64,000 nt of DNA from an uncultured bacterium. GTDB lineage: Bacteria; Verrucomicrobiota; Kiritimatiellia; RFP12; UBA1067. A program made the translations under genes and the position numbers. The stretch lies in assembly GCA_902779075.1 (NCBI GenBank), contig CACZAK010000004.1, positions 1-64,000 on the forward strand, in the 5' to 3' direction. The notes under the pieces are model-generated. The model had not been told where the DNA came from. It searched no databases and worked only from the letters and a program-made list of their open reading frames with translations. Positions 1 through 64,000 of this stretch are shown one piece after another (position 1 is the first letter of the stretch; every line of letters starts with the position of its first letter).

Positions 1-91
1 AGGCATTAAGGAGGCTTATGACGAGATTCTTGTGCTCGCCAAAAACCTTCTTGAAGGTCACATCCGCCTTTGGATCTAGGTATTTTGCCAT
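1..91 (-). CDS. Rpn/PDDEXK-family transposase-like nuclease, N-terminal end only
   Basis: The first 30 codons of a minus-strand gene run off the left edge of the window. The protein begins MAKYLDPKADVTFKKVFGEH, the typical opening of the Rpn family (recombination-promoting nuclease, PD-(D/E)XK transposase-like). The ATG at 91-89 follows a strong GGAGG ribosome site in the upstream sequence ggaaggaggcaaagaac. Members are abundant, often repeated and often decayed in host-associated genomes; they act as endonucleases that stimulate recombination. Only the N-terminus is visible, so integrity and catalytic residues cannot be judged. Confidence 0.75.
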   Translation of the reverse strand, partial: MAKYLDPKADVTFKKVFGEHKNLVISLLNA

Positions 92-214
92 GTTCTTTGC
101 CTCCTTCCCGTTCAAGTGCATAATTCACCCAAAAGAAAGTGGCATTATTTTATCATATTTTACGATTGTAAGTCAATCGCCGCGAATCGCGAAATGCGAA
201 AGTGGGCGAAAGTG

Positions 215-430
215 GCGCATCTCCGTTTTTCACCCATGCGCATTGGGATTTGGAAACAACCATGACAACTTTCAAGAACAACATTGTCCTGCGGACGCAC
301 CTTGAACATTCTGAATCGTGATAGTTTGAGGATCGGCAAATGGGCGCGGGCGAGTTAGCCCGCGCGCCAAAGACAAGTTGTTTTAAATAGTTGTTTCCAA
401 TCATCAGAATGCTCGGCGGTAAATTACGCC
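215..430. repeat. Dispersed repeat, copy A (inverted partner at 62132-62345)
   Basis: This block is nearly identical to the reverse complement of the block near 62.15-62.33 kb. Shared landmarks in order are tttttcacccatgcg, a TGGAAACAAC end, atgacaactttcaagaacaa, a GC hairpin with arms GCGCGGGC and GCCCGCGC, caagttgttt, and a closing GTTGTTTCCA end. The two TGGAAACAAC ends form terminal inverted repeats, as in a MITE. Copy A has a 12-bp insertion (tcgtgatagttt) after position 315 that puts stop codons into the short ORF intact in copy B. The rest of 92-525 holds no gene I can support. Confidence 0.8.
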
Positions 431-525
431 CTGCGAAAGCATGATGCAAAAAAGCGCAACGCATCCTTGACGCGGGCAACGGAAGTTTTTGCACTACTCC
501 CCCCCAACATTTACTAACTGGTTGC

Positions 526-1077
526 TTATGCCTTATCTCCGAAGATGAGTAGCGGATTCAGGCGGCAGTTGCCGCCGAGAACATGAATCCCGCCGAGTTT
601 GTGTCCGTCGCGTTCATAGCGGTACTGCAAAGCCTTGATGCGCTTGCCAAACGTCTCACGGATGATGTCGTAGTCATGCGAGGCGTGAATACAGGTATTT
701 GCGTATTGACTGCAAAACGCGCTTGTCGCCATCGGCGAAAGGAGACCAGATGCGACCCAATCGACGAGCTGCAGCAATGCGTGGTTGTCGCTGTGCCCGA
801 AAAGCGGCAATTCCGCCATGTATCGGTAGGCCGTTCCGTGCGTACTGAGGTTCCACGTGAAAAGACTGTGCGCAACTGGAACGTTCTTTACCTTGTTTCT
901 ACTGTCAAGGACGATTACCCCCTTGTCGTTATCGCGCATAAGCTTGTCTTCAAAGGTCTGCGCCAGGCGTTGGATCGCGGCAGAATAGACGCTTGTTCCC
1001 TTGAACTCGGTGGATGGCACTTTGACATAAACACGCGCCGAAATGCCACCGGATTCATCGACATAGCACATCAACAT
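526..1077 (-). pseudogene. DUF3800-like protein with a probable internal deletion
   Basis: The N-terminus MLMCYVDESGG matches the aspartate-bearing opening of DUF3800 proteins (RNase H-like fold, often near mobile elements). The later segments GVIVLDSRNK and LLQLVDWVASGL match the conserved middle and end. Between them the usual stretch of roughly 80-100 residues is missing, because the sequence passes straight from the opening strand to the late helices. The protein is therefore short (183 aa) and probably non-functional. I chose the ATG at 1077, since TTGGAG lies 6 bp upstream, rather than the ATG 21 bp earlier. It lies next to other decayed mobile genes. Confidence 0.55.
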
Positions 1078-1214
1078 TCGGCATCTCCAAAAAAACATCA
1101 GCGGCTTTACCTTATCGGTACCGCCGCTGGACTCGCCGCCTTAACTAAGCACGGCGGGGGCGCGATGCCTTGGGGCAGGGCGCGCGCCGCCGCGCGGGGG
1201 TGGGGCGGTTTGTG

Positions 1215-1508
1215 TCAGTCGCGGATTTCGACCGTGCCGTTGGGCAGGCCGAGGTTGGGGTTGGCCGCGTACCAGCCGGCGTTTTGCGTCAGCCAGTCGT
1301 GTAGCCGCATCGATATCCGCACCTTCGCGAGCAGCGGGCAGTCGCGGAACGGCAGCTGCGACGCGCTCGCGTTGAGACGGCGTGCGTCGCCGAGGTCGAG
1401 TTCGCCCTCCAGCGACGTGCACCCGGCGAAAGGATCGTCCGCGAGCATCGTGCAGTAGCGCGGGAACCTGAACGTCTTCAGCGACGCGCAGCCCGTCAGC
1501 GCCCCCAT
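1215..1508 (-). pseudogene. BspA-type leucine-rich repeat protein, C-terminal fragment
   Basis: The fragment contains GCASLKTFRFP, FAGCTSLEGELDLGD and FRDCPLLAKVRI, the spacing typical of BspA/TpLRR surface repeats, and ends in VEIRD. The frame is open upstream of the ATG (GEGLASTFMGAL), so this is the 3' end of a larger secreted LRR gene whose front is missing. The upstream DNA now belongs to a nuclease gene in another reading frame, so two unrelated coding sequences have been joined around 1510-1530. No signal peptide or ribosome site supports independent expression. Confidence 0.6.
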
Positions 1509-1987
1509 GAACGTGGAGGCAAGCCCCTCGCCATGCCCGCCTTGAGCATTTCAAGGTTTGCATCTTTTCCATCGACGAAAACCGTGCCGAGGATGCGCTG
1601 GTAGCGGTCGCGTTTCGACCATGCCACGCGCACCTCGCGGTTCGCGACGAGACCGGCGAGGAACTTCCGAGAGGCTTTTCCGAATGCCTGCTTCTTCTCC
1701 GGCGCGTCAATCCCTTGGAGGCGGATTTTGTGGGTTGCGGACGCGACGGAGCGCGTCCCTCCCGGGGCGGCGGACGCGACGGAGCGCGTCCCTCCCGATG
1801 TTTCGAGGATGGTGATCGTGTCGCCGTCGGAGACCTTCACCACACGGCCAACGAGGTCTGAGGACGACGGGCTGATATGCGGTTTTCCGTCGCACGCCGT
1901 AACGAAAAACAGCACCGCCGAGACCGCCACTAAAACGGCCTTTTTGAATCGGCAAAATTGCCGCGTATTTATCGGTTTTTCCTTCAC
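1496..1987 (-). pseudogene. Thermonuclease (SNase-like), truncated at its C-terminus
   Basis: A GTG start at 1987 follows AAGG. The product has a lipoprotein-like leader ending in FFVTACDG, then the SNase signature: VSDGDTITI, KIRLQGIDAPE and KRDRYQRILG supply the Arg, Glu and Arg expected at the active site. It would cleave DNA or RNA outside the cytoplasm. The reading frame reaches LEMLKAGMA, where family members continue with roughly 30 more residues, but here it switches to an unrelated tail and stops inside the LRR fragment. The loop between DTITI and KIRL carries a duplicated 11-residue insertion made by two REP-like units. Activity after loss of the final helix is doubtful. Confidence 0.7.
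1737..1797. repeat. Two tandem REP-like units inside the nuclease gene
   Basis: The 28-bp unit starting GCGGACGCGACGGAGCGCG occurs at 1737-1764 and 1770-1797, a 33-bp period that equals 11 codons. Each unit can fold on its GGACGCG and CGCGTCC arms. In the nuclease frame they encode the repeated GGTRSVASA. The pattern resembles the duplicated hairpin at 60912-60977. Confidence 0.8.
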
Positions 1988-2218
1988 TTTGCCTTGCGGA
2001 TTTTAAAGCCCAACTTTGTTTCATTATTATGTGCATATCTTATCAAAATGCCCCCCCCCGTCAAGTGTTAGTTATAGAAATTTTTTGGTAATGCCGCCTT
2101 TTAAATGCTGCCAATGTGAAAGTGTTGCCAATCACAATGTTGCCAGTTTTCAATTGGGGATGATTGGTGGCTCGTTTGGTTCGGGGGCGTTCCGTGCCGT
2201 TGGAAGCCACTCAAAAAC

Positions 2219-2926
2219 TCAAGAGATGAACGAGTAGCCGACGCCGTGGACGGTGCGGATGAGGGATGGATCGCCGCCGATGCGTTCCAGCTTGCGGCGC
2301 AGGTTCACGAGATGCTGGTCGAGCGTCCGCGTGGTCCCGTAGTAGTTTGTGCCCCAGACGAGGTTCAGCAAAGTGTCGCGCGTCATGACCTCGCCCTTGT
2401 GCGCTGAGAGAACCTTCATGAGCTTCATCTCAAGTTCCGTCACGGCGACGGATCCGCCGGGGCCTTCCAGCACATAGCGCTTCACGCTCGCGCGCACACC
2501 GCAAAAAGGGAAATCCGATTCGGACGCTGTCTCGGCACGTACCGCGCCGGATGGCCCTTCGGCACGGCGGATCGCAGCCGCCACGCGCGCCAGGAGTTCG
2601 CGCACGCCGAACGGCTTGGTGACGTAGTCGTCCGCACCCAGTTCGAGACCGATGACCTTGTCGATCTCCTCGCCCTTCGCGGAGAGCATCAGCACCGCCA
2701 CCCGACTCCCCGCCGCGCGGATTTCGCGACAGACGTCGTAGCCGCTCTTGCCAGGCATCATCACGTCGAGCAACACGAGGTCGAACGGCTCCGCCGCGCC
2801 TCTCCATGCCGCAATCGCCGCCTCGCCGTCAGCGGCGGTCGTGACCTCGTATCCCTCGCCCGAGAGAAGGTCCGCCAGCGTCTCGCGGATGTTCGCGTCG
2901 TCTTCCGCCACAAGGATCCGTTTCAT
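2219..2926 (-). CDS. OmpR/PhoB-family response regulator
   Basis: The 235-residue protein has an N-terminal receiver domain (about 1-118). The acidic pocket is EDD at 8-10, the phosphoacceptor Asp54 lies in VLLDVMMPGKSG, Ser82 sits in the switch position and Lys104 in YVTKPF. It is followed by a winged-helix DNA-binding domain (about 138-235) with TELEMKLMKVL, LVWGTNYYGTTRTLDQH and IRTVHGVGYSF. It should bind promoter DNA when phosphorylated by the kinase encoded just upstream. The start codon overlaps the kinase stop by 4 bp (ATGA), so the two are translationally coupled. Target genes are unknown. Confidence 0.95.
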   Translation of the reverse strand: MKRILVAEDDANIRETLADLLSGEGYEVTTAADGEAAIAAWRGAAEPFDLVLLDVMMPGKSGYDVCREIRAAGSRVAVLMLSAKGEEIDKVIGLELGADDYVTKPFGVRELLARVAAAIRRAEGPSGAVRAETASESDFPFCGVRASVKRYVLEGPGGSVAVTELEMKLMKVLSAHKGEVMTRDTLLNLVWGTNYYGTTRTLDQHLVNLRRKLERIGGDPSLIRTVHGVGYSFIS

Positions 2927-4434
2927 TTCGTGTCACCTCCAAATTTCAGACGGAACTCCGCGCCGCCACCCTCGCGCGCCGTGCAGACGAGGTGTCCGCC
3001 CATGCCCTCCGCGAGCCGTCGCGCGATGGAGAGTCCCAGTCCGCTTCCGGACGATTTTGCGGCGAGCGAATCGTCGCATCTGTAGAACCGCTCGAACACG
3101 CGCTCCCGGTCGCGCTTCGGGATGCCAGGCCCCCGGTCGGCCACGACGACGGTCCCATCCGCCGCGACACTGACATCAACCTGCTTCCCGTCCGCCGCGT
3201 ACTTCACCGCGTTGTCGATCAAGTTCACGACAATCTGGCTCACGGCGTCGCCGTCCACGCGCCGCACGACGGGCGTCGCGGCAATCTCGACGGACAACGC
3301 CATCCCCGCCGCCTCCACGCGCGAACGCTGGGATTCCGCCGCGCCGCGCACAAGGCCGCAAAGATCAACGTCGGACAGGTCGTACTTGCGGCGGTTCTGC
3401 TCGAGCCGGCCAAAGTCCAGGACATTGTCCACGAGCCGCGTCAGCCGCCCCGACTCCTTCGTGATCACGTCCAGATACCGCGCGCGCGCGGCGTCATCCT
3501 TCGCGCGGCCTTCGGACAGCATCTCCGCGCAGAGGCGGATGGACGTCAGCGGCGTCTTGAGCTCGTGCGAGACGTTCGACACGAACGACGTCTTGCGTTC
3601 CGAGTCGCGGCGCGCCCGCCACGCGTCCACGACGAGCATCAGCGCACCCGCCGCGAAAAGGATGAACAGCACCGCGCCGGCCGTCACCATGAAGGACAGC
3701 CGGCCGAGGTCTGCGGCGGACGAATCGAGCGGAGACGTTCGCCAGAGCGCAAGCGTACGATGCGGCAATACGGACGAAAGAGCCAGAACTGCATCAGGAG
3801 ACTTCTTCTCCGGCGTTGCATCCGTCTTGAAGAGCGAACCGCCGGCGCCGTCCCGCAGCTCGAGGATGTACCCGTCGCCCGCCGCCTCTGCAAGGACCGA
3901 CGGGAACTCCGCGAGAAACGCGACGGTCTCCAGCTCCGCGCCGACGACGCTCCCGTCCGCCGCCTTTCGCCAGCCGACGAACGAGAGTCTGTCGCCCTCG
4001 AACCACGACCGCCAGGTGAACTCCTTCGACGCGCCCTTGAAACCCTCCTCGAACAGGGTCACGTAACGCGCAAGGAAACGCCGTTCCTCCTGCGTCGCGC
4101 CACGTTCCTGGGGGAACGTGACGCCGCGTCCCGCAACCCATCGAAAGGCGTTCCGCACGTACGGCTCGCGGCGCGAGATTTCCGCGAGCGCGTCGGACGC
4201 AGGGCGCGCGCAGACGGACGCGACCGCCGTCTCGGCCGCGTGCTTGGCGCGTTCCACGCTCGCGGCCAGCCCTGCGGAAACGCGGCTTTCGACGAGCGCA
4301 GCGTCCTTCGCGGCCGCGCGTTCGGCCAGCAGTTCCAGCCGTCCCGCGATCATCCCTGCCGCCACCCACGCGAACACGAGCGACGGGATGGCGAGCAGGG
4401 CAATGGCGACAGGCAGGTTGGAGCGGCGCTTCAT
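2923..4434 (-). CDS. Membrane sensor histidine kinase
   Basis: The 503-residue protein has a membrane segment near residues 9-30, a periplasmic sensor region of roughly 215 residues with no domain I can name, and a second membrane segment near 249-271. The HisKA dimerisation helix carries the phosphoacceptor His near residue 290 in SNVSHELKTPLTS, and the HATPase domain has NLIDNAVKY, VVADRGPGIP and SGSGLGLSIA. It would sense an envelope signal and phosphorylate the overlapping response regulator. The upstream gene, 4 bp away, is a secreted von Willebrand factor A protein, which may contribute to signal input; that link is inferred from the operon only. Confidence 0.95.
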   Translation of the reverse strand: MKRRSNLPVAIALLAIPSLVFAWVAAGMIAGRLELLAERAAAKDAALVESRVSAGLAASVERAKHAAETAVASVCARPASDALAEISRREPYVRNAFRWVAGRGVTFPQERGATQEERRFLARYVTLFEEGFKGASKEFTWRSWFEGDRLSFVGWRKAADGSVVGAELETVAFLAEFPSVLAEAAGDGYILELRDGAGGSLFKTDATPEKKSPDAVLALSSVLPHRTLALWRTSPLDSSAADLGRLSFMVTAGAVLFILFAAGALMLVVDAWRARRDSERKTSFVSNVSHELKTPLTSIRLCAEMLSEGRAKDDAARARYLDVITKESGRLTRLVDNVLDFGRLEQNRRKYDLSDVDLCGLVRGAAESQRSRVEAAGMALSVEIAATPVVRRVDGDAVSQIVVNLIDNAVKYAADGKQVDVSVAADGTVVVADRGPGIPKRDRERVFERFYRCDDSLAAKSSGSGLGLSIARRLAEGMGGHLVCTAREGGGAEFRLKFGGDTK

Positions 4435-4438
4435 CTTT

Positions 4439-5761
4439 TCATTTCAGTTTCTGCTGGTTGAAGAGCTGGAAGCTCGACGTCTTCATCTTCTTGCGCGCCC
4501 CGCTGTCGTACGAACCGCGACTCATCTTCATCGAATTCGACATCTGCATTTCGGCGTCGGCCTGAAGCTTCGCGTCCACGCCAATCGCCCCCTGCACCTG
4601 CACCGAGTTTGCATGGTTCATCATGATCAGCTCGCGGGCCGCCGCGTAGTCGCCGCGGTCGGCACGCCGCAGGGCCTCCTCCGTGCGCATCGCGTTTTCG
4701 TTGAGCGCGCGCTCGCGGACCACGCCCTTGTTCACGCTCGCAGCGACGGCAGCGCTGTCCAAGGAGTAGCTGACCGTGCCGACGGCCGTCACGGTCCTGG
4801 AGGATTCGTCCTTCGGATCGACGTACGAGATCTCCGCCTTCGCGATCTCGCGGGCGGAACCGGCCGGGGCGGGTGCGGCGTCGCACTTCACGATCACGTA
4901 CTTTTCCTGTCCGCCGTAAAGCTGGTTGAGGTCGATCGTGACGACGCCGTCCATGATGCGCCCGTCGCGTCCGATGAGCGCGACGGGGACGAAGCCTCCG
5001 CCGAACCGAACCTTGAGCGCGACCTTTGTGGCGGCGACGGAGAGCACGTCGCCGAGCTCGCGCGCGAACACGCGCGGCAGGTCGTTGGAGTTCTCCACGA
5101 AATAGCTGTTGCCGTCCGACTTCTGCGAAAGGCGCGTCATGAGATCCTCGTTGTAGTCCACGCCCAGGCCGATCGTCGAGACGGCGATGCCGTCTTTCAT
5201 CAGAAGCGCGCCGTAGCGACCTAGCTCGTCGGGCGAGGACGGGCCGACGTTGGCCTGTCCGTCGGAAAGGAGGAGGACGCGGCTGATCTCGCATTTCCCC
5301 TTGAACTTCCGGAGTTCCGTCGCGCCTGCCGAGACGCCGTCGAAGAGCGCGGTGCAGCCCCGGGGCTCGATCGAGCTGATGCGGGCGATGAGCGCCTCCT
5401 TCTCCGTGACGTACTGCGCGGGAATGATGACCTCGCTTTTGTTGTCGTAGGCCACGACGGACACGATGTCCTTCGCGTCGAGCCGACGGATCGCCTCGCA
5501 CGCCGCCTCCCGCGCCTTGACGATCTTGTCGCCACGCATCGAGCCCGAGCGGTCGAGCACGATCGCGAGGTTCACGGACGGGCGGTTCGCCGCCACGACC
5601 CTGTCCGCCGCGAGCGTCACCTTCACGTAGGCGTCGCCCGCCTTGTCCGCGAGCCGCACCGAGTAGTCCGGCTCCACGCGGCAGGAGACGTCCGCCGTGG
5701 CCGTTCCAAACGCCGCAAGCGCAAGCGCCGCGGCAACTGCTTTGATCGTTTCTGTCTTCAT
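4439..5761 (-). CDS. Secreted von Willebrand factor type A domain protein
   Basis: I chose the ATG at 5761 because AAGGA lies just upstream and it opens a clear signal peptide (MKTETIKAVAAALALAAFGT). The 440-residue product has a vWA domain from about residue 55 with the metal-site motif DRSGSMRG, then LLLSDGQANVG and STIGLGVDYNEDLM, like the vWA proteins related to the inter-alpha-trypsin inhibitor family. The C-terminal third is helical and ends in a basic tail. It probably binds a partner through a divalent metal at the outer face of the inner membrane or in the periplasm. It is the first gene of the operon with the histidine kinase and response regulator. Confidence 0.85.
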   Translation of the reverse strand: MKTETIKAVAAALALAAFGTATADVSCRVEPDYSVRLADKAGDAYVKVTLAADRVVAANRPSVNLAIVLDRSGSMRGDKIVKAREAACEAIRRLDAKDIVSVVAYDNKSEVIIPAQYVTEKEALIARISSIEPRGCTALFDGVSAGATELRKFKGKCEISRVLLLSDGQANVGPSSPDELGRYGALLMKDGIAVSTIGLGVDYNEDLMTRLSQKSDGNSYFVENSNDLPRVFARELGDVLSVAATKVALKVRFGGGFVPVALIGRDGRIMDGVVTIDLNQLYGGQEKYVIVKCDAAPAPAGSAREIAKAEISYVDPKDESSRTVTAVGTVSYSLDSAAVAASVNKGVVRERALNENAMRTEEALRRADRGDYAAARELIMMNHANSVQVQGAIGVDAKLQADAEMQMSNSMKMSRGSYDSGARKKMKTSSFQLFNQQKLK

Positions 5762-5880
5762 GTCATGTCCTTTCCTTTTTCCGCCGCCGGCCCTATTGCC
5801 CGCGACGGCGGACATTAAACCAAATCTCGCGGCGAAGGTTGTCATGGCAAGGCAAAGAGATTGCAAAGATTTTGCAAAGT

Positions 5881-5910
5881 ATTATATCCGCGCTTTCGCG
5901 CCGTTGTCAA
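5881..5910 (-). promoter_or_regulatory. Sigma-70-like promoter for the vWA/kinase/regulator operon
   Basis: On the minus strand TTGACA (5910-5905) and TATAAT (5886-5881) are separated by 18 bp. The leader to the ATG at 5761 is about 110 nt and holds TTTGCAA repeats. The beta-helix gene starts divergently at 5979 and has its own TATACT at 5952-5957. Confidence 0.7.
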
Positions 5911-5978
5911 GCGCGGCCTATAATTCGCGTGCAATCCCACAGGGGATAATGTATACTACTCCCCCAAGGAGATAAGAT

Positions 5979-8117
5979 ATGAAAAGAAAATTAGTTTTGG
6001 GTGCAGTGGCTGTCGCGCTTGCGTGCGGCTCGGCCTATTCCGCAGATAACACGGTCTTCGTTGCGCCAAACAGCGACGCCGTGCGCGATGGTTCCGCAGC
6101 GCATCCGTTCGCGACGCCCGGTGAGGCGCAGGAGGCGCTGCGCGCGCTGAAGAAGAAAGCGCCGAATGGCGGCCCGTGGACAATTTCGCTCGCCGCGGGC
6201 GAGTACCCCATCGACAAGCCGCTGACCCTTCTTCCCGAAGACTCCGGCTCGCCAAGCGCACCGGTCACGTGGCGCGGACCCGCCGATGGTTCCGCCCGCA
6301 TCGTCGGAGCGCGCGAGCTCAAAGGCTGGCGCGTTCGCCCCGACGGACGTTGGGAGACGGACGTCCCGATCGAGAAGAAGCCCCGTTTTCAGGTCGCCGT
6401 CTGGTTTGAGCAGCTGTACGTGAACGGACGCCGCGCGAAGCGGGCCCGTTATCCCAACGAGGGATTTCTGCAGGCGAAAGGCGCGAAGCCCACGCTTCTC
6501 GCGGGCGACACCGAACTGATGGAGCTTTTCGCGAACGGTGACGATCTCGCGCCGCTCGCAGTTTGCAGCTTCGCCCACCTACGACTTGCGCATCTCGTCG
6601 TACACCACAAATGGTCGTCCACGCGTCGTCCGATCCGCGGTTACGACGCCGCGCGGGGCGTGGTGTTCACGGAAGGAAAGTCCGTGACGAAGTGGAACAC
6701 GTGGGACGCGAATTCGACGTACTACGTCGAGAACGCGCCGTTTGCGCTCGACGAGCCGGGTGAGTGGCTGTACGACGGCGTCGCGAAGAAGATCGTGTAC
6801 ATTCCGCGTCCGGGCGAGACGCTGGAGACGACGCGCTTCCAGTATCCGGTGCCGGGCCTCGTCACGCTCCTGCGTATCGCGGGCGATCCAGAAAAGGAAA
6901 CGTTTGTCCATGACATCGTTTTCGAGAACATCGCCTTCGCGTTTTCCGACTCCCCGCGCCGCCAATGTTTCAAAGGCCGTAAGGGATTGCCCAGCGGAGA
7001 GATCGGCGACGATTCGTCGTTCGGTCCGAGCGAATGGCCGGGCGGACAGGCGGCGGCGCACACGAGCGCGGCGGTGCTGGCGGACGGCGCGCACCGGATC
7101 GCAATGCGCGGATGCTCCGTCGCGTACACGGGCGAATACGGCGTGTGGCTGCGCGAGGGGTGCATCTCGAACCGCATCGAGCGCTGCTCCATCGTCTATC
7201 CCGGCGCGGGCGGCATGCGCATCGGGATGAACGTCGCCTCGCAGAAGATCGGCAAGGGGGAGCGCATGACGGGCTTTGTCAACGGACGCGGTACCGGATG
7301 CAACGTCATCGACAACTGCGTGATCGCGCACGGCGGACGCATCTTCGCCGAGGGCGTGGGCGTGTGGATCGGACACTCTCCGTTCAACTCCGTCACGCAC
7401 TGCGAGATCGCCGACTTCTTCTACACGGGCATCTCGATCGGATGGGTGTGGGGCTATGCGGGCAGCCTTGCGCAGGGCAACACGCTCGCCTTCTGCCGCG
7501 TCCACGACATCGGACAGCGCGCGCTCAGCGACATGGGCGGTGTCTATACGCTCGGAACCTCGTACGGCACGTGCGTCACGAACAACGTGTTCTTCAACAT
7601 CGATTCGCGCACCTACGGCGGATGGGGACTTTACCCCGACGAGGGCAGCGAGGGAATCTTGTTCGAGAACAACCTCGTCTACGACACGAAGGACGCCTCG
7701 TTCCACCAGCACTATGGCAAGGACAACATCCTGCGCAACAACATCCTCGCGTTCAGCCGCCAGTGCCAGGTGGCGCTCACGCGCGCGGAGCCGCACCTTT
7801 CGTTCACGGCGGAGCGCAACATCATCTACTGGAACGCGGGGCCCGTGTTCGCGAGATACGGCGGCACGGTAAACGAGACGGGAAAGATCGCGTGGAAGGA
7901 CAACATCTGGTGGATGGAGTCCGGCGCGCCGTCCTTCAACGGCAAGACGTTTGCACAGTGGCAGGCGAAAGGCAACGACGTCCACGGGGTCGTGATGGAT
8001 CCGCTCTTCGTGGATCCGGCGAAACGCGATTTCCGTCTGAAGCCCGGATCGCCCGTGGTGAAGGCGGGGTTCCGTCCGTTCGACATCTCCGCCGCCGGCG
8101 CGGCGATCGCGCAGTGA
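5979..8117 (+). CDS. Secreted right-handed beta-helix protein, GH141-like
   Basis: A clear AAGGAGATA ribosome site precedes the ATG, and the protein opens with a signal peptide (MKRKLVLGAVAVALACGSAY). The N-terminal region FVAPNSDAVRDGS and GEYPIDKPLTL is the usual opening of glycan-active beta-helix proteins, followed by an inserted sandwich-like region and a long parallel beta-helix from about residue 300. The arrangement resembles GH141 enzymes (alpha-L-fucosidase and xylanase members), which would fit the GH29 fucosidase nearby. The catalytic residues cannot be assigned by eye, so substrate is inferred. It is the only plus-strand gene in the left third and converges on the next gene with only 2 bp between their ends. 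Confidence 0.75.
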   Translation: MKRKLVLGAVAVALACGSAYSADNTVFVAPNSDAVRDGSAAHPFATPGEAQEALRALKKKAPNGGPWTISLAAGEYPIDKPLTLLPEDSGSPSAPVTWRGPADGSARIVGARELKGWRVRPDGRWETDVPIEKKPRFQVAVWFEQLYVNGRRAKRARYPNEGFLQAKGAKPTLLAGDTELMELFANGDDLAPLAVCSFAHLRLAHLVVHHKWSSTRRPIRGYDAARGVVFTEGKSVTKWNTWDANSTYYVENAPFALDEPGEWLYDGVAKKIVYIPRPGETLETTRFQYPVPGLVTLLRIAGDPEKETFVHDIVFENIAFAFSDSPRRQCFKGRKGLPSGEIGDDSSFGPSEWPGGQAAAHTSAAVLADGAHRIAMRGCSVAYTGEYGVWLREGCISNRIERCSIVYPGAGGMRIGMNVASQKIGKGERMTGFVNGRGTGCNVIDNCVIAHGGRIFAEGVGVWIGHSPFNSVTHCEIADFFYTGISIGWVWGYAGSLAQGNTLAFCRVHDIGQRALSDMGGVYTLGTSYGTCVTNNVFFNIDSRTYGGWGLYPDEGSEGILFENNLVYDTKDASFHQHYGKDNILRNNILAFSRQCQVALTRAEPHLSFTAERNIIYWNAGPVFARYGGTVNETGKIAWKDNIWWMESGAPSFNGKTFAQWQAKGNDVHGVVMDPLFVDPAKRDFRLKPGSPVVKAGFRPFDISAAGAAIAQ

Positions 8118-8119
8118 GT

Positions 8120-10648
8120 TTACTCGAACGGCGGCGGTACCACCTTGCCGTCGCGCTGGTCTTCGACCTTGTGGTCGTGACCCACGTACTGCGCGTTCGA
8201 GCCCATGAACACTAACAGACGCTCCCACTCCTCCGGCGTGAGCTTCACGTCGTGGTGTCCCTTCTTCAGCATCGCGTACAGCGGCGAGGCGCACGCGCCC
8301 GTCGTGCGCGGCGCCGTATAGGCCGGCTCGAAGAAGGCCTGGTAACCACGGCGCTTGTGCGTAATCTCGTAGTCGTACGCGAAGAAATGGACGTATGGCA
8401 TCAACGATTTGAACGACGTCGAAAAACCGTTCTTGTCCTTGCGCCAGTCGCCCGCGCGGAGGTCGGGCGCCTTCTGCGCGCGCTTCTCGCCATGGCACGA
8501 GACGCACTTGGCGTCCAGGACGGGCTGCACGAGACGAACGAAGCTGTAGGGTTTCGTACCTTCCGGCGCGGGCTTGATCTTGCTCGGCGCGCGGCGCATC
8601 GCGGCGGGCAGGTCGGTACCGGGCTTGCGGGCGGCGGACGTGCGTTCCTCGTGGCAGCCGTTGCACATCAGCTTTTCGCCGGGATGCACGTACGTATCGC
8701 TGCGCATGTTCTGCACCGTGCGCCCTTCGGAGTCGAGCGCCTGGAAGTAGAGCGGCACGTCCACTGGCGCCTCAAAGAACGCGCTGCCGTCAGCCTCCAC
8801 CGGTACGGTCCCCAGACACTGGCGTGCCACCTGCTGGGTCTCCGCGCCGAGCCGCGGACGGCTGTTGAGCGGACTGAACTTCGGCAGTACCTGCCACACG
8901 CGCAGCGCCGCCACACGATCGCCGGGCGGGAACGGGATTTTGCTGTCGTAAACATTCACGAGGCCGATCTGCGCCGTCTTGGGAAGCGATTCAGGCGGAA
9001 TGGTCGCGGGACGCGTGCCGTCGGGATTCGCCGGACGCCCCACGAGCGTCTGGTGCGCGAGGACGGGCGGCCTGGTACGCGCCCGGAGCGGCATCGGGTC
9101 GAGGCAGGAAATCGTGGGATGTGTGTAGAGGCGTGTCTTGTTGCCGAACACGTCCACGAGCGTAATCGCATACCGCCGGACGGAACGCACGTCGTACTTG
9201 CCGTTGGCGAAGCCGTCGTAGACACAGATGAAGTACTTCTCGCTCAACGGCCACGGCGTTGCGTACGCGCCGCTCGTCTGCCGCCCTTCACGCGTTTCGC
9301 TTTCGGGAAGCGGCTGCTCCGGCGTCACGCGGCGCACCTGCGACATCCTGTCGTCATCGCGCTTCGCGGGATCGACAAGGATGATCGAGCCGTAGGCGCA
9401 GCCGTGGTGCGGTGCGGCCACGGCGGAGTAGAGACGCGACCCCGGCACGGCGCGTCCGCTCAGCTCCATGAGCGGACTCGACCCCGAGTGCTTCTCGCGC
9501 GTGTTGCCATTCACCGCGCGCGGGTCGCGTCCGTCGGGCGTCGTGCGCCAGAGGTGGTGCGCCTGGCTGAAGCCGCGGTCCACGTAGTCCCAGCGCGTGT
9601 ATAGGATCATGCCGTCGTGGTCTACGCTGGGATGCCACTCGTTCGTCTCGTGCGGGCTCAACTGCACGATGTCCGACCCGTCCGGAAACATGGTGTGCAG
9701 CGTGAACGTAGGCACGGGGCGTCCGTGACAACGTCCGAACCCGCCGCGCCGCTCGGAGATGAACACGAGGCGTCCGTTGGGGAGCCAGCAGGGGTCGAAG
9801 TCGTTGAAGCAGCCGGTCGTGAGCTGACGGAGCGACGAACCGTCGGCGGAACAGGTGAAGACGTGGTAGACCGTGTCGTCGTTCCACTTGCGGATCTCGG
9901 GTTTGCCGCGCGTGTAGGCGAAGGCGATGGTCGAACCGTCCCACGAGACGTCCGGCGAAAGGTAGCCGCCCGGACCAAGCGTCTGCCCTTTCCAGTCGCC
10001 CTTCTCCACAATGCGTCCGTCGAGGATGTCGCGCGCCACAGGGTGGTCAGAGAACGGATTCTCCAGCACGTAGAGTCCGTCGCCCACGGTCGCTCCGTGC
10101 ATCGTGGCGTGGAAGCCGAAGTACTGGTCGCACATGTGCCACCCAGCCTGATATTCATCGAGGGGCAGGGCTTCGTGTCCGACGAACACGAGGCGGTCGA
10201 TCCCCTTCAGGAGCGGATTCTTGAGCGCGACGCGGCGGTTGAGAGCGTGTACGGCCGAGAACGCGGGGAAGCGCGTCTCGCGCCAGTCGCGGCGGGACGC
10301 CCCCGCGCGCGATACGATGTTGTCGAGTTCGCGCCGCTCGGCGGAGAGATCGACTCCGGCGGCGGCAAGGTCGTCCATCAACGCGCGCGTGCGACGCACG
10401 ACCACGTCGAGGGGATCCTTGTCCCCGGGCAGGATGCAGGCGGCCTGATTCACGCTCTGCGACGTGGTGAGCGACGGCAGCTTGCCCCAGTTCTTGATGT
10501 CACGTTCGATGAGTTCCCAGTCGAGACGGGCATACTCGTGCGCGCCTCCGGCGTCGGCGAACTCGCGCGCCTCAAGGGGCATGGCGCAAACCGAAAACAC
10601 AAGCGCCGCAATCGCGGCGGGGACCGTTCTTCCTAAGCGTTCCATCAT
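8120..10648 (-). CDS. HZS_alpha-domain secreted protein with two c-type haem motifs
   Basis: The 842-residue product has a signal peptide ending near MPLEA, a helical front, then a beta-propeller-like middle with PD40-style repeats (GTIVQLSPHETNEWHPS-like, GRLVFISERR). It ends in the domain known from hydrazine synthase alpha subunits: LRVWQVLPKFS, CLGTVPVEADGSAFFE and HPGEKLMCNGCHEE. CNGCH (about residue 661) and CVSCH (about 716) are covalent haem c sites. Such proteins are common in Planctomycetes and Verrucomicrobia that do not make hydrazine, usually beside glycan-degradation genes, so an oxidoreductase role in sugar metabolism is more likely than hydrazine synthesis. It starts the minus-strand side of the glycan locus. 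Confidence 0.75.
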   Translation of the reverse strand: MMERLGRTVPAAIAALVFSVCAMPLEAREFADAGGAHEYARLDWELIERDIKNWGKLPSLTTSQSVNQAACILPGDKDPLDVVVRRTRALMDDLAAAGVDLSAERRELDNIVSRAGASRRDWRETRFPAFSAVHALNRRVALKNPLLKGIDRLVFVGHEALPLDEYQAGWHMCDQYFGFHATMHGATVGDGLYVLENPFSDHPVARDILDGRIVEKGDWKGQTLGPGGYLSPDVSWDGSTIAFAYTRGKPEIRKWNDDTVYHVFTCSADGSSLRQLTTGCFNDFDPCWLPNGRLVFISERRGGFGRCHGRPVPTFTLHTMFPDGSDIVQLSPHETNEWHPSVDHDGMILYTRWDYVDRGFSQAHHLWRTTPDGRDPRAVNGNTREKHSGSSPLMELSGRAVPGSRLYSAVAAPHHGCAYGSIILVDPAKRDDDRMSQVRRVTPEQPLPESETREGRQTSGAYATPWPLSEKYFICVYDGFANGKYDVRSVRRYAITLVDVFGNKTRLYTHPTISCLDPMPLRARTRPPVLAHQTLVGRPANPDGTRPATIPPESLPKTAQIGLVNVYDSKIPFPPGDRVAALRVWQVLPKFSPLNSRPRLGAETQQVARQCLGTVPVEADGSAFFEAPVDVPLYFQALDSEGRTVQNMRSDTYVHPGEKLMCNGCHEERTSAARKPGTDLPAAMRRAPSKIKPAPEGTKPYSFVRLVQPVLDAKCVSCHGEKRAQKAPDLRAGDWRKDKNGFSTSFKSLMPYVHFFAYDYEITHKRRGYQAFFEPAYTAPRTTGACASPLYAMLKKGHHDVKLTPEEWERLLVFMGSNAQYVGHDHKVEDQRDGKVVPPPFE

Positions 10649-10676
10649 TTCTGCCCTTTCTTTATTTACCAGGGAG

Positions 10677-12410
10677 TTACCATATATCCACTTCGGCGAC
10701 GGCGAGACGATCGTTGACGGGAAGCGCGTGGGTGGCCACGAAACGGAAGTAGCGCGCCTTGACGGGCTTCGTGAACTTCACTTCGCGCGTCTTGCGCGAT
10801 TCCAGAACGTCGGGGAACGAACCTTCAGCGGCCTTCATCCAGTCCTTGCCGTCCAGCGAAACCCAGAATTCGCATTTGTCGACCACGCCCACGCTGCAGT
10901 TTGCAGGACGCGGCGTGTATTTGAACCCGCGCATCTCCCGTATGGCCCCGCAATCGACCGTGAAGCTCTGCGGCGGGGGAAGCGGATCGTTCTTCGTCAT
11001 CGGCTCGGGATGCGAGTGCCACAGCGAATCCTTGTTGCCGTCGATGGCGGCCTTTGCGTTGCCGGGGTTCTTGCACGTCTCGCCAACGACCTTCCACGCA
11101 TCGTGCGAGCCCGGGTCGATGAACTGCGAAGGCGTCTTGCCGCCGAGCGGGAAGCGCACCACGATGTCCGATACGTCGCCGCAGGGGCGGTCGCACTTCA
11201 CCGTCGTCTTCTTGCCGTCCAGCAGGAACGTGAACTCCTTCACCTCCGGGTCGATGAAGTGGATGAAGAGCGTGTCGTCCTTGCGCGTGGTGACGACCTT
11301 GATGCCGAGCGAGACGCCTCCCGCCTTCGTGCCGTAGATCGAGTCGCCGTTCTTCTCGAACCACTTGCCGATTCCCTCGAACACCTCCACGGCCTTCGCC
11401 GGAATCTGCCCCGAACCGTCGGGGCCGATGTTGAGGAGGAGGTTCGCGCCCTTCGACGCGGCGCGGGCGATGAGCGCCACGCACTCCTCCGGCGGACGGA
11501 ACTTGTTCTGCCCTATCTTGTATCCCCACACGCCGTACTGGATCACGTCGCACTGTTCGGACGGACGGTCGTCGAGAAGCGGCTGGTGCTTCGAGAACAT
11601 CGTCCCGACTCCAGGCAGGTCGCGCTCGAAGAGCTGGATGTCCTCCTTTGGACGCGGCGCGCGGTGGTTGTTGTTCGCCACGAGCGCCTTGCGCGAGTGG
11701 ATGAGGTCGAAGATGTCGTCGAACTCCCAGTCGAACGTGCCGCCGCGGTCCTTGTCGAGGTGGTCCCACTCGCCGTCGAACCAGATGTTGATGGGATGGT
11801 AGTTGTCGAGCAGTTCCGTGATCTGTCCCATCATGTAGCGCTTGTACGAGGCGTAGTCGGGCTTCTGCTTCGCGCGCAATTCTTCGCTGCGCAGCCAGGA
11901 CCGGCCGGGGGTGTAGTCGGCACGGTGCCAGTCGAGGAGAGAATAGTAAAGCGAAAGCTCGACGCCCTCCGCCTTGCACGCCTCGGCGAGCTCGCCGAGG
12001 ATATCGCGCTTGAACGGCGTGGACTTGATGTTGTAGTCGTCCACCTTCGACGGCCAGAGCGCGAAACCGTCGTGGTGGCGCGCGGTGATGGTGATGTACT
12101 TCGCGCCGGAACGGCGGACGATCCGCGCCCACTCGCGCGCGTCGTACTTTGAGGGGTAGAAGCCGTGCAACATGCGCTCGTAGGCGTCGCGGTCGAGGTT
12201 CCCATGGTGCAGATACCACTCGCCCTGCGCGTAGTTGGCGTAGAGTCCCCAAACGATGAACACGCCGTAGCGGTGCGCGGCGAACTTCTCGCGCGCCTCG
12301 AGGTTCCACGCTTCGGGCTTGTACTCCGCTGCGGCGCAGAACGGCGCAGACACCGCAATCGCAGCCGCGGCGATGGAAATTAAAGTACTCCTGCTCACAT
12401 TGTTTTTCAT
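10677..12410 (-). CDS. Secreted alpha-L-fucosidase, GH29, with C-terminal F5/8-type domain
   Basis: The 577-residue protein has a signal peptide (SIAAAAIAVSAPFCAAA). The GH29 barrel follows, with HRYGVFIVWG, YITITARHHDGFALW and INIWFDGEW, where Asp212 is the expected nucleophile. The domain ends with NLLLNIGPDGSG. The last 140 residues form an F5/8 type C (CBM32-like) sandwich with FWVSLDGKDW and ARYFRFVATH, likely to hold the enzyme on its glycan. It should release terminal alpha-L-fucose in the periplasm or outside the cell. It lies in a run of four secreted glycan genes on the same strand with gaps of 15-30 bp, suggesting one transcript. Confidence 0.93.
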   Translation of the reverse strand: MKNNVSRSTLISIAAAAIAVSAPFCAAAEYKPEAWNLEAREKFAAHRYGVFIVWGLYANYAQGEWYLHHGNLDRDAYERMLHGFYPSKYDAREWARIVRRSGAKYITITARHHDGFALWPSKVDDYNIKSTPFKRDILGELAEACKAEGVELSLYYSLLDWHRADYTPGRSWLRSEELRAKQKPDYASYKRYMMGQITELLDNYHPINIWFDGEWDHLDKDRGGTFDWEFDDIFDLIHSRKALVANNNHRAPRPKEDIQLFERDLPGVGTMFSKHQPLLDDRPSEQCDVIQYGVWGYKIGQNKFRPPEECVALIARAASKGANLLLNIGPDGSGQIPAKAVEVFEGIGKWFEKNGDSIYGTKAGGVSLGIKVVTTRKDDTLFIHFIDPEVKEFTFLLDGKKTTVKCDRPCGDVSDIVVRFPLGGKTPSQFIDPGSHDAWKVVGETCKNPGNAKAAIDGNKDSLWHSHPEPMTKNDPLPPPQSFTVDCGAIREMRGFKYTPRPANCSVGVVDKCEFWVSLDGKDWMKAAEGSFPDVLESRKTREVKFTKPVKARYFRFVATHALPVNDRLAVAEVDIW

Positions 12411-12431
12411 TTGGAGGCTCCTATGTATTTG

Positions 12432-13631
12432 CTATTTGCGCCAACCTAACTTATCGGCGAAATCCATGTAGCGGTTCCAGTCGTGAAGGGTCAGGTTGTG
12501 AATGCCGGGACGGAAGTGGTACGACACCATGCCCTCTTGACGCGCCTCGCCGGGCTTCGGGAAGCCGCTGGAGACGAGTCCCTTCTTGCCGTACAACTCC
12601 CATGCGGGCGAGGCGAAGACGGCGCTGTAGTATTCACCCCGCTGCCCGGCCCAGTTGTCCTTACTCGCGGAGGCGATCGCCACGGCACGCGGTGCCACGA
12701 GCGCCACGAGCATGTGCTGGTCGAAGTCCATCTCGAACTCCTTGCCGGCGAACTTCCTGTAGTTCAGGCAGAACCAATGCGGGAACGCTTTCGTGATGCG
12801 GGCGATCGACTCGGACTTCGGAAGGTCGATGTGGTTCAGCTTCGCGCCGCTGCAGCCGGAGTCGTTCACGCAGGCCATCGCGAAACGCGTGTCGAGCACG
12901 CCCGCGAGCAGGGCCGTCTTGCCACCGCGCGAGTGCCCGACGACGCCGAAATGCTTCGCGTCCAGGAGCGGTTCGGTCTCCACCCAGTCGAGCACGCGGC
13001 TCGCCCCCCATGCCCACGCCGAGAGCGCACCCCAGCTGTTGGCAGTGCGTTCCTTCGCCCAGCAGGCGTGTACGCCCTTCGAGCATTTGCCCTTCGAGTC
13101 GTCCGGCGCCACGTCGCCGTTCCAGAACGCGAGCGCCGCGTAGCCGCGCGCCACGATCTCCTCCGCCGGCCAGAACTCGCTCTTCTTGACGCGCTCAGGG
13201 TCGATGTTCTCTGCTGCGGGGCGGTTGCAGATGAGGATGAAGCCCGGCGCGGGGCGTGCCTTCGCGGTTACGGGAATGAACGCGGTGAAGACGAAGCTCT
13301 GCGAGGCGAGCGGTCCCTTCCACGAAACGCGCACGCGCTTGCGGATCGACTTGCCGTCCATCATCACCTTGTCCGGCTCGGCCAGCTCGAACGCGAGCGT
13401 GTCGGGACGCTCCACGGGACGCCGCCCGTACTCGTTCTCGCAGAATATTTCCTTCAGCTCCGCGCGCCGCACCTTCTCCCACGTCGCGACGTCCTTCACG
13501 GGCGCACCCGCCTTCGTGACCATCAGCGGCGGCACGTCCTTCGGCTCCGGCGCGGCGGCAGCACCCTGTGCGAGCGCGAGGCAGGCAATGGCGCATCCGC
13601 GCGCGACCCATGTGAGAGACAATCTCTTCAT
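12432..13631 (-). CDS. Secreted CE15-like glucuronoyl esterase family protein
   Basis: The 399-residue product has a signal peptide (CLALAQGAAAA) and an alpha/beta-hydrolase fold with the nucleophile motif GHSRGGKTA (Ser234), which matches the G-x-S-R-x-G-K pattern of CE15 glucuronoyl esterases. NDSGCSGA and RPGIHNLTLHDW are the regions expected to hold the acid and His of the triad. CE15 enzymes cleave esters between glucuronic acid and lignin or other alcohols. Substrate in this organism is inferred from the family and from neighbouring fucosidase and beta-helix genes. An acetyl-xylan-esterase-like role is an alternative. Confidence 0.75.
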   Translation of the reverse strand: MKRLSLTWVARGCAIACLALAQGAAAAPEPKDVPPLMVTKAGAPVKDVATWEKVRRAELKEIFCENEYGRRPVERPDTLAFELAEPDKVMMDGKSIRKRVRVSWKGPLASQSFVFTAFIPVTAKARPAPGFILICNRPAAENIDPERVKKSEFWPAEEIVARGYAALAFWNGDVAPDDSKGKCSKGVHACWAKERTANSWGALSAWAWGASRVLDWVETEPLLDAKHFGVVGHSRGGKTALLAGVLDTRFAMACVNDSGCSGAKLNHIDLPKSESIARITKAFPHWFCLNYRKFAGKEFEMDFDQHMLVALVAPRAVAIASASKDNWAGQRGEYYSAVFASPAWELYGKKGLVSSGFPKPGEARQEGMVSYHFRPGIHNLTLHDWNRYMDFADKLGWRK

Positions 13632-13646
13632 CGTTGGACTCCTGTT

Positions 13647-14720
13647 CTATTTCCAGTTGATGTAGCCGCAGACGGGCGTCAGGTAGGCGGCGTTGCTGGT
13701 GGCGGGGCGGTAGCGCGTGCCCTTGTACCAGTCGGTGAAGCCGTTCTCGGCGCGGTAGATCTCGCCGGTCTCGGTATCACGCACGCGCTCGTAGCCGAGC
13801 GTGGCGTCGCTGCGCTTCTGCGAGAGCACGTCGTACGTGGCGTTGCGGCGGCGGTAGGAGTCCATGATCATGCCGCGGATCGAATCCGCAGTCTGCATGA
13901 TGTATTTGGACGTGCCCATCACGCGCGTCCAGGCCACACGCCGCTGCTGGTGGAACGCCGGCGTGAAAACGATGGAAGCGAAGCAGCGATCGAGGACTGG
14001 CAGCCAGTCGACGAACTCCTCCTTCGGCGCGGTTTCGGAGAGGATGGAGAACTCCAGCACCGGCCCCACGTCCACCATGCCGGCCCGCGCGTTGAACGGG
14101 TTCACCTGAACGGGCTGCTTCATCATCCCCGAGACCACCGCGTGGTAGAGCCCCTGCACCCGCCGTCCCGACGCGGACGTGCATTCGGCCACTATCACGT
14201 CTCCGCCAAGCGCGCTCTTGCCGAGTCGTTCCAGAACGGTGAACTTATGATAGCCGAACAGCGGTCCCATGGCGGCGAAGTAGCCGTCCGTAGAAAGTCT
14301 CGGCAACACGGGCATCCGCGCGGAAGGGTTTTTGGGGCCATACGACCGGATGTACCAGTTGCGCGCCTCCACCGACTTGAGGCCGTAGGAGTTGTTGAGG
14401 CAGAAGTAGAGCTCGCGCTCCGGACGCTTCGGGTCGTACACCGTGATGGCGTAGCTGATGATGTCAAACTTGCCATCCGGCTTGAGTCCAGTCTTGACCC
14501 TCCATCCGAGCGGGATGTTCATCGTGAAGAATCCGCTCGGGTCGACGTACTTCACGAACTTGACGTGCGTGGCCTCCGCCGGACGAATCCGCAGACCCTT
14601 CCGGGGCATCAGGTCCCGGGGCGACGGCAGTTTCTGATGCGGCGACGGCATGTAGCCGTATCCTGTAAGTCCCGCCGCGAGCAAGCAGGCAAACACTGTT
14701 TTGAGCAACGTTCTTTTCAC
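13647..14720 (-). CDS. Secreted protein of unknown function
   Basis: The start is taken as GTG at 14720, since GGAG lies 8 bp upstream and the GTG opens a signal peptide (VKRTLLKTVFACLLAAGLTG); the frame is open upstream but has no ribosome site there. The mature protein is about 335 residues, with FFTMNIPLGWRVKTG near the front, a pattern seen in proteins with a PsbP or lipoprotein-like fold, and a Tyr/Arg-rich end (YRAENGFTDWYKGTRYRP). I do not recognise the family. It is the first gene of the minus-strand glycan cluster. A TATAAT at 14816-14811 lies about 90 bp upstream, and the leader between contains a piece of the dispersed repeat found at 215 and 62132. Confidence 0.7.
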   Translation of the reverse strand: MKRTLLKTVFACLLAAGLTGYGYMPSPHQKLPSPRDLMPRKGLRIRPAEATHVKFVKYVDPSGFFTMNIPLGWRVKTGLKPDGKFDIISYAITVYDPKRPERELYFCLNNSYGLKSVEARNWYIRSYGPKNPSARMPVLPRLSTDGYFAAMGPLFGYHKFTVLERLGKSALGGDVIVAECTSASGRRVQGLYHAVVSGMMKQPVQVNPFNARAGMVDVGPVLEFSILSETAPKEEFVDWLPVLDRCFASIVFTPAFHQQRRVAWTRVMGTSKYIMQTADSIRGMIMDSYRRRNATYDVLSQKRSDATLGYERVRDTETGEIYRAENGFTDWYKGTRYRPATSNAAYLTPVCGYINWK

Positions 14721-14743
14721 AACATGTTCTCCTTCGCGATTTT

Positions 14744-14816
14744 TTAAACAACTTGCCATCGGCGCAAGGGCCACACGCCCGCGCCCACCGGCTAATCCTG
14801 CAACGGCGCAATTATA
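14744..14816 (-). repeat. Dispersed repeat, degenerate copy C, with TATAAT of the downstream gene
   Basis: The segment aaacaacttgcc...cacgcccgcgccca matches the inner half of copies A and B, including the GC hairpin region. On the minus strand it forms most of the 5' leader of the secreted gene starting at 14720. TATAAT occupies 14816-14811. Confidence 0.55.
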
Positions 14817-14858
14817 ACAAATTTCCCCGCGTAATGACAGACGGAAAAACTCGCCCGT

Positions 14859-14877
14859 CATTGGCACGAACTGCCAG
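14859..14877. repeat. 19-bp direct repeat, left copy, flanking the ATPase gene
   Basis: CATTGGCACGAACTGCCAG at 14859-14877 is identical to 16271-16289. The left copy begins 1 bp after the stop codon of the ATPase gene, on its downstream side. The pair encloses a 1.4 kb unit holding only that gene. Confidence 0.9.
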
Positions 14878-14878
14878 C

Positions 14879-16159
14879 TTATGATTCCATGATCGACTTG
14901 TCCAACAAGAAAGGTATCACTCCTACATGAAGGATACCACTTTCGTCGGCCCAAGGCCGCTCGTTTCCGCCAGTAACGACTATCTTTCGGAAAAAATCGC
15001 TTGTCATCTTCAGGGAACGCAATTCCTGATTCGCCTTGTTAGAGCCTCCCATGTCAAGCGCGCTTTGGAGATAGATGCGCTTGAACCCTGAATTGACGAC
15101 AAAGTCTATTTCATACGTTCTTCGCTCGCTTTTCCCTGAAGCGTCTTTGGCTATCGTCTCTACCACGCCAACATCAACAGCGTATCCACGTCTGCAAAGT
15201 TCGCAATATATGACATTCTCCATGAGATGCGTACGCTCCACCTGACGGAAATTGAGCCTCGCGTTTCGCAGCCCCGTGTCTTCGGCATAGTATTTGACCG
15301 GCGAGCCAAGATACTTTCGCCCCTTTACATCCCACCGTTCGGCTTTCTCGAAAAGGAATGACTTCCGAAAACATTCCAAATAGCTCCCAACAGTATGCGC
15401 GTTTGTTGCCATCCCCATTTCCGTCTGAATCGTGTTTGCCAACTTGTTCGGACTTGTCAAGCTGCCGACCGAACTTGCCATCACATCGCAGATGCGCCCC
15501 AGAAGAACATCGTTCTTAAGGCTATAACGCTCGACAATGTCCGCAAAATACACTTCGGCAAACAGTCCGCGCAAATAAGCTTCCCTTGCCCTCTGCCGCG
15601 TTTCAAGGACAGCCAACGGCATGCCTCCCCAGACAATGTAATCCTCCCACGCATCTGATTTCTCCTTGCCCCCGATTCCGTAATACTCCGAGAACGACAA
15701 CGGCCACATTCTGATTACGGTGCCTCTGTCTCGGAAGTTCGTCGCAATATCTTCCGACAGCATATCAGAGTTGGAACCGGTCACATATATGTCTACCCCC
15801 TTCTTCTTCCTAAGCGAATTGAGAACGTCGTAGAATGTAACGCCGACCTCCCCCTTTGGCGGCGTGCATTCCTGGATCTCGTCTATCAGCACATAAGTCT
15901 CTCGCCCGTCTGTCAATATCCTGTCTTTTATGTATTTGGATAGCGCCCGGGGAGAACGCAAAGCCTCGAAATCGTCATCGTCAAGTTGCACGGAAACGAT
16001 CTGGTCATCGTTGACCCCAATGCTCCTGAGATGATTTTGGAATATCGTGAACAGAAAATAGCTCTTGCCGCAACGCCGGATACCGGTAATGACTTTTACA
16101 AGACCGTTATGCATGACGGCCTTGATTTCATCTAGATAGTCATCGCGTTTGATCTCCAT
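14879..16159 (-). CDS. AAA-family ATPase with DUF4143 domain
   Basis: The 426-residue protein has Walker A GIRRCGKSY near residue 26, Walker B YVLIDEIQE, and the sensor-like YVTGSNSDML, followed by a C-terminal DUF4143 region with a restriction-nuclease-like core (YEIDFVVNSG). AAAGGA precedes the ATG at 16159. Members of this AAA_14/DUF4143 family are expanded in host-associated anaerobes, often as single-gene cassettes; their role is poorly defined and they may act in DNA maintenance or mobile-element biology. The gene is bracketed by perfect 19-bp direct repeats, and base use is more AT-rich than its neighbours. Both suggest acquisition by transfer. Confidence 0.85.
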   Translation of the reverse strand: MEIKRDDYLDEIKAVMHNGLVKVITGIRRCGKSYFLFTIFQNHLRSIGVNDDQIVSVQLDDDDFEALRSPRALSKYIKDRILTDGRETYVLIDEIQECTPPKGEVGVTFYDVLNSLRKKKGVDIYVTGSNSDMLSEDIATNFRDRGTVIRMWPLSFSEYYGIGGKEKSDAWEDYIVWGGMPLAVLETRQRAREAYLRGLFAEVYFADIVERYSLKNDVLLGRICDVMASSVGSLTSPNKLANTIQTEMGMATNAHTVGSYLECFRKSFLFEKAERWDVKGRKYLGSPVKYYAEDTGLRNARLNFRQVERTHLMENVIYCELCRRGYAVDVGVVETIAKDASGKSERRTYEIDFVVNSGFKRIYLQSALDMGGSNKANQELRSLKMTSDFFRKIVVTGGNERPWADESGILHVGVIPFLLDKSIMES

Positions 16160-16270
16160 ATCGCCTGTTTCCTTTTTCCGTAGAATTCTACGCTTTTATG
16201 AAGTGGGCGTATTATACCACAGAAAATCCTAGTCATCAACAGAAGGCAGTAAAAAATCCCGTAAATACAT

Positions 16271-16311
16271 CATTGGCACGAACTGCCAGAATCTGGCTGT
16301 TCGTGCCAATG
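16271..16311. repeat. 41-bp near-perfect palindrome containing the right 19-bp direct repeat
   Basis: The left arm CATTGGCACGAACTGCCAGA pairs with the right arm with 19 of 20 positions complementary around a single central A at 16291. The first 19 bases are the direct repeat also present at 14859. It may be a recombination site or a strong hairpin. Confidence 0.85.
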
Positions 16312-16449
16312 GCAGGTTTGGCCGATTGACGGGCCTAAAAGCAAGGTGTTGTACGAAAGGTAACTGAATCACAACAACCAATTGCACTTTGTGCCGTCAA
16401 TCTGCCTCCCAGTTTTGGCAATTCCCCAAAGTTGGAAATGATCTCAATG

Positions 16450-16686
16450 TCAATGCTTTGACGTGACAAACCACTTTCCGTCTTTGAGGGCAAGCCTGCT
16501 GTCCTGGCCATTCTCTTCTTTCGTTCCGATACCTCCAAGCACAACACATACCTCTGCGTACTTCTTTTTATTGTCGGCACGTATTATAGCACATTCGGGG
16601 TGGTTGCGCCACTCCGAAATAGCCTGTGCGCGAACAACGCGAATCTCGCGCCGTCTTCCGTGAAGGGCCGGGCCTTTCCAGTCCTC
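16450..16686 (-). pseudogene. In-frame 78-codon continuation beyond the kinase stop codon
   Basis: Immediately after the TAA that ends the kinase gene (16689-16687) the same frame stays open for 78 codons, to a TGA at 16452-16450. It reads EDWKGPALHGRRREIRVVR, then WRNHPECAIIRADNKKKYAEV and CVVLGGIG, and finally DGKWFVTSKH (segments given in order, with short gaps). The composition is that of a folded domain, and there is no ATG, GTG or TTG start of its own. It looks like the C-terminal domain of the kinase, cut off by a nonsense mutation, a sequencing error, or read-through. The remaining 16160-16449 holds the palindrome and nothing else I can support. Confidence 0.55.
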
Positions 16687-17934
16687 TTATCTGGTTACTT
16701 GCGGGATGGCAGCGGAATCTGACACAGAGTTGAGTTCTTTCGCCATTTTCTCGACATCGTTCGTCGTGGCGTTGTGGAAACGCACATATTCGTTCAACTC
16801 GGATTCCAAAAGCTCAATGCGTGCGGAAATCGCCGCGCGCTCGGCCTCGTTTGTCGCATTGAACAGACGGTCGAGCTCGGCGTTGCATTCGTCCATATTA
16901 TCCGATGCTTTCCTTGCATGGACACCCAATTCCTGGAGTCTTTCGTGTATCCTGCGCACAAGTACCTGTCGGCGTCCGTCGGTGGCTTGCGATGGCTGAT
17001 CGGAAGAGGCTGGTTTTACGCCTGGAGCCGCTTGATACGGCACGGTCGCTTTCTGAGCCATCACAAGACTACACGCTGATGCGATTGCGCATGCCATGAC
17101 GAGAAGCACTACGCCGATTATCGTGTATCGGCGCCAATGCCGGCGACGGATGGCGCGGGCGAACGAGGCCACATCTGGATAGCGCCGCGCGGGAATCGAA
17201 CCCGTTGCCCGATCGATGATCCGCGCCCACACGGGAGGTGGTTTTCCGTTGAAACAGGCGTTTGCCATCATGCCGAGGGCGTGAATGTCCGTCGTCGGCG
17301 AAATAGCGTCGCCCAGCAGCTGTTCCGGGGCTGCGAAGCCCGGCGTGCCCACGCCCGCCGCGTGTCCGTCGATGAGCGTGAGCGACGTACCCTGTGCGGC
17401 GAAATCGCGCGCCGTGTCCTTGACAAGCCCCAGATCGATCAAGACAGGCGCGTCCGCGCGGTACAGAATGTTCTGGGGCTTGACGTCACGGTGAACGTAA
17501 CCCATGCGGTGCAGCGCCGCTACGCCTCCGCAAAGGGCCAGAAGGAAATCGGCGACTTCCGCATCAGACGTTGGCAGCGTGCGCGGTTCCAGCAACTCCA
17601 TCACGAGATAGGGCCGACCATCAACCTCGCCTCGCGCGATGAACTGCGGGAATGCCGGATGGTTCATCTGGGCAAGCAGTGCCGTTTCGCGGAGAAAGCG
17701 CGCACGTGCCGCATCGGTGTCGCGCGCGAGGATTTTCAGCGCGGCGACTTGCGGCGGACGGCTGCTCGGCGAGCCGTCCCTACCAGGATTGGCTGCCACC
17801 CGATACACCTCGCCGCTGCCGCCACGTCCGAGAAACGCGGTCACGCGCCAGCCGGCGACGACCGTGCCGTCGGCAAGAATCGGCGTAGGAAGCGGATCGC
17901 CGTGTGCGGCAAGAAAGAGTTCTGCGGAATTCAC
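16687..17934 (-). CDS. Membrane Ser/Thr protein kinase
   Basis: The 415-residue protein has the full Hanks-type kinase core: glycine loop GRGGSGEVYRV (36-46), Lys67 in AALKIL, Glu83, catalytic loop HRDVKPQN (148-155), metal site DLGL (Asp167), and GTPGFAAPE (196-204). One membrane helix follows at about 271-293, then a roughly 120-residue extracytoplasmic tail with coiled-coil character. Its start overlaps the stop of the ECF sigma factor by 4 bp, a pairing well known in PVC bacteria, where the kinase is thought to control the sigma factor. The frame continues after the stop codon, so the native protein may be longer. Confidence 0.92.
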   Translation of the reverse strand: MNSAELFLAAHGDPLPTPILADGTVVAGWRVTAFLGRGGSGEVYRVAANPGRDGSPSSRPPQVAALKILARDTDAARARFLRETALLAQMNHPAFPQFIARGEVDGRPYLVMELLEPRTLPTSDAEVADFLLALCGGVAALHRMGYVHRDVKPQNILYRADAPVLIDLGLVKDTARDFAAQGTSLTLIDGHAAGVGTPGFAAPEQLLGDAISPTTDIHALGMMANACFNGKPPPVWARIIDRATGSIPARRYPDVASFARAIRRRHWRRYTIIGVVLLVMACAIASACSLVMAQKATVPYQAAPGVKPASSDQPSQATDGRRQVLVRRIHERLQELGVHARKASDNMDECNAELDRLFNATNEAERAAISARIELLESELNEYVRFHNATTNDVEKMAKELNSVSDSAAIPQVTR

Positions 17935-18512
17935 AGAACCTCTTTCAGCGCCGTGACGAGTGCCTTGAACTTCGCGAGCGTCCGGCGCTTCTGCTGGTCG
18001 ACGACGTTCCGCGAGACGCCCAGCGCCTGCGCGACGGCATCCGGAGGCTCCTGGCGTATAGCCGTGCGGATGAATATCTGCTTCGTGCGGTCGTGGATCG
18101 CGGGGTCCGCCATCAACTGCTGCAGTGCTACCTCGAAGACGGATTTGTGCCAGTCGTCGGTGGTGGCGTCGTGCATCGGTTGCGGGGCGACCAACTTACC
18201 GGCAATTGCCGCAAGCAGCTCGCCGTCGCGGTCTTGTTTGCGCAAGGCCATCAGCGCCTTGTTGCGGAGAACGCCAACGAGGTAATTGCGGAAGTGTCCT
18301 TTCTCCTCCGGCGCATAGCGGTAGTTGGGCAACGCCTGCGCAAGTGCGGAAAAGGTCTCCTGTAGGATGTCGTCGGCCTCCAACGACGGGAAGTGACGCC
18401 GCAGGTACTGGCGACACGTCGGCGTGTAGCGGGCGATGAACTCAGCCCACCGCGCATGGTGTACATCGCCGCCGATCTGGCGAAGCAAAGTCGTGGACGT
18501 CGTCGGAACCAT
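17931..18512 (-). CDS. ECF-type RNA polymerase sigma factor
   Basis: The 193-residue protein has region 2 with LRRHFPSLEADDILQETFSAL and GHFRNYLVGVLRNKALMALRK, and region 4 with IRQEPPDAVAQALGVSRNVVDQQKRR as the helix-turn-helix (given here as motif spans 148-173). There is no anti-sigma gene; the coupled downstream gene is a membrane Ser/Thr kinase, as in the STK-linked ECF groups of Planctomycetes and Verrucomicrobia. Phosphorylation of the sigma factor is therefore the likely control. Target promoters are unknown. The start ATG at 18512 lacks a clear ribosome site. Confidence 0.88.
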   Translation of the reverse strand: MVPTTSTTLLRQIGGDVHHARWAEFIARYTPTCRQYLRRHFPSLEADDILQETFSALAQALPNYRYAPEEKGHFRNYLVGVLRNKALMALRKQDRDGELLAAIAGKLVAPQPMHDATTDDWHKSVFEVALQQLMADPAIHDRTKQIFIRTAIRQEPPDAVAQALGVSRNVVDQQKRRTLAKFKALVTALKEVL

Positions 18513-18531
18513 ACAGGTGGGGCGCGGGATG

Positions 18532-20166
18532 TCAGAGGCCGTTTTGCTGGGCGATGAGGGTGTCAGCGCCGTACATCTTGCGGAGCTTCGGCTTTTCGAT
18601 CTTGCCCGTCGGGTTGCGCGGCACGGACGCGAAGATGATTTTGCGCGGACGCTTGTAGCGCGGGAGGTCGAGGCAGAATTCGTTCACTTCGTCTTCCGTG
18701 AGGGTCTGACCCTCCTTCACCTCGATGATCGCGGCGGCGATCTCGCCGAGACGCGCGTCCGCAAGGCCGATCACGGCCACGTCCTTGATGGCGGGGTGCG
18801 CGCGCAGAAAATCCTCGATCTGCACGGGGTAGAGGTTCTCGCCGCCGGTGATGATCACGTCCTTCGCGCGATCGACGAGGTAGATGAACCCGTCGCGCAT
18901 CTCGGCCATGTCGCCTGTGCGGAGCCAGCCGTCATCGGAAAGGATTTCCTTCGTCGCCTCGGGGTTCTTGTAGTAGCACTTGAGCACGCCCGGCCCCTTC
19001 ACGGCCAGCTCGCCGACTTCGCCGGGGTTCACCTCGCTGCCGTCGGGACGGATGATCTTCGCCTGCCAGCCGTAGCCGGGCACGCCGATCGCGCCCACGT
19101 GGTCGATGTTCTCGATGCCGAGATGGACGGCACCGGGACCGGTGGACTCCGAAAGGCCGTAGTTCGTATCGTAGTCGTGGTGCGGGAACACGGCCTTCCA
19201 GCGCTTGATGAGCGCGGGCGGCACGGGCTGCGCGCCGATGTGCATGAGACGCCACTGGTCGAGCTTGTAGTCGGAGAGCTTCACGTCGCCACGCTCGATG
19301 GCGTCGAGGATGTCCTGCGCCCACGGGACGAGCAACCACACGATCGTGCAGTGTTCCTCGCTCACGGCGCGGAGGATCCACTCGGGCTTCACGCCCTTGA
19401 GGAGAACGGACTTGCCGCCCACGAGGAAACTACCGAACCAGTGCATCTTCGCGCCCGTGTGGTAGAGCGGCGGAATGCAGAGGAAGGTGTCCTCCTTAGT
19501 CTGTCCGTGGTGGTTCTGCTCCACCTTGCAGGAGTGCATGAGGCAGTGGTGCTGGAGCACGATCGCCTTCGGGAAGCCCGTCGTGCCGGAGCTGAAGTAG
19601 ATGGCGGCCTCGTCATCGTCCGTAAGCGGGATGGCGGGCTGGCGCGACGAGCAGTAGCCCACGAGGTTGCGGTAGCTCTCGGCAAAGGTGGGGCAGTCGT
19701 CGCCCACATAGAGGCGCAGCTTCACTCGCGGCACGCGGTCTGCGATCTGCTCCACGCGCCCGATGAACTCGGGGCCGAACACGAGCACGTCGGCGTCCGC
19801 GAGCTGCAGACAGTACTTGATTTCGTCCGCCGTGTAGCGGAAGTTGAGCGGCACGGCGAGGCAGCCCGTGCGCAGCACGCCGAAGTAGATGGGCAGCCAC
19901 TCCAGGCAGTTCATCAGGAGGATGGCCACCTTGTCACCCTTCTTGAGTCCGCGCGAGAGGAGGAAGTTCGCGAAGCGGTTCGCCTTCTCGTCGAACTCGG
20001 ACCAGGTGATCTCGCTCCGGAACGCCTCCACGGGCGAGGATTCGATCAGGGAGTATTCGCGCCAGGTGGTGTTGCGCTTCTCCAGCTCCTGCGGGTTGAT
20101 TTCGACGAGCGCAACGTCATTCGGCCACTCCTTGGCGTTGCGGGCTAGTATTTCTGTTATTTGCAT
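18532..20166 (-). CDS. Acyl-CoA synthetase / AMP-dependent ligase
   Basis: The 544-residue protein carries the ANL signature YFSSGTTGFPKAI (P-loop), the motif YGLSESTG, GWLRTGDMAE with the adenylate-binding Asp, and near the C-terminus NPTGKIEKPKLRK with the catalytic Lys. It would activate a carboxylate, probably a medium- or long-chain fatty acid, to its CoA thioester in the cytoplasm. I take ATG 20166 as the start. TAAAAT ends exactly 7 bp before it and there is no Shine-Dalgarno sequence, so the transcript may be leaderless. The longer reading frame to 20202 would overlap the -35 region. Confidence 0.9.
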   Translation of the reverse strand: MQITEILARNAKEWPNDVALVEINPQELEKRNTTWREYSLIESSPVEAFRSEITWSEFDEKANRFANFLLSRGLKKGDKVAILLMNCLEWLPIYFGVLRTGCLAVPLNFRYTADEIKYCLQLADADVLVFGPEFIGRVEQIADRVPRVKLRLYVGDDCPTFAESYRNLVGYCSSRQPAIPLTDDDEAAIYFSSGTTGFPKAIVLQHHCLMHSCKVEQNHHGQTKEDTFLCIPPLYHTGAKMHWFGSFLVGGKSVLLKGVKPEWILRAVSEEHCTIVWLLVPWAQDILDAIERGDVKLSDYKLDQWRLMHIGAQPVPPALIKRWKAVFPHHDYDTNYGLSESTGPGAVHLGIENIDHVGAIGVPGYGWQAKIIRPDGSEVNPGEVGELAVKGPGVLKCYYKNPEATKEILSDDGWLRTGDMAEMRDGFIYLVDRAKDVIITGGENLYPVQIEDFLRAHPAIKDVAVIGLADARLGEIAAAIIEVKEGQTLTEDEVNEFCLDLPRYKRPRKIIFASVPRNPTGKIEKPKLRKMYGADTLIAQQNGL

Positions 20167-20173
20167 GGCGGGT

Positions 20174-20179
20174 ATTTTA
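20174..20179 (-). promoter_or_regulatory. -10 hexamer TAAAAT, 7 bp before the ligase ATG
   Basis: TAAAAT on the minus strand is followed by ACCCGCC and ATG. The position places the transcription start at or next to the start codon. No good -35 is visible (GTGACC at 20202-20197). Confidence 0.5.
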
Positions 20180-20225
20180 CCATATCCGCCGTAATCGGTC
20201 ACTTGACTTTTTTAGGCTTGTAGAT

Positions 20226-20437
20226 ATATCTCACGCAGAGGCGCAGAGAGGCAGAGCGCGCAGAGAAGATTCATCTTGCTTTCGCTATTGGGAGTCTTGG
20301 AGTTTGGGAGGTTGAGAGAAGGAGAAAGAGAGTTTTCAATATATTCTCCTTACCTCCGAGACTCCTAATCTCCAAATAGCGAAAGCAATCATCCTTCCTC
20401 TGCGCTCTCTGCCTCTCTGCGCCTCTGCGTGAGATAT
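20226..20437. repeat. Composite palindromic repeat R1 (complete copy)
   Basis: The outer arms are inverted repeats of about 38 bp: TCTCACGCAGAGGCGCAGAG... on the left and ...CTCTGCGCCTCTGCGTGAGA on the right. Nested inner arms are GCTTTCGCTATTGGGAGTC... and ...CAAATAGCGAAAGC. The whole unit can fold into one long branched hairpin. Related copies occur at 32225, 33081, 33301, 43903 and 58614. Confidence 0.9.
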
Positions 20438-20448
20438 CTTCCATCTAG

Positions 20449-21207
20449 CTATTTGCGGCGGTCGCGGGGCGACCGCCCTACCGGGTTTGCGAAGAGTTCA
20501 CGGAACTCCTCGCGCCTCAACAGCACAAACAGCCGCTCGGGATGGAACTGCACGCCCGCGACAGGCAAGTTGTCGCTCTCGATCGCCTCCACCACGCCGT
20601 CCGGCGCAAAGGCGACCGCGCGGAACCCCGGCGCGAGGTCCTTCACCGCCTGGTGGTGGCTCGTGTTGACCATCAGGTTCTCCGCGCGCAGGCTCTTCGC
20701 CAGACGTGACCCTTGCACGATCCGAATAGGATGAAGTTCTTTGCTGCGATGCGCAATCTCGCCCGGACGCTCCGAGGGAAGATCCTGCCACAGCGTACCG
20801 CCGAAATAGACGTTGATCACCTGGCAGCCCCGGCAGATGCCGAAGACGGGCAAGCGCCGCTTCACCGCCTCGTCGAGAAGCAGGAACTCCCAAGCGTCGC
20901 GGCGCAGGTTGACCTTCCCCAGACGCGGAGACGGCTTCGCCCTGTAGCGACGCGGCTCGACATCCTCGCCGCCGCAAAGCAGCAGCGCGTCAAGCGGCGC
21001 GAGCATACGCGCGACTAGCTCGCGGTCGGTCTCAGCCGGCAGCACGAGCGGCGTGTTTCCCGCCGCCGCGACGGCGGCGACGTACGTTGACTGCACATTG
21101 ACCGCGTTAGTCGTAGAGCACATGTCGGCGATGCCGACCACGAGCGGCGCAGCCCCCGACCAAAGGCAAACGGTTGCCACCAGTATTACAAACAGATGCT
21201 TTTTCAT
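20449..21207 (-). CDS. Class I glutamine amidotransferase-like peptidase C26 (PuuD-like)
   Basis: The 252-residue protein starts at ATG 21207, overlapping the upstream gene by 4 bp; its leader MKKHLFVILVATVCLWSG is a signal peptide, unusual for this mostly cytoplasmic family. The amidotransferase core has LLLCGGEDVEP, the nucleophile elbow FGICRGCQVINV (Cys), and AGVQFHPE with the His and Glu of the triad. PuuD-like enzymes hydrolyse gamma-glutamyl bonds such as gamma-glutamyl-GABA. An exported version may act on gamma-glutamyl peptides in the periplasm. The last residues (VGRSPRDRRK) come from a REP-like hairpin. Confidence 0.85.
   Translation of the reverse strand: MKKHLFVILVATVCLWSGAAPLVVGIADMCSTTNAVNVQSTYVAAVAAAGNTPLVLPAETDRELVARMLAPLDALLLCGGEDVEPRRYRAKPSPRLGKVNLRRDAWEFLLLDEAVKRRLPVFGICRGCQVINVYFGGTLWQDLPSERPGEIAHRSKELHPIRIVQGSRLAKSLRAENLMVNTSHHQAVKDLAPGFRAVAFAPDGVVEAIESDNLPVAGVQFHPERLFVLLRREEFRELFANPVGRSPRDRRK
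20455..20482. repeat. REP-like hairpin forming the end of the C26 gene
   Basis: GGCGGTCGC and GCGACCGCC form a 9-bp stem at the 3' end of the coding sequence, followed by ctacc. It encodes the last residues of the peptidase and may stabilise or end the transcript. Confidence 0.6.
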
Positions 21208-21476
21208 TCTGAGTCTTTCTTCGTTGTACGCGCGTCCACACGTCGGCGCTGGCGGAACCAGAGAAAGAGACAGATTGCCGCGTAGTAGAGCGCAACGCCG
21301 GCAAGGTAAAGCGTCCACTTGGCCGGCAAGTCGGTATATCCAACCTGATTCGACGCGGCGAAATCGACGCAGAACGACATCACGACGAGCACGAGCGCAG
21401 CGAGTGCGGCGAAGACGGCACGCCGACCGTAGCGCGGCGGCGTGCGTAGGGAGAGCGTCGGGGGCGAGCCGCTCAC
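21204..21476 (-). CDS. Small two-helix membrane protein
   Basis: The GTG at 21476 overlaps the stop of the pseudouridine synthase gene (GTGA) and lies after a GGGGG tract, so I prefer it to the TTG 15 bp earlier. The roughly 90-residue product has two hydrophobic helices (AVFAALAALVLVVMSFCV and WTLYLAGVALYYAAICLFLW) joined by a short polar loop, and a basic C-terminus. I do not recognise the family. Its stop overlaps the start of the exported amidotransferase, so the two may work together at the inner membrane. Confidence 0.7.
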   Translation of the reverse strand: MSGSPPTLSLRTPPRYGRRAVFAALAALVLVVMSFCVDFAASNQVGYTDLPAKWTLYLAGVALYYAAICLFLWFRQRRRVDARTTKKDSE

Positions 21477-22411
21477 TGGACATGCCCCCAATCAGGGTAC
21501 GGCGTGCGGATTTCCATCTCGTCATTAGAGATTGGATGACGGAACGATGCCGCAAGGGCGTGGAGACAATGTCCGACCTGGTTCTCCACGGCGAACGCGC
21601 CGTAGAGTCGGTCGTTCACGATGTGCATGCCGGCGAGGGCAAGTTGGGCGCGGATCTGGTGCGTGACGCCGGTGTAGATAGTCACTTCGAGAAGCGTGCG
21701 TTCCTCGTTGCCGCAGGAGGTCCGGGCGACGGGCGTGAACTGCGTGACGGCGTGGAGCAGTGCGGCCTTCACGCGGGCGCGCGCGCGACTGATGTCGATC
21801 ATGCGGCAGAACGGCAGCGTAGGATCGTGGACAAGGTCGTTCTCCAGCGTCCCGCCCACGGCCACGGAACCTTCGACAAGCGCGAGGTAGGTCTTCTTCA
21901 CCGTCTGCGCAGCGAACTGCGCTCGGAGCGCCTCGAAGGCTGCGGGCGTGCGCGCGACGAGGACGAGCCCCGAGGTGTCAGCGTCGATGCGGTGCAGCGC
22001 GCCGGCCATGAGCGGCTGGTCGCCCACGTCGCGCACGTCGGGCCAGCGGGCGACAACGCCGTTCATCAGCGTGCCGGTCTCGCGGTATGTGAGTGGCTGT
22101 ACGGGCTGGGCGGCCGGCTTGTCGAAGGCGAGCAGCGCAGCGTCCTCAAATACGCACCGCACGTGTACTGCTGGATTCGGAGCAACGCGGTTGTCGCTCG
22201 CTTCGGCGAGGCGGCGCACTTGGATGCGTTCGCCGCCTTGCAGCTTCTGTCCCTTGATGGCGGGGCGACCGTTCACCGAGACGTCCCCGTCCGCACAGGC
22301 CGCGCGGCAGAACGCGCGCGTGGAAGTGGGGAAACGGGACAACAAGGCGGCATCCAAACGGATGCCGCCTGTTTCCACGATGAAGTCTGCGTCCTCAATC
22401 ATGTGGATCAA
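21473..22411 (-). CDS. RluA-family 23S rRNA or tRNA pseudouridine synthase
   Basis: The 312-residue protein begins with an S4-like RNA-binding region (LDAALLSRF, VSVNGRPAIKG) and continues with the RluA catalytic domain. ALHRIDADTSGLVLVAR holds the catalytic Asp, followed by KKTYLALVEG and THQIRAQLALAGMHIVND. It converts specific uridines to pseudouridine. The start is either ATG 22411 or ATG 22402, both overlapping the upstream lipoprotein gene. It is the third gene of a five-gene overlapping operon, so it may be translated only by coupling. Confidence 0.9.
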   Translation of the reverse strand: MIHMIEDADFIVETGGIRLDAALLSRFPTSTRAFCRAACADGDVSVNGRPAIKGQKLQGGERIQVRRLAEASDNRVAPNPAVHVRCVFEDAALLAFDKPAAQPVQPLTYRETGTLMNGVVARWPDVRDVGDQPLMAGALHRIDADTSGLVLVARTPAAFEALRAQFAAQTVKKTYLALVEGSVAVGGTLENDLVHDPTLPFCRMIDISRARARVKAALLHAVTQFTPVARTSCGNEERTLLEVTIYTGVTHQIRAQLALAGMHIVNDRLYGAFAVENQVGHCLHALAASFRHPISNDEMEIRTPYPDWGHVQ

Positions 22412-22568
22412 TCATCTGTGCGGGCAACGGGCCGAGGCTCTCCCACGAGTGGTTCGTCGCCCACGGCAGGTCTGAGTCGGCAGCCGTATCCGCAATGCAT
22501 CCCGTCAAGCCGAACAGGACGAATGCGGCAAGCAGCGCCCACAGGAACTTAGTCGGTAATGACGGCAT
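22395..22568 (-). CDS. 57-residue lipoprotein, overlooked small gene
   Basis: An ATG at 22568 with an excellent GAGGAAGG ribosome site 2 bp upstream opens MPSLPTKFLWALLAAFVLFG followed by LTGC. This is a textbook lipoprotein signal peptide and lipobox. The mature peptide of about 34 residues reads IADTAADSDLPWATNHSWESL at its start (residues 25-45) and ends QMIDPHD. The Pro/Trp-rich short tail resembles small lipoproteins seen in Verrucomicrobia, but I cannot name a family. It overlaps the coiled-coil gene before it by 20 bp and the pseudouridine synthase after it by 8-17 bp. Confidence 0.75.
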   Translation of the reverse strand: MPSLPTKFLWALLAAFVLFGLTGCIADTAADSDLPWATNHSWESLGPLPAQMIDPHD

Positions 22569-23703
22569 CGCCTTCCTCGATCACCAGAGGATCCTGCGCG
22601 AAGTCCTTCAACACCTGTGCCAGCACGAAGTTCGTATTGGGCGTCCACTGACGCAGACGGATCTTGCCGACGATTGTCTTGGTTTCCTTGCCGTCCGCGT
22701 CCTTCGCTTTACGGACCACATACATTTCATGCGGCGTCAGCGGGTTGCTGCGGTCTGCACCGAGAAGCTCGTCCAGAGCCGAATCCTCAAATTTGACAAC
22801 AACGTAAAGCTTTTCGTTGTTGACCTTAGAGATCGTCCCCTTGTAGCCGTTGGTAAGCTGGCCGCCGCCAGCCGTCATGGTTCCGGACGCGCGCGGCGCG
22901 GCCGTCTGGGTCTTGAGGAGGTTCGTCAGGTGTTCGACCTTCTTCCGCTCCTTATCAAGATCTTCCTTCACGGCTTCCGTCTCGTCCTTAGCGGTGGAGA
23001 CCTCGTCCTTGAGCGACGTGACCTCCGTCTTGAGGTCTTCAACCTCGGACTTAGTCTTCTGCAGCTGGTCCTCGAGGGCCGTCTTTTCGGAGTTAAGCTT
23101 CTCGATTTCCTTGCCACGCTTCTCGATCTCGATCTTGTCCAGGCGAATCTCCTTCGGCAGCTCGTTGAAGTCAGTCACGAGCTTCTGGAGTTTCGAGCGT
23201 ACGCTCGCCAGCTCCTGACGCGTCTTGCCGAGCTTCTCGTACTGCTTGGACGCGCGGTCGGTGATGGAATCGACAAGTTCCTGCGCCGTGCCGGGACCCT
23301 TCGTGACGAAGCGGCCGGGATTCGCCTGGTCGGGCTGCCTGTTGCCTTCGGAGTCCAGGGCGTAGAGCTTGCGAAGCTGCGCGGACTGCGAGTCGCCCCA
23401 CTTCATGAGCTTCACGTCGCTCTTCTCGAATTCGGGATGGTAGTCCTCGAGCAGGTTCTCCGTATCGGGGTCGTCCACCTCGCGCGCCTCGCGGGGGGAG
23501 ACGTCCTTCTTTGCCGCGAGGTTTGCGCCAGGAGCGGCGTCCTCAGCCTCGATGAAGGACGACAACTTGACGATACAGTTGCGAAGCTGCTCGTTGCTAT
23601 CCTTCAGCAGTTCCTTCTTTTCAAACAGGTTCAACTCGAAATACAGCGCGACGCCGGCGACAGCCAGAATCACGTAGACGAGCGCGTGTACAGCCTTGTT
23701 CAT
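22549..23703 (-). CDS. Membrane-anchored coiled-coil protein of unknown function
   Basis: GAAGG precedes ATG 23703. The 384-residue protein has one N-terminal membrane helix (LVYVILAVAGVALYFELN), a polar region, a long coiled coil of about 130 residues with heptads of Lys, Glu and Leu (about 150-280), and a compact C-terminal domain with GYKGTISKVNNEKLYVVVKF that resembles a small beta-barrel. It is the promoter-proximal gene of the overlapping operon with the lipoprotein, pseudouridine synthase, membrane protein and amidotransferase. The shape suggests an envelope-spanning or scaffold role, but function is unknown. Confidence 0.7.
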   Translation of the reverse strand: MNKAVHALVYVILAVAGVALYFELNLFEKKELLKDSNEQLRNCIVKLSSFIEAEDAAPGANLAAKKDVSPREAREVDDPDTENLLEDYHPEFEKSDVKLMKWGDSQSAQLRKLYALDSEGNRQPDQANPGRFVTKGPGTAQELVDSITDRASKQYEKLGKTRQELASVRSKLQKLVTDFNELPKEIRLDKIEIEKRGKEIEKLNSEKTALEDQLQKTKSEVEDLKTEVTSLKDEVSTAKDETEAVKEDLDKERKKVEHLTNLLKTQTAAPRASGTMTAGGGQLTNGYKGTISKVNNEKLYVVVKFEDSALDELLGADRSNPLTPHEMYVVRKAKDADGKETKTIVGKIRLRQWTPNTNFVLAQVLKDFAQDPLVIEEGDAVITD

Positions 23704-23837
23704 GATGTTTTCTACCTTCTTTAGGACAGATTTTTGGGCCGCGCAAACCTAGTCCGCGCAGTCACGGTTGAATAGGATAATAGAAATCTGCGATAATGGC
23801 AACTGTAAAATGTAAAAAAGTTTTGGACGGGTCTGGA

Positions 23838-25337
23838 TCACTTCAGCGCGATTCCGCCTCCGAGCGCCTTGTAGAGGGCGATCAGGTTGGTCGTAATCTT
23901 GCCTCTGCTGATGGTCAAAGACTCCTCGAGAGTGAGCAGCGAGCGCTGCGCGTCGAGCACGTTGTTGAAGTCCTTGAGGCCGTTTTTGTAGAGGTCCTGC
24001 GAGATGTTGACGGCGTCCTGCGCGGCCTTCACGGCGTCCTGCAGGGACTGGTAGCGGTGGTACTCCTGCGTGTAGGAGCTGTAGGCGTTGCGCGCCTCGC
24101 CGTAGGCGTTCTGCACGGCGAGCTCGTACTTCAGCGCGGCCTCGGACATCTTCGACTCGGCGGACCGCATGGCAGCGATGAGGTTGCCGCCCTGGAAGAT
24201 CGGCCAGCGGAAGGCCGGGCCGATGGAACCCATGAACGCATCGCGGCGGAAGAACTTGTTGGCGTCGATGCTGTCGAGTCCGATGGAGCCGTTGATGTAG
24301 AACTTCGGGAAGAACTGCGCCTTGGCCACGCCGACGGAGGCGACCTGCGCGGCGAGCGAGCGCTCGGCGGCACGCACGTCGGGACGGCGGCGTATCACGT
24401 CGAGCGGGATGGCGGCAACGCGCTGCGGCGCGATCAGCCAGTCGCGCGCTGGCAGAGGACGAAGTTCGTCGTGGAGGGCGCCCGGCATCTTGCCGGCGAG
24501 AATCGCGATCGCGTTCATGTACTGTTCCGCGCTCGCGTGGAGGTTCGGGAGCGAGGCGCGCGTTTGCTCAACGTTGTACTTCGCCTGCTTGACGGCGAGT
24601 TCGTCGCCGATGCCGCTGTCGAGACGCGACTTGAGGATGTCGTACGTCTCGCTTTGCAGCTTGAGGTTCGTGCGCGCCACCTTCAGACGTTCCTGCACCG
24701 TGCGCAACTCCACGTAGGTACTCGCTATCTCGGCCGTGAGCGACACCCAGGCGTCGTCGAGCGAGCAGGCTGTCGCGTCGAGCTGGGCCTCCGCCGACTC
24801 GTACTGGCGGCGCGTGCCGCCGAAGACGTCGATCTCCCACGACGCGTCGAAGCCGCTGTTCCAGTGGTCGCCGTGGTAGGCCGTCCCGCTGCCGCCGCGC
24901 GAGCTCGTGAAGCCGTGCGCGCCCGAACGCGTGTAGGTGCCGTCCATCGTGATGCTCGGCAGAAACGCGGCTCGCGCTCCCACGAGCGTCCACCGTGCCT
25001 GGACGAGGCGTTCCTGCGCCATGAGGAAGGAGAGGTTGTTGGAGACCGCAGTATCGACAAGATCCGTCAGGACGTCGTCGTTGAACTGCGTCCACCACGT
25101 CTTGATAGACTCTGCGGAGATCTCCTTGCGCGTGTCGTCCTTCCCGTCGGCAGGCTTCAGCTCGCCAGTCTCGGTCTTGTTTGTTGTCGGGTATCCGGCG
25201 TCAGGCAACGCCACGTCGGCAGCCTTGACTTCCGGTTCCTTGTAGTCCGGGCCCACGGCCCAGCCCTTGCATCCGGCCACGGCCAGCGCAAGCGCGCACA
25301 GTGCGGCGGCCCCGATGAAGCATGTCTCTCGCATCAT
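23838..25337 (-). CDS. RND efflux outer-membrane lipoprotein (NodT family)
   Basis: The 499-residue protein has a lipobox (ALAVAGCKG), then VGPDYKEP, the usual start of NodT-type outer-membrane factors. Two OEP repeats follow with long helices and the conserved WWTQFND, SNLSFLMAQERL and SLDDAWVSLTAEIASTYVEL regions (two separate motif spans). It should trimerise into a TolC-like channel across the outer membrane. It is the last gene of the efflux operon and follows the RND pump by 20 bp. Confidence 0.93.
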   Translation of the reverse strand: MMRETCFIGAAALCALALAVAGCKGWAVGPDYKEPEVKAADVALPDAGYPTTNKTETGELKPADGKDDTRKEISAESIKTWWTQFNDDVLTDLVDTAVSNNLSFLMAQERLVQARWTLVGARAAFLPSITMDGTYTRSGAHGFTSSRGGSGTAYHGDHWNSGFDASWEIDVFGGTRRQYESAEAQLDATACSLDDAWVSLTAEIASTYVELRTVQERLKVARTNLKLQSETYDILKSRLDSGIGDELAVKQAKYNVEQTRASLPNLHASAEQYMNAIAILAGKMPGALHDELRPLPARDWLIAPQRVAAIPLDVIRRRPDVRAAERSLAAQVASVGVAKAQFFPKFYINGSIGLDSIDANKFFRRDAFMGSIGPAFRWPIFQGGNLIAAMRSAESKMSEAALKYELAVQNAYGEARNAYSSYTQEYHRYQSLQDAVKAAQDAVNISQDLYKNGLKDFNNVLDAQRSLLTLEESLTISRGKITTNLIALYKALGGGIALK

Positions 25338-25357
25338 TTCTTTTCTCCTTTTCTAAA

Positions 25358-28300
25358 TCAGACTCTGGACTTCAACTCGCGGTTGCGGCGCGCGCGTGCC
25401 GACAGGTATTCGAAGAAGCGCTTGACCCTCTCGCGCCATGTCTGGAAGAGCGCGTAGAGCCCCGGCACCAGCAGGATGCCGAACGCGACCGAGGCAAACA
25501 TGCCCCAGAACTCGGTCGTGCCGAGGTGGTTGCGGCTCGCGGCGCCCGCGCCGGTGGCGATCATCATGGGGAGCGTGCCGAGGAGCGTGGTGAGCGCCGT
25601 CATCAGCAGGGCGCGCAGACGCTCGCCGGCGGCCGCGCCCGCCGCGTCCACGATGGAGTAGCCCTCGTTCTCGCGCTTGTCCTTAGCGAACTCCACGAGC
25701 AGGATGGCGTTCTTGGAGGCGAGTCCCACGAGGAGAACGAGGCCGAGCTGCGCGTAGATCGAGAGCGCGAACGGCTTGCCAGTGGCGAAGATGCCCCAGT
25801 ACTTGAGGCCCATGAGCGCGCCGAACACCGCCACGAAGATGGAGAGCATCACCGGCATCGGAATAGTCCAGCTCTCGTACTGCGCGACGAGGAACAGGTA
25901 GCCGAAAAGCACCGCGAGCAGGATGAGCGGCGCGGCCGTGCCCTCGTTGCGCTGCTCCTGGTAGGAGAGCGCCGCCCAGTCGTAGCCGAAGCCGTCCGGC
26001 AGCTCCGCCTTGAACAGATCGCGCAGCTCGTTCATCACGAGGCCCGACGGGACGCCGGGTTTCGGCAGGATGGTGAGCTGGGCGGTCACGTACTTGTCGC
26101 GCGTGTTGATGGCGCGGGGGCCGAGTTCGTGCGTGATCGTGCCGAGCGATCCGACGGGCACCATCGCGCCGGTGTCGGAGCGCACGTACAGTCGTTCCAC
26201 CGCCTCGGGCGTGTCGCGCGCGGACGCCTCGGCGGCAACCGTCACGCGGTTCACCTGCGTGCCGAGGTTTACGTCGTTAACGTAGCGCGAGCCGAGGTAG
26301 TTCTGGAGCGTCGCGTAGATCGTCGCCACGGGCACGTGGAACATCTCCGTCTTCTCGCGGTCGAGGTTGAACTTCAGGTGGGGCGTCTTCGCGTTGTAGC
26401 CGGAGAACGCCATCAGCACGTTCGGGTTCGCGTTGATCTTCGCGAGGAGCTTGTTTTTCACCTCGTCCATCTTCATCGGGTCGGCTTCCGCCTTGTCCTG
26501 GATGTGTACGGAGATTCCGTTCGCCATGCCGAGGCCGGGGATGGCGGGCGGCATGAACACCTGCCACTTCGGCTCCGGGATCGCCGCGAGCAGTCCCTGT
26601 ATCTTGCCGACGAGCATGGCGGCGTGCTGTTCCGGCAGCGGACGCTTGTCCCAGCCCTTGAGGTCGATGATGAGCGTGGTCTGGTTCTCGCCGCGTCCGC
26701 CGATCATGCCCCAGCCCGTAATGGTGAGGACGCTCTCCACCTCCGGCAGCGTGCGCAGCAGGTCGACGGCGCGCAGGGCGGTATCGCGGCTGCGGTCGCG
26801 CGCGGTGCCCTCGGGCATCTCCATCGAGGCGAAGATTACGCGCTGGTCCTCGTCAGGGAGGAACGCGGTCTGCGTCTTGGTGAAGAGCGAGACCGTCACG
26901 AGGACGGTCAGCAAAAGGAGGACGCCCGCGAGGAAGATGCGGCTTGCGAGCCACTTCGCGGCCGTGATGAACAGTCCCTTGAACTTCTCTACGGCCCAGT
27001 TGAACCAGGCGAGGGGGCCGTGCTTGTACGGACGTGCCTCGCGCAGGATGAGCGAGCAGAGCGCCGGCGCGAGCGTGAGCGCGCACACAGTGGAGAAGCA
27101 CACCGCGGCGGAGAGCGTGACGGAGAACTGCTGGTAGATGCGCCCGGTGATGCCGCTCATGAAGCCGACCGGCACGAAGATGCCGAGCAACACGAGCGTA
27201 GTCGCGATGACGGCGCTCGTCACGTCGCTCATCGCCTGGATAGTCGCCTCCTTCGCGTTGAGGCCGCGGGTCTCGATGAGGAACTGCACGCGCTCGACCA
27301 CGACGATGCAGTCGTCCACCACCACGCCGATCGCGAGCACCAGCCCGAACAGCGTGAGGATGTTGATCGTGTAGCCAAGAATGGCCATGAGGATGAACGT
27401 TGAGCAGAGCGAGACTGGGATCGTGAGGCACGGGATGAGCGTGGCGCGCCAGTCCTGCAGGAAGAGGTAGCACACGAGCACCACGAGGCCGAACGTGATG
27501 GCGAGCGTCATCACGATTTCCTTCACGCACATGCGCACGTAGTCGGTGGCGTCGTACGGGGTGATCCACTCCAGGTCCTCTGGGAACGACTGGGCGAGGC
27601 GGTCCATCTCCTTCTGGATCTGGTTCATCGTGGCGATCGCGTTCGCGCCGGGCTTCTGCTGGAGGGCTACGGACACGGCGTTGCCGCCGTTGAACTGTCC
27701 GGTGAACATGTAGTTCTGCTCGCCGATCTCAGTGCGCGCGATGTCCTTGAGCTTCACGATGCCGCCCTTGTCGTCGCGGCGGATCACGATCTCGTTGAAC
27801 TCCTCGGGCTTCATCAGGCGGCCCTTGGCCGTGAGGGTGTAGACCTTCGCGCCGTGCGCCGGGATGGGGGACGCGCCCACGGAGCCGACCGACGCCTGCA
27901 CGTTCTGGCGCGTTACGGCGGCTATCACCTCCTCGGAGTTGATGCCCTGCGCGGCCATGCGGTCGGGGTCCATCCACACGCGCATCGAGAGGCGAGGGCC
28001 GTAGACCGTTGCCTCGCCCACGCCGGGGATTCGCAGCAGCACGGGCTGGATGGTGCCGAAGATGTAGTCGCTGATCTGCAGACGCGACATCGTGCCCTTC
28101 GGCGAGCGGAGGCAGATGACGCCGAGCATGTCCTCGGCCTGCGCGCGGATGCGTCCGCCGAGCTGCTTCACCTCGCTGGGAAGTTTCGCCTCGGCCTGCG
28201 CAACTCGGTTCTGTACCTTGACCATGTCCATGTCGCGGTCCGACTCCACCTCGAAGGACACCTGCAGCTGGTAGTCGCCGGTGTCGGAGCACGAGCCTAC

Positions 28301-28576
28301 CATGTACAGCATGTCGTCCACGCCGTTCACCTCGTCCTCGATCGGCATCGCGACGGTGTTGAGGATTTCCTTCGCGTTCGCGCCGGGGTAGCTGTACGAC
28401 ACGGAGATCGACGGCGGCGTGAGGCGCGGGTACTGCGAGATCGGCAGCTTGAAGATCGCCATCGCGCCCGCCATCGTCAGCACGATGGCAATGACCATCG
28501 CGGATCGCGGACGTTCCACGAAGATACGCGAGAACGTCTTGATTTTATCGATAGACTCTCTGATTCCTAGCTTCAT
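25358..28576 (-). CDS. RND multidrug efflux permease (HAE1/AcrB family)
   Basis: The 1072-residue protein has the family opening FKLPISQYPRLTPPSISVSY and PGANAKEI, two large periplasmic halves, and twelve predicted membrane helices with GLVLAIGVVVDDCIVVVERV in helix 4, where the Asp pair carries protons. SKNAILLVEFA marks helix 10. It exports drugs, bile acids or other amphiphiles using the proton gradient. Its ATG overlaps the stop of the bile-acid-symporter-like gene by 1 bp, so the pair are coupled. Confidence 0.96.
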   Translation of the reverse strand: MKLGIRESIDKIKTFSRIFVERPRSAMVIAIVLTMAGAMAIFKLPISQYPRLTPPSISVSYSYPGANAKEILNTVAMPIEDEVNGVDDMLYMVGSCSDTGDYQLQVSFEVESDRDMDMVKVQNRVAQAEAKLPSEVKQLGGRIRAQAEDMLGVICLRSPKGTMSRLQISDYIFGTIQPVLLRIPGVGEATVYGPRLSMRVWMDPDRMAAQGINSEEVIAAVTRQNVQASVGSVGASPIPAHGAKVYTLTAKGRLMKPEEFNEIVIRRDDKGGIVKLKDIARTEIGEQNYMFTGQFNGGNAVSVALQQKPGANAIATMNQIQKEMDRLAQSFPEDLEWITPYDATDYVRMCVKEIVMTLAITFGLVVLVCYLFLQDWRATLIPCLTIPVSLCSTFILMAILGYTINILTLFGLVLAIGVVVDDCIVVVERVQFLIETRGLNAKEATIQAMSDVTSAVIATTLVLLGIFVPVGFMSGITGRIYQQFSVTLSAAVCFSTVCALTLAPALCSLILREARPYKHGPLAWFNWAVEKFKGLFITAAKWLASRIFLAGVLLLLTVLVTVSLFTKTQTAFLPDEDQRVIFASMEMPEGTARDRSRDTALRAVDLLRTLPEVESVLTITGWGMIGGRGENQTTLIIDLKGWDKRPLPEQHAAMLVGKIQGLLAAIPEPKWQVFMPPAIPGLGMANGISVHIQDKAEADPMKMDEVKNKLLAKINANPNVLMAFSGYNAKTPHLKFNLDREKTEMFHVPVATIYATLQNYLGSRYVNDVNLGTQVNRVTVAAEASARDTPEAVERLYVRSDTGAMVPVGSLGTITHELGPRAINTRDKYVTAQLTILPKPGVPSGLVMNELRDLFKAELPDGFGYDWAALSYQEQRNEGTAAPLILLAVLFGYLFLVAQYESWTIPMPVMLSIFVAVFGALMGLKYWGIFATGKPFALSIYAQLGLVLLVGLASKNAILLVEFAKDKRENEGYSIVDAAGAAAGERLRALLMTALTTLLGTLPMMIATGAGAASRNHLGTTEFWGMFASVAFGILLVPGLYALFQTWRERVKRFFEYLSARARRNRELKSRV

Positions 28577-29559
28577 TATTTTAATCCTCGTAACTGTTTC
28601 CTTGTGCTGGCAACGAGCGCATCAGCCATGTTGAAGATCCCCGCGAGGAGCGCGCCCGAGACGGAATGCCACACGCACGAGACCGCCGAGGCGACGGCCG
28701 CCTCCGGCATTGCCGGGAAGTGCTTGCCCGCAAGCACCGTCGCGAGCCCCGCGTTCTGCATTCCAACTTCAATGGAGATCGTCCGCCGCTTCGACTGCGG
28801 GAACCGCGCCGCAACGCCGGAAAGATAGCCCAGCACGTAACCAAGCGAATTGTGCAGGAACACGCCCACGAAAATGAGAACGCCAGACTTCACGATGCTC
28901 GCGCCGTGTGCCGAAACCACGCCGCCCACGATGCACGCGAGCCCGAGCACCGCAATGCCCGGCATGACCTTCAGCGCTTCGCGGTAGCCGTTCCTTTTCT
29001 GGAACAGCGCGTTGAGCACATACCCAACCGCAATCGGCAAGATAGTGACGATCAGAATCGACTTGAACATCCCGACTGCGTCCACGTCCACGGTCTCCCC
29101 CGCGAGCCACAGCATCAGGAACGGCGTCATCAGCGGTGCCGCAAGAGTCGAGACCGTCGTCATCCCCACAGAGAACGCCACGTCGCCCTTGCAGAGGAAG
29201 CTCATTATGTTGGAGGAGACGCCGCCCGGACAGCACCCCACGAGCATCAACCCCACGCCGACCTCGCGCGGCAGGCCCAAGACGCGGACAAGCGTCCACG
29301 CGATGAGCGGCATGAACGTGAACTGCGCGAGCGCGCCGATGACCATGTCCTGCGGGCGCGACGCGAGTATCTTGAAGTCCTCGTCCTTGAGCGTCATGCC
29401 CATCGTGAGCATGATCACGCCGAGAACGGCCGTCTGCGTGTCGCCGCGCACCCACCCGAACGCATCCGGCACGAAGTACGTCCCCACCGCCACAAGGGCG
29501 ATGAAGAGCGGCGTCCACTTCGCGAGCCACGCCGAAACGGCCTGGAGAATACGCATCAT
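28576..29559 (-). CDS. Bile acid:sodium symporter family (BASS) protein
   Basis: The 327-residue protein has about ten hydrophobic helices and the BASS hallmarks LMLVGCCPGGVSSNIMSFL and SIEVGMQNAGLATVLAG (sodium-binding regions). Bacterial members move bile acids, pantoate, pyruvate-like or other organic anions with sodium. It is placed between the adaptor and pump genes of an RND efflux operon, an unusual position. It might recover or clear the same amphiphile that the pump exports. Substrate cannot be told from sequence. Confidence 0.92.
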   Translation of the reverse strand: MMRILQAVSAWLAKWTPLFIALVAVGTYFVPDAFGWVRGDTQTAVLGVIMLTMGMTLKDEDFKILASRPQDMVIGALAQFTFMPLIAWTLVRVLGLPREVGVGLMLVGCCPGGVSSNIMSFLCKGDVAFSVGMTTVSTLAAPLMTPFLMLWLAGETVDVDAVGMFKSILIVTILPIAVGYVLNALFQKRNGYREALKVMPGIAVLGLACIVGGVVSAHGASIVKSGVLIFVGVFLHNSLGYVLGYLSGVAARFPQSKRRTISIEVGMQNAGLATVLAGKHFPAMPEAAVASAVSCVWHSVSGALLAGIFNMADALVASTRKQLRGLK

Positions 29560-29566
29560 CTATTCC

Positions 29567-30781
29567 CTACTCCTTCACAGGCGACTGGTAGTTGGGATCG
29601 AGGTCGTCATTCATGGTAGGCTCGACCACCTTCACCTTCATGCCGGGCGAGAGCTTACCGGTGCCGGAAATGACCACCTTCTCGCCGAGCTTGAGTCCGG
29701 AGACGACGGGCGACCAGCCCTCGCTCATCTCGCGTACCTCAACAACGCGCTCTTCGACCGTATCGTCGTCCTTCAACACCCACACGCCCTGGCTGCCGCC
29801 CGTGAGGTCGAATATCGCCTGCTGAGGAATGCTTACCATCTTCGGGGGAACCTTGCGGTCCGTGAGAAGCGTCACGTAACTGTTGGGGATGAGCATGCGG
29901 TCGGGGTTGGGGAAGGAGAGACGCATGATGATCGTCGCGGTGTCCTTGCTCATCTCGTTGTCGTCGAAGTCCCACTTTCCCTCCTCGCCGTACTCGCTGC
30001 CGTCTGGCAGGAGGAGGCGCATGCGGTAGTCGGGCGCCTTACCCTTCTTGAGGGCCGCGCGCCAGCCGATGTAGGCGCGGTCGGTGAGCGGGAACGTGAC
30101 GCGGATGGGGTCGATCTGCACGATGCGCGCAAGCGCCCCCTTCGACGGTGCCACGTAGTCGCCCACGTGGGCGGAGGTTTTGCCTATCTGTCCGCTGATC
30201 GGCGCCACAACGACAGCCTTCTTGAGGTCGTACTCGGCCACCACTAGGTTGGCCTTTGCCTGCAGGACGGCGGCCTTGGCCTTGTCGGCGCCGGCTTCGG
30301 CGTCATCACGTTCCTTCTGCGTGATGCCGCGCGCGTCTGCCTTCTGCATGCGTTCCCAGTAGCGCTCGGCGCGACGCGCCTCCGCCTCGGCGGCCTCGAG
30401 GTCGGCCTTGCGCTGGTTCGCGACAGCGCGGTAGCGCTCGTCGTCCAGCACATAGAGGACCGAACCGGCCTTCACGATGTCGCCTTCCTTGAACTTGATC
30501 TCCTTGATGTAGCCGTCAACCTGCGGCAGGAGGTCCACCTCCTGCATCGCCTCGGCGTGCGCCACGAATTTCTCTGGGAGGTTGTATGTGCGCTCCTCCA
30601 CCGCCTTCACGGCGACCGTTGTGACCATTTGGGGCATCTGCGGCTTCTCCGCCTCCTTTTTCGGCCAAAGGTCGTTAGCGATCCACCCGCCCACCGCGCA
30701 AGCCGCAGCCAGCACCAGCGTTCCGATCACGGCGCCAATCGCGCCGCCCTTGCTTTTCTTCGCTTCTTCGTTGTCGTTCAT
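29567..30781 (-). CDS. RND efflux periplasmic adaptor (membrane fusion protein)
   Basis: The 404-residue protein has an N-terminal membrane helix (GAVIGTLVLAAACAVGGWIA), a lipoyl-like domain split around a helical hairpin (VDLLPQVDGYIKEIKFKEGD and VVVAPISGQIGKTSAHVGD), a beta-barrel region and a membrane-proximal end. It links the pump to the outer-membrane channel. It starts the structural part of the operon, 45 bp after the tetR gene. Confidence 0.94.
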   Translation of the reverse strand: MNDNEEAKKSKGGAIGAVIGTLVLAAACAVGGWIANDLWPKKEAEKPQMPQMVTTVAVKAVEERTYNLPEKFVAHAEAMQEVDLLPQVDGYIKEIKFKEGDIVKAGSVLYVLDDERYRAVANQRKADLEAAEAEARRAERYWERMQKADARGITQKERDDAEAGADKAKAAVLQAKANLVVAEYDLKKAVVVAPISGQIGKTSAHVGDYVAPSKGALARIVQIDPIRVTFPLTDRAYIGWRAALKKGKAPDYRMRLLLPDGSEYGEEGKWDFDDNEMSKDTATIIMRLSFPNPDRMLIPNSYVTLLTDRKVPPKMVSIPQQAIFDLTGGSQGVWVLKDDDTVEERVVEVREMSEGWSPVVSGLKLGEKVVISGTGKLSPGMKVKVVEPTMNDDLDPNYQSPVKE

Positions 30782-30825
30782 TTTTTTGTTCCTTTGCTGA
30801 AATTGGATTTTACATTCGACATCCG

Positions 30826-31494
30826 TTATCCGACGGCCGTAGCTGCCGAGCTCTGGTTCGCAGTCGTTCTAATTGACTCCCATACTGCCGCGTATGACTT
30901 GCGCAGAGTGTCCTCCAGGTCGCACTGGAGCAGCTTCGCGATCCGCATGTGTACGAGGCCGTCCCAGATTGCGACGCAGACGCTCGCCACCTGGACGGGA
31001 TCCACGTCGGGTCGCACGCGCCCCGCGCGCACGTCGTTCTCAAGAGATGTCTTGAACGCGGCCCACGGTCCGAACCGCTGGTTACGCATCAGGTCCTCGC
31101 GTACCTGGTCCATCGACTCTTCCGCCCACTGAATCTGTTCGTGAATGAGCAGAAAAAAAGCCGTGCCTTTCACATCCCCGATGATTTGATCGGCGTTACG
31201 CACCATCATGTCTGCCACCACAGAAAACGACAGACCGTCGAACGACGTCTCGCCGTCTGGCAGCAACTCGGCAATCTGTCGCTTGAACTTCTCCAGCATC
31301 TCGTCGATGAGCGCCATCAGAAGCGCCTGCTTCGACTCGAAGTGCCAGTACACAGCGCCCTTTGTCATTTCCAGCCGTGCAGCAATATCCGTGAACGTCG
31401 TGTGTACGTATCCCTTTTTGGCGAACAGCGACAACGCGCTCGCAAGTATGCGGGCACGCGTTCTTTCAGGGTTCCTCTGACCTTTCTTGGGCAT
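30826..31494 (-). CDS. TetR/AcrR-family repressor of the efflux operon
   Basis: The 222-residue protein begins with a TetR DNA-binding domain: RARILASALSLFAKKGYVHT, then FTDIAARLEMTKGAVYWHFE as the helix-turn-helix. The helical C-terminal ligand domain resembles AcrR/TtgR types (WAEESMDQVREDLM). It is the first gene of the operon. A perfect 22-bp operator lies inside its own promoter 14-35 bp upstream, so it should repress itself and the pump genes until an effector binds. TATAAT ends 7 bp before the ATG and no ribosome site is present, suggesting a leaderless mRNA. Confidence 0.93.
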   Translation of the reverse strand: MPKKGQRNPERTRARILASALSLFAKKGYVHTTFTDIAARLEMTKGAVYWHFESKQALLMALIDEMLEKFKRQIAELLPDGETSFDGLSFSVVADMMVRNADQIIGDVKGTAFFLLIHEQIQWAEESMDQVREDLMRNQRFGPWAAFKTSLENDVRAGRVRPDVDPVQVASVCVAIWDGLVHMRIAKLLQCDLEDTLRKSYAAVWESIRTTANQSSAATAVG

Positions 31495-31501
31495 GGCGAG
31501 T

Positions 31502-31532
31502 ATTATAACATACCTACCTGTAGGTATGTCAA
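31502..31532 (-). promoter_or_regulatory. Promoter with TetR operator for the efflux operon
   Basis: On the minus strand TTGACA (31532-31527) and TATAAT (31507-31502) are 19 bp apart. The spacer is filled by a perfect inverted repeat, half-site ACATACCTAC with a 2-bp centre (31508-31529). A TetR dimer bound there would block RNA polymerase. TATAAT is followed by ACTCGCC and the ATG. Confidence 0.85.
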
Positions 31533-31836
31533 TGGCAATTTGCAGTGTTTTTTGTGTTGGTTGGATTTCTCACGTAGAGACAGGGAACGCAGAGTGTGAT
31601 TGTTCACAAATGCCACCATTTCCACCTATAAGATAGCAGTACAGCCACCTTTCCACAATTGAGCCAATTGCAAAACCATGCGTGTACGGTGTGGCATGTA
31701 CGGCGAAAGACGAAGAACAACTTGCAGTTGGGTCTAGCCGTATGCATGCCTGTACTGGAAATTGTCACCCTCCTTAGGATACAGTTCTTTTTGACGCATG
31801 CAGTATGACATAGCAATGCTGTTCATCCAACAATTT

Positions 31837-31968
31837 GGTCTGACCTTTTAATATATATGGTCTGACCTTATTATGTAAAAGGTCTGACCTTATTATGTAA
31901 AAGGTCTGACCTTATTATGTAAATGGTCTGACCTTTTTACTTAAATGTTCTGACCAGAAATATTATTA
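31837..31968. repeat. Array of six 22-bp tandem repeats (iteron-like)
   Basis: Units start at 31837, 31859, 31881, 31903, 31925 and 31947, exactly 22 bp apart. Each begins GGTCTGACC (GTTCTGACC in the last), itself an odd palindrome, followed by an AT-only or AT-rich 13-bp tail such as TTATTATGTAAAA. A partial seventh unit starts at 31969. Two of the central units are identical. The spacing of two helical turns would put all cores on one face of the DNA, as in plasmid iterons or a regulator array. Confidence 0.95.
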
Positions 31969-32224
31969 GTCTGCCCTGAAGAATGAAATGCTCGAACCAA
32001 AATGCTGATGTTTATATTGATTATACACGCCGTTCTTTCTGTACGGCAATTTACCCAGTTGGTGGCTTTACGATCTTTGCGTTCGTTGCAGCTAAAACTA
32101 AAGGTAGTTGCAAAACGCCCTCTACCAGTGATGTACGTTCATTGCTTTCGCTGTAGGGGGATTTAGATTCTTGGAGAACGGACGTTTTCTTTAACTCCGA
32201 AACTCCTAAGTCGTTGCTCAAAAT

Positions 32225-32397
32225 AAATTGAACACTAAACCACAATCCTCAGTAGAAAGGTTCACGCAGAGGCGCGAGAGACTGAGAGAGTAGCGAAAGC
32301 AAGAAAGGTTTTGCAAATGTCTCAAAATGCTCTGCGTTCACAACATCCCGTATTTCTGGGAGAGACTTTCGCCCTCCAGATCCTCGGCGTGAGATAC
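32225..32397. repeat. Composite palindromic repeat R2 (decayed)
   Basis: The left end AATTGAACACTAAACC matches the reverse complement of the right end of R6. It is followed by TTCACGCAGAGGCGC, then gcgaaagcaag, and closes with a decayed cggcgtgagata arm. Fragments of the inner arm also lie at about 32128-32160. Confidence 0.6.
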
Positions 32398-32461
32398 AAA
32401 TATCGTCACTAATGCACTTTTTTGATACCAGATACCCATATCAATTTAATGTTTCATACGT

Positions 32462-32480
32462 TGTTGATAACTAGTAGATA
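32462..32480. promoter_or_regulatory. TGTTGATAA DnaA-box-like site followed by CTAGTAGATA
   Basis: TGTTGATAA (reverse complement TTATCAACA) is the same 9-mer seen near dnaA and at 43.2 kb. TAGTAGATA directly follows and AT-rich DNA extends to about 32560. This recalls the DnaA-box plus DnaA-trio unwinding layout, but it is a single site. Confidence 0.35.
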
Positions 32481-32920
32481 TTTTCTGAGTTTTTTATAAT
32501 ATCTTCTTCTTGATTTTTAGCGAACTTGCGTTGAACCCTTGAAAATAAAGGGCGAAATGCATCTCTGTACAGTTTCTAATGGCCCATAACTTTAAAACCA
32601 CTATTAGACACACTTTTGTTTATAACTTCTATTATTCTGCATTCTATCGTATTCTATTTCCCTGCGCTTCCAAGTCTCTATGCGCCGCTTGTGTGTAAGG
32701 GAAATACGAACCTTCCCTACTAGATTATTTTTGCTAGTGGAAGTTTTGTTGACTTGATTAAAGTCTTGATGATATTTTAGATTTTCTATCAGTAAGGCAA
32801 TTCAATTATACCTCTCGACAGGTTGACGCATGTACATTGCTTTTAGCTATTTGGATTTTTTGAGTACAAGTGATGTTTCTCCTAATTTGGGTGGCTAATT
32901 GACTCAAACGGGTTTAAGTT

Positions 32921-33003
32921 TTGGACAGGATTAACATGATTTACAGGATTAATGGTAATGCTTTTGCCCCGAAATCCTGTCAATCTTGTGAATCCTGTCT
33001 AAA
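32921..33003. repeat. Inverted repeat built from the unit ACAGGATT
   Basis: The left arm GGACAGGATTAACATGATTT continues with ACAGGATT. The right arm, from 32973, reads AATCCTGTCAATCTTGTGAA and continues TCCTGTC. The arms of about 30 bp are separated by about 20 bp. Similar aggattaacaggatt inverted repeats are common in intergenic DNA of unrelated bacteria. Confidence 0.75.
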
Positions 33004-33080
33004 AATACGCAGTGAATAGGATCGGCAAGCTGCTACTTGAATGAATCAGCAACCCAGTTTCTCCTAATTACAAAAAATTA

Positions 33081-33260
33081 GATGAACACTAGGATCCGTT
33101 GCAAAGCCTTTCTTGCTTTCGCTGCTGGGAGATTAGGAGTCTCGGTGTTGTGGAGAATATTACAAAATCTCCCAGTCTCCAAAACTCTGAAATTCCCAAT
33201 AGCGAAAGCAAGAAGGTTTTTCTCTGCGCTCTCTGTCTCTCAGCGCCTCTGCATGAGAAA
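33081..33260. repeat. Composite palindromic repeat R3
   Basis: From gatgaacactaggat it runs through GCTTTCGCTGCTGGGAGATT, the inverted CCCAATAGCGAAAGCAAG, and ends with CTCTGCGCTCTCTGTCTCTC and CTCTGCATGAGA. The left outer arm is missing. It is very similar to R6 at 58614. Confidence 0.85.
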
Positions 33261-33300
33261 CAACCCACCCTTCCACTCCGCACTATTCCGCATCCCATCC

Positions 33301-33466
33301 ATTACTTTCGCTGCTGGGAGATTTGGAGACTCGGAGATTAGGAGGTGTTATAATAATTTACTCTTAATCTTCCTCTCCTAATCTCCCAAACTTCTAATCT
33401 CACAATAGCGAAAGCAAAATCATTCCCCATCTCTACTTCCTGCCTCTCAGCACTTCTGCGTGAGAG
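33301..33466. repeat. Composite palindromic repeat R4
   Basis: It has inner arms CTTTCGCTGCTGGGAGATTT and CACAATAGCGAAAGCAAA, and a right outer arm ending CTTCTGCGTGAGAGA. A further truncated outer arm (cctctgtgtgagata) follows at 33478-33492, 30 bp before the mnmG promoter. Confidence 0.85.
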
Positions 33467-33523
33467 AATTAATCAACGCCTCTGTGTGAGATAATTAATC
33501 AACCACACTCAAACTAGTTTTGA

Positions 33524-33529
33524 TATAAT
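33524..33529 (+). promoter_or_regulatory. TATAAT 7 bp before the mnmG ATG
   Basis: TATAAT is followed by AAACGCC and ATG at 33537. No ribosome site and no obvious -35 are visible. The layout predicts a leaderless mRNA. Confidence 0.6.
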
Positions 33530-33536
33530 AAACGCC

Positions 33537-35858
33537 ATGCAAGCAAAGTATGATATAATCGTCGTAGGTGGAGGCCATGCAGGTGCGGAAGCCGCCCTCA
33601 TTGCCGCACGCATGGGTGTGCAAACCCTCCTCATCACCAGCCGCCTGGACTCAATTGCGCAAATGCCATGCAATCCCTCGATTGGCGGACTCGCCAAGAG
33701 CCACCTCGTTTTTGAACTCGATGCACTAGGCGGCGAAATGGGCTTCAACGCCGATCTGACTTCATTACAGGAAAAGACACTCAATACAAGTCGCGGACCC
33801 GCTGTCCAGGCCACCCGCGCACAATGCGACAAACGCGAATACACCCTCCGAATGCAACGTGTAATCGCCACACAGCCAATGCTGGATGTTCTTGAAGATG
33901 TAGTTGTTGAAGTCAAAGTTGAGGGTTCTTCTGATGAAAAAGAAGCACTCCAGACGCGTCATGTAATAGGTGTAGAGACCGCTGAACACGGTTATATTCC
34001 TACACGCAACATCATTCTTACCACCGGCACATCCCTCGGCGGTCGTATTTTCATCGGCAAAGAATCCATGCCATCAGGTGGAGATGGTCGCCCTGCAGTT
34101 GACCAGCTCAGCAACTCCCTACGCCAACTCGGATTTGCTCTTACTCGTCTCAAAACTGGCACTCCACCTCGACTTTCTGCACGGTCTATCGACTTCTCCA
34201 AAACCACTGAACAGCCTGGAGAAACGCACCCGTATTACTTTTCTCTCCGCACGCCAAACGCTATATCGTCGCCTTTTTCGCCGCATTTATACATAGATTT
34301 CAACACCCTTTCGTCGTGTGACGATACACATGTTTCCACGTGGAAACGTAATCTTTTCGACAAGGATGAGCCAAGCCAACGTTCCATAGGATATCAGAAG
34401 GGAGATGAATACCGCGATTTTATAGGCTTAGGTAGGATTATACCTATAAAGCAACCTAGTTCACGCAATGGGTTTAGCCAAGGCCACTCTATGTTGCCAT
34501 CTACTAGTTCGACGGAATCAGCAAATACCTTGAACCAATTGCAAAGCTTATTGGATGAAGATTTTGTCCATGTAGAACAGGTAGAACATCCAGAACATAC
34601 TGATGCTTTGCATGTTCTACATGGACAATCAAAAGAGGTTTTGCAGCCGGACTCGTTTTCTGTTTCCACGTGGAAACATAATCTGTTTTCAACAGAACAC
34701 TATGCTCCGTGGCCTGTGAATGCACCATGTGTAAGTTGTTTTGCTACGCATACAACTCCGCAAACACATGAAATAATCCGAACCCATCTACAGGATAGTG
34801 CACTGTACGGAGGGGCAATTGTGGGAACTGGTGTGCGGTACTGCCCGTCGATCGAGGACAAGATTGTCCGCTTTCCAGCAGCTGAAAGCCACCATGTAAT
34901 GCTGGAACCAGAAGACCTTGCTGGGACAATCATTTATCCCAACGGTCTCTCAAACAGTTTGCCGAAAGAAGTGCAAGAGCAACTTGTCCATTCTGTACCA
35001 GGTCTCGAGCATGCCGAGTTCCTTGCCTACGCATACGCAATCGAATATGACGGAATCGACGCCCGTGAACTGTCGCACACACTTGAGTCTAAGAGAATAG
35101 GCGGGTTGTACTTTGCAGGACAAATCAACGGAACGACCGGGTATGAGGAAGCCGCCGCGCAGGGAATCATGGCGGGAATAAACGCAGCATTCTCCGTGCT
35201 AGGCAAAGATCCTCTTATTCTAAGCAGACAGGATGCCTACATTGGAGTCCTGATTGACGACCTTGTCACGAAGGGTACTGATGAGCCATACCGGATGTTT
35301 ACAAGCCGAGCCGAACGTCGGCTCATTCTCCGACAAGACAATGCACGTTTCCGTCTGATGCACGCCGCAGACCGCATCGGAGTTTTGCCATGTGACATTC
35401 GCCAAAAGACGCACCATATTCATTCCAGCATTGAGGAACTTGAGAATGGTTCCGCGAACAAGTTGAGAATTGAGGGGAAGCCTTTGACATCGCATTTGAA
35501 TCTCTGCCAGTCACTTGACATGGCCCACGAGTTTGTCAGTAGTCACATAAAGGATTTCCCGTTCAGTCAGGATGACGCCTTGTCCATCATCGAACAACTC
35601 TGGATCAGGCACCATTACGCAGGATACATCAGGCAAGAAGAGATTGCGGCCGCGCGAGCAAAAAAAGACGAAACAATCCGTATCCCCGCTTGGCTGGATT
35701 ATGACGCATGTGTTGCCGTGCGCTTTGAAAGCCGCGAGAAACTCAAGAAGTTTCGACCAGAGACTCTCGCACAGGCAGCGCGAATTCCCGGTGTCAATCC
35801 AGCGGACATTGCCGTACTTGCCATCATAATCAAACGGGGACATATAAAACGTCAATGA
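33537..35858 (+). CDS. mnmG: tRNA uridine-5-carboxymethylaminomethyl modification enzyme MnmG, with large insertion
   Basis: The protein has the FAD-binding [12 protein letters not shown] at its start, [17 protein letters not shown], the long MnmG helix region, [13 protein letters not shown] and, near the end, [14 protein letters not shown]. MnmG with MnmE modifies the wobble uridine of several tRNAs. At 773 residues it is about 150 longer than usual. The extra block lies between [10 protein letters not shown] and [16 protein letters not shown], roughly residues 235-395, inside the FAD/NADH-binding region. It is low in complexity and carries the repeated VSTWKRN and VSTWKHN encoded by two parS-like palindromes. 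No rsmG, parA or parB follows here. Confidence 0.95.
34332..34347. promoter_or_regulatory. parS-like palindrome 1, inside mnmG
   Basis: GTTTCCACGTGGAAAC is a perfect 16-bp palindrome followed by gtaatctttt. It resembles the ParB site parS (TGTTTCACGTGAAACA) with one extra base pair in each half. It encodes VSTWK within the MnmG insertion. Confidence 0.5.
34564..34628. repeat. Inverted repeat in the mnmG insertion
   Basis: TTGTCCATGTAGAACA (34564-34579) and its exact reverse complement (34613-34628) face each other across 33 bp. Each arm resembles a decayed parS-like half region (compare TTTCCACGTGGAAAC). Confidence 0.75.
34661..34678. promoter_or_regulatory. parS-like palindrome 2, inside mnmG
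   Basis: TGTTTCCACGTGGAAACA is a perfect 18-bp palindrome, followed by taatctgttt as at the first site. Both copies keep VSTWK in the same reading frame. Confidence 0.55.
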
Positions 35859-35884
35859 ATGTTATGCGTTATTTACTTTTGGTG

Positions 35885-35913
35885 TTGCAGTGAACGGCTA
35901 AAAGAGGTATACT
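35885..35913 (+). promoter_or_regulatory. Promoter with leaderless layout for the EIIA-CBS gene
   Basis: TTGCAG (35885-35890) and TATACT (35908-35913) are 17 bp apart. AACTGGC and the GTG start codon at 35921 follow directly. Confidence 0.65.
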
Positions 35914-35920
35914 AACTGGC

Positions 35921-36841
35921 GTGAAAACAAATGAGATACATTTGACGACGTTCTTCGAGGTTGAAGACGTGATGCCTCATTGTGGCAACATGTCACGTGA
36001 TGAGGTCGTGCGCGCATTGGCATCCAAACTTGCCAAGCGCTACAACTTGTCGGGAGGCGACGCTCTGGCCGATGCGGTGCTAGCCCGTGAACAGGAAGGG
36101 TCGACGGTGCTGATGGACGGTCTTGCCGTGCCACATGCCCGAGTGGAGGGTCTGGACAGGCCGTATGCCGCGATCGCCACGAGCGAACGCGGAATCCAGT
36201 GGTCTGAGGATAGCTCGAACAAGGTGCACATCGTGTTCCTGATTCTCATTCCGCGCGAAGACCCCGCCCTGTATCTGAAGGTACTCCATGTTCTCGGAAC
36301 GGTCCTCAGCGACCGAGAGCAGTTCAACCTCGTCGCGGCGATGTCGAACGCAGGGGAAATCTACCGTTTCTTCAAGAACGGCGAGGTGTATCTGCCCAGG
36401 TTCCTCACCGCCGCAGACATAATGAAGCGCGAGTACAAGTCGCTCCGTTATGAAGACACGCTCCAGACCTGCATCAACGCCCTCATTTCGGAACACACGT
36501 CCGAACTTCCCGTGGTCGACTCAGAAGGACGTCTCAAGGGAGTGGCGCGGGCGGACAACCTGCTGCGCGCCTGCATCCCCGAGCATGTCCTGTGGATGGA
36601 GGACATCTCCTCCATTTTCGACTTCGAGCCGTTCGTGCAGGTTCTGGACGATGAGTCCACGACTCCCATCACCACTATCCTTGACGACAAGTACCCGATT
36701 GTCTCGCCGGACAGTCCCGCAGTGCAGATCGCGTGCGAGATGATGCGCCACAAGAGCTCAAAGTGCTATGTTCGGGAAGGTGACCGCCTCGTCGGCGTAG
36801 TAAAACTCACGGAATTTCTCAACAAGATATTCAGGGAGTGA
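35921..36841 (+). CDS. PTS EIIA-type domain fused to a CBS pair
   Basis: The start is GTG 35921, 7 bp after TATACT, with no ribosome site. The 306-residue protein has an EIIA (fructose/nitrogen PTS type) domain at about 1-155 with the phospho-His motif GLAVPHARVEG. A CBS-domain pair follows at about 165-305 (TAADIMKREYKSL, ELPVVDSEGRLKGV, YVREGDRLVGVVKL). No PTS sugar permease is nearby. It precedes an ion transporter and a second EIIA protein, so it probably regulates transport in response to PTS phosphorylation and adenine nucleotides. Confidence 0.88.
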   Translation: MKTNEIHLTTFFEVEDVMPHCGNMSRDEVVRALASKLAKRYNLSGGDALADAVLAREQEGSTVLMDGLAVPHARVEGLDRPYAAIATSERGIQWSEDSSNKVHIVFLILIPREDPALYLKVLHVLGTVLSDREQFNLVAAMSNAGEIYRFFKNGEVYLPRFLTAADIMKREYKSLRYEDTLQTCINALISEHTSELPVVDSEGRLKGVARADNLLRACIPEHVLWMEDISSIFDFEPFVQVLDDESTTPITTILDDKYPIVSPDSPAVQIACEMMRHKSSKCYVREGDRLVGVVKLTEFLNKIFRE

Positions 36842-36846
36842 GTCCA

Positions 36847-38316
36847 ATGAAGTTCTTCAATCCAAAATTCCTGCTGCTCGCGTTGATCGTGTGCGGCGTG
36901 ACGTTCGGTGGACTCGAGGCCGGCCTCGCGACAAATTCCACGCAGGCCCTGACGCTTGCCGTGTTTTCGGCGGTCATCTCCACGACGCTCCTTTTCTGGG
37001 AGCGGCGCGTGGGCGTGGCGTTCATCGGCGTCGCATTACTCGTAGCATGCAAGGCTATGACGCTCAAGTCCATCGTTCTCGGCGCGGAACTCGATATCAT
37101 CCTGTTCCTCGTTGGCATGATGATCATCGTGGGCGTGCTGAAGGATCTCGGCTTTCTCACATGGATCATCCAGGCGATCATAAGCCGAAAAAGAATGACC
37201 GGCGTGTCGTTCACAGCAATACTGTGTCTGCTCTCGGCCGTACTGGCGTCTGTGGTGGACGAGGTGTCGTCCATCGTCGTCGTGCTCGCCCTCGTGTTCC
37301 AGGTGTGCGACACGCTGAAGCTTCGTCCCCACCCGTTCGTCTTGATCGCGGTGATGGCCACCAACATCGGCTCTTCTGCCACGATGCTGGGCAATCCGGT
37401 TGGCATCTACATCGGCAGCCACGCCGGATTCACGTTCTCGCAGTTCCTGGTCGGTGCAACACCAGTGGCGTTCGTTGCGCTCGTCTGCACGTTCGCCATC
37501 ACAGTGTTCTGGTTCCGGAATGCCATTCAGGAAATGTCGAAGGCAATGGAAAACCACCGGAAACTGGGACTTGGACCGACTGCTAAGATCCCCTACAAGG
37601 CGGGGCTCTTCGTCTTGCTGACAACGGTGGTTGTCATCGCCTTCCACCACCAGATAGAAGGGGTGCTCGGATTGATGGGTGCCGACAACAAAAACGCCTT
37701 CCTCATCATGACGCCGCTCGTGATCGCCGGCATCCTCATGATCCTCCGTCCGGCGCGTGCGCGACACTATGTGGAACATGAAGTCGAATGGTGGACTCTC
37801 TTGTTCTTCATGCTTCTTTTTGCCATATCTGCCTCGCTCAGTAACAACGGAATCACCAAAAACCTGGCCAGCACGCTCACCCAGCACGTGAAGGGCGGAC
37901 CGAACGGCATGATTCCGCTCGTGATCCTCATCTCGTCGCTCGGATCGGCGTTTGTCGACAACATCGTCTTCGTCGCGTCGTTCACGCCCGTGGTACAGGA
38001 CATGCTGAAGATTTCATCCGACTATTCCGTTCTCTGGTGGGCCCTTCTCTTCGGTGCCTGCTACGGCGGCAACATCACCGTGGTCGGCTCCACCGCCAAC
38101 ATCGTGGCGTCAGGTCTTCTGGAAAAACACGGCTATCACCCGATCAAGTTCAGCGACTGGATCAAGATCGGCGCCTTCGTCGGGGTGGTCAGCGGCGTCG
38201 TTGCCTGGGTCATGCTGCTCTTCATGCCCGTGCCCCACCCGGCCGCCGATGAAACGAACGTGCCGTCCCCGCCCGCGCAAACTGCGCCGGCGCAGCCTCC
38301 GTCAGTTCAAACCTGA
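36847..38316 (+). CDS. NhaD/ArsB-type ion transporter (IT superfamily)
   Basis: I take ATG 36847, since AGGGAG lies just upstream; it starts 5 bp after the previous stop codon. The roughly 489-residue protein has about twelve hydrophobic helices, with VDEVSSIVVVLAL in the first half and SLGSAFVDNIVFVASFTPV in the second. These are the paired re-entrant hairpins typical of the SLC13/NhaD/ArsB family. GGNITVVGSTANIVASG is the second signature. A Na+/H+ antiport or anion function is likely. The C-terminal tail is rich in Pro and Ala. Confidence 0.88.
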   Translation: MKFFNPKFLLLALIVCGVTFGGLEAGLATNSTQALTLAVFSAVISTTLLFWERRVGVAFIGVALLVACKAMTLKSIVLGAELDIILFLVGMMIIVGVLKDLGFLTWIIQAIISRKRMTGVSFTAILCLLSAVLASVVDEVSSIVVVLALVFQVCDTLKLRPHPFVLIAVMATNIGSSATMLGNPVGIYIGSHAGFTFSQFLVGATPVAFVALVCTFAITVFWFRNAIQEMSKAMENHRKLGLGPTAKIPYKAGLFVLLTTVVVIAFHHQIEGVLGLMGADNKNAFLIMTPLVIAGILMILRPARARHYVEHEVEWWTLLFFMLLFAISASLSNNGITKNLASTLTQHVKGGPNGMIPLVILISSLGSAFVDNIVFVASFTPVVQDMLKISSDYSVLWWALLFGACYGGNITVVGSTANIVASGLLEKHGYHPIKFSDWIKIGAFVGVVSGVVAWVMLLFMPVPHPAADETNVPSPPAQTAPAQPPSVQT

Positions 38317-38330
38317 AACCCAAGGATACG

Positions 38331-38939
38331 ATGGTACAAGTCCTTCCAATACTCGCCGTCGCATGCATCTCGTTTTTGGCAGGTGCGTTGACGCTCTACA
38401 TTCTGCAGTCAAGGAAGAACTCTTCGAAGGAATCTGCCGAGAAGGGAACCACTCCCGAACACGAGATCCTCAAAAAGTACATCGACAAGTTCGCAATGGT
38501 CCCTACCTTCCGCGCATATTCTAAGAAAGAAGCAATCGAACAACTAATTGATATCGCCGGGCAGCGCTTTCCTGACATCGTGACCAAAATTGATGAAGCC
38601 AAGCAGGCCGTATACAAACGTGAAGAGTCAATGGCCACAGGCCTCGACTACGGCATCGCCGTGCCTCATGGGCGAACGGCGGCCGTCAAGCAGATATGCG
38701 GCGTCATTGCACTTGTCGACAACTCGAAAAACGACAATGGCATCATACCAGACTACGAGACAATCGACCATTCAAAGATCCAGATCATCTGCCTCATGCT
38801 CATACCGGAATCCATGAACGCTTCCTACCTTCAGATGCTCAGCACCTTTATCCGCATCTTCCAGAACGCCGACAATCGCGAGCAGCTGCTTTCATGCAAA
38901 ACACCAAAAGACATGAAGCGATTCTTCAATTCACTTTAG
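38331..38939 (+). CDS. Membrane-anchored PTS EIIA-type protein
   Basis: The 202-residue protein has an N-terminal membrane helix (ILAVACISFLAGALTLYIL), a charged linker, and an EIIA domain with the phospho-His motif DYGIAVPHGRTAA (about residue 109) and ICLMLIPESM. It is the third gene of the EIIA-CBS / antiporter / EIIA cluster. The anchor would hold it next to the transporter. There is no EI, HPr or EIIB in view. Confidence 0.85.
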   Translation: MVQVLPILAVACISFLAGALTLYILQSRKNSSKESAEKGTTPEHEILKKYIDKFAMVPTFRAYSKKEAIEQLIDIAGQRFPDIVTKIDEAKQAVYKREESMATGLDYGIAVPHGRTAAVKQICGVIALVDNSKNDNGIIPDYETIDHSKIQIICLMLIPESMNASYLQMLSTFIRIFQNADNREQLLSCKTPKDMKRFFNSL

Positions 38940-38959
38940 ATATTGTGTCTTCTCGTAAC

Positions 38960-38982
38960 TTATCAACAATACCTGTAGATAA
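38960..38982. promoter_or_regulatory. Two DnaA-box-like sites upstream of dnaA
   Basis: TTATCAACA (38960-38968) and TGTAGATAA (38974-38982, reverse complement TTATCTACA) face each other in the dnaA leader. They would suit autoregulation by DnaA. Confidence 0.55.
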
Positions 38983-39067
38983 CTTGTAGACATATTATCA
39001 TTTTTTGTGCGTGGCTTTTACCCCAAAATATGATTGAATAGTGGTGAACTTTTAAGGAAGAAAAGGC

Positions 39068-40498
39068 ATGTCTGAAGTAGATTCGTCAATAGCTCCTGGA
39101 GGATTGTGGGAGCAGATTGTTGAACTGGTGAAGAAACAGTTTACAACGGAGAGCGACCGTAGCAAAATGGAGCGCTACTTTCCGCTGTTCATATCGCATG
39201 AGCTAAAAGGGGATACGCTTAGCATTGGCGTGGCTGAAGCCTTGCAGGTAGAGTGGTTCACTACTCTTTTCAAGGTACCCATTGAAAGCGCTCTTCATGC
39301 TTTAGGCCATCCATCGGCGAAAGTAGTTTTTGACATCGCTGAAAATGCCGGCACTTCCGTTGTTCAAAAACCGCAACCTTCGCCAGCTCATTTACTGAAG
39401 CCATCTTCCTCTTCAACGCCATCTTTAATGGGGATGCCATCCACGCTTCCTCTTACGGAAAACTACACGTTCCAGAACTTCGTCGTAGGTCCGTCCAACT
39501 CGTTTGCCCATGCTACGGCAATGGCCGTGGCGAATGGTCCGGGACGCACGTCGAACAATCCTCTTTTCATCTATGGAGGCACGGGTCTGGGCAAGACGCA
39601 CTTGATGCAGTCGATCGGACACTACGTTCTCAAAAACAATCCCGCTGCTTCAGTCTGCTACATCACGTCTGAAACCTTCTTGAACGAATATATCAACGCA
39701 CTAACCAACAACGCGATGCCGGCGTTCCGCGAGCGTTACCGCAAGGTTGACGTCTTGCTTCTCGACGACGTTCAGTTCATTGCCGACAAACGACAGTTCC
39801 AGGAAGAATTCTTCAATACGTTCAGCTCTCTCATGACCTACCAGAAACAGGTAGTCATGACGAGCGATGTTGCGCCAAAGGACTTGAAGGGATGCGAAGA
39901 GCGCCTGACTGGCCGGTTCAAGCAGGGTATGGTTGTTGAAATCGAAGCACCATCATACGAAACCCGACTTGCAATTCTCAAATTCAAGGTAAAGATGCAA
40001 AGTGCGGGACGCGTAATCCCAGAGGAAATCCTGAAGTACATCGCAGAAAACATCCGCTCGCACGTCCGCGCGCTTGAAGGCGCAATCAGCCGCGTCATCA
40101 CGTTCATTGACTTGAATCCCAACATCCCCATGACGCTTGAAATCGTGCAGCATCTTCTCAAGGATTCAATCGAGCAGGAAAAGACGATCAAGGATTTGAC
40201 TGTCGAGGACATCATGAAAGTCGTCACTGAATTCTACGGCGTGACGCTTTCAGACATTCTCTCCCCACAGCGAACGCAAACGCTCGTGACGCCGCGTCAG
40301 GTCGCAATGTTCCTTTCCGTAAAGCTCACCACGCGTTCGCTCGTGGAAATCGGCAGGTCATTTGGTAAGACGCACGCGACGGTCTACCACGGCGCGCAAA
40401 CCATCCAAAAGAGAATTGACGTCGAGAGCGATCTGCGCAAGGTGATCGAAAACCTCACGTCTCAACTCGGACGAAATCCGTCAGAACTATCGAAATGA
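39068..40498 (+). CDS. dnaA: Chromosomal replication initiator protein DnaA
   Basis: The 476-residue protein has an N-terminal interaction domain, a variable linker rich in Ser and Pro (about 97-125), the AAA+ domain with Walker A GGTGLGKTHLMQ and Walker B LLLDDVQFIADK, and a DNA-binding domain IV ending with RSFGKTHATVYHGAQTI. It binds DnaA boxes at the origin and loads the replicative helicase. AAGGA with a suitable gap precedes ATG 39068. dnaN follows at 40782 in the classic dnaA-dnaN order. Confidence 0.98.
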   Translation: MSEVDSSIAPGGLWEQIVELVKKQFTTESDRSKMERYFPLFISHELKGDTLSIGVAEALQVEWFTTLFKVPIESALHALGHPSAKVVFDIAENAGTSVVQKPQPSPAHLLKPSSSSTPSLMGMPSTLPLTENYTFQNFVVGPSNSFAHATAMAVANGPGRTSNNPLFIYGGTGLGKTHLMQSIGHYVLKNNPAASVCYITSETFLNEYINALTNNAMPAFRERYRKVDVLLLDDVQFIADKRQFQEEFFNTFSSLMTYQKQVVMTSDVAPKDLKGCEERLTGRFKQGMVVEIEAPSYETRLAILKFKVKMQSAGRVIPEEILKYIAENIRSHVRALEGAISRVITFIDLNPNIPMTLEIVQHLLKDSIEQEKTIKDLTVEDIMKVVTEFYGVTLSDILSPQRTQTLVTPRQVAMFLSVKLTTRSLVEIGRSFGKTHATVYHGAQTIQKRIDVESDLRKVIENLTSQLGRNPSELSK

Positions 40499-40553
40499 CA
40501 ACCTGCCGACAAGCCGTGCATAAGCTGTTTACAACGACGTTTGTTATGAACAC

Positions 40554-40677
40554 CTATCAACAGAAAAAAGAGTTGTTCTCCGCTGACAACAAGTTAGCGA
40601 AAACGCTATCAACACCCCAAGAAGGCTTCTGCCCCTACGGAATACGCTGTCTCGCTTACTTGTGAACAGTATCAACA
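40554..40677. promoter_or_regulatory. DnaA-box-like sites between dnaA and dnaN
   Basis: CTATCAACA at 40554-40562 and 40606-40614, and GTATCAACA at 40669-40677, are in the same orientation and differ from TTATCAACA in one position. TACAAT at 40726-40731 with TTTACT 18 bp upstream is a likely dnaN promoter. Confidence 0.5.
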
Positions 40678-40781
40678 CGCCTAATATTTTTTACTTCATA
40701 CTTTACTTCAATACCAAAAATAGTGTACAATTTTAGCCGTCCACCCAAAACAGAAAGTGGTCTAACCAAAAGGAGTTGTCC

Positions 40782-41876
40782 ATGAAGTTCAAAATCGTAA
40801 GGTCCAAGTTCCTCGAAGGACTGAAAAAAGTGCAGAACATCGTAGCCTCAAAAGGCACGATGCAGATTCTCCAGAACGTACTCATAGAGGCAAAGGACAA
40901 GCAATTGCTTCTTACTACGACGGACCTGGACATCTCGATACGCAGCGTGATCGGGTGCGATGTTGAGGAGGATGGTTCTACTACTCTTCCCGTGAAGCTT
41001 CTTTTCAGCGTAGTCTCCAAGGCGGCGGAAGGTCCTGTCGAAGTCACCGTGGATGCGCAGGACCGCGCCGTGATCAACGCTGGCACCGCCACGTTCAAAC
41101 TCGCCGGCATGTCTGTTGTTGACTACCCAGCCTTGCCGACTGACCAGAATTCCTTTGAGTACGTTATTCCGCAGATCACGATGAAGGAGATGCTGCGCAA
41201 GACCGCTTACGCCGTATCGCAGGATGATACGCGCAAGACGTTGAAGGGCGTGCTGTCGTCGTTCAAGGACGGCAAGCTGACGATGGTCGCTACGGATGGT
41301 CGCCGCCTTGCTCTCGTTGAACACGAGATTGAGCTGCCCGCAGAGGCTGAGCGCGACGTCATTCTTCCCGGAAAGGTTGTCAACGAACTCCAGCGTTCGT
41401 TGACTAGCGACGGCGACGTGCGCATCACCATTGAAAAGACGCAGATTTCATTCAACCTCGGCGACACGCGCATCTACTCGAAGCTGCTTGACGAAGTCTA
41501 TCCTAACTTCCGTCAGGTCATTCCCACCGAATGTGCCGAACATATAGTCGTCGACCGCCAGTTATTGCTGGACGCCCTCGACCGCGCAAGCGTGATGATG
41601 TTCGAGGATACGAACTCCACGAAACTCATTTTCGACTCCAACCAGCTCATAGTCACGGCCACGGCTACGGAAGTCGCCGAATCTACTGATGTAGTGCCGA
41701 TCAAGTATGATGGCAGCCGCATTGAAATCGTGTTCAACCCCACTTACGTGATGGATCCGCTCAAGGCCATTGACGAGGATGAGGTGACGATTGAGTTGAA
41801 TGATGGAACGAAGCCTGCGATGATCAAGTGCTCGATTCCGTTCCTGTACGTCATGATGCCGCTGCGCGTCAGTTGA
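40782..41876 (+). CDS. dnaN: DNA polymerase III beta sliding clamp
   Basis: The roughly 364-residue protein shows the three-domain clamp with RTAYAVSQDDTRKTLKGVL, LTMVATDGRRLAL and the conserved end MPLRVS. It forms a ring around DNA and tethers polymerases. I chose ATG 40782, where AAAGGAG lies 6 bp upstream; the TTG 6 bp earlier is an unlikely alternative. It is next to dnaA, as usual, with recF and gyrB absent downstream. Confidence 0.97.
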   Translation: MKFKIVRSKFLEGLKKVQNIVASKGTMQILQNVLIEAKDKQLLLTTTDLDISIRSVIGCDVEEDGSTTLPVKLLFSVVSKAAEGPVEVTVDAQDRAVINAGTATFKLAGMSVVDYPALPTDQNSFEYVIPQITMKEMLRKTAYAVSQDDTRKTLKGVLSSFKDGKLTMVATDGRRLALVEHEIELPAEAERDVILPGKVVNELQRSLTSDGDVRITIEKTQISFNLGDTRIYSKLLDEVYPNFRQVIPTECAEHIVVDRQLLLDALDRASVMMFEDTNSTKLIFDSNQLIVTATATEVAESTDVVPIKYDGSRIEIVFNPTYVMDPLKAIDEDEVTIELNDGTKPAMIKCSIPFLYVMMPLRVS

Positions 41877-41907
41877 TTGACGCCTTACCATCAGAAGAAG
41901 GTTTGCA

Positions 41908-43227
41908 ATGAGACTGTGGACGGATAGCTCCTATCCGATCGTTCTGTCTTGCGCTAACTGCCTTGCCCCCTGGGTGAAGCGCGAGGTATGCGAACTTGGA
42001 TACAAGATAATAGACGAAGCGGACAACATCGTAGTCGTGAAGGGGGCGATGCGCGACGTACTGCGGCTTAACCTGCGCCTGCGCACCGCCCACAGGGTGC
42101 TTGTGCCTTTGTTGCGCGCACGCTGTAGGCACATACGCGAATTGTATAGTCTAGTAGCGTCGATCGATTGGGAGAACTTGATTGAAACGGAATCCTATTT
42201 TTCCGTATTCTCAGTCGTCAACAACAACACTATACGTGATACGCGCCTTCCGTCGCTGGTGACGAAAGACGCAATCGTTGACCGCATTCGCGACAGATGC
42301 GGAAGCCGTCCCGATTCAGGTTCCGACTATGACCGTGGCGCAGCCGTGTTCCTGCATTGGGAACGCGACAGGATGATCATATACCTTGATACAAGCGGAG
42401 CACCTCTTTGCAAGCGCGGGTACCGTAAGATACCGGGATCCGCGCCAATGCAGGAGACTCTTGCCGCAGCCTGCATCGACGCTCTCCACTGGGATCGGAA
42501 AACACCGTTCATTTCCCCTATGTGCGGAAGCGGTACACCGGCCATTGAAGCCGCGCTCGCTGCTATGAACCGCGCACCTGGATCACTGCGCGCACATTTC
42601 GGTTTTATGTCCATTAAAGGATATAAGCTCATGATCGAAGGGGAGAAGGCACCGCGCATTGCGCCTCGTCAACGTTTCGGAGCCACGCCAGAGCAGATTT
42701 GGAAGGAAATGCTGCTGGAAGCGCAGGAACAGGAGAAGACGGAAGGTCTTCCACCGATAATTGCCACGGACATCTCTCCCGAGGCGATTGAAAACGCCAA
42801 GACCAATGCCTATATCGCTGGTGTTTCAAAGTTCATCCAGTTCAAGGCGTGCGACTTCGGCGATACCCCGATTCCTCCTTCACAAACTTCAGAACCCTTT
42901 GTGTCATTCTCCATAACGGGAAAAGAGGGATACAAGGCCCGTGGCTGCGTGTTCTTCAATCCCGAATATGGAATACGCCTTGGTGATCCGGCCGAACTCG
43001 CCCCCATCTATGAACGTATCGGAACATTCATGAACGAGAAGTGCCCCGGTTATACTGGCGGCGTGTTGACGGGTAGCCCTGAACTCTCAAAAATGATCAA
43101 TTTGTTCTATGTAACGCGAATTCCGTTCTACAATGGACCAATTGACTGCCGTCTATTCGTATTTCCGGGTTGTGAAATCAAGGGCGCTGAGTTATCAACT
43201 GAATTATCACCTAGTGTTGATAAGTAA
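41908..43227 (+). CDS. THUMP-domain RNA methyltransferase (RlmL/TrmN type)
   Basis: AAGAAGG precedes ATG 41908. The 439-residue protein has a THUMP-like RNA-binding front (to about residue 160) and a Rossmann methyltransferase with PMCGSGTPAIEAAL (SAM site), ATDISPEAIENAKTNA and VFFNPEYGIRLGD, where NPEYG replaces the usual NPPYG of N2-guanine methyltransferases. It probably methylates a guanine in 23S rRNA or tRNA. It follows dnaN by 31 bp, so it may share that transcript. Confidence 0.85.
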   Translation: MRLWTDSSYPIVLSCANCLAPWVKREVCELGYKIIDEADNIVVVKGAMRDVLRLNLRLRTAHRVLVPLLRARCRHIRELYSLVASIDWENLIETESYFSVFSVVNNNTIRDTRLPSLVTKDAIVDRIRDRCGSRPDSGSDYDRGAAVFLHWERDRMIIYLDTSGAPLCKRGYRKIPGSAPMQETLAAACIDALHWDRKTPFISPMCGSGTPAIEAALAAMNRAPGSLRAHFGFMSIKGYKLMIEGEKAPRIAPRQRFGATPEQIWKEMLLEAQEQEKTEGLPPIIATDISPEAIENAKTNAYIAGVSKFIQFKACDFGDTPIPPSQTSEPFVSFSITGKEGYKARGCVFFNPEYGIRLGDPAELAPIYERIGTFMNEKCPGYTGGVLTGSPELSKMINLFYVTRIPFYNGPIDCRLFVFPGCEIKGAELSTELSPSVDK

Positions 43228-43298
43228 GTAATAAACACACTTATTATAACCTGTTTATAACTTGAGTTGTTGATAAAGCTGTTGATAATTGTTGATAA
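43192..43298. promoter_or_regulatory. Cluster of DnaA-box-like sites
   Basis: TGTTGATAA occurs at 43215, 43268, 43280 and 43290. TTATCAACT lies at 43192, TTATCACCT at 43204 and TGTTTATAA at 43252. The last three perfect boxes share orientation and are spaced 12 and 10 bp, about one helical turn. This is the densest box cluster in the window. It lies in the gap before the XRE regulator. Confidence 0.65.
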
Positions 43299-43345
43299 TA
43301 TCCGTCTTGTCAAGACGCCCTGAAAAGAGCATACTATTCGCCGTC

Positions 43346-43900
43346 ATGTCCAACGTATCGAAAGAGTTATGCCTTCGCTTTGCGGAGGTGCGCCGCACGA
43401 AGGGACTCCGTCAAACGGAGCTCGCCGTGCAGATTGGCTGTACTCAGTCGGCTCTTTCCATGTTTGAGGGTGGGCAGCCCACTAAACTTTCCGATGAAAC
43501 TGTCAAGAAGCTATCTGAGATTTTAGGCGTACCGCTTCAGGAAGAACAGCCATCACCAAGTGCAGCATTGGCGTCGTCATCGAATGCAACGCAATCAGTG
43601 GTTCATGGTTTTTGCCCTAACTGCCATTGTCCAAGCAATGTTCCGTATGTGGTGGAAGGGCGTCTGTTCTATCGACCTTCGAGGAAAATTGCATCGCCGA
43701 CTGGCGGGGTTCGTTGCACGCAGTGCGGCGAGTTGTTGGAGATGCGGTGTCCGCGATGCGGCGCGCACTTGAACGAAGGAGCCTGCTGCGCTGTCTGTGG
43801 AACGGCATACGTCACGCCGGTCGTAGAAGAGGGATTGGATGTTACAGCATACGCGCAGGCGCGTCGTGCGGAAATCATCCAGTTGCGTGAACTCAGTTAG
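43346..43900 (+). CDS. XRE-family regulator with zinc-ribbon domain
   Basis: I use ATG 43346; upstream is TACTAT 8 bp before it and no ribosome site. The 184-residue protein has a Cro/XRE helix-turn-helix (RQTELAVQIGCTQSALSMFE, about 23-42) and a cysteine-rich C-terminal half with CPNCHC, CTQCGELLEMRCPRCG and CCAVCG, likely two zinc ribbons. The combination suggests a DNA-binding regulator with a metal-held interaction module. DnaA-box-like sites fill its upstream region, so expression may be tied to replication. Confidence 0.75.
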   Translation: MSNVSKELCLRFAEVRRTKGLRQTELAVQIGCTQSALSMFEGGQPTKLSDETVKKLSEILGVPLQEEQPSPSAALASSSNATQSVVHGFCPNCHCPSNVPYVVEGRLFYRPSRKIASPTGGVRCTQCGELLEMRCPRCGAHLNEGACCAVCGTAYVTPVVEEGLDVTAYAQARRAEIIQLRELS

Positions 43901-43902
43901 TC

Positions 43903-44150
43903 TTGAACCTAAAATCCTCGGTCGAAAGTCTCACGCAGAGGTGCAGAGAGGCGGAGAACGCAGAGCAAGTTCAGAAATCCAACGGAAAAGAAAACCATGA
44001 CAAGAATCATCTCGGGAAGTTTTTTCATCCAAATGGCGAAAATAAATACATACTCAAGCAAAAGGGATAACCTCTGCGAACTCTGCCTCTCCGCGCCTCT
44101 GCGTGAGATATAAGATGGAGCGGAAATCAAAATGAGAATTTTAGGTTGAA
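43903..44150. repeat. Composite palindromic repeat R5
   Basis: Outermost arms TTGAACCTAAAAT and ATTTTAGGTTGAA bracket the unit. Inside are TCTCACGCAGAGGTGCAGAG and CGCCTCTGCGTGAGATA. The central inner arms are replaced or strongly decayed. The unit fills the gap between the regulator and the sugar transporter. Confidence 0.8.
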
Positions 44151-44161
44151 AGGATAATTGC

Positions 44162-45430
44162 ATGAAAAAGATGAACTTGCGGTGGATAGTCTGTGCAGTT
44201 TCGCTGGGCGGGCTTCTGTTCGGCTTCGATGCAGGAGTGATTTCTGGCTGCGAGGAGGCGATTCAAAACGAGTTCAAGCTCGCGCCGTTCTGGCACGGAC
44301 TTGTCGTGGCTGGCGCGTTGATCGGCACAGTGTTCGGCGCGTTGGCGGCGGGAAGAATGTGCGACCGGTTCGGACGCAAACCGACGCTTGTCTGGATGGG
44401 CGTGCTGTTTTTGATTTCGGCTGCCGGATGCGCGGTGACGCCGGGCGGCGCGATTGGTCCGCACGTCCTCGGCTGGATGCGTTTCATCGGCGGCATCGCC
44501 ATCGGAGGAGTGTCGGTAGCCGTGCCGATGTACATTGCCGAGATAGCGCCGCCGGAGAGTCGCGGACGTCTCGTGCTCGTCAACCAGTTCTGCATTGTGC
44601 TGGGTATCGTCGTATCGTACATCTCCAACTACTGCGTGGCGCGGTGGGTACCAGCGTCCGCATCCGTGGTATGGCGTGCGATGCTCGGCGCGGAGTGCAT
44701 TCCGGTCGTGATGTATCTGGCGGCGCTTATGCCGGTGCCGGAAAGTCCGATGTGGTTGGCGGCGCGCGGGGGGAAGGTCGAAATACATCCAGCATCTGCG
44801 CCGCTGTTCGTACGGCGTAATCTGAGGCCGATTCTCCTTTGCTTCACGGTGGCGTTCTTCAGCCAGCTGTCGGGCGTGAACGCGGTGAACTTCTACTCGC
44901 CGCGTATCTTCAAGATGATCTTCGGCGAAGGGAGCGAACTCGTGTCGCTCGCGGGTACGATCGGCGTTGGGGTGGTGAACCTCGTGTTCACCGTGGCGGC
45001 GTTCTTCCTCATCGACAGGTTCGGGCGACGTCCGCTGCTCATTTCCGGCTGCGCGTTGATGGCGGCGATGCACGGACTCGTCGCGTGGCAGGTTTCGCTG
45101 GGCGACGCCTGCACGCCGTGGCTGGCGATGCTTGGCGTGTACGGCTTCATCGCGTCGGTGGCGTTCTCGGCAAGCGCCGTGATCTGGGTGTTCATCTCTG
45201 AGATTTTCCCGCCGGACGTGCGGGCGAAGGGACAGAGCTTCGGCGGCATGGTTCACTGGATAATGTGCATGCTCGTCTCGTGGCTTTTCCCGGTTGCGGC
45301 CGAGCGCACTGGAACTTGGGCTTTTGCGTTCTTCGCCGTTATGATGTTGATTGAAATGGTATGGGCCATCTTCGTCATGCCAGAAACGAAAGGCCGCCAC
45401 ATAGACGAAGACCATAAATTTATGGTATAA
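44162..45430 (+). CDS. MFS sugar-porter family transporter
   Basis: AAAGG precedes ATG 44162. The 422-residue protein has twelve predicted helices and the sugar-porter signatures LLFGFDAGVISG, CDRFGRKP, VPMYIAEIAPPESRGRL, PESPMWLA, DRFGRRPLL and the closing PETKGRHIDE. The central cytoplasmic loop is shorter than usual. It would import a hexose, pentose or polyol with H+ or Na+. It is followed by a DUF1080 protein, a common partner in sugar use in this group. Confidence 0.92.
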   Translation: MKKMNLRWIVCAVSLGGLLFGFDAGVISGCEEAIQNEFKLAPFWHGLVVAGALIGTVFGALAAGRMCDRFGRKPTLVWMGVLFLISAAGCAVTPGGAIGPHVLGWMRFIGGIAIGGVSVAVPMYIAEIAPPESRGRLVLVNQFCIVLGIVVSYISNYCVARWVPASASVVWRAMLGAECIPVVMYLAALMPVPESPMWLAARGGKVEIHPASAPLFVRRNLRPILLCFTVAFFSQLSGVNAVNFYSPRIFKMIFGEGSELVSLAGTIGVGVVNLVFTVAAFFLIDRFGRRPLLISGCALMAAMHGLVAWQVSLGDACTPWLAMLGVYGFIASVAFSASAVIWVFISEIFPPDVRAKGQSFGGMVHWIMCMLVSWLFPVAAERTGTWAFAFFAVMMLIEMVWAIFVMPETKGRHIDEDHKFMV

Positions 45431-45431
45431 T
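45426..45431 (+). promoter_or_regulatory. TATAAT 7 bp before the DUF1080 ATG
   Basis: TATAAT is followed by CTTCGCC and ATG 45439. The hexamer overlaps the stop codon of the transporter gene (TAA 45428-45430). TAGACG at 45402 is a weak -35 candidate. Confidence 0.55.
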
Positions 45432-45438
45432 CTTCGCC

Positions 45439-46500
45439 ATGAAAAAATCTATCCTCAAATTGTTGTCGGCGGGCGTAGCCTCTGCCGGAATCGTTTTGTT
45501 CACCTCTGGCTTCTGCTCGTCCGCCTGTGGCGACGGTTGTGCCGCGCCCAAGTCGTGCGGCTGCGCGTATGGCAACTGGTCTATCACGCTGCCCTATCCT
45601 GAGATGAACACCGCACACCTCGTCCTTGAGAAGGGCAAGGACGGCAAGCCGTCCGCGCTCCTTCTCTGGCGCTGGGCAAGCCCCACACCGGCCGAGGTCA
45701 CTCAGATCGATGCTAAGGGCTTCACAGTCCAGCGTTCCTTCAGCAAGCCGAAGGGCAAGGCGAACGACAAGTCCGCATGGCGCGCGCTGCGCGTGACGTG
45801 TACGGTTGACGGCAAGGCGCTGAAGGGTACGTTCTGCACGGTGGATGGCAACGGCAAGGCCGTTGACAAGCCGCAGGACATCTGCGGCAAGCGCAATCCG
45901 CCCATCGGTCCCGTACCCGACTTCTCCAAGGCCGTCTACGGCAAGCCCATCGATCTCCTCGCGGGCTCAATCAACGACTTCGAGATCATGGGTACGGACA
46001 AAATCAACGGCTGGACGCTCAAGGACGGCGTGCTCTCCAACCGCATCACGCGTGACAAGAAGGGCCGGTCCGTCCACAAGAACGGCAACCTCCGCACGAA
46101 GCGCGCCGACTTCTTCGACTTCAACTTGAAGTACCAGGTGCGCGTGCTGCCGGGCTGCAACTCCGGCGTGTACCTGCGCGGCATCTACGAGATTCAGGTG
46201 CTCGACAGCTACCGCAAGCCCGTGGACTGCCACAACATGGCTGCGCTCTACGGACGCATCACGCCGAAGGTTGCGGCGGAAAAGCCGGCCAACGAGTGGC
46301 AGTCCGTGGATGTGACACTCTACAAACGCTACCTCACCGTGGTCCTCAACGGCACCACGATCATCGACAAGCAGCCAGTGGTGGGCATCACAGGCGGCGC
46401 CATGACGGCCGACGAGTTCGTACCCGGTCCGCTCTATATCCAGGGCGACCACTCGGACGCGGACTTCCGCGACATGAAACTCACGCCGATCGTCAAATAA
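45439..46500 (+). CDS. Secreted DUF1080 (3-keto-disaccharide hydrolase-like) protein
   Basis: The 353-residue protein has a leader (LLSAGVASAGIVLFTSGFC) followed by a Cys-rich patch, a first domain of about 120 residues, and a DUF1080 lectin-like sandwich with NGWTLKDGVLSNR, FNLKYQVRVLPGCNSGVYLRG and LYIQGDHSDADFRDMKL. DUF1080 members bind or hydrolyse oxidised disaccharides in the periplasm. There is no ribosome site before the ATG; TATAAT lies 7 bp upstream. It follows the sugar transporter by 8 bp. Confidence 0.85.
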   Translation: MKKSILKLLSAGVASAGIVLFTSGFCSSACGDGCAAPKSCGCAYGNWSITLPYPEMNTAHLVLEKGKDGKPSALLLWRWASPTPAEVTQIDAKGFTVQRSFSKPKGKANDKSAWRALRVTCTVDGKALKGTFCTVDGNGKAVDKPQDICGKRNPPIGPVPDFSKAVYGKPIDLLAGSINDFEIMGTDKINGWTLKDGVLSNRITRDKKGRSVHKNGNLRTKRADFFDFNLKYQVRVLPGCNSGVYLRGIYEIQVLDSYRKPVDCHNMAALYGRITPKVAAEKPANEWQSVDVTLYKRYLTVVLNGTTIIDKQPVVGITGGAMTADEFVPGPLYIQGDHSDADFRDMKLTPIVK

Positions 46501-46503
46501 GGC

Positions 46504-47685
46504 GTGCAGAAGCAGAAGGTCAGCTACGTCGAGCGTCTCGAACACGCGCTCGTCAAGATCATCCAACAACCGGGTGCGGATCAGAACCAGCCCGGCGGCG
46601 TGCGCGTGTTGCTGGTCTTCCTCAACATTCTCTCCAAGATTTTCCAGTTCGTCGTCGCTGTCCGCTACGTACTCTACAACTGGGGAATCCTTCGCCGTTT
46701 CCCGCTCGGCTGCCAGGTGATCTCCATCGGCAACGTCACGGCGGGCGGCACGGGCAAAACGCCCGTAACGGAAAAGTTCGCGCACGAGCTTGCGGCGGCG
46801 GGACGCAAAGTGGCGATCCTCTCGCGCGGCTACCGCCGCAAGGAGGCGCCGTGGTGGGAGCGGATGTTCAAGCAGGTGGTGGAACAGCCGCCGCTTGTCG
46901 TCTCCGACGGACGCCAGATCAAGCTCGACGCAGCAACCGGCGGCGACGAGCCGTACATGCTCGCGTCAAACCTGCCGGGCGTGTGCGTGCTCGTTGACCG
47001 CAACCGCGTGAAGGCCGGACGCTACGCCATTTCGCGTTTCGGCTGTGACACACTTATCCTCGACGACGGCTTCCAGTACCAGCGACTCAAGCATTCGCTT
47101 GAAGTGGTGCTCGTCGACAAGACGAATCCCTTCGGCAACGGACACATGCTGCCGCGCGGTGTCCTGCGCGAACCTGCGAGTCACATCTCGCGCGCCGACT
47201 TCATCTTCCTCACAAAGTCCGATGGCAACTCGGAGGAAGTCATTCGCGATATCCGCGAGTACAACCAGACTGCTGAAATCATCGAGTGCCGCCACGCGCC
47301 GCGTCTTCTTAAAGACGTGTGGAGCCGCGAGGAGCTGCCGCTCGACTGGCTGAAGGGCAAAACGCTCACCACGCTCTCCGGCATCGCCGTGCCACAGGGC
47401 TTCGAGGACTCCCTGCGCAAGCTCGGTGCGCGCGTGATCTGGTGCGAGCGCTACGCTGACCACCATCGCTACGATTCCTCTGAAATCATCTTCGCGCTCA
47501 ACAAGACCGCCGATCTCCATGCCGACGCGCTCATCACCACCGAGAAGGACGCCGTGCGCTTCCCGCGTCTCGAGACCACGCCCGTGCCGTGCTACTACCT
47601 GCGCGTCGACATCGAAATCCTTAAGGGCGCCGAAAACTTCGCCTCCGCCGTAGATCACATCTGCAACCGCAAGGCGAAGAAGTAA
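46504..47685 (+). CDS. lpxK: Tetraacyldisaccharide 4'-kinase LpxK
   Basis: The 393-residue protein has the LpxK Walker A motif VISIGNVTAGGTGKTP (about 72-87), AILSRGYRRK, TLILDDGFQYQRL and FPRLETTPVPCYYLRVD. It phosphorylates the lipid A precursor at the 4' position on the cytoplasmic side of the inner membrane, so the cell makes lipopolysaccharide. The start is GTG 46504, 3 bp after the DUF1080 stop. Its stop lies 1 bp before the SNF2 gene. Confidence 0.95.
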   Translation: MQKQKVSYVERLEHALVKIIQQPGADQNQPGGVRVLLVFLNILSKIFQFVVAVRYVLYNWGILRRFPLGCQVISIGNVTAGGTGKTPVTEKFAHELAAAGRKVAILSRGYRRKEAPWWERMFKQVVEQPPLVVSDGRQIKLDAATGGDEPYMLASNLPGVCVLVDRNRVKAGRYAISRFGCDTLILDDGFQYQRLKHSLEVVLVDKTNPFGNGHMLPRGVLREPASHISRADFIFLTKSDGNSEEVIRDIREYNQTAEIIECRHAPRLLKDVWSREELPLDWLKGKTLTTLSGIAVPQGFEDSLRKLGARVIWCERYADHHRYDSSEIIFALNKTADLHADALITTEKDAVRFPRLETTPVPCYYLRVDIEILKGAENFASAVDHICNRKAKK

Positions 47686-47686
47686 C

Positions 47687-50600
47687 ATGGACATTGAAAC
47701 TTTCAAAGCACTCGATGAGCCGGCAAAGTTCGCCGCAACGATGTTCGCGTACGTGCCGTATCCGCTCAACAGTACGTCGCTCGGTGGGCTGTTCAAGCGA
47801 CGGTTCGGGGAAATGTCCGAAAGTTCAATGCCGGCGAAGGTTGCCGCGTCTGCCATCAAGACACTCGCTGGACGCAAGTTGGTTGACAGAAAGGGTGCGA
47901 CTAGCTCAAGCTACATCTTTGGGCGTGGCACTTCGGCAAAAGACGTAGTGGACATCCTAGACGAAGCTGCGGAGAGGCATTGGCTTCCAACTGCGGCAGA
48001 CTTGGGGTACGCCCTCGACGGTGAGCTGTACGGGAATGAGAAGTTTACTGTTATCGCAAAACAAGCCGAATGCGCCCGGAAAATCGCGAAGGGGTCTGGA
48101 GCGTCCATGTCCGATGCCGTGGCGAAGGCCCTTTCGATTCGTGGAGGACTTCAGATTGCGCGCGGAGCGGCATGGCATGCGGCGCGGATCATCGCCGACG
48201 AACCGGAATTCGTTTTCGCCGGAGCCGGCGACCCGCTTGTTCGCACCATGCGTTATTGGCTCAATGTCAGGTTCACATGCGGATTCGATGTGCGCAAGGC
48301 GCTCGTCGCGCTAGAGACCGCGTTTCGCGCCGGAGGTAAATGGGACTGGCGTCTTGTCGCGTCTTTCGCCGCGCTTTGCTTCTGGGTGGGATGGCGGCAG
48401 GGGCTTGAAACGGCCTTGGCGGTGTCCGTTAGTCAGCCCCCGCACACTGGCGGCCGTTACGACGAGGATGCGGACGAAGTCTTTCACCAGACGCTCAATG
48501 CATGCCAGTTCGCGATGGAAGGAAAATTCGCCCATGCCGACATTGCATTCAAGACGGCAGAGAAGTTTGATGACGATCTGGATAGCCGAGCCACCGTGGA
48601 ATGTCGCCAGGTGGACAACGTGCCGGAGCGGCTCTTGGCTGCGATGTGCGCTGCCGTAGCCAATCCTGAGAAAATCGCGAAGCGGCGTCCTGAAAGGATT
48701 ATGGAGCAGACATGGTACGACGCTAGTACGCTTTGGGGCGACCGAGATCTGCCGGAGGAGCACTACGCCGATTTCGTCGAAGAGTTTTCCAGGGAGTTTT
48801 CATGTCGATGGAAGGATGTCGTGACATGTAGCGGCGTTTTGCTGAGGAAATATAACTCCAAGTTGGAGAGGGTATTCCCTTCGGGGATTCCGTTCGCCTG
48901 GGACTTTCGGTTGCTCGCGTCTGGTCGCGAAAAATGGAAAGAAACTGCGCGATCGCTTCTTCTCTTCGCCGAATCCGCCGAACGCGCAGGTTACATCAAC
49001 ATCGCGCAGCTGTATCTCACGCTTCTTTCGGGCAGTTACGCCGAGGAGGAAATGGCTGACTTGCTCAAGCGCGTGTCGGCTACGTCCGTGAAGTTTTTAC
49101 CAGACCTCTGCCAGCAGGACGAATGGAAGAACATGTTGGAGGCGATGCGCAAGACGGTCAAGGGCGCGTCAAGGGCGGCTAAGCGAGATACGGACAAGGG
49201 TGGAGACCGCGTATTTTGGCAACTCATCGTGGAGAAGCCCGAAAAGGATGGGCGGTACGAACTTCGGTACCTTGAACCGGTTCTTCGTCCGTCCGGCAAC
49301 CCGGAGGACAGGAAACTCGACCAGCGGCTCTCGCAGTGGGACGTCGAAAACAAAAAAAACGTGCGGAGGGCACTTTCCGAAAAGGACAGGGCCATTGCCC
49401 GCGTAATGAGCGCGAACGGCGGAACCATGAATCACAAGAAGCGTGGAGAGATTTTCCCCATGCTTGTGGGGATGGACAATGTTGAGCTGCGGTTCATCCC
49501 AAGCTATGGAAGCATCTACAGTTCGGACATGACAAAGCCGAAGCGGGTGAAGATCGTAGACGGAAAGTGCGAGATGCGTACCTCCGTCTCGGCAGATGGC
49601 GGTATCGTACTGTCCGTTCCGAAGTGGGCGATGGAGATTGGCGAAGACGCACTCTTGGTGCCAGTGGACGATGAGACGATTTCGGTGGTGCAGCTGTCGG
49701 ACGGAGTCAAGCGCCTGCTGGCCATGTTCCGCGAGTTCGGCGCCAAGGGTAAGATTACAATCCCCCCTGCGGCGATGAAAGAGGCTGCGCCGATCATCGA
49801 GGAGATGTCGGCGCTGCTGCCCGTCGCCGCGCCGACGGAGGCGGAGAAGACGAAGCTTCGGCGTGTCGCGGCGGCCACCTCGCTCGCCGCGCGGCTGTCT
49901 TTTGCGGGCGATGTGCTCACGGTGCGCATCGTCGCGAAGCCGCTTGCGGCGATGCCGTCCCTCGCGATCGAGCCGGGCGAAGGGCAGGCGGAGAGGGTCG
50001 TGGCGGACGCATCGGGGAACTACCTGCTCGTGCGCGACCTCACGGCGGAGAAGGAGGTGCTGGAGCGCGTCAAGTCCGCGCTCGCGGAGTGCGAGACGTG
50101 GTTCGACGGAAAGTGTTCGTGGAACATCGACAACATTCCCGCAGCGCTTGGCGCGCTCGGCGCGTTGAAGGCGATTGCAGATGCAGAGCCCTCCGCGTTT
50201 GCGCTGGAGTGGATCGACGACAAGAAGGTATCCGTGACGTTTGCGCCGAAGAGCGGCGTACATCTCGGTTCCACGCGCACGGCGGAGGACTGGTTCCGCG
50301 TCGATGGCGAGTTTGCGCTGGACGATGGACGTGTCCTCTCCGTGGCGAAGTTCCTGGATGCGGCGAAGGCGCACGTTGGCGACTACGTGAAGCTTTCTGA
50401 CGGCGACTACGTGCGGCTCACGAAGACCATGGCACGGCAGATTGATGCGCTGGCGGCGGCGGGACGGCGTAAGGGTGACGGAGTGGAGATTCCCAAGGCG
50501 GCCATTCCGATGCTTGACGGCGCGTTTGGCGAGGGCGATGATTCGCTGGAACTGCCGGACGCGATGGCGAAGACGGCCGAGGAAATCCGCACTGAGTTTG

Positions 50601-52003
50601 CACGCAAACCGACCGTGCCGCGAGCGCTTTCCGCTGAGTTGCGTCCCTATCAGCTGGAGGGCTACAGGTGGCTCTCGCGGTTGGCGGGGTGCGGGTTCGG
50701 ATCGTGTCTGGCGGACGACATGGGCCTCGGCAAGACCGTGCAGGTGATCGCGCTCCTCCTCGAACGCGCGAAGGGCGGTGCGTCGCTCGTCATGGCGCCG
50801 TCGTCCGTCTGCGGAAACTGGCGTTCTGAGATTCGCCGCTTCGCGCCGTCGCTCAGGCCGCAGATGGCCTACGAGAACGAGGGCGCGCTTGCGTCGTTCG
50901 GTCCGTCGGACGTCGTGATCGCGAGCTACGGCTATCTTCTTTTCCACGAGGATGAGTTTGCTGCCGTGAAGTGGAACGGCGTCGTTCTCGATGAGGCACA
51001 GGCGGTTAAGAACGACGCCTCGAAACGCGCGAAGGCCGTGAAGAGGCTGCCGTCAAAGTTCCGCGTTGCCGCCACGGGCACGCCGGTGGAGAACCGGTTG
51101 GGCGAGCTGTGGAGCATCTTCGACTTCCTCAATCCCGGGCTGCTTGGAGCGGCCTCGTCGTTCGCGTCGCGCTTCACGAGCAACGGAATGGCCACGGGTA
51201 CGCTGAAGCGTCTTGTGAAGCCGCTTGTGTTGCGTAGACTAAAGGGCGAGGTTCTCGACGACCTGCCGGAGAAGACAGAGACCACGGTGATGGTCGAACT
51301 CGGGAAGGCGGAACGTTCGGCCTACGAGGGATGCAGGGTTCATGCGCTCCAGCAGCTGGAGAAGGACGCTGAAATGGGCGGCGGCGAGGCGAACCGCATG
51401 TCGATCCTCGCGGAGCTGACGCGACTGAGGCGTTTCTGCTGCCACCCGTCGCTCGTCCTGCCGAACGAGGCGTTGCCGTCCGCGAAGATGGAGGCGTTGC
51501 TGGAGCTGCTTTCGAATCTCCGCGACAGCCGCCACCGCGCGCTCTTGTTCAGTCAGTTCACGGACTACCTCGCAATCGTCCGAAAGGCTCTCGACGCGCG
51601 CGGCTGGACGCACCTTTACCTTGACGGCTCCACGCCCACCGCCGAGCGCGGGAGGCTTGTGGAGGCGTTCCAGTCCGGCGAAGGCGACTTCTTCGTGATC
51701 TCCCTCAAGGCGGGCGGTACGGGCCTGAACCTCACGGCGGCGGACTACGTGATTCTGCTTGATCCTTGGTGGAACCCCGCCGTTGAGAATCAGGCCGCAG
51801 ACCGCGCGCACCGCATTGGGCAGCGGAACCCGGTCACGGTTTACAGGCTCATCGCGGCCGATACCGTGGAGGAGCGAGTCCTCGAACTGCACAAGGAGAA
51901 AAAGCAGATTGCGGAGGACATGTTGGAGGGTACCGGTTCCGCCGCGCTCTCGCCCGCCCAGCTCATGGACCTTTTCAGGTCTAGCGCCACTGGCAGTGTG
52001 TAA
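47687..52003 (+). CDS. SNF2-family DEAD/DEAH helicase-like ATPase (1438 residues)
   Basis: The C-terminal 450 residues form a SNF2 ATPase: ADDMGLGKTVQVIALL (near 1012), VLDEAQAVKN (DEAQ box, near 1100), ATGTPVENRLGELWSIF, LLFSQFTDYL, LKAGGTGLNLT and ADRAHRIGQRNPV. The roughly 1000-residue front has no domain I can name, although residues 820-960 resemble the SNF2-associated region of bacterial HepA-like proteins. It would use ATP to move along duplex DNA, displacing proteins or RNA polymerase. Similar large proteins are sometimes defence-linked, but here it sits directly after lpxK with no nuclease beside it. Confidence 0.9.
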   Translation: MDIETFKALDEPAKFAATMFAYVPYPLNSTSLGGLFKRRFGEMSESSMPAKVAASAIKTLAGRKLVDRKGATSSSYIFGRGTSAKDVVDILDEAAERHWLPTAADLGYALDGELYGNEKFTVIAKQAECARKIAKGSGASMSDAVAKALSIRGGLQIARGAAWHAARIIADEPEFVFAGAGDPLVRTMRYWLNVRFTCGFDVRKALVALETAFRAGGKWDWRLVASFAALCFWVGWRQGLETALAVSVSQPPHTGGRYDEDADEVFHQTLNACQFAMEGKFAHADIAFKTAEKFDDDLDSRATVECRQVDNVPERLLAAMCAAVANPEKIAKRRPERIMEQTWYDASTLWGDRDLPEEHYADFVEEFSREFSCRWKDVVTCSGVLLRKYNSKLERVFPSGIPFAWDFRLLASGREKWKETARSLLLFAESAERAGYINIAQLYLTLLSGSYAEEEMADLLKRVSATSVKFLPDLCQQDEWKNMLEAMRKTVKGASRAAKRDTDKGGDRVFWQLIVEKPEKDGRYELRYLEPVLRPSGNPEDRKLDQRLSQWDVENKKNVRRALSEKDRAIARVMSANGGTMNHKKRGEIFPMLVGMDNVELRFIPSYGSIYSSDMTKPKRVKIVDGKCEMRTSVSADGGIVLSVPKWAMEIGEDALLVPVDDETISVVQLSDGVKRLLAMFREFGAKGKITIPPAAMKEAAPIIEEMSALLPVAAPTEAEKTKLRRVAAATSLAARLSFAGDVLTVRIVAKPLAAMPSLAIEPGEGQAERVVADASGNYLLVRDLTAEKEVLERVKSALAECETWFDGKCSWNIDNIPAALGALGALKAIADAEPSAFALEWIDDKKVSVTFAPKSGVHLGSTRTAEDWFRVDGEFALDDGRVLSVAKFLDAAKAHVGDYVKLSDGDYVRLTKTMARQIDALAAAGRRKGDGVEIPKAAIPMLDGAFGEGDDSLELPDAMAKTAEEIRTEFARKPTVPRALSAELRPYQLEGYRWLSRLAGCGFGSCLADDMGLGKTVQVIALLLERAKGGASLVMAPSSVCGNWRSEIRRFAPSLRPQMAYENEGALASFGPSDVVIASYGYLLFHEDEFAAVKWNGVVLDEAQAVKNDASKRAKAVKRLPSKFRVAATGTPVENRLGELWSIFDFLNPGLLGAASSFASRFTSNGMATGTLKRLVKPLVLRRLKGEVLDDLPEKTETTVMVELGKAERSAYEGCRVHALQQLEKDAEMGGGEANRMSILAELTRLRRFCCHPSLVLPNEALPSAKMEALLELLSNLRDSRHRALLFSQFTDYLAIVRKALDARGWTHLYLDGSTPTAERGRLVEAFQSGEGDFFVISLKAGGTGLNLTAADYVILLDPWWNPAVENQAADRAHRIGQRNPVTVYRLIAADTVEERVLELHKEKKQIAEDMLEGTGSAALSPAQLMDLFRSSATGSV

Positions 52004-52061
52004 GGAGGCTCGAATGTCATGATTGGAACAACAAGAAAAAACTATCAAAGGGGACTGAAAA

Positions 52062-52796
52062 ATGACCGATAAGTTTGGATGGGTTAAAGACTCCTCCATG
52101 AGAGAGAAGGTACTCGAGGAGTATCAGCGAATCAGGGAGGCCACAAAGTCAAAGTACGTGAGCGAAGCACGTGCGGAAATGTTCCTCAAAATTGATATGC
52201 CACGCACGGCGCGCTTGATTGGTATTGAAGTTTCGACTGACAAGAAGACAGGTAAGTCAGTCATAGAGTTCGACAACAACCAGCAAGTGGACATTCTCTT
52301 CGACTACGTCATGATGTTCGATGTCGCAGAAGGCCGTCCGCTGCGATACGAATTCATCAGCCGTTTCAGACAGGCGGCGGAGGAGTCTTTGCGAATCACT
52401 GCGGAAATATACTCCGATTACAAGTACGCATGGCTGGTGCCAATCAGGTCAAAGTCAAACTTCGGCGCACACTGCCGCGACCTTCTTTCAGGAAGGGAGT
52501 TCTTTCTCGTGGACAGGGGAATGAGCAATGCGTTTACGAAAGATTCGTCCGTCGGTCTGGCCACGGGGATACATCCATTTGGCGATCCATCTCTTGGTTG
52601 CGTGATGACTGGCGGTGCCGCGATTCCTTTGCCCTTGGATGGCATTGAGGCTATGTTGAAGGAACTGCTTTCTGGATTGAAAATAGACAAACTTCCGCCC
52701 ATGTCCCTTGACGAGGGGGAAGAAGCTCGTTTTGTCGCAGCTGTTGTGAAGGCGGCGATACAAAGCGGACTTAGCGAGATTATTAGGTATGAGTAG
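52062..52796 (+). CDS. Protein of unknown function following the SNF2 gene
   Basis: AAGGGGAC precedes ATG 52062. The 244-residue protein has no signal peptide. A central region reads FDYVMMFDVAEGRPLRYEF, SDYKYAWLVPIRSKSNFG and LLSGREFFLVDRGMSNAF, and a glycine-rich stretch PSLGCVMTGGAAIPLPLDGI follows. I do not recognise the family. It starts 58 bp after the SNF2 gene on the same strand, so the two may function together, but no other evidence links them. Confidence 0.7.
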   Translation: MTDKFGWVKDSSMREKVLEEYQRIREATKSKYVSEARAEMFLKIDMPRTARLIGIEVSTDKKTGKSVIEFDNNQQVDILFDYVMMFDVAEGRPLRYEFISRFRQAAEESLRITAEIYSDYKYAWLVPIRSKSNFGAHCRDLLSGREFFLVDRGMSNAFTKDSSVGLATGIHPFGDPSLGCVMTGGAAIPLPLDGIEAMLKELLSGLKIDKLPPMSLDEGEEARFVAAVVKAAIQSGLSEIIRYE

Positions 52797-52808
52797 AAAA
52801 CTTAGGCC

Positions 52809-54386
52809 ATGATAGGAAGCGGGAAGGGCATATTGAAGAACACGGCCGTTGTGGGGGCTATGACGGCGCTCTCGCGCGTGCTGGGGCTCGTGCGCGAGAT
52901 GTTCCAGAGCCGCCTCATCGGTGCGGGCGTGGAACAGAGCGCTTTCGTGCTCGCGTTCGCGATCCCGAACATGATGCGCAAGCTCTTCGGCGAAGGCGCG
53001 CTCACGGCCGCGTTCGTGCCCGTGTTCAGGGGCGAAGTCGAGGCGCAGCGGATGGAGTCTGCCCGCCGTCTCGCGCGAGCCGTGATGACGATGAGTCTCC
53101 TCATGCTCGCGGCCGTCTCGGCGCTCGCGGTAGTCGGTCTTTCGGCCGCGCTGCACTGGGGCTCCGCGTTCTCGGAACGCACCTCACTCACGCTGCGCCT
53201 TACGCGCATCCTCGTGCCGTACATGGTGTTCATCTGCGGGTCGGCGTTCGGCATGGGCGTGCTGAACGCGCTCGGCAAGTTCGCGGCGGCGGCGCTGATG
53301 CCATGCCTTTTGAATGTGGTATGGATCGCCGCGCTCGGCGTGCTGTGCTTCATTCCCGGGATGTCGCTTGCGTCGCGCGCCGTGTGGGTGAGCGGCGCGA
53401 TCCTCTTCGCCGGATTCCTCCAGATGGCGTTCATGTTTTATTGCATGAAACGGCGTGGTGTCTCGCCGCGTCCCTCGCGCGCCGGCTGGGGCGACCCCAA
53501 CACGCGCCTTGTATGGCGCAACATGCTCGTTGCGACGGTCGGTGCGGGAGCCGTGCAGATCAACTACATGCTCGACCAGGTGCTCGCGCAGGCGGCGTCC
53601 CCGTGGGCCGCAGGCGTGATCGGCTACGCGGAACGCCTGATGGATCTGCCACTCGGCATCGTGGGCGTCGCGTTCGGCACCGTGCTGCTGCCCACGTTCT
53701 CCGGCTGTTTCGCGAAGGGCGACGTGGCGGGTGCGCGCGAGGCGTTCCTCTCGTCCACGGACAACCTCCTCTTCGTGATGATCCCCGCCGCTGTCGGGCT
53801 CGGCGTGATCGCCCCGGACCTCACCCGCGTAATCTACGAGGGCAAGGCGTTCGACGCGACGGCCACGATGCGCGTGGGACGCGCGGTGGCTTGCTACGCG
53901 GTCGGCCTGGGCTTCTTCGGCCTGCAGAAGACGCTCGTGCCGTGGTTCCAGGCGCAGAAGGACATGAAGACCCCCCTTGCGGTGTCCGTGAAGATGGTGT
54001 TCCTCAATGCGACTCTCAACATCCTTGCGGTGTGGCTGCTGCCCGTCGAATGGAGGCACGTGGGCCTTGCGGCCTCGACCGTGTTCTGCGCAGGCGTCGC
54101 CTGCGTGTTGCTTGCTGTGCTAGCGCGCCGCAAGAACGGCAATCTCGGCTTCGCGTTGCTGGTGCGTCCCGTGGGACGTACGCTCGCCGCGTCCGCCGTG
54201 ATGGGCGTGGCGCTCTGGCTGGTGCGCTCTTGGCTCGGCGCGCGCGGCTGGACGGGTACGTGGGCGAACGTGACGCAACTCGCGATGCTCGTGGTGCTGG
54301 GCGGGGTCGTATATTTCGGAGTCCACTTCCTATTTGCCCGCCGTACGTTCACTGCGCGGCTGCGGGCGCTCCGCCGCCGCAGATGA
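52809..54386 (+). CDS. murJ: Lipid II flippase MurJ
   Basis: The 525-residue protein has about 14 membrane helices of the MOP superfamily and the MurJ motifs TALSRVLGLVREMF, FAIPNMMRKLFGEGALTAAF, LPTFSGCFAKGD and ALGKFAAAALMPCLLN. It flips lipid II across the inner membrane for peptidoglycan synthesis. The start ATG 52809 has only a weak TTAGG upstream. It lies 12 bp after the unknown gene. Confidence 0.95.
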   Translation: MIGSGKGILKNTAVVGAMTALSRVLGLVREMFQSRLIGAGVEQSAFVLAFAIPNMMRKLFGEGALTAAFVPVFRGEVEAQRMESARRLARAVMTMSLLMLAAVSALAVVGLSAALHWGSAFSERTSLTLRLTRILVPYMVFICGSAFGMGVLNALGKFAAAALMPCLLNVVWIAALGVLCFIPGMSLASRAVWVSGAILFAGFLQMAFMFYCMKRRGVSPRPSRAGWGDPNTRLVWRNMLVATVGAGAVQINYMLDQVLAQAASPWAAGVIGYAERLMDLPLGIVGVAFGTVLLPTFSGCFAKGDVAGAREAFLSSTDNLLFVMIPAAVGLGVIAPDLTRVIYEGKAFDATATMRVGRAVACYAVGLGFFGLQKTLVPWFQAQKDMKTPLAVSVKMVFLNATLNILAVWLLPVEWRHVGLAASTVFCAGVACVLLAVLARRKNGNLGFALLVRPVGRTLAASAVMGVALWLVRSWLGARGWTGTWANVTQLAMLVVLGGVVYFGVHFLFARRTFTARLRALRRRR

Positions 54387-54432
54387 CTACAAAATCATAA
54401 ATATCAGTCTCACCCGGACGAAAGAATTGTGG

Positions 54433-54438
54433 TATAAT
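54433..54438 (+). promoter_or_regulatory. TATAAT 7 bp before the rnhC ATG
   Basis: TATAAT is followed by AGCCGAC and ATG 54446. No ribosome site or clear -35 is present. Confidence 0.55.
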
Positions 54439-54445
54439 AGCCGAC

Positions 54446-55537
54446 ATGCCTCAGCCCAAGACATCTTTCACGTATGAACTCGACGCCGAACAGCAGGAAA
54501 AGCTGCTCGCGATGCTCGCGCTCGGAAACTATCGTCCGAGGCAGGTCCCATATTCCATGGCGGCGGTGGAGGGAGACGGCTTCAATTGTGCGCTCTACCA
54601 GAAGGAGAAGCACGGACGCCGCAAGCTGTGCATCCAGGGCTCTAAGGCACAGGACTTCGTGGAGTTCTTCCTTGAGCCAAACGTACTCGGCGTGGCGACG
54701 ATCGGATACGAGGACATCCTCGACCCAGGCCGCAGTTCGGCCCACGGCGGCAGCGACGAGTCCGGAAAGGGCGACTACTTCGGTCCGCTCGTGGTCGCGT
54801 GCTGTTACACCGACGAGAAGCTTTCGGCGGCGATGCGCGAAATGGGCGTGAGGGACTGTAAGCAGATGACGGACAAGGCCGTGTTGACGGTTGGCTCGAA
54901 GCTGCGCCAGCTGCTCGGACAGAACCGCTACGCAGTTGTGAAGATCGGCCCCGCCGCGTACAACCGACTCTACGCGAAGATCAAGAACATCAACCGCCTC
55001 CTCGCGTGGGCTCACGGAACTTGCATCGAGGAATTGCTGGAAAAGCAGCAGGCGTGTCCGAAGGTGGTGGTGGACCAGTTTGCGCCTACGGAGACTACGA
55101 TTCGCCGCGCGCTGAAAGAACGCGGAAAGAAGATCGTCGTGGAGCAGCGCCACCGTGCAGAGGACGATATCGCCGTGGCCGCCGCGTCAGTTGTCGCGCG
55201 CGAGCAGTTCCTGCGAGCTATCGCCGCGATGGCCGTGGAGGACGGTCCTATCCCCGTGGACAAGGTGCCGCTCGACATGATTCCGCGCGGAAGCAGCGAC
55301 CCGCGCGTGCGGGAGCTTGCGGAGGAGATGGTGCGCAAGCACGGCCCGACTTGGCTGATGAACCACTGTAAGGCGCATTTCCAGACAACCGACAAGGTAC
55401 TCGCCGCATGCGGCAAGTCCCGCGCCGATCTGCCTCCAGAAGGGCAGGTCACAAGCGCGGTGGCGAATGGTGCCCCTAAGTCGGGGTGGCGGGCGTCTAA
55501 GCCCGCAGATGACAAGTCGATTTCCAAATCGACTTAA
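54446..55537 (+). CDS. rnhC: Ribonuclease HIII
   Basis: The 363-residue protein has the N-terminal TBP-like substrate-binding domain of RNase HIII (about 1-90) and the RNase H2-type catalytic core with GGSDESGKGDYFGPLVVA (DE pair), GVRDCKQMTDK, VDQFAPTE and HRAEDDIAVAAASVVARE. It removes RNA from RNA/DNA hybrids. The last 35 residues (from about NGAPKSGWRAS) are encoded by hairpin repeats and are probably a later addition. No ribosome site precedes the start; TATAAT lies 7 bp upstream. Confidence 0.94.
   Translation: MPQPKTSFTYELDAEQQEKLLAMLALGNYRPRQVPYSMAAVEGDGFNCALYQKEKHGRRKLCIQGSKAQDFVEFFLEPNVLGVATIGYEDILDPGRSSAHGGSDESGKGDYFGPLVVACCYTDEKLSAAMREMGVRDCKQMTDKAVLTVGSKLRQLLGQNRYAVVKIGPAAYNRLYAKIKNINRLLAWAHGTCIEELLEKQQACPKVVVDQFAPTETTIRRALKERGKKIVVEQRHRAEDDIAVAAASVVAREQFLRAIAAMAVEDGPIPVDKVPLDMIPRGSSDPRVRELAEEMVRKHGPTWLMNHCKAHFQTTDKVLAACGKSRADLPPEGQVTSAVANGAPKSGWRASKPADDKSISKST
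55470..55535. repeat. Cluster of three hairpins at the end of rnhC
   Basis: In order they are CCCC-TAAGTC-GGGG, GCGGGC-GTCTAA-GCCCGC, and AAGTCGATTT with AAATCGACTT around CC (55514-55535). All are translated in frame as the tail of RNase HIII. They may act as REP elements or attenuators before the Tol genes. Confidence 0.7.
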
Positions 55538-55579
55538 AGAAGAGAAGAAAAGAAAGCGAAAAAGAGAAAGTGAATAAAA

Positions 55580-56302
55580 ATGACTGAATTCTTTGCAAAT
55601 TCCCTGATGAACGGCTTCATAAAGTCAAGCCTCATGGGTCAGGGCATCGTTGCCGTGCAGATTGCGGCGAGCATATTCATGGTTGCCATAGCCATAGGCA
55701 AGTGGCGCGGGCTTTCCCGCGTGTCGCAGTCGGCACGCCGCGTGACTCGCGACGTGATGAGCGGACACGACGTGCTTGAATACTACCTCGCCCGTCACCC
55801 TAACGGACACACTCCGCTGGAGAACATCTATTGGGCAACTTGCGAGCGCCTGCTGCGTATGCTCGCGCCCGACGTGCGCAGTCTGCTCGTGGGACGGAAG
55901 GCCGACGTGGAAGTTGCTCTCACGGCGCATGAGATGGGCCTCGTGAAGGCTCTAAGCGAACACGTGCTAGACGAGGAGGAAATCCGCGTGGAACACGGCA
56001 TGGGCGCCATCGCCACGGTCGTGGCACTCGCGCCGATGTTGGGCCTGCTCGGTACCGTGTGGGGCGTGCTAGACGCCTTCGCCGACATGGGCGAGGCGGG
56101 CAGCGCGACAATCGCCACGATGGCCCCGGCTATTTCGTCCGCGCTCGTCACCACCGTCGTGGGGCTGCTCGTGGCAATACCCGGCGTGATCATGCACACT
56201 CGTCTCAACGCTACGGTGCGCGCGCTGATGAGCGATATGGAGGGCTTCACGGACGACCTCACCGGTCGCATCGCACTTGAATTCCAGGGGAGAGCGTCCT
56301 GA
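55580..56302 (+). CDS. MotA/TolQ/ExbB proton-channel protein
   Basis: The 240-residue protein has an N-terminal helix (IVAVQIAASIFMVAIAIG), a cytoplasmic loop and two C-terminal helices (GAIATVVALAPMLGLLGTVWG and PAISSALVTTVVGLLVAIPG, two separate spans). This is the TolQ/ExbB layout. With the ExbD/TolR protein it uses the proton gradient to drive TonB or TolA. Its stop overlaps the next start by one base (TGATG). Confidence 0.92.
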   Translation: MTEFFANSLMNGFIKSSLMGQGIVAVQIAASIFMVAIAIGKWRGLSRVSQSARRVTRDVMSGHDVLEYYLARHPNGHTPLENIYWATCERLLRMLAPDVRSLLVGRKADVEVALTAHEMGLVKALSEHVLDEEEIRVEHGMGAIATVVALAPMLGLLGTVWGVLDAFADMGEAGSATIATMAPAISSALVTTVVGLLVAIPGVIMHTRLNATVRALMSDMEGFTDDLTGRIALEFQGRAS

Positions 56303-56718
56303 TGTCGCGCCGTGGCCGACATGCCGGGAGGATCGGCGGCCCCAAGGCGTCGATCGACATGAACTCCCTCATCGACCTGACGTTCCTTCTGCTCGTCACG
56401 TTCATGCTCACGATCCCCGCGCTTGAGCAGGGCATCTCGATCATGCTGCCGCGCGCGAAGACTGACGTGCTGCCGAGCAAGAACGCGAAGGCCAACACGA
56501 TCACGGTCGACGTCAACCACAAGATATTCCTCAACGACGTTCCCACCACGCTCGACCAGCTTGAGGCCGATCTTAAGGCGATGGTCGAGCGCGATGCCGA
56601 CGTGCCGGTTCTGGTGCGCGGCGACGAGCGCCTGGAGTACGGTGCCGTGATGGACGTCGTGAAGGTGGTGTACAAGTGCCAGGTGCGCAAGATGGCGCTC
56701 GTGACGGTGGAGAAGTAG
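56302..56718 (+). CDS. ExbD/TolR-family biopolymer transport protein
   Basis: The 138-residue protein has a basic N-terminus, one membrane helix with the proton-carrying Asp in MNSLIDLTFLLLVTFML, and a periplasmic domain with DVLPSKNAKANTITVDVNHK and YGAVMDVVKVVYKC. It pairs with the upstream ExbB/TolQ protein. It is followed 15 bp later by the TonB-like gene. Confidence 0.93.
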   Translation: MSRRGRHAGRIGGPKASIDMNSLIDLTFLLLVTFMLTIPALEQGISIMLPRAKTDVLPSKNAKANTITVDVNHKIFLNDVPTTLDQLEADLKAMVERDADVPVLVRGDERLEYGAVMDVVKVVYKCQVRKMALVTVEK

Positions 56719-56733
56719 CGGGGACTTCAGGCG

Positions 56734-57624
56734 ATGATTGGATTCGAGCAGACAGGTTCTTCCGACAGCGGACTCTCTTGGAGGACGCTGGGAATAGCCT
56801 TCGGACTGCACGTCGCGCTGTTCGTGTTCTTCTGGGTCATGGGCATCATCAGCTTTCGCAAGCCAGAAACCATTATCCCCATTGACATGACTATCGTGCC
56901 GCCGTGGGCTCAGCAGACGGACGATCCCGAACCCGATCCGAATCCGCCTCCGCCTGAGGTGAAGCAACAGCCGAAGCCGCCTCCGACGGCCCCCGAACCC
57001 AAGAAGGTCGAGGTGAAGCCTAAAGTCGACGCCGTTGAGAAGGTCGTAGAGAAGAAGAAAAAAGAAAAAGTCGACCTGAAGAAAAACGCAAAGCTCGTCA
57101 AGACCCCTCCCAAGCCCCAGCCTCCGCAGAAAAGCCTGAAGGAAATGGCGAAGGTCATCAAGCCCAAGCCCGTGCCGGTGGAGCGTCCCCCGGACCTCAA
57201 GATTCCGGACAGCGTGAAGAAGTTCGGCAAGGGCACGGCGACGGACAAGCCCCTCGCAAACATCGACATGAAGAAAATGCTCGAGCAGGGCTACCGCTAC
57301 GGCGCTCGTAACCAGATCGCGACGAGCGAGGCTCAGCGTTGCGTTAGTTTGATCAAGGCGGCTATTCTCCGTGAGTGGCAGAAGGAGTCGTCGAAGTGGT
57401 ACAGCGGACTGCGCCCGATTGAGGTGGATTTCCATCTTGGTCCTGGCGGCACAGTGAAAAAGTTCACGATCACGAGAGGCAGTGGCGACGCCGACGTCGA
57501 CCGTGCGGCGCAGAGCGCATTGCGTCGGCTTCAGACGAACGGGGGCGTGCCCGGGCTTTCCGCGCAGTTCCTTGAGCAGTTCCCAAGGCTGCCCATTGAA
57601 ATGGAGCTCACTCAGGGCCGTTGA
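56734..57624 (+). CDS. TonB/TolA-like energy transducer
   Basis: The 296-residue protein has one N-terminal membrane helix (IAFGLHVALFVFFWVMGII), a long Pro/Lys/Glu-rich linker from about 55 to 165 that can span the periplasm, and a C-terminal TonB-type domain (about 200-296) with IEVDFHLGPGGTVKKFTI, DADVDRAAQSALRRL and the closing LPIEMELTQ. It would pass energy from the ExbB/ExbD pair to outer-membrane receptors. No receptor gene is in the window. Confidence 0.9.
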   Translation: MIGFEQTGSSDSGLSWRTLGIAFGLHVALFVFFWVMGIISFRKPETIIPIDMTIVPPWAQQTDDPEPDPNPPPPEVKQQPKPPPTAPEPKKVEVKPKVDAVEKVVEKKKKEKVDLKKNAKLVKTPPKPQPPQKSLKEMAKVIKPKPVPVERPPDLKIPDSVKKFGKGTATDKPLANIDMKKMLEQGYRYGARNQIATSEAQRCVSLIKAAILREWQKESSKWYSGLRPIEVDFHLGPGGTVKKFTITRGSGDADVDRAAQSALRRLQTNGGVPGLSAQFLEQFPRLPIEMELTQGR

Positions 57625-57645
57625 CGACGGCGAAGGCAAGGTAAC

Positions 57646-58578
57646 GTGGCTACTGGCGGCATAGTCGATAGCGGTTCTTCGGACGGCGTCCAGAAATGCT
57701 ACGCAGTGATGGCGTCGGACGCTGTTCGCGCTGAGAGCTCTTCGGGCGGTGCGTTCACGATTCTTTCCCGCAACATTCTCTTACGTGGAGGAGCGGTGTG
57801 CGGCGCGGCCTTTGATCAAGACTTCCGCTGCCGCTACGAGATTGCCCGCGACGAAGCTTCCCTTGCAAGACTGCGCGGATCCAAGTACGTCAAGGCGGCG
57901 TTGCAGCGGAGCTTCCTCGACGAAATGCGCACCGCTCTCGAATCTCGCGTGCCTGTTCTGTTTACTGGAACGCCATGCCAGGTTGCCGCAGTCAGGCGAA
58001 TGTTCGCATGTTTTGCCGATACGCTTTTCACCGTTGATCTCATTTGTGCGGGTTGTCCGGACCAGACCATTTTCGATCGCTATATCGAGGACAACTGGGG
58101 ACTGTCGAACGTTGCTAAGTACGAGTTCCGCAGCAAGGCTCGCGGGTGGCGGCACCGACACTATCTCCTGCATGTCGTGTTGAAGGACAGGCGCGAAATT
58201 TGGCGCGAGAGGGGTGAAGACGAGTACATGACGGCCATGTCGTCCGGCCTCGGCCGTTCAGGAGGATGCCAGAATTGCCCATACTGCACAATGGACCGTC
58301 CGGGCGATTTGACGATCGGCGATTTCTGGCTTGTGCCGGAGGAAATGGATGACGGGAAGGGCACGTCCGCGATTCTCGTCAACAACGAAAAGGGCAGGCG
58401 ACTGTTCGAGTCAGTCCGCAGCGATTTTGTGAAGACGGCCGAGTATCCTCCTTCCTATCTTCAGGAGCGGCAGTGGCGACTCAGGACGCCTCCTCCGCTG
58501 GCACCCGGACGCGCCGCGTTCATGGAATGCATAGCCTCCGGCATGTCCGTCAAGGAAGCAGTGGCGAGGTCTCAATAG
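57646..58578 (+). CDS. FrhB-like (coenzyme F420 hydrogenase beta C-terminal) protein
   Basis: The start is GTG 57646 after AAGG. The 310-residue protein matches the FrhB_FdhB C-terminal part: AESSSGGAFTIL, VLFTGTPCQVAAVRRMF, DLICAGCPDQTIFDRYI and GGCQNCPYCTMDRPGDLTIGDFW. It lacks the N-terminal ferredoxin domain of two 4Fe-4S clusters found in longer relatives, leaving only the CQNCPYC cluster. Such proteins often sit in polysaccharide loci beside glycosyl- or pyruvyltransferases; two glycosyltransferases and UDP-galactopyranose mutase follow here. Redox partner and substrate are unknown. Confidence 0.8.
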   Translation: MATGGIVDSGSSDGVQKCYAVMASDAVRAESSSGGAFTILSRNILLRGGAVCGAAFDQDFRCRYEIARDEASLARLRGSKYVKAALQRSFLDEMRTALESRVPVLFTGTPCQVAAVRRMFACFADTLFTVDLICAGCPDQTIFDRYIEDNWGLSNVAKYEFRSKARGWRHRHYLLHVVLKDRREIWRERGEDEYMTAMSSGLGRSGGCQNCPYCTMDRPGDLTIGDFWLVPEEMDDGKGTSAILVNNEKGRRLFESVRSDFVKTAEYPPSYLQERQWRLRTPPPLAPGRAAFMECIASGMSVKEAVARSQ

Positions 58579-58613
58579 GCAGATCTGTTGCCGCTCAAAA
58601 CTAACAGCAACCA

Positions 58614-58800
58614 GTTGCAAAGCCTTTTTTGCTTTCGCTGTTGGGAGATTAGGAGTCTCGGAGTTTAGGAGAATATTACAAATACTCCCAGCCTCCAAAA
58701 CTCTGAAACTCCCAATAGCGAAAGCAAGGAGGTTTTACTCTGCGCTCTCTGCTTCTCTGCGTCTCTGCGTGAGACTATCGTTTAGTGTCCAATTTATTTA
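58614..58800. repeat. Composite palindromic repeat R6
   Basis: The unit runs from gttgcaaagcc through GCTTTCGCTGTTGGGAGATT, CCCAATAGCGAAAGCAAG and CTCTGCGTCTCTGCGTGAGA to tttagtgtccaatttattta. The right end is the mirror of the left end of R2. It fills the gap between the convergent FrhB and glycosyltransferase genes. Confidence 0.88.
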
Positions 58801-58814
58801 GAGCAATGACTTAG

Positions 58815-59888
58815 TCAGCGGCGTAGCCTGAACGGTGCGAATAGCGTCCAGACTATTGAGTATACGCATCCCGCGCCGAGTACGCGCACTGCCAGCACCG
58901 CGAGCGCCAGCACCGGCTTTCGCCACGAGAGCGGAAACGCGCGCAACGCCGCACGCACTTCTGGGTCCGAAGCGTATTCGCGCACGATTCTTAGTCCCTC
59001 GCTCCAACCTATACGCAGGTTGCGAAGCAAGGCAAACATCTCCAGCAGCGCCAGCACGCACGACGCCGCATAAAGACACCCAAGCGATCCACCCTCCCGC
59101 TCGTTGAGAGCCTGTCGGACCCGCAGGAGCGTCAACTTGTTCTTGAACACGCGCAAGGCCCTGTTCCTGTTCGCAATCAGGCCGCCCGCGTGAAGCACAT
59201 AGTTGTATACGGGTTCAGGACGGCATGTCGTTTTCTGTGCCCGCAGGAGATAGTCACAGTTGAACAGCGCGTCCTCATAGAGAACAATGCTTTCGTCGAA
59301 ACGCACGTGATGCCGTTCAATCAGCGCACGGCGGTAGACACAGCGGCATACGCTCCCCAGCTCGCGGTTGTCGAAAAGCGGCGTTCCCCCATACCATCGG
59401 CGCACGTGTTCCATTGAAAAGCCGATGAAGCGCGGTATGAAGCGCGCGCGGATGTCGGCGGGGGTGTCGCAATGATAATCGGCACGTAGAGGCTCTTCGC
59501 GCGATCTCGATGCGTCGAATTCCGTGATGCGCATTGGGAATATGCAGAGGTCAGCGCCCGTGGCGGACATTTCGTTGACGCCCAGTGACAGGAATTCGGG
59601 CTCAAACGTGTCGTCACCGTCCAGAAAAAAAACGTATTCGCCCCGCGCAACGTCAAGTCCGCCATTGCGCGCGCCCGAGAGACCGCGATTAGACTGATGC
59701 ACCACGCGCACGCGCTCGTCCGCCGCCGCCAACCGTTCCAGTATAGTCCCTGTACTGTCCGTCGAGCCGTCATCCACGGCGATGACCTCGAAATCGGGAT
59801 ACGTGCTGCGGAGGACGCTGTTCACAGCGTCCTCAACCCATTTTTCCACGTTCCAGCATGGAATAATCACGCTCGCCTTGGGGGCCAT
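58815..59888 (-). CDS. Family 2 glycosyltransferase
   Basis: The 357-residue protein has a GT-A fold: ASVIIPCWNVEKWVEDAVNS, FEVIAVDDGSTDSTG, GLSGARNGGLDVARGEYVFF, and the metal-binding LDGDD, followed by a C-terminal part with hydrophobic helices (KPVLALAVLAVRVLG). It adds a sugar from a nucleotide donor, likely for surface polysaccharide. No ribosome site precedes ATG 59888; TATACT lies 7 bp upstream. It is divergent from another family 2 glycosyltransferase. Confidence 0.92.
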   Translation of the reverse strand: MAPKASVIIPCWNVEKWVEDAVNSVLRSTYPDFEVIAVDDGSTDSTGTILERLAAADERVRVVHQSNRGLSGARNGGLDVARGEYVFFLDGDDTFEPEFLSLGVNEMSATGADLCIFPMRITEFDASRSREEPLRADYHCDTPADIRARFIPRFIGFSMEHVRRWYGGTPLFDNRELGSVCRCVYRRALIERHHVRFDESIVLYEDALFNCDYLLRAQKTTCRPEPVYNYVLHAGGLIANRNRALRVFKNKLTLLRVRQALNEREGGSLGCLYAASCVLALLEMFALLRNLRIGWSEGLRIVREYASDPEVRAALRAFPLSWRKPVLALAVLAVRVLGAGCVYSIVWTLFAPFRLRR

Positions 59889-59895
59889 GCCGTAC

Positions 59896-59941
59896 AGTAT
59901 ATCATCATCCCGTTGTCCGCGCGAACACTTTGTGGTATAAT
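59896..59941. promoter_or_regulatory. Back-to-back leaderless promoters for two glycosyltransferases
   Basis: Minus strand: TATACT (59901-59896), GTACGGC, ATG 59888. Plus strand: TTGTCC (59913-59918), 17 bp, TATAAT (59936-59941), CTCAAGC, ATG 59949. Both -10 hexamers lie exactly 7 bp from their start codons. Confidence 0.7.
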
Positions 59942-59948
59942 CTCAAGC

Positions 59949-60944
59949 ATGGAACGTCCTCTAGTCTCTTTCTGCCTGCTGTTCTACAACCATCGGCGTT
60001 GGTTCGGCGCCGCGCTGGAGGCCGCGTTCGCGCAGACGTACCGTCCGCTCGAGATCGTAATCTCCGACGACGCCTCGACGGATGGCTCGCCGGAACTCAT
60101 CCAAGACTACGTCGCCGCCCATGCACCACCCGACGTCACCGTGATCTTCAACCGCAATGAGAAAAATCTCGGCATCCTCGCAAATTGGCTGAAGACCGCC
60201 TCGCTATCGCACGGAGAGTTGATCATCATGGCCGGGGGCGACGACATCTCTCTCTCGGAACGCACGGAAAAAATCGTCTCGGCGTGGCTGGCCGATGGCA
60301 AGCGTGCCGTCGTCATCAGCCATGCGGGATACCGGATCGACTCCAAAGGACGTTCGCTCGGGCCCCTGCCCGCCCCGTCCACGAAGCAACCCCTCGGTGC
60401 CTTGATGGCCTGGCGCCGCGATTGCTACACGGCGTTTCCACCCGAACCGGTCAGCCCCAGATGCGTTGAAGACGTTCCATTTGCAAAACGCGCGCTCGTG
60501 CTCGGCGGCGACGAACTCGTCATTCCCGATCGCCTTGTCAAATATCGCCTCGGTTCCGGCCTCACCTCTACGCTTCATCATCACCGTACGCCGGTGATTA
60601 AAAGTTGGCGGTTACTCCTTTCAGGCCTCGATCAAGCAGAATACGACCTCGCCGCCATTGCCGATAGGTTGCTCCCCGAACGCGTGGAGGCGTTCCGCAA
60701 GGCTTTCGCACGTGAACGCGTCTTTGCGGAGAACCACCTTACACTTGTTGAATCGCCGTCATTTCGCGCAAGATGGAGGGCACTCCGCAAGGAGCGCATG
60801 ATGGGGTACTGGAATTCTCGAGTCTTTATGTACGCCTACCTGTTGCCGCGGCGGATCGGCGACTGGGTGCTTGACGCCATCACCCGCCTCAACCAGCTCC
60901 GCCGCCGCCTTTCACGGGAGGGCCGCGCTTGTCGCGGCCAATGA
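59949..60944 (+). CDS. Family 2 glycosyltransferase
   Basis: The 331-residue protein begins MERPLVSFCLLFYNHRRWFG and has the nucleotide-sugar pocket LEIVISDDASTDGS and the metal site IMAGGDDISLSERT. It is probably part of surface polysaccharide assembly with the divergent glycosyltransferase and the UDP-galactopyranose mutase. I chose ATG 59949, placed 7 bp after TATAAT; the frame is open further upstream but overlaps the divergent gene. The last ten residues (SREGRACRGQ) come from one copy of a duplicated hairpin. Confidence 0.9.
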   Translation: MERPLVSFCLLFYNHRRWFGAALEAAFAQTYRPLEIVISDDASTDGSPELIQDYVAAHAPPDVTVIFNRNEKNLGILANWLKTASLSHGELIIMAGGDDISLSERTEKIVSAWLADGKRAVVISHAGYRIDSKGRSLGPLPAPSTKQPLGALMAWRRDCYTAFPPEPVSPRCVEDVPFAKRALVLGGDELVIPDRLVKYRLGSGLTSTLHHHRTPVIKSWRLLLSGLDQAEYDLAAIADRLLPERVEAFRKAFARERVFAENHLTLVESPSFRARWRALRKERMMGYWNSRVFMYAYLLPRRIGDWVLDAITRLNQLRRRLSREGRACRGQ

Positions 60945-60977
60945 CATCACGGGAGGGCCGCGCTTGTCGCGGCCAAT
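60912..60977. repeat. Duplicated REP-like hairpin at convergent gene ends
   Basis: A 31-bp unit (TCACGGGAGGGCCGCGCTTG...) lies at 60912-60942 and 60947-60977. GGCCGCG and CGCGGCC form the stem. The first copy supplies the end of the glycosyltransferase gene and the second the end of the mutase gene on the other strand. It may be a bidirectional terminator. Confidence 0.85.
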
Positions 60978-62074
60978 AGAGCCCGGCCAATCGACTGATC
61001 CATGTCGTAATACTTGTACTCGCCGAGGCGTCCGCCAACGATTAGGTTGGGGCATTTAGCGGCTTCGGCCTGGTAGAGCGCGAGCTTTTCCCGCGAGGCT
61101 GGCGTATCGACGGGATAGTACGGTTCGTCACCCGGCGCCCACGTCTTCGGATACTCGCGGCAGATGATCGTGGCGGGATGCGCCATTACGTCCTTCTGCT
61201 CTGGATGGTAGTGCTTGAACTCGTGGATGCGCGTGAACGGCACGTCCGCGTCCGTGTAGTTCACCACGCTTGTCCCCTGCCAGTCCGCCACGGCCAAGCG
61301 CTCCGTCTCGAAGCGAAGCGAACGCCAGGGGAGCGGACCGTACTTGTAGCCGAATAGCGCGTCGATGGGACCGGAGTAGAACACGGGAACGTCCAACTTG
61401 TTCGTCTTGCGCCATTCAAGCCAATCGACGTTGCATTCGATCGTGATGTTCGGGTGGTCGAGGAGACGGTCGAAGAGGGAGTTGTAGCCCGTGAGGGGAA
61501 TGCCCTGACGGTAGTCGGAGTAGTAGTTGATGTCGTAGCTCGCGCGCACGGGGAGGCGCTTGATGATCGACGCCGGGAGGTCTTTCGGATCCATGCCCCA
61601 CTGCTTGCGCGTGTACTCGCGGATGAAGGCTTCGTAAAGCGGACGCCCGATGAAGGATATGGCCTGTTCCTCGAAGTTAGCCGGTTCCGGCGCGTTACCT
61701 GCTTCTTTCGCGATGAAGGCGGGCAACTCGGACGGCGTGAGGTTGAGTCCGTAGAACTGGTTGACTAGGGTGAGGCCGAGCGGAAGGAAATACGTCTTGC
61801 CCGCGTGGCGGGCAAGGACCTTGTGCTGGTAGCCGTTAAACGTTATGAAGCGGTTCACGAACTCCCACACGTCATCGAGGTGCGTGTGGAAAATATGCGA
61901 GCCGTAGGTATGGACCTCGATGCCGGTTTCGGCGTCGGTCTCGCACCGCACGTTGCCGCCTGGGGCCGCACGGCGCTCGAGAACGAGCACTTTGCGCCCT
62001 TTTTCTGCCAATACGCGGGCTACCGTGCATCCCCAGATGCCAGCCCCTGCCACAATTACGTTAGTTTCTTGCAT
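60947..62074 (-). CDS. glf: UDP-galactopyranose mutase
   Basis: The 375-residue protein has the FAD-binding VIVAGAGIWGCTVARVLAEK, APGGNVRC and THTYGSHIFHT-type HTYGSHIFHT region, YTRKQWGMDPKDLP, and GGRLGEYKYYDMDQSIGRAL at the end. It converts UDP-galactopyranose to UDP-galactofuranose for surface glycans. I chose ATG 62074; TATACT ends 6 bp upstream and there is no ribosome site. A GTG at 62080 would directly follow the hexamer. Confidence 0.96.
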   Translation of the reverse strand: MQETNVIVAGAGIWGCTVARVLAEKGRKVLVLERRAAPGGNVRCETDAETGIEVHTYGSHIFHTHLDDVWEFVNRFITFNGYQHKVLARHAGKTYFLPLGLTLVNQFYGLNLTPSELPAFIAKEAGNAPEPANFEEQAISFIGRPLYEAFIREYTRKQWGMDPKDLPASIIKRLPVRASYDINYYSDYRQGIPLTGYNSLFDRLLDHPNITIECNVDWLEWRKTNKLDVPVFYSGPIDALFGYKYGPLPWRSLRFETERLAVADWQGTSVVNYTDADVPFTRIHEFKHYHPEQKDVMAHPATIICREYPKTWAPGDEPYYPVDTPASREKLALYQAEAAKCPNLIVGGRLGEYKYYDMDQSIGRALLAATSAALP

Positions 62075-62080
62075 GGACAC

Positions 62081-62086
62081 AGTATA
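62081..62086 (-). promoter_or_regulatory. TATACT 6 bp before the glf ATG
   Basis: On the minus strand TATACT is followed by GTGTCC and ATG 62074. No ribosome site and no good -35 are visible. Confidence 0.5.
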
Positions 62087-62131
62087 CCATAAAAACGGCC
62101 TTGCGCGCTACGCCCTATTCGGGCGCATCCG

Positions 62132-62345
62132 CATAATTCACCGCCGAGCCTTCTGATAATTGGAAACAACTATTTGAAACAACTTGCCTTTGGCGCGCGG
62201 GCTAACTCGCCCGCGCCCATTTGCCGATCCTCTTCTGAATGTTCAAGGTGCGCCCGCAGGATAATGTTGTTCTTGAAAGTTGTCATGGTTGTTTCCGAAT
62301 CCCAATACGCATGGGTGAAAAACTCAGATGCGCCCGCCCTATTCT
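62132..62345. repeat. Dispersed repeat, copy B, with 38-codon ORF
   Basis: This is the inverted counterpart of copy A (215-430), with TGGAAACAAC ends and the GC hairpin. Here the minus-strand ORF 62286-62170 is intact: MTTFKNNIILRAHLEHSEED, then RQMGAGELARAPKASCFK. Differences from copy A fall partly at third codon positions, but only two copies can be compared. No ribosome site precedes it. The repeat lies between glf and ligA. Confidence 0.8.
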
Positions 62346-64000
62346 CCGCCGCCAAACCGTTCCCGGAAATCATCTTCCGAAATCACGGGGATTCCCAGCT
62401 CCTGCGCCTTCTTGTTCTTGCCGGAGGTGGACGTGACGTCGTTGTTGATGAGGAAGCTCGTCGCCTTCGAGACGCTCCCCGCCACTTTGCCGCCCGCGCC
62501 CTCGATGTACGCCTTCAGCGCCGCGCGGTTCGGCCAGTGGTGGACGTCGCCCGTGATCACGAACGTCAGCCCCGCACACGCGCCACCCGACTTCGGCGCC
62601 ACGTAGGCGTTGAGCGACACCTCGCGCAGTACATCCTCAACTACGGCCCGGTGCGCGGGATCGCCGCACCACTCGACAAACGCCGCCGACTTCCCGGGAC
62701 CGATGCCGTCGATTGATGCAAACACCTCAGCACCCGGCGAGAACAAGTCGTTCGGATTCGCAGCCTCCGCCGCCTTCGCGAAGAGGTCCTCCACGGAGTA
62801 CGCCGAGAGCAGGCGCTTCGCCACGTCGACTCCGCAGAGCGGAATCGACAACGCCACGAGAAACTGCACCGCGTCTCGCGTGCGCGCCTTCTCGATGGAC
62901 GCGCAGATGTTCGCGGCTGATTTTTCGCCGAAGCCCTCCATCGTCGCAATCTCGTCGCGGTGCGCGCCGAGACGGTAGATGTCGCCGAACGTGCGGATCC
63001 ATCCCTTGTTCACGAACTTCGCAAGCGTCTCGCCCGCGAGGCCGTCGATGTCCATGCCGTCCTTCGAGACGAACCGCATGAACTTACGCAACTCGCGCGC
63101 CGCACACGCCGCATTTGTGCAGCGGAGCGTCTTCGTGCCGCTCTCCGCGACGTTCACCGCAGTGGGTGCGCCGCACACGGGACACGCCGATGGCACCTCG
63201 AACGTCCCTACGGCCTTCGTCACAGCAACGACCTTCGGAATGATCTTATTCGCCTTGATCACGCTCAGCTCGGTGCCCGCGCCGCCGATGCCGAGGCGCT
63301 CGCACTCCGAGATGTTGCAGAGGGAGGCGCGCTTCACAGTGGTACCCTCAAGCGGCACCGGACGGAACACCGCAACGGGCGAGATCGACGCGACGGCGCA
63401 CGACCACTCCACGCGCTCGAGCACTGTCGCCGCCGTCTCGTCCTGCCACTTGAACGCAAAACCGGCGCGCGTCGCGTGGTGTCCGGTCACGCTGCCCGTC
63501 TGCGCGTAGGCCGTGTCGTCGTAGACAACCACGAGGCCGTCCACCGGGAACGGGCAGATTTTGTCCGTCACCTTCAGCGTCCAGCGGTCGATCGACGCCT
63601 GAATCGCCGCCGCGTCGGGCGTATCGATGCGCTCGCGCTCCACCGCGCCGAGACCGATCTCCTCCAGGTACGCCATGCGTTCGCCCCACGAGACGATCTC
63701 GCGGTCGCAGTGGACGAGCGTGAACGGAATCCACTGGAGACGGCGCGGCTTCAGCTCGTCCACGGACTTGAGCGTGAGCGAGCCGGATGCGAGGTTGCGC
63801 GGGTTGGCGTACTCGTCGTCCGTGGTTGCGCAGAACGCCTCGAAGTCGGCGTAGGAGATCACGGCCTCGCCGCGCACGACGAGGTGTCCCTTGTCCTTAA
63901 CGCGTGGCGGGATGCCCTGGATGCCGGCGGCTAGGTGGGTGATGTTGGTGCCGATGTGTCCGTCGCCGCGCGTTACGACCTTCGTCAGCTTGCCGTTGTC
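62339..64000 (-). CDS. ligA: NAD-dependent DNA ligase LigA, C-terminal part (5' end outside window)
   Basis: The open frame reaches the right edge, so the N-terminal adenylation region with the catalytic Lys is not visible. What is seen includes the nucleotidyltransferase motifs VVRGEAVIS and FPVDGLVVVYDD, the OB fold, a Cys4 zinc finger (CPVCG and CTNAAC), helix-hairpin-helix repeats (FGEKSAANICASIE, IDGIGPGKSAAFVEW), and a C-terminal BRCT domain (GLTFVITGDVHHWPNRAALK). It seals nicks during replication and repair. The frame is open from 63877 to 64000 without a stop. Confidence 0.95.
   Translation of the reverse strand, partial: DNGKLTKVVTRGDGHIGTNITHLAAGIQGIPPRVKDKGHLVVRGEAVISYADFEAFCATTDDEYANPRNLASGSLTLKSVDELKPRRLQWIPFTLVHCDREIVSWGERMAYLEEIGLGAVERERIDTPDAAAIQASIDRWTLKVTDKICPFPVDGLVVVYDDTAYAQTGSVTGHHATRAGFAFKWQDETAATVLERVEWSCAVASISPVAVFRPVPLEGTTVKRASLCNISECERLGIGGAGTELSVIKANKIIPKVVAVTKAVGTFEVPSACPVCGAPTAVNVAESGTKTLRCTNAACAARELRKFMRFVSKDGMDIDGLAGETLAKFVNKGWIRTFGDIYRLGAHRDEIATMEGFGEKSAANICASIEKARTRDAVQFLVALSIPLCGVDVAKRLLSAYSVEDLFAKAAEAANPNDLFSPGAEVFASIDGIGPGKSAAFVEWCGDPAHRAVVEDVLREVSLNAYVAPKSGGACAGLTFVITGDVHHWPNRAALKAYIEGAGGKVAGSVSKATSFLINNDVTSTSGKNKKAQELGIPVISEDDFRERFGGGE

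What the first reader, a model, noticed from the sequence alone, without database searches (positions are those of the whole stretch)
20164..62086. A class of genes with the -10 box exactly 7 bp before the start codon and no ribosome site
Ten genes share one layout. Exactly 7 bp between the hexamer and the start: acyl-CoA ligase (TAAAAT, ATG 20166), tetR (TATAAT, ATG 31494), mnmG (TATAAT, 33537), EIIA-CBS (TATACT, GTG 35921), DUF1080 (TATAAT, 45439), rnhC (TATAAT, 54446) and both divergent glycosyltransferases (TATACT, 59888; TATAAT, 59949). glf has 6 bp (TATACT, 62074) and the XRE gene 8 bp (TACTAT, 43346). The 7-mers often end in CGCC or GGC. None has a Shine-Dalgarno sequence, whereas operon-internal and other genes do (dnaN, dnaA, the beta-helix gene). 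A -10 box at that distance puts transcription start on the start codon, so these mRNAs should be leaderless. The regularity suggests a genome-wide mode of first-gene expression in this lineage.
Basis: partly seen in the sequence, partly recalled or inferred. Interest (0 to 1): 0.85.

Follow-up and report, generated by a model that had tools for sequence, protein, structure and literature searches.

The report
Start-codon promoters in gut Kiritimatiellae bacteria
In one group of gut bacteria some genes have their promoter so close to the start codon that the messenger RNA should begin at the start codon itself, a known way to start a gene for which I found no earlier report in this group.

Summary
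The layout is real: ten places read as described, nine with a strong -10 box, eight exactly 7 bp before the start where shuffles give 0.14. The lineage is Kiritimatiellae. The window's own assembly is not held, so whole-genome tests used relatives. Exact TATAAT-N7-ATG exceeds other spacings 6.4-fold in the nearest genus (14 of 14 genomes sampled); the excess is significant in 73 of 144 genomes of the order, 0 of 66 in the rest of the class, 1 of 191 in the rest of the phylum. Base -1 is C in 81% of such genes against 32% of others. At rnhC the box persists while flanks diverge. Leadered promoters form a second mode, mostly with a Shine-Dalgarno sequence. These are most likely leaderless genes, but a minority (about 3-6% of genes, 23 of 262 first genes in the nearest genome), so 'mode of first-gene expression' is too strong. 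The kind is known from Deinococcus-Thermus, Actinobacteria and Akkermansia. No RNA was seen. Side finding: parS-like sites inside mnmG in 30 of 32 near loci.

The parts
20174..20179 (-). -10 box TAAAAT (TGG before it), 7 bp before ATG 20166 of an AMP-binding (acyl-CoA ligase) gene
31502..31507 (-). -10 box TATAAT, 7 bp before ATG 31494 of a TetR gene; -35-like TTGACA at 31527-31532
31509..31528 (.). 9-bp perfect inverted repeat CATACCTAC-AG-GTAGGTATG between -35 and -10 of tetR: likely its own operator (inference)
   Evidence: read from the sequence
33524..33529 (+). -10 box TATAAT, 7 bp before ATG 33537 of mnmG; box at 6-10 bp in 7 of 10 near mnmG loci
35908..35913 (+). -10 box TATACT, 7 bp before GTG 35921 of a PTS EIIA-CBS gene; the only strong box here without TG before it
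43332..43337 (+). weak -10-like TACTAT, 8 bp before ATG 43346 of an XRE (HTH_3) gene; least certain member
45426..45431 (+). -10 box TATAAT with TGG before it, 7 bp before ATG 45439 of a DUF1080 / 3-keto-disaccharide hydrolase gene
54433..54438 (+). -10 box TATAAT with TGG before it, 7 bp before ATG 54446 of an RNase HII/HIII gene; box at 6-11 bp in 14 of 20 orthologues fetched
59896..59901 (-). -10 box TATACT, 7 bp before ATG 59888 of a glycosyltransferase 2 gene
59936..59941 (+). -10 box TATAAT with TGG before it, 7 bp before ATG 59949 of the divergent glycosyltransferase 2 gene; both promoters fit in 60 bp
62081..62086 (-). -10 box TATACT with TGG before it, 6 bp before ATG 62074 of glf (UDP-galactopyranose mutase)
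5952..5957 (+). contrast: TATACT box 21 bp before ATG 5979 of the beta-helix gene, with AAGGAG between (ordinary leadered layout)

Best explanation
These genes have sigma-70-type extended -10 promoters (mostly TNTGN-TATAAT) placed so that the transcription start falls on the first base of the start codon. RNA polymerase would start at the A or G of the codon, 7-8 bases after the hexamer, guided by the C before it (pyrimidine at -1, purine at +1). The mRNA would have no leader, and the ribosome (70S, or 30S with initiator tRNA) would bind the 5'-terminal AUG/GUG directly. Downstream genes and leadered genes of the same genomes go on using Shine-Dalgarno sequences. Shown: the spacing, its excess over chance, its lineage distribution, its conservation at two genes and the C at -1. 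Inferred: the start site, the leaderless mRNA and its translation.
For: Window: 8 boxes at exactly 7 bp against 0.14 expected. Whole genomes: exact TATAAT-N7-ATG 96 in G001 against 119/9 = 13.2 per spacing for N11-19 and 6 for the reversed pattern; fold 6.4 over 14 genomes of genus g1; 73 of 144 genomes of the order significant, 0 of 66 and 1 of 191 outside it. Two modes of distance for TGN-TATA[AC]T boxes with a gene within 400 bp: in G039 8 of 21 at 6-7 bp, 0 at 8-15, 13 at 16-60; in G017 4 of 12 at 6-8, 0 at 9-15, 8 beyond; in G001 19 of 66 at 6-10, 1 at 11-15, 39 beyond, 7 at 0-4. -1 is C in 81% of 59 genes with a strong box at 6-9 bp against 32% of 788 others, 40% of 15 with the reversed hexamer and 32% of 315 with other A/T-rich hexamers; for the TGN boxes 8 of 8 at 6 bp and 17 of 19 at 7 bp. 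Leadered promoters: 29 of 40 with the start 16-50 bp after the box have an SD of 4 or more bases between. rnhC: 14 of 20 orthologues have the box at 6-11 bp, nine at 7, two at 6. mnmG: 7 of 10 near loci at 6-10 bp, 0 of 18 farther ones. First genes 23 of 262 against 7 of 213 operon-internal genes in G001.
Against: No RNA 5' end was available. The lack of SD adds little, because other A/T-rich hexamers in that place lower it too. Seven operon-internal genes of G001 also carry such a box, about what background gives. Spacings 9-11 occur (mnmG, rnhC), which would leave 1-4 bases of leader, so 'exactly 7' is a mode and not a rule. Four of the seven G001 boxes at 0-4 bp have no ATG at 6-10 bp in the frame and stay unexplained. 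Six of 20 rnhC orthologues, three of them in the same genus, have no box in range. In leadered promoters the conserved C sits at +6 (65 of 83), so the preferred start may be one base nearer the box than N7 assumes.
Confidence: 0.87

Rival explanations
1. The boxes are promoters but the starts are wrong: translation begins at a later start codon with a Shine-Dalgarno sequence, so the mRNAs have ordinary leaders.
For: Five of ten genes (EIIA-CBS, rnhC, GT-, glf, XRE) have some in-frame start with an SD-like match of 4-5 bases within 40 codons.
Against: In mnmG, both glycosyltransferases and glf a conserved domain begins at residue 3-8, so a later start would cut the fold; the other five genes have no such alternative. 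The distance peak at 7 bp with C at -1 would have no reason.
Confidence: 0.05
2. Near-leaderless rather than leaderless: transcription starts 1-4 bases before the codon, leaving a leader too short for an SD.
For: N9-N11 spacings in some mnmG and rnhC orthologues; conserved C at +6 in leadered promoters.
Against: The mode is 7, and the C stays next to the start codon at spacing 6 (8 of 8) and 7 (17 of 19) alike.
Confidence: 0.06
3. Chance: A/T-rich upstream DNA gives TANNNT near starts.
For: Loose TANNNT at 6-8 bp with automatic starts is only modest in the window (5 against 1.27; 3 of 400 shuffles reach it).
Against: Strong boxes at 7 bp: 0 of 400 shuffles; whole-genome excess against other spacings in the same genomes.
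Confidence: 0.01
4. The motif is a dispersed repeat or a regulator site that happens to end at start codons, not a core promoter.
For: A shared extended motif TNTGN-TATAAT and a GC-rich spacer.
Against: By eye the flanks differ between genes; the motif is the textbook extended -10 (recalled), and the same motif stands before leadered genes, most with SD.
Confidence: 0.01

Closest known systems
Leaderless genes with TANNNT about 12 bp upstream of the start, counted from its first T (Zheng et al. 2011, PMC3160421; passages and section 7 read)
   Same: -10 box adjacent to the start, found by an upstream scan; only the proximal gene of an operon can be leaderless, distal genes need SD.
   Different: Their list of groups with leaderless genes (207 of 953 bacterial genomes) names no Verrucomicrobia, Lentisphaerae, Planctomycetes or Chlamydiae (none of these words in the text). 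Actinobacteria have about 20% and Deinococcus-Thermus about 40% there; here about 3-6% of genes.
'-10 region adjacent to ORFs' of Deinococcus-Thermus (Zhong et al. 2025, PMC12340547; passages read)
   Same: -10 motif mostly 6-7 bp before the ORF, leaderless mRNA, conserved between species, tested there with reporters.
   Different: Nearly one third of D. radiodurans genes and TACACT most frequent; here a minority of genes and an extended TGN-TATAAT-type box in eight of nine in the window. They also scanned the whole bacterial domain; whether Kiritimatiellae were in that set was not seen.
Leaderless TSS in Akkermansia muciniphila by Cappable-seq (Ettwiller et al. 2016, PMC4782308; passages read)
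   Same: Experimental: 10% of high-confidence TSS at annotated starts, in the same phylum in the GTDB sense (recalled).
   Different: Other class (recalled); no -10-to-start distance rule was seen in the passages read.
Leaderless transcripts of Mycobacterium (PMC3898074, PMC4633059; search listing with abstract starts only)
   Same: Large leaderless class beside an SD class.
   Different: Actinobacteria; not compared in detail here.

Membership tests
Bacterial leaderless genes with ORF-adjacent -10 box | -10 hexamer about 6-8 bp before the start codon, in excess of chance | tested here: met
Bacterial leaderless genes with ORF-adjacent -10 box | No Shine-Dalgarno sequence before these starts, though the genome uses SD | tested here: met
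   8% of 59 against 62% of 788; partly forced, since the reversed hexamer gives 0 of 15. Exact 16S end with CCTCC found in 1 of 5 genomes of the order searched (G026); the others lack the pattern, as drafts often do
Bacterial leaderless genes with ORF-adjacent -10 box | Found at first or single genes rather than inside operons | tested here: met
   first against internal: G001 23 of 262 and 7 of 213; G017 5 of 36 and 0 of 38; G039 7 of 66 and 0 of 58; window (automatic starts) 5 of 15 and 1 of 21
Bacterial leaderless genes with ORF-adjacent -10 box | Pyrimidine at -1 and purine at +1 fitting a start at the codon | tested here: met
   C at -1 in 81% against 32%; 8 of 8 at N6 and 17 of 19 at N7
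Bacterial leaderless genes with ORF-adjacent -10 box | Mapped 5' end at the start codon | not testable with these tools
   no RNA data held
Bacterial leaderless genes with ORF-adjacent -10 box | The leaderless mRNA is translated | not testable with these tools
   needs ribosome profiling or N-terminal proteomics
Leaderless use tied to a reduced ribosomal protein S1 (considered) | S1 shortened or lost where leaderless genes are common | tested here: not met
   31 of 40 relatives have a match over the rpsA cut-off, nearly full length in rich (G002, G017) and poor (G018, G020, G037, G040) genomes alike; the other nine (G001 among them) have only partial or weaker matches in draft assemblies

The most novel reading that the evidence does not exclude
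ORF-adjacent extended -10 promoters are a discrete trait of one order of gut Kiritimatiellae, gained within it or kept there and lost again genus by genus, while the rest of the class uses leaders. Genera with and without the trait share SD use and full-length S1, so the order would be a natural experiment for how leaderless expression is gained and lost, separate from the Actinobacteria and Deinococcus cases.
Probability: 0.5. Interest if true: 0.5.

Novelty: new member of a known kind. Interest (0 to 1): 0.4.

Why it matters
Leaderless genes are usually discussed for archaea, Actinobacteria and Deinococcus-Thermus. A lineage-limited case in a gut group known mainly from MAGs widens the list and gives close relatives that differ in the trait. 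In practice it helps gene calling: a start codon 7 bp after TATAAT with C at -1 is a strong start signal in these genomes, where an SD-based caller might move the start.

Tried and rejected
Chance and base composition: rejected by shuffles and by other spacings in the same genomes. SD absence as independent evidence: mostly withdrawn after the reversed-hexamer and A/T-rich controls. A link with a shortened ribosomal protein S1: not found. Gene-based distance profiles (27 genomes and the window) were too small to place the lineage limit outside G001, so whole-genome pattern counts were used; six of the 33 genomes fetched (G008, G090, G093, G100, G117, G120) gave under about 9 kb each and were dropped. 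The reversed-pattern control is poorer than other spacings, so N11-19 was preferred. Only exact TATAAT with ATG was counted over whole genomes; other hexamers, GTG and other spacings were seen only in the samples, so a lineage with another -10 consensus could be missed. Outside the order the fold is 1.27 (class, 66 genomes) and 1.19 (phylum, 191), with two class genomes (G236, G270) at p < 1e-3. Group g62 of the phylum (SD-poor, 55% GC in the one genome sampled, G107) may be Akkermansia; not checked, and nothing rests on it.

My gene finder is simple (coding score only). Its start choice is imperfect, so several candidate starts per gene were allowed, which raises the background too (36 strong hits at 6-9 bp against about 5 per position at 11-30 bp, that is about 21 for four positions). 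In one search, 15 G001 boxes inside genes and 15 with no gene within 400 bp were not counted in the 66. In one search, four of 120 boxes (5 or 10-15 bp from a start) were left out of both classes. In one search genes with a start less than 80 bases from an edge were dropped.

Literature: the searches listed no paper on leaderless genes or promoters in Kiritimatiellae. Only listings were seen, some cut (20 of 23 papers, 20 of 5,890, 8 of 54), in an open-access library. The one paper with both words (PMC10783764; passages and section 16 read) gives Kiritimatiellae 63% SD use; the passages give no leaderless count for it.
Full report
What was checked. The window (64 kb, 59% GC) comes from a bacterium whose assembly is not held; the nearest genome held, G001, shares 33% of sampled 31-mers. 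The mnmG protein points to the lineage: the best match (95%) is an 'uncultured Lentisphaerae' MAG, and 11 of the 20 best loci are titled Kiritimatiellae or Kiritimatiellia, most of those from rumen or other gut parts of ruminants. The contig of the best match has the same length (79,843) as contig C6 of G014, a genome of the nearest genus. That the whole order is a gut lineage is inference.

Observation. All ten spacers end in C. Eight of the nine strong boxes carry TG one base before the hexamer (read). XRE is doubtful.

Genome scale. In 16 genomes of the genus the exact pattern TATAAT-N7-ATG occurs 28 to 96 times against 0 to 6 for the reversed pattern. Set against the mean of spacings 11-19, the excess is 6.4-fold in the 14 genus genomes of the order sample, 4.4-fold in genus g6 (52 genomes, 45 significant), 7.1 in g2 and 7.5 in g172 (two genomes each), 3.2 in f3 g11 (17 genomes, 5 significant), but near or below 1 in g5, g174, f2 and f5. 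Over all: 73 of 144 genomes of the order at p < 1e-4, 0 of 66 in the rest of the class, 1 of 191 in the rest of the phylum (G185; 21 against 60/9). So the trait is concentrated in one order and patchy inside it. The test assumes equal background at each spacing; real leadered starts at 11-19 would make it conservative.

How common. In about 798 kb of G001 (573 genes) strong boxes peak at 7 bp (15, with 10 at 6, 3 at 8, 8 at 9 and 9 at 10; about 5 per position at 11-30). 35 of 567 genes have one at 6-9 bp, 23 of 262 first genes and 7 of 213 internal genes, before background is taken off. Of extended -10 boxes with a gene within 400 bp, 19 of 66 lie at 6-10 bp, 1 at 11-15 and 39 farther; of seven more at 0-4, three have an in-frame ATG at 6, 7 or 10 bp and four do not. 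In G039, of another family, 8 of 21 lie at 6-7, none at 8-15, 13 at 16-60; in G017 4 of 12 at 6-8, none at 9-15. The gap is what two classes predict: no leader, or a leader long enough for an SD (29 of 40 leadered promoters have one).

Why the start site is probably the start codon. The base before the codon is C in 81% of 59 genes against 32% of 788 others, and in 40% of 15 and 32% of 315 control genes. Among TGN boxes it is C in 8 of 8 at spacing 6 and 17 of 19 at spacing 7, so the C moves with the codon. C at -1 and a purine at +1 fits the YR motif that PMC4782308 reports at -1/+1 in all species it analysed (passages read). The SD comparison (8% against 62%) is weaker evidence because the reversed hexamer also gives 0 of 15.

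Conservation. Of 20 rnhC orthologues fetched (from 39 of 40 genomes with a match), 14 have TATA[AC]T at 6-11 bp: nine at 7, two at 6, one at 10, two at 11; six have none in range. Within the genus it is 12 of 15. In the window and ten of these with the box at 6-7 bp, mean pairwise identity is 0.73 in TNTGN-TATAAT and 0.66 in the spacer, but 0.43 and 0.32 in the two stretches above. These ten were chosen for having the box, and three pairs among the eleven are near-identical, so the figures illustrate rather than test. Before mnmG the box lies at 6-10 bp in 7 of 10 near loci and in 0 of 18 of the farther loci examined (one has TAGAAT at 12 bp of a doubtful start); 28 of the 80 loci were used.

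Mechanism. An ordinary sigma-70-type extended -10 promoter whose +1 is the first base of the start codon; leaderless initiation would then follow known biology (IF2 and initiator tRNA dependence as summarised in PMC10783764, passages read). In tetR a perfect 9-bp inverted repeat lies between -35 and -10, fitting autorepression (inference). The two divergent glycosyltransferases show how compact a control region this allows: 60 bp hold both promoters.

What is known. The same design is published for Deinococcus-Thermus (-10 motif 6-7 bp before the ORF, nearly a third of D. radiodurans genes; PMC12340547, passages) and predicted for many bacteria (PMC3160421, section 7; its list names no PVC group). 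In the same broad group 10% of mapped TSS in Akkermansia muciniphila are leaderless (PMC4782308, passages). Hence a new member of a known kind; new, as far as my searches show, are the lineage, its limits and the strict spacing with C at -1.

A side finding worth its own look. mnmG of the window holds two palindromes TTTCCACGTGGAAA at 34333 and 34663 (expected 0.00), in an in-frame insert of variable length (nine proteins aligned). In 30 of the 32 nearest mnmG loci (L031-L062; 16 titled Kiritimatiellae, Kiritimatiellia, Kiritimatiellaeota or Pontiella/-ceae, the rest Verrucomicrobia, Lentisphaerae, PVC or unnamed) parS-like sites (at most 2 mismatches, or the window's variant) lie inside the match; 23 of the 32 have at least one exact TGTTCCACGTGGAACA, and up to four occur per gene. 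L045 has two after the match and L041 begins inside the gene. 0 of 8 other loci checked (L063-L070, six titled Akkermansia or Akkermansiaceae) have any; L071-L110 were not checked. The window's genus has a longer variant, and L048 a matching change on both arms three times. This looks like chromosomal centromere sites kept inside a tRNA-modification gene; the parS consensus is recalled, and ParB was not examined. A literature search showed nothing on it in the ten of 37 listings seen.

Noticed in passing
34333-34346 and 34663-34676 (inside mnmG); L031-L062: parS-like palindromes inside the mnmG ORF, in an in-frame insert; 30 of 32 near mnmG loci carry parS-like sites in the gene, 23 with an exact TGTTCCACGTGGAACA, 0 of 8 others checked. 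The window's genus has the variant TGTTTCCACGTGGAAAC. A matching change in ParB would be the test.
   Followed up: partly
43215-43298: Four TTATCAACA (DnaA-box-like, label recalled) close together after dnaA-dnaN-rlmL, near the minimum of cumulative GC skew (40-44 kb): likely oriC, about 9 kb from the parS-like sites.
   Followed up: partly
31836-31955: 22-bp tandem array, 5.5 copies of TGGTCTGACCTTATTATGTAAA, between tetR and mnmG.
   Followed up: no
20225-20437, 33100-33470, 43929-44112: Dispersed intergenic element with inverted ends (TCTCACGCAGAGGCGCAGAG ... TAGCGAAAGCAA), REP- or MITE-like.
   Followed up: no
59889-59948: 60 bp between two start codons hold two divergent start-codon promoters.
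   Followed up: partly
window, G001 (L111-L130, L213-L232), G017 (L145-L147, L243-L252), G039 (L233-L242): In promoters with a leader or no gene near, the sixth base after the TGN-TATA[AC]T box is C in 65 of 83, one base nearer the box than in N7 genes; may tell the preferred start site.
   Followed up: no
G185 (phylum, family f58): The only one of 191 genomes outside the class with a TATAAT-N7-ATG excess at p < 1e-4 (21 against 6.7 per spacing): a possible second origin.
   Followed up: no
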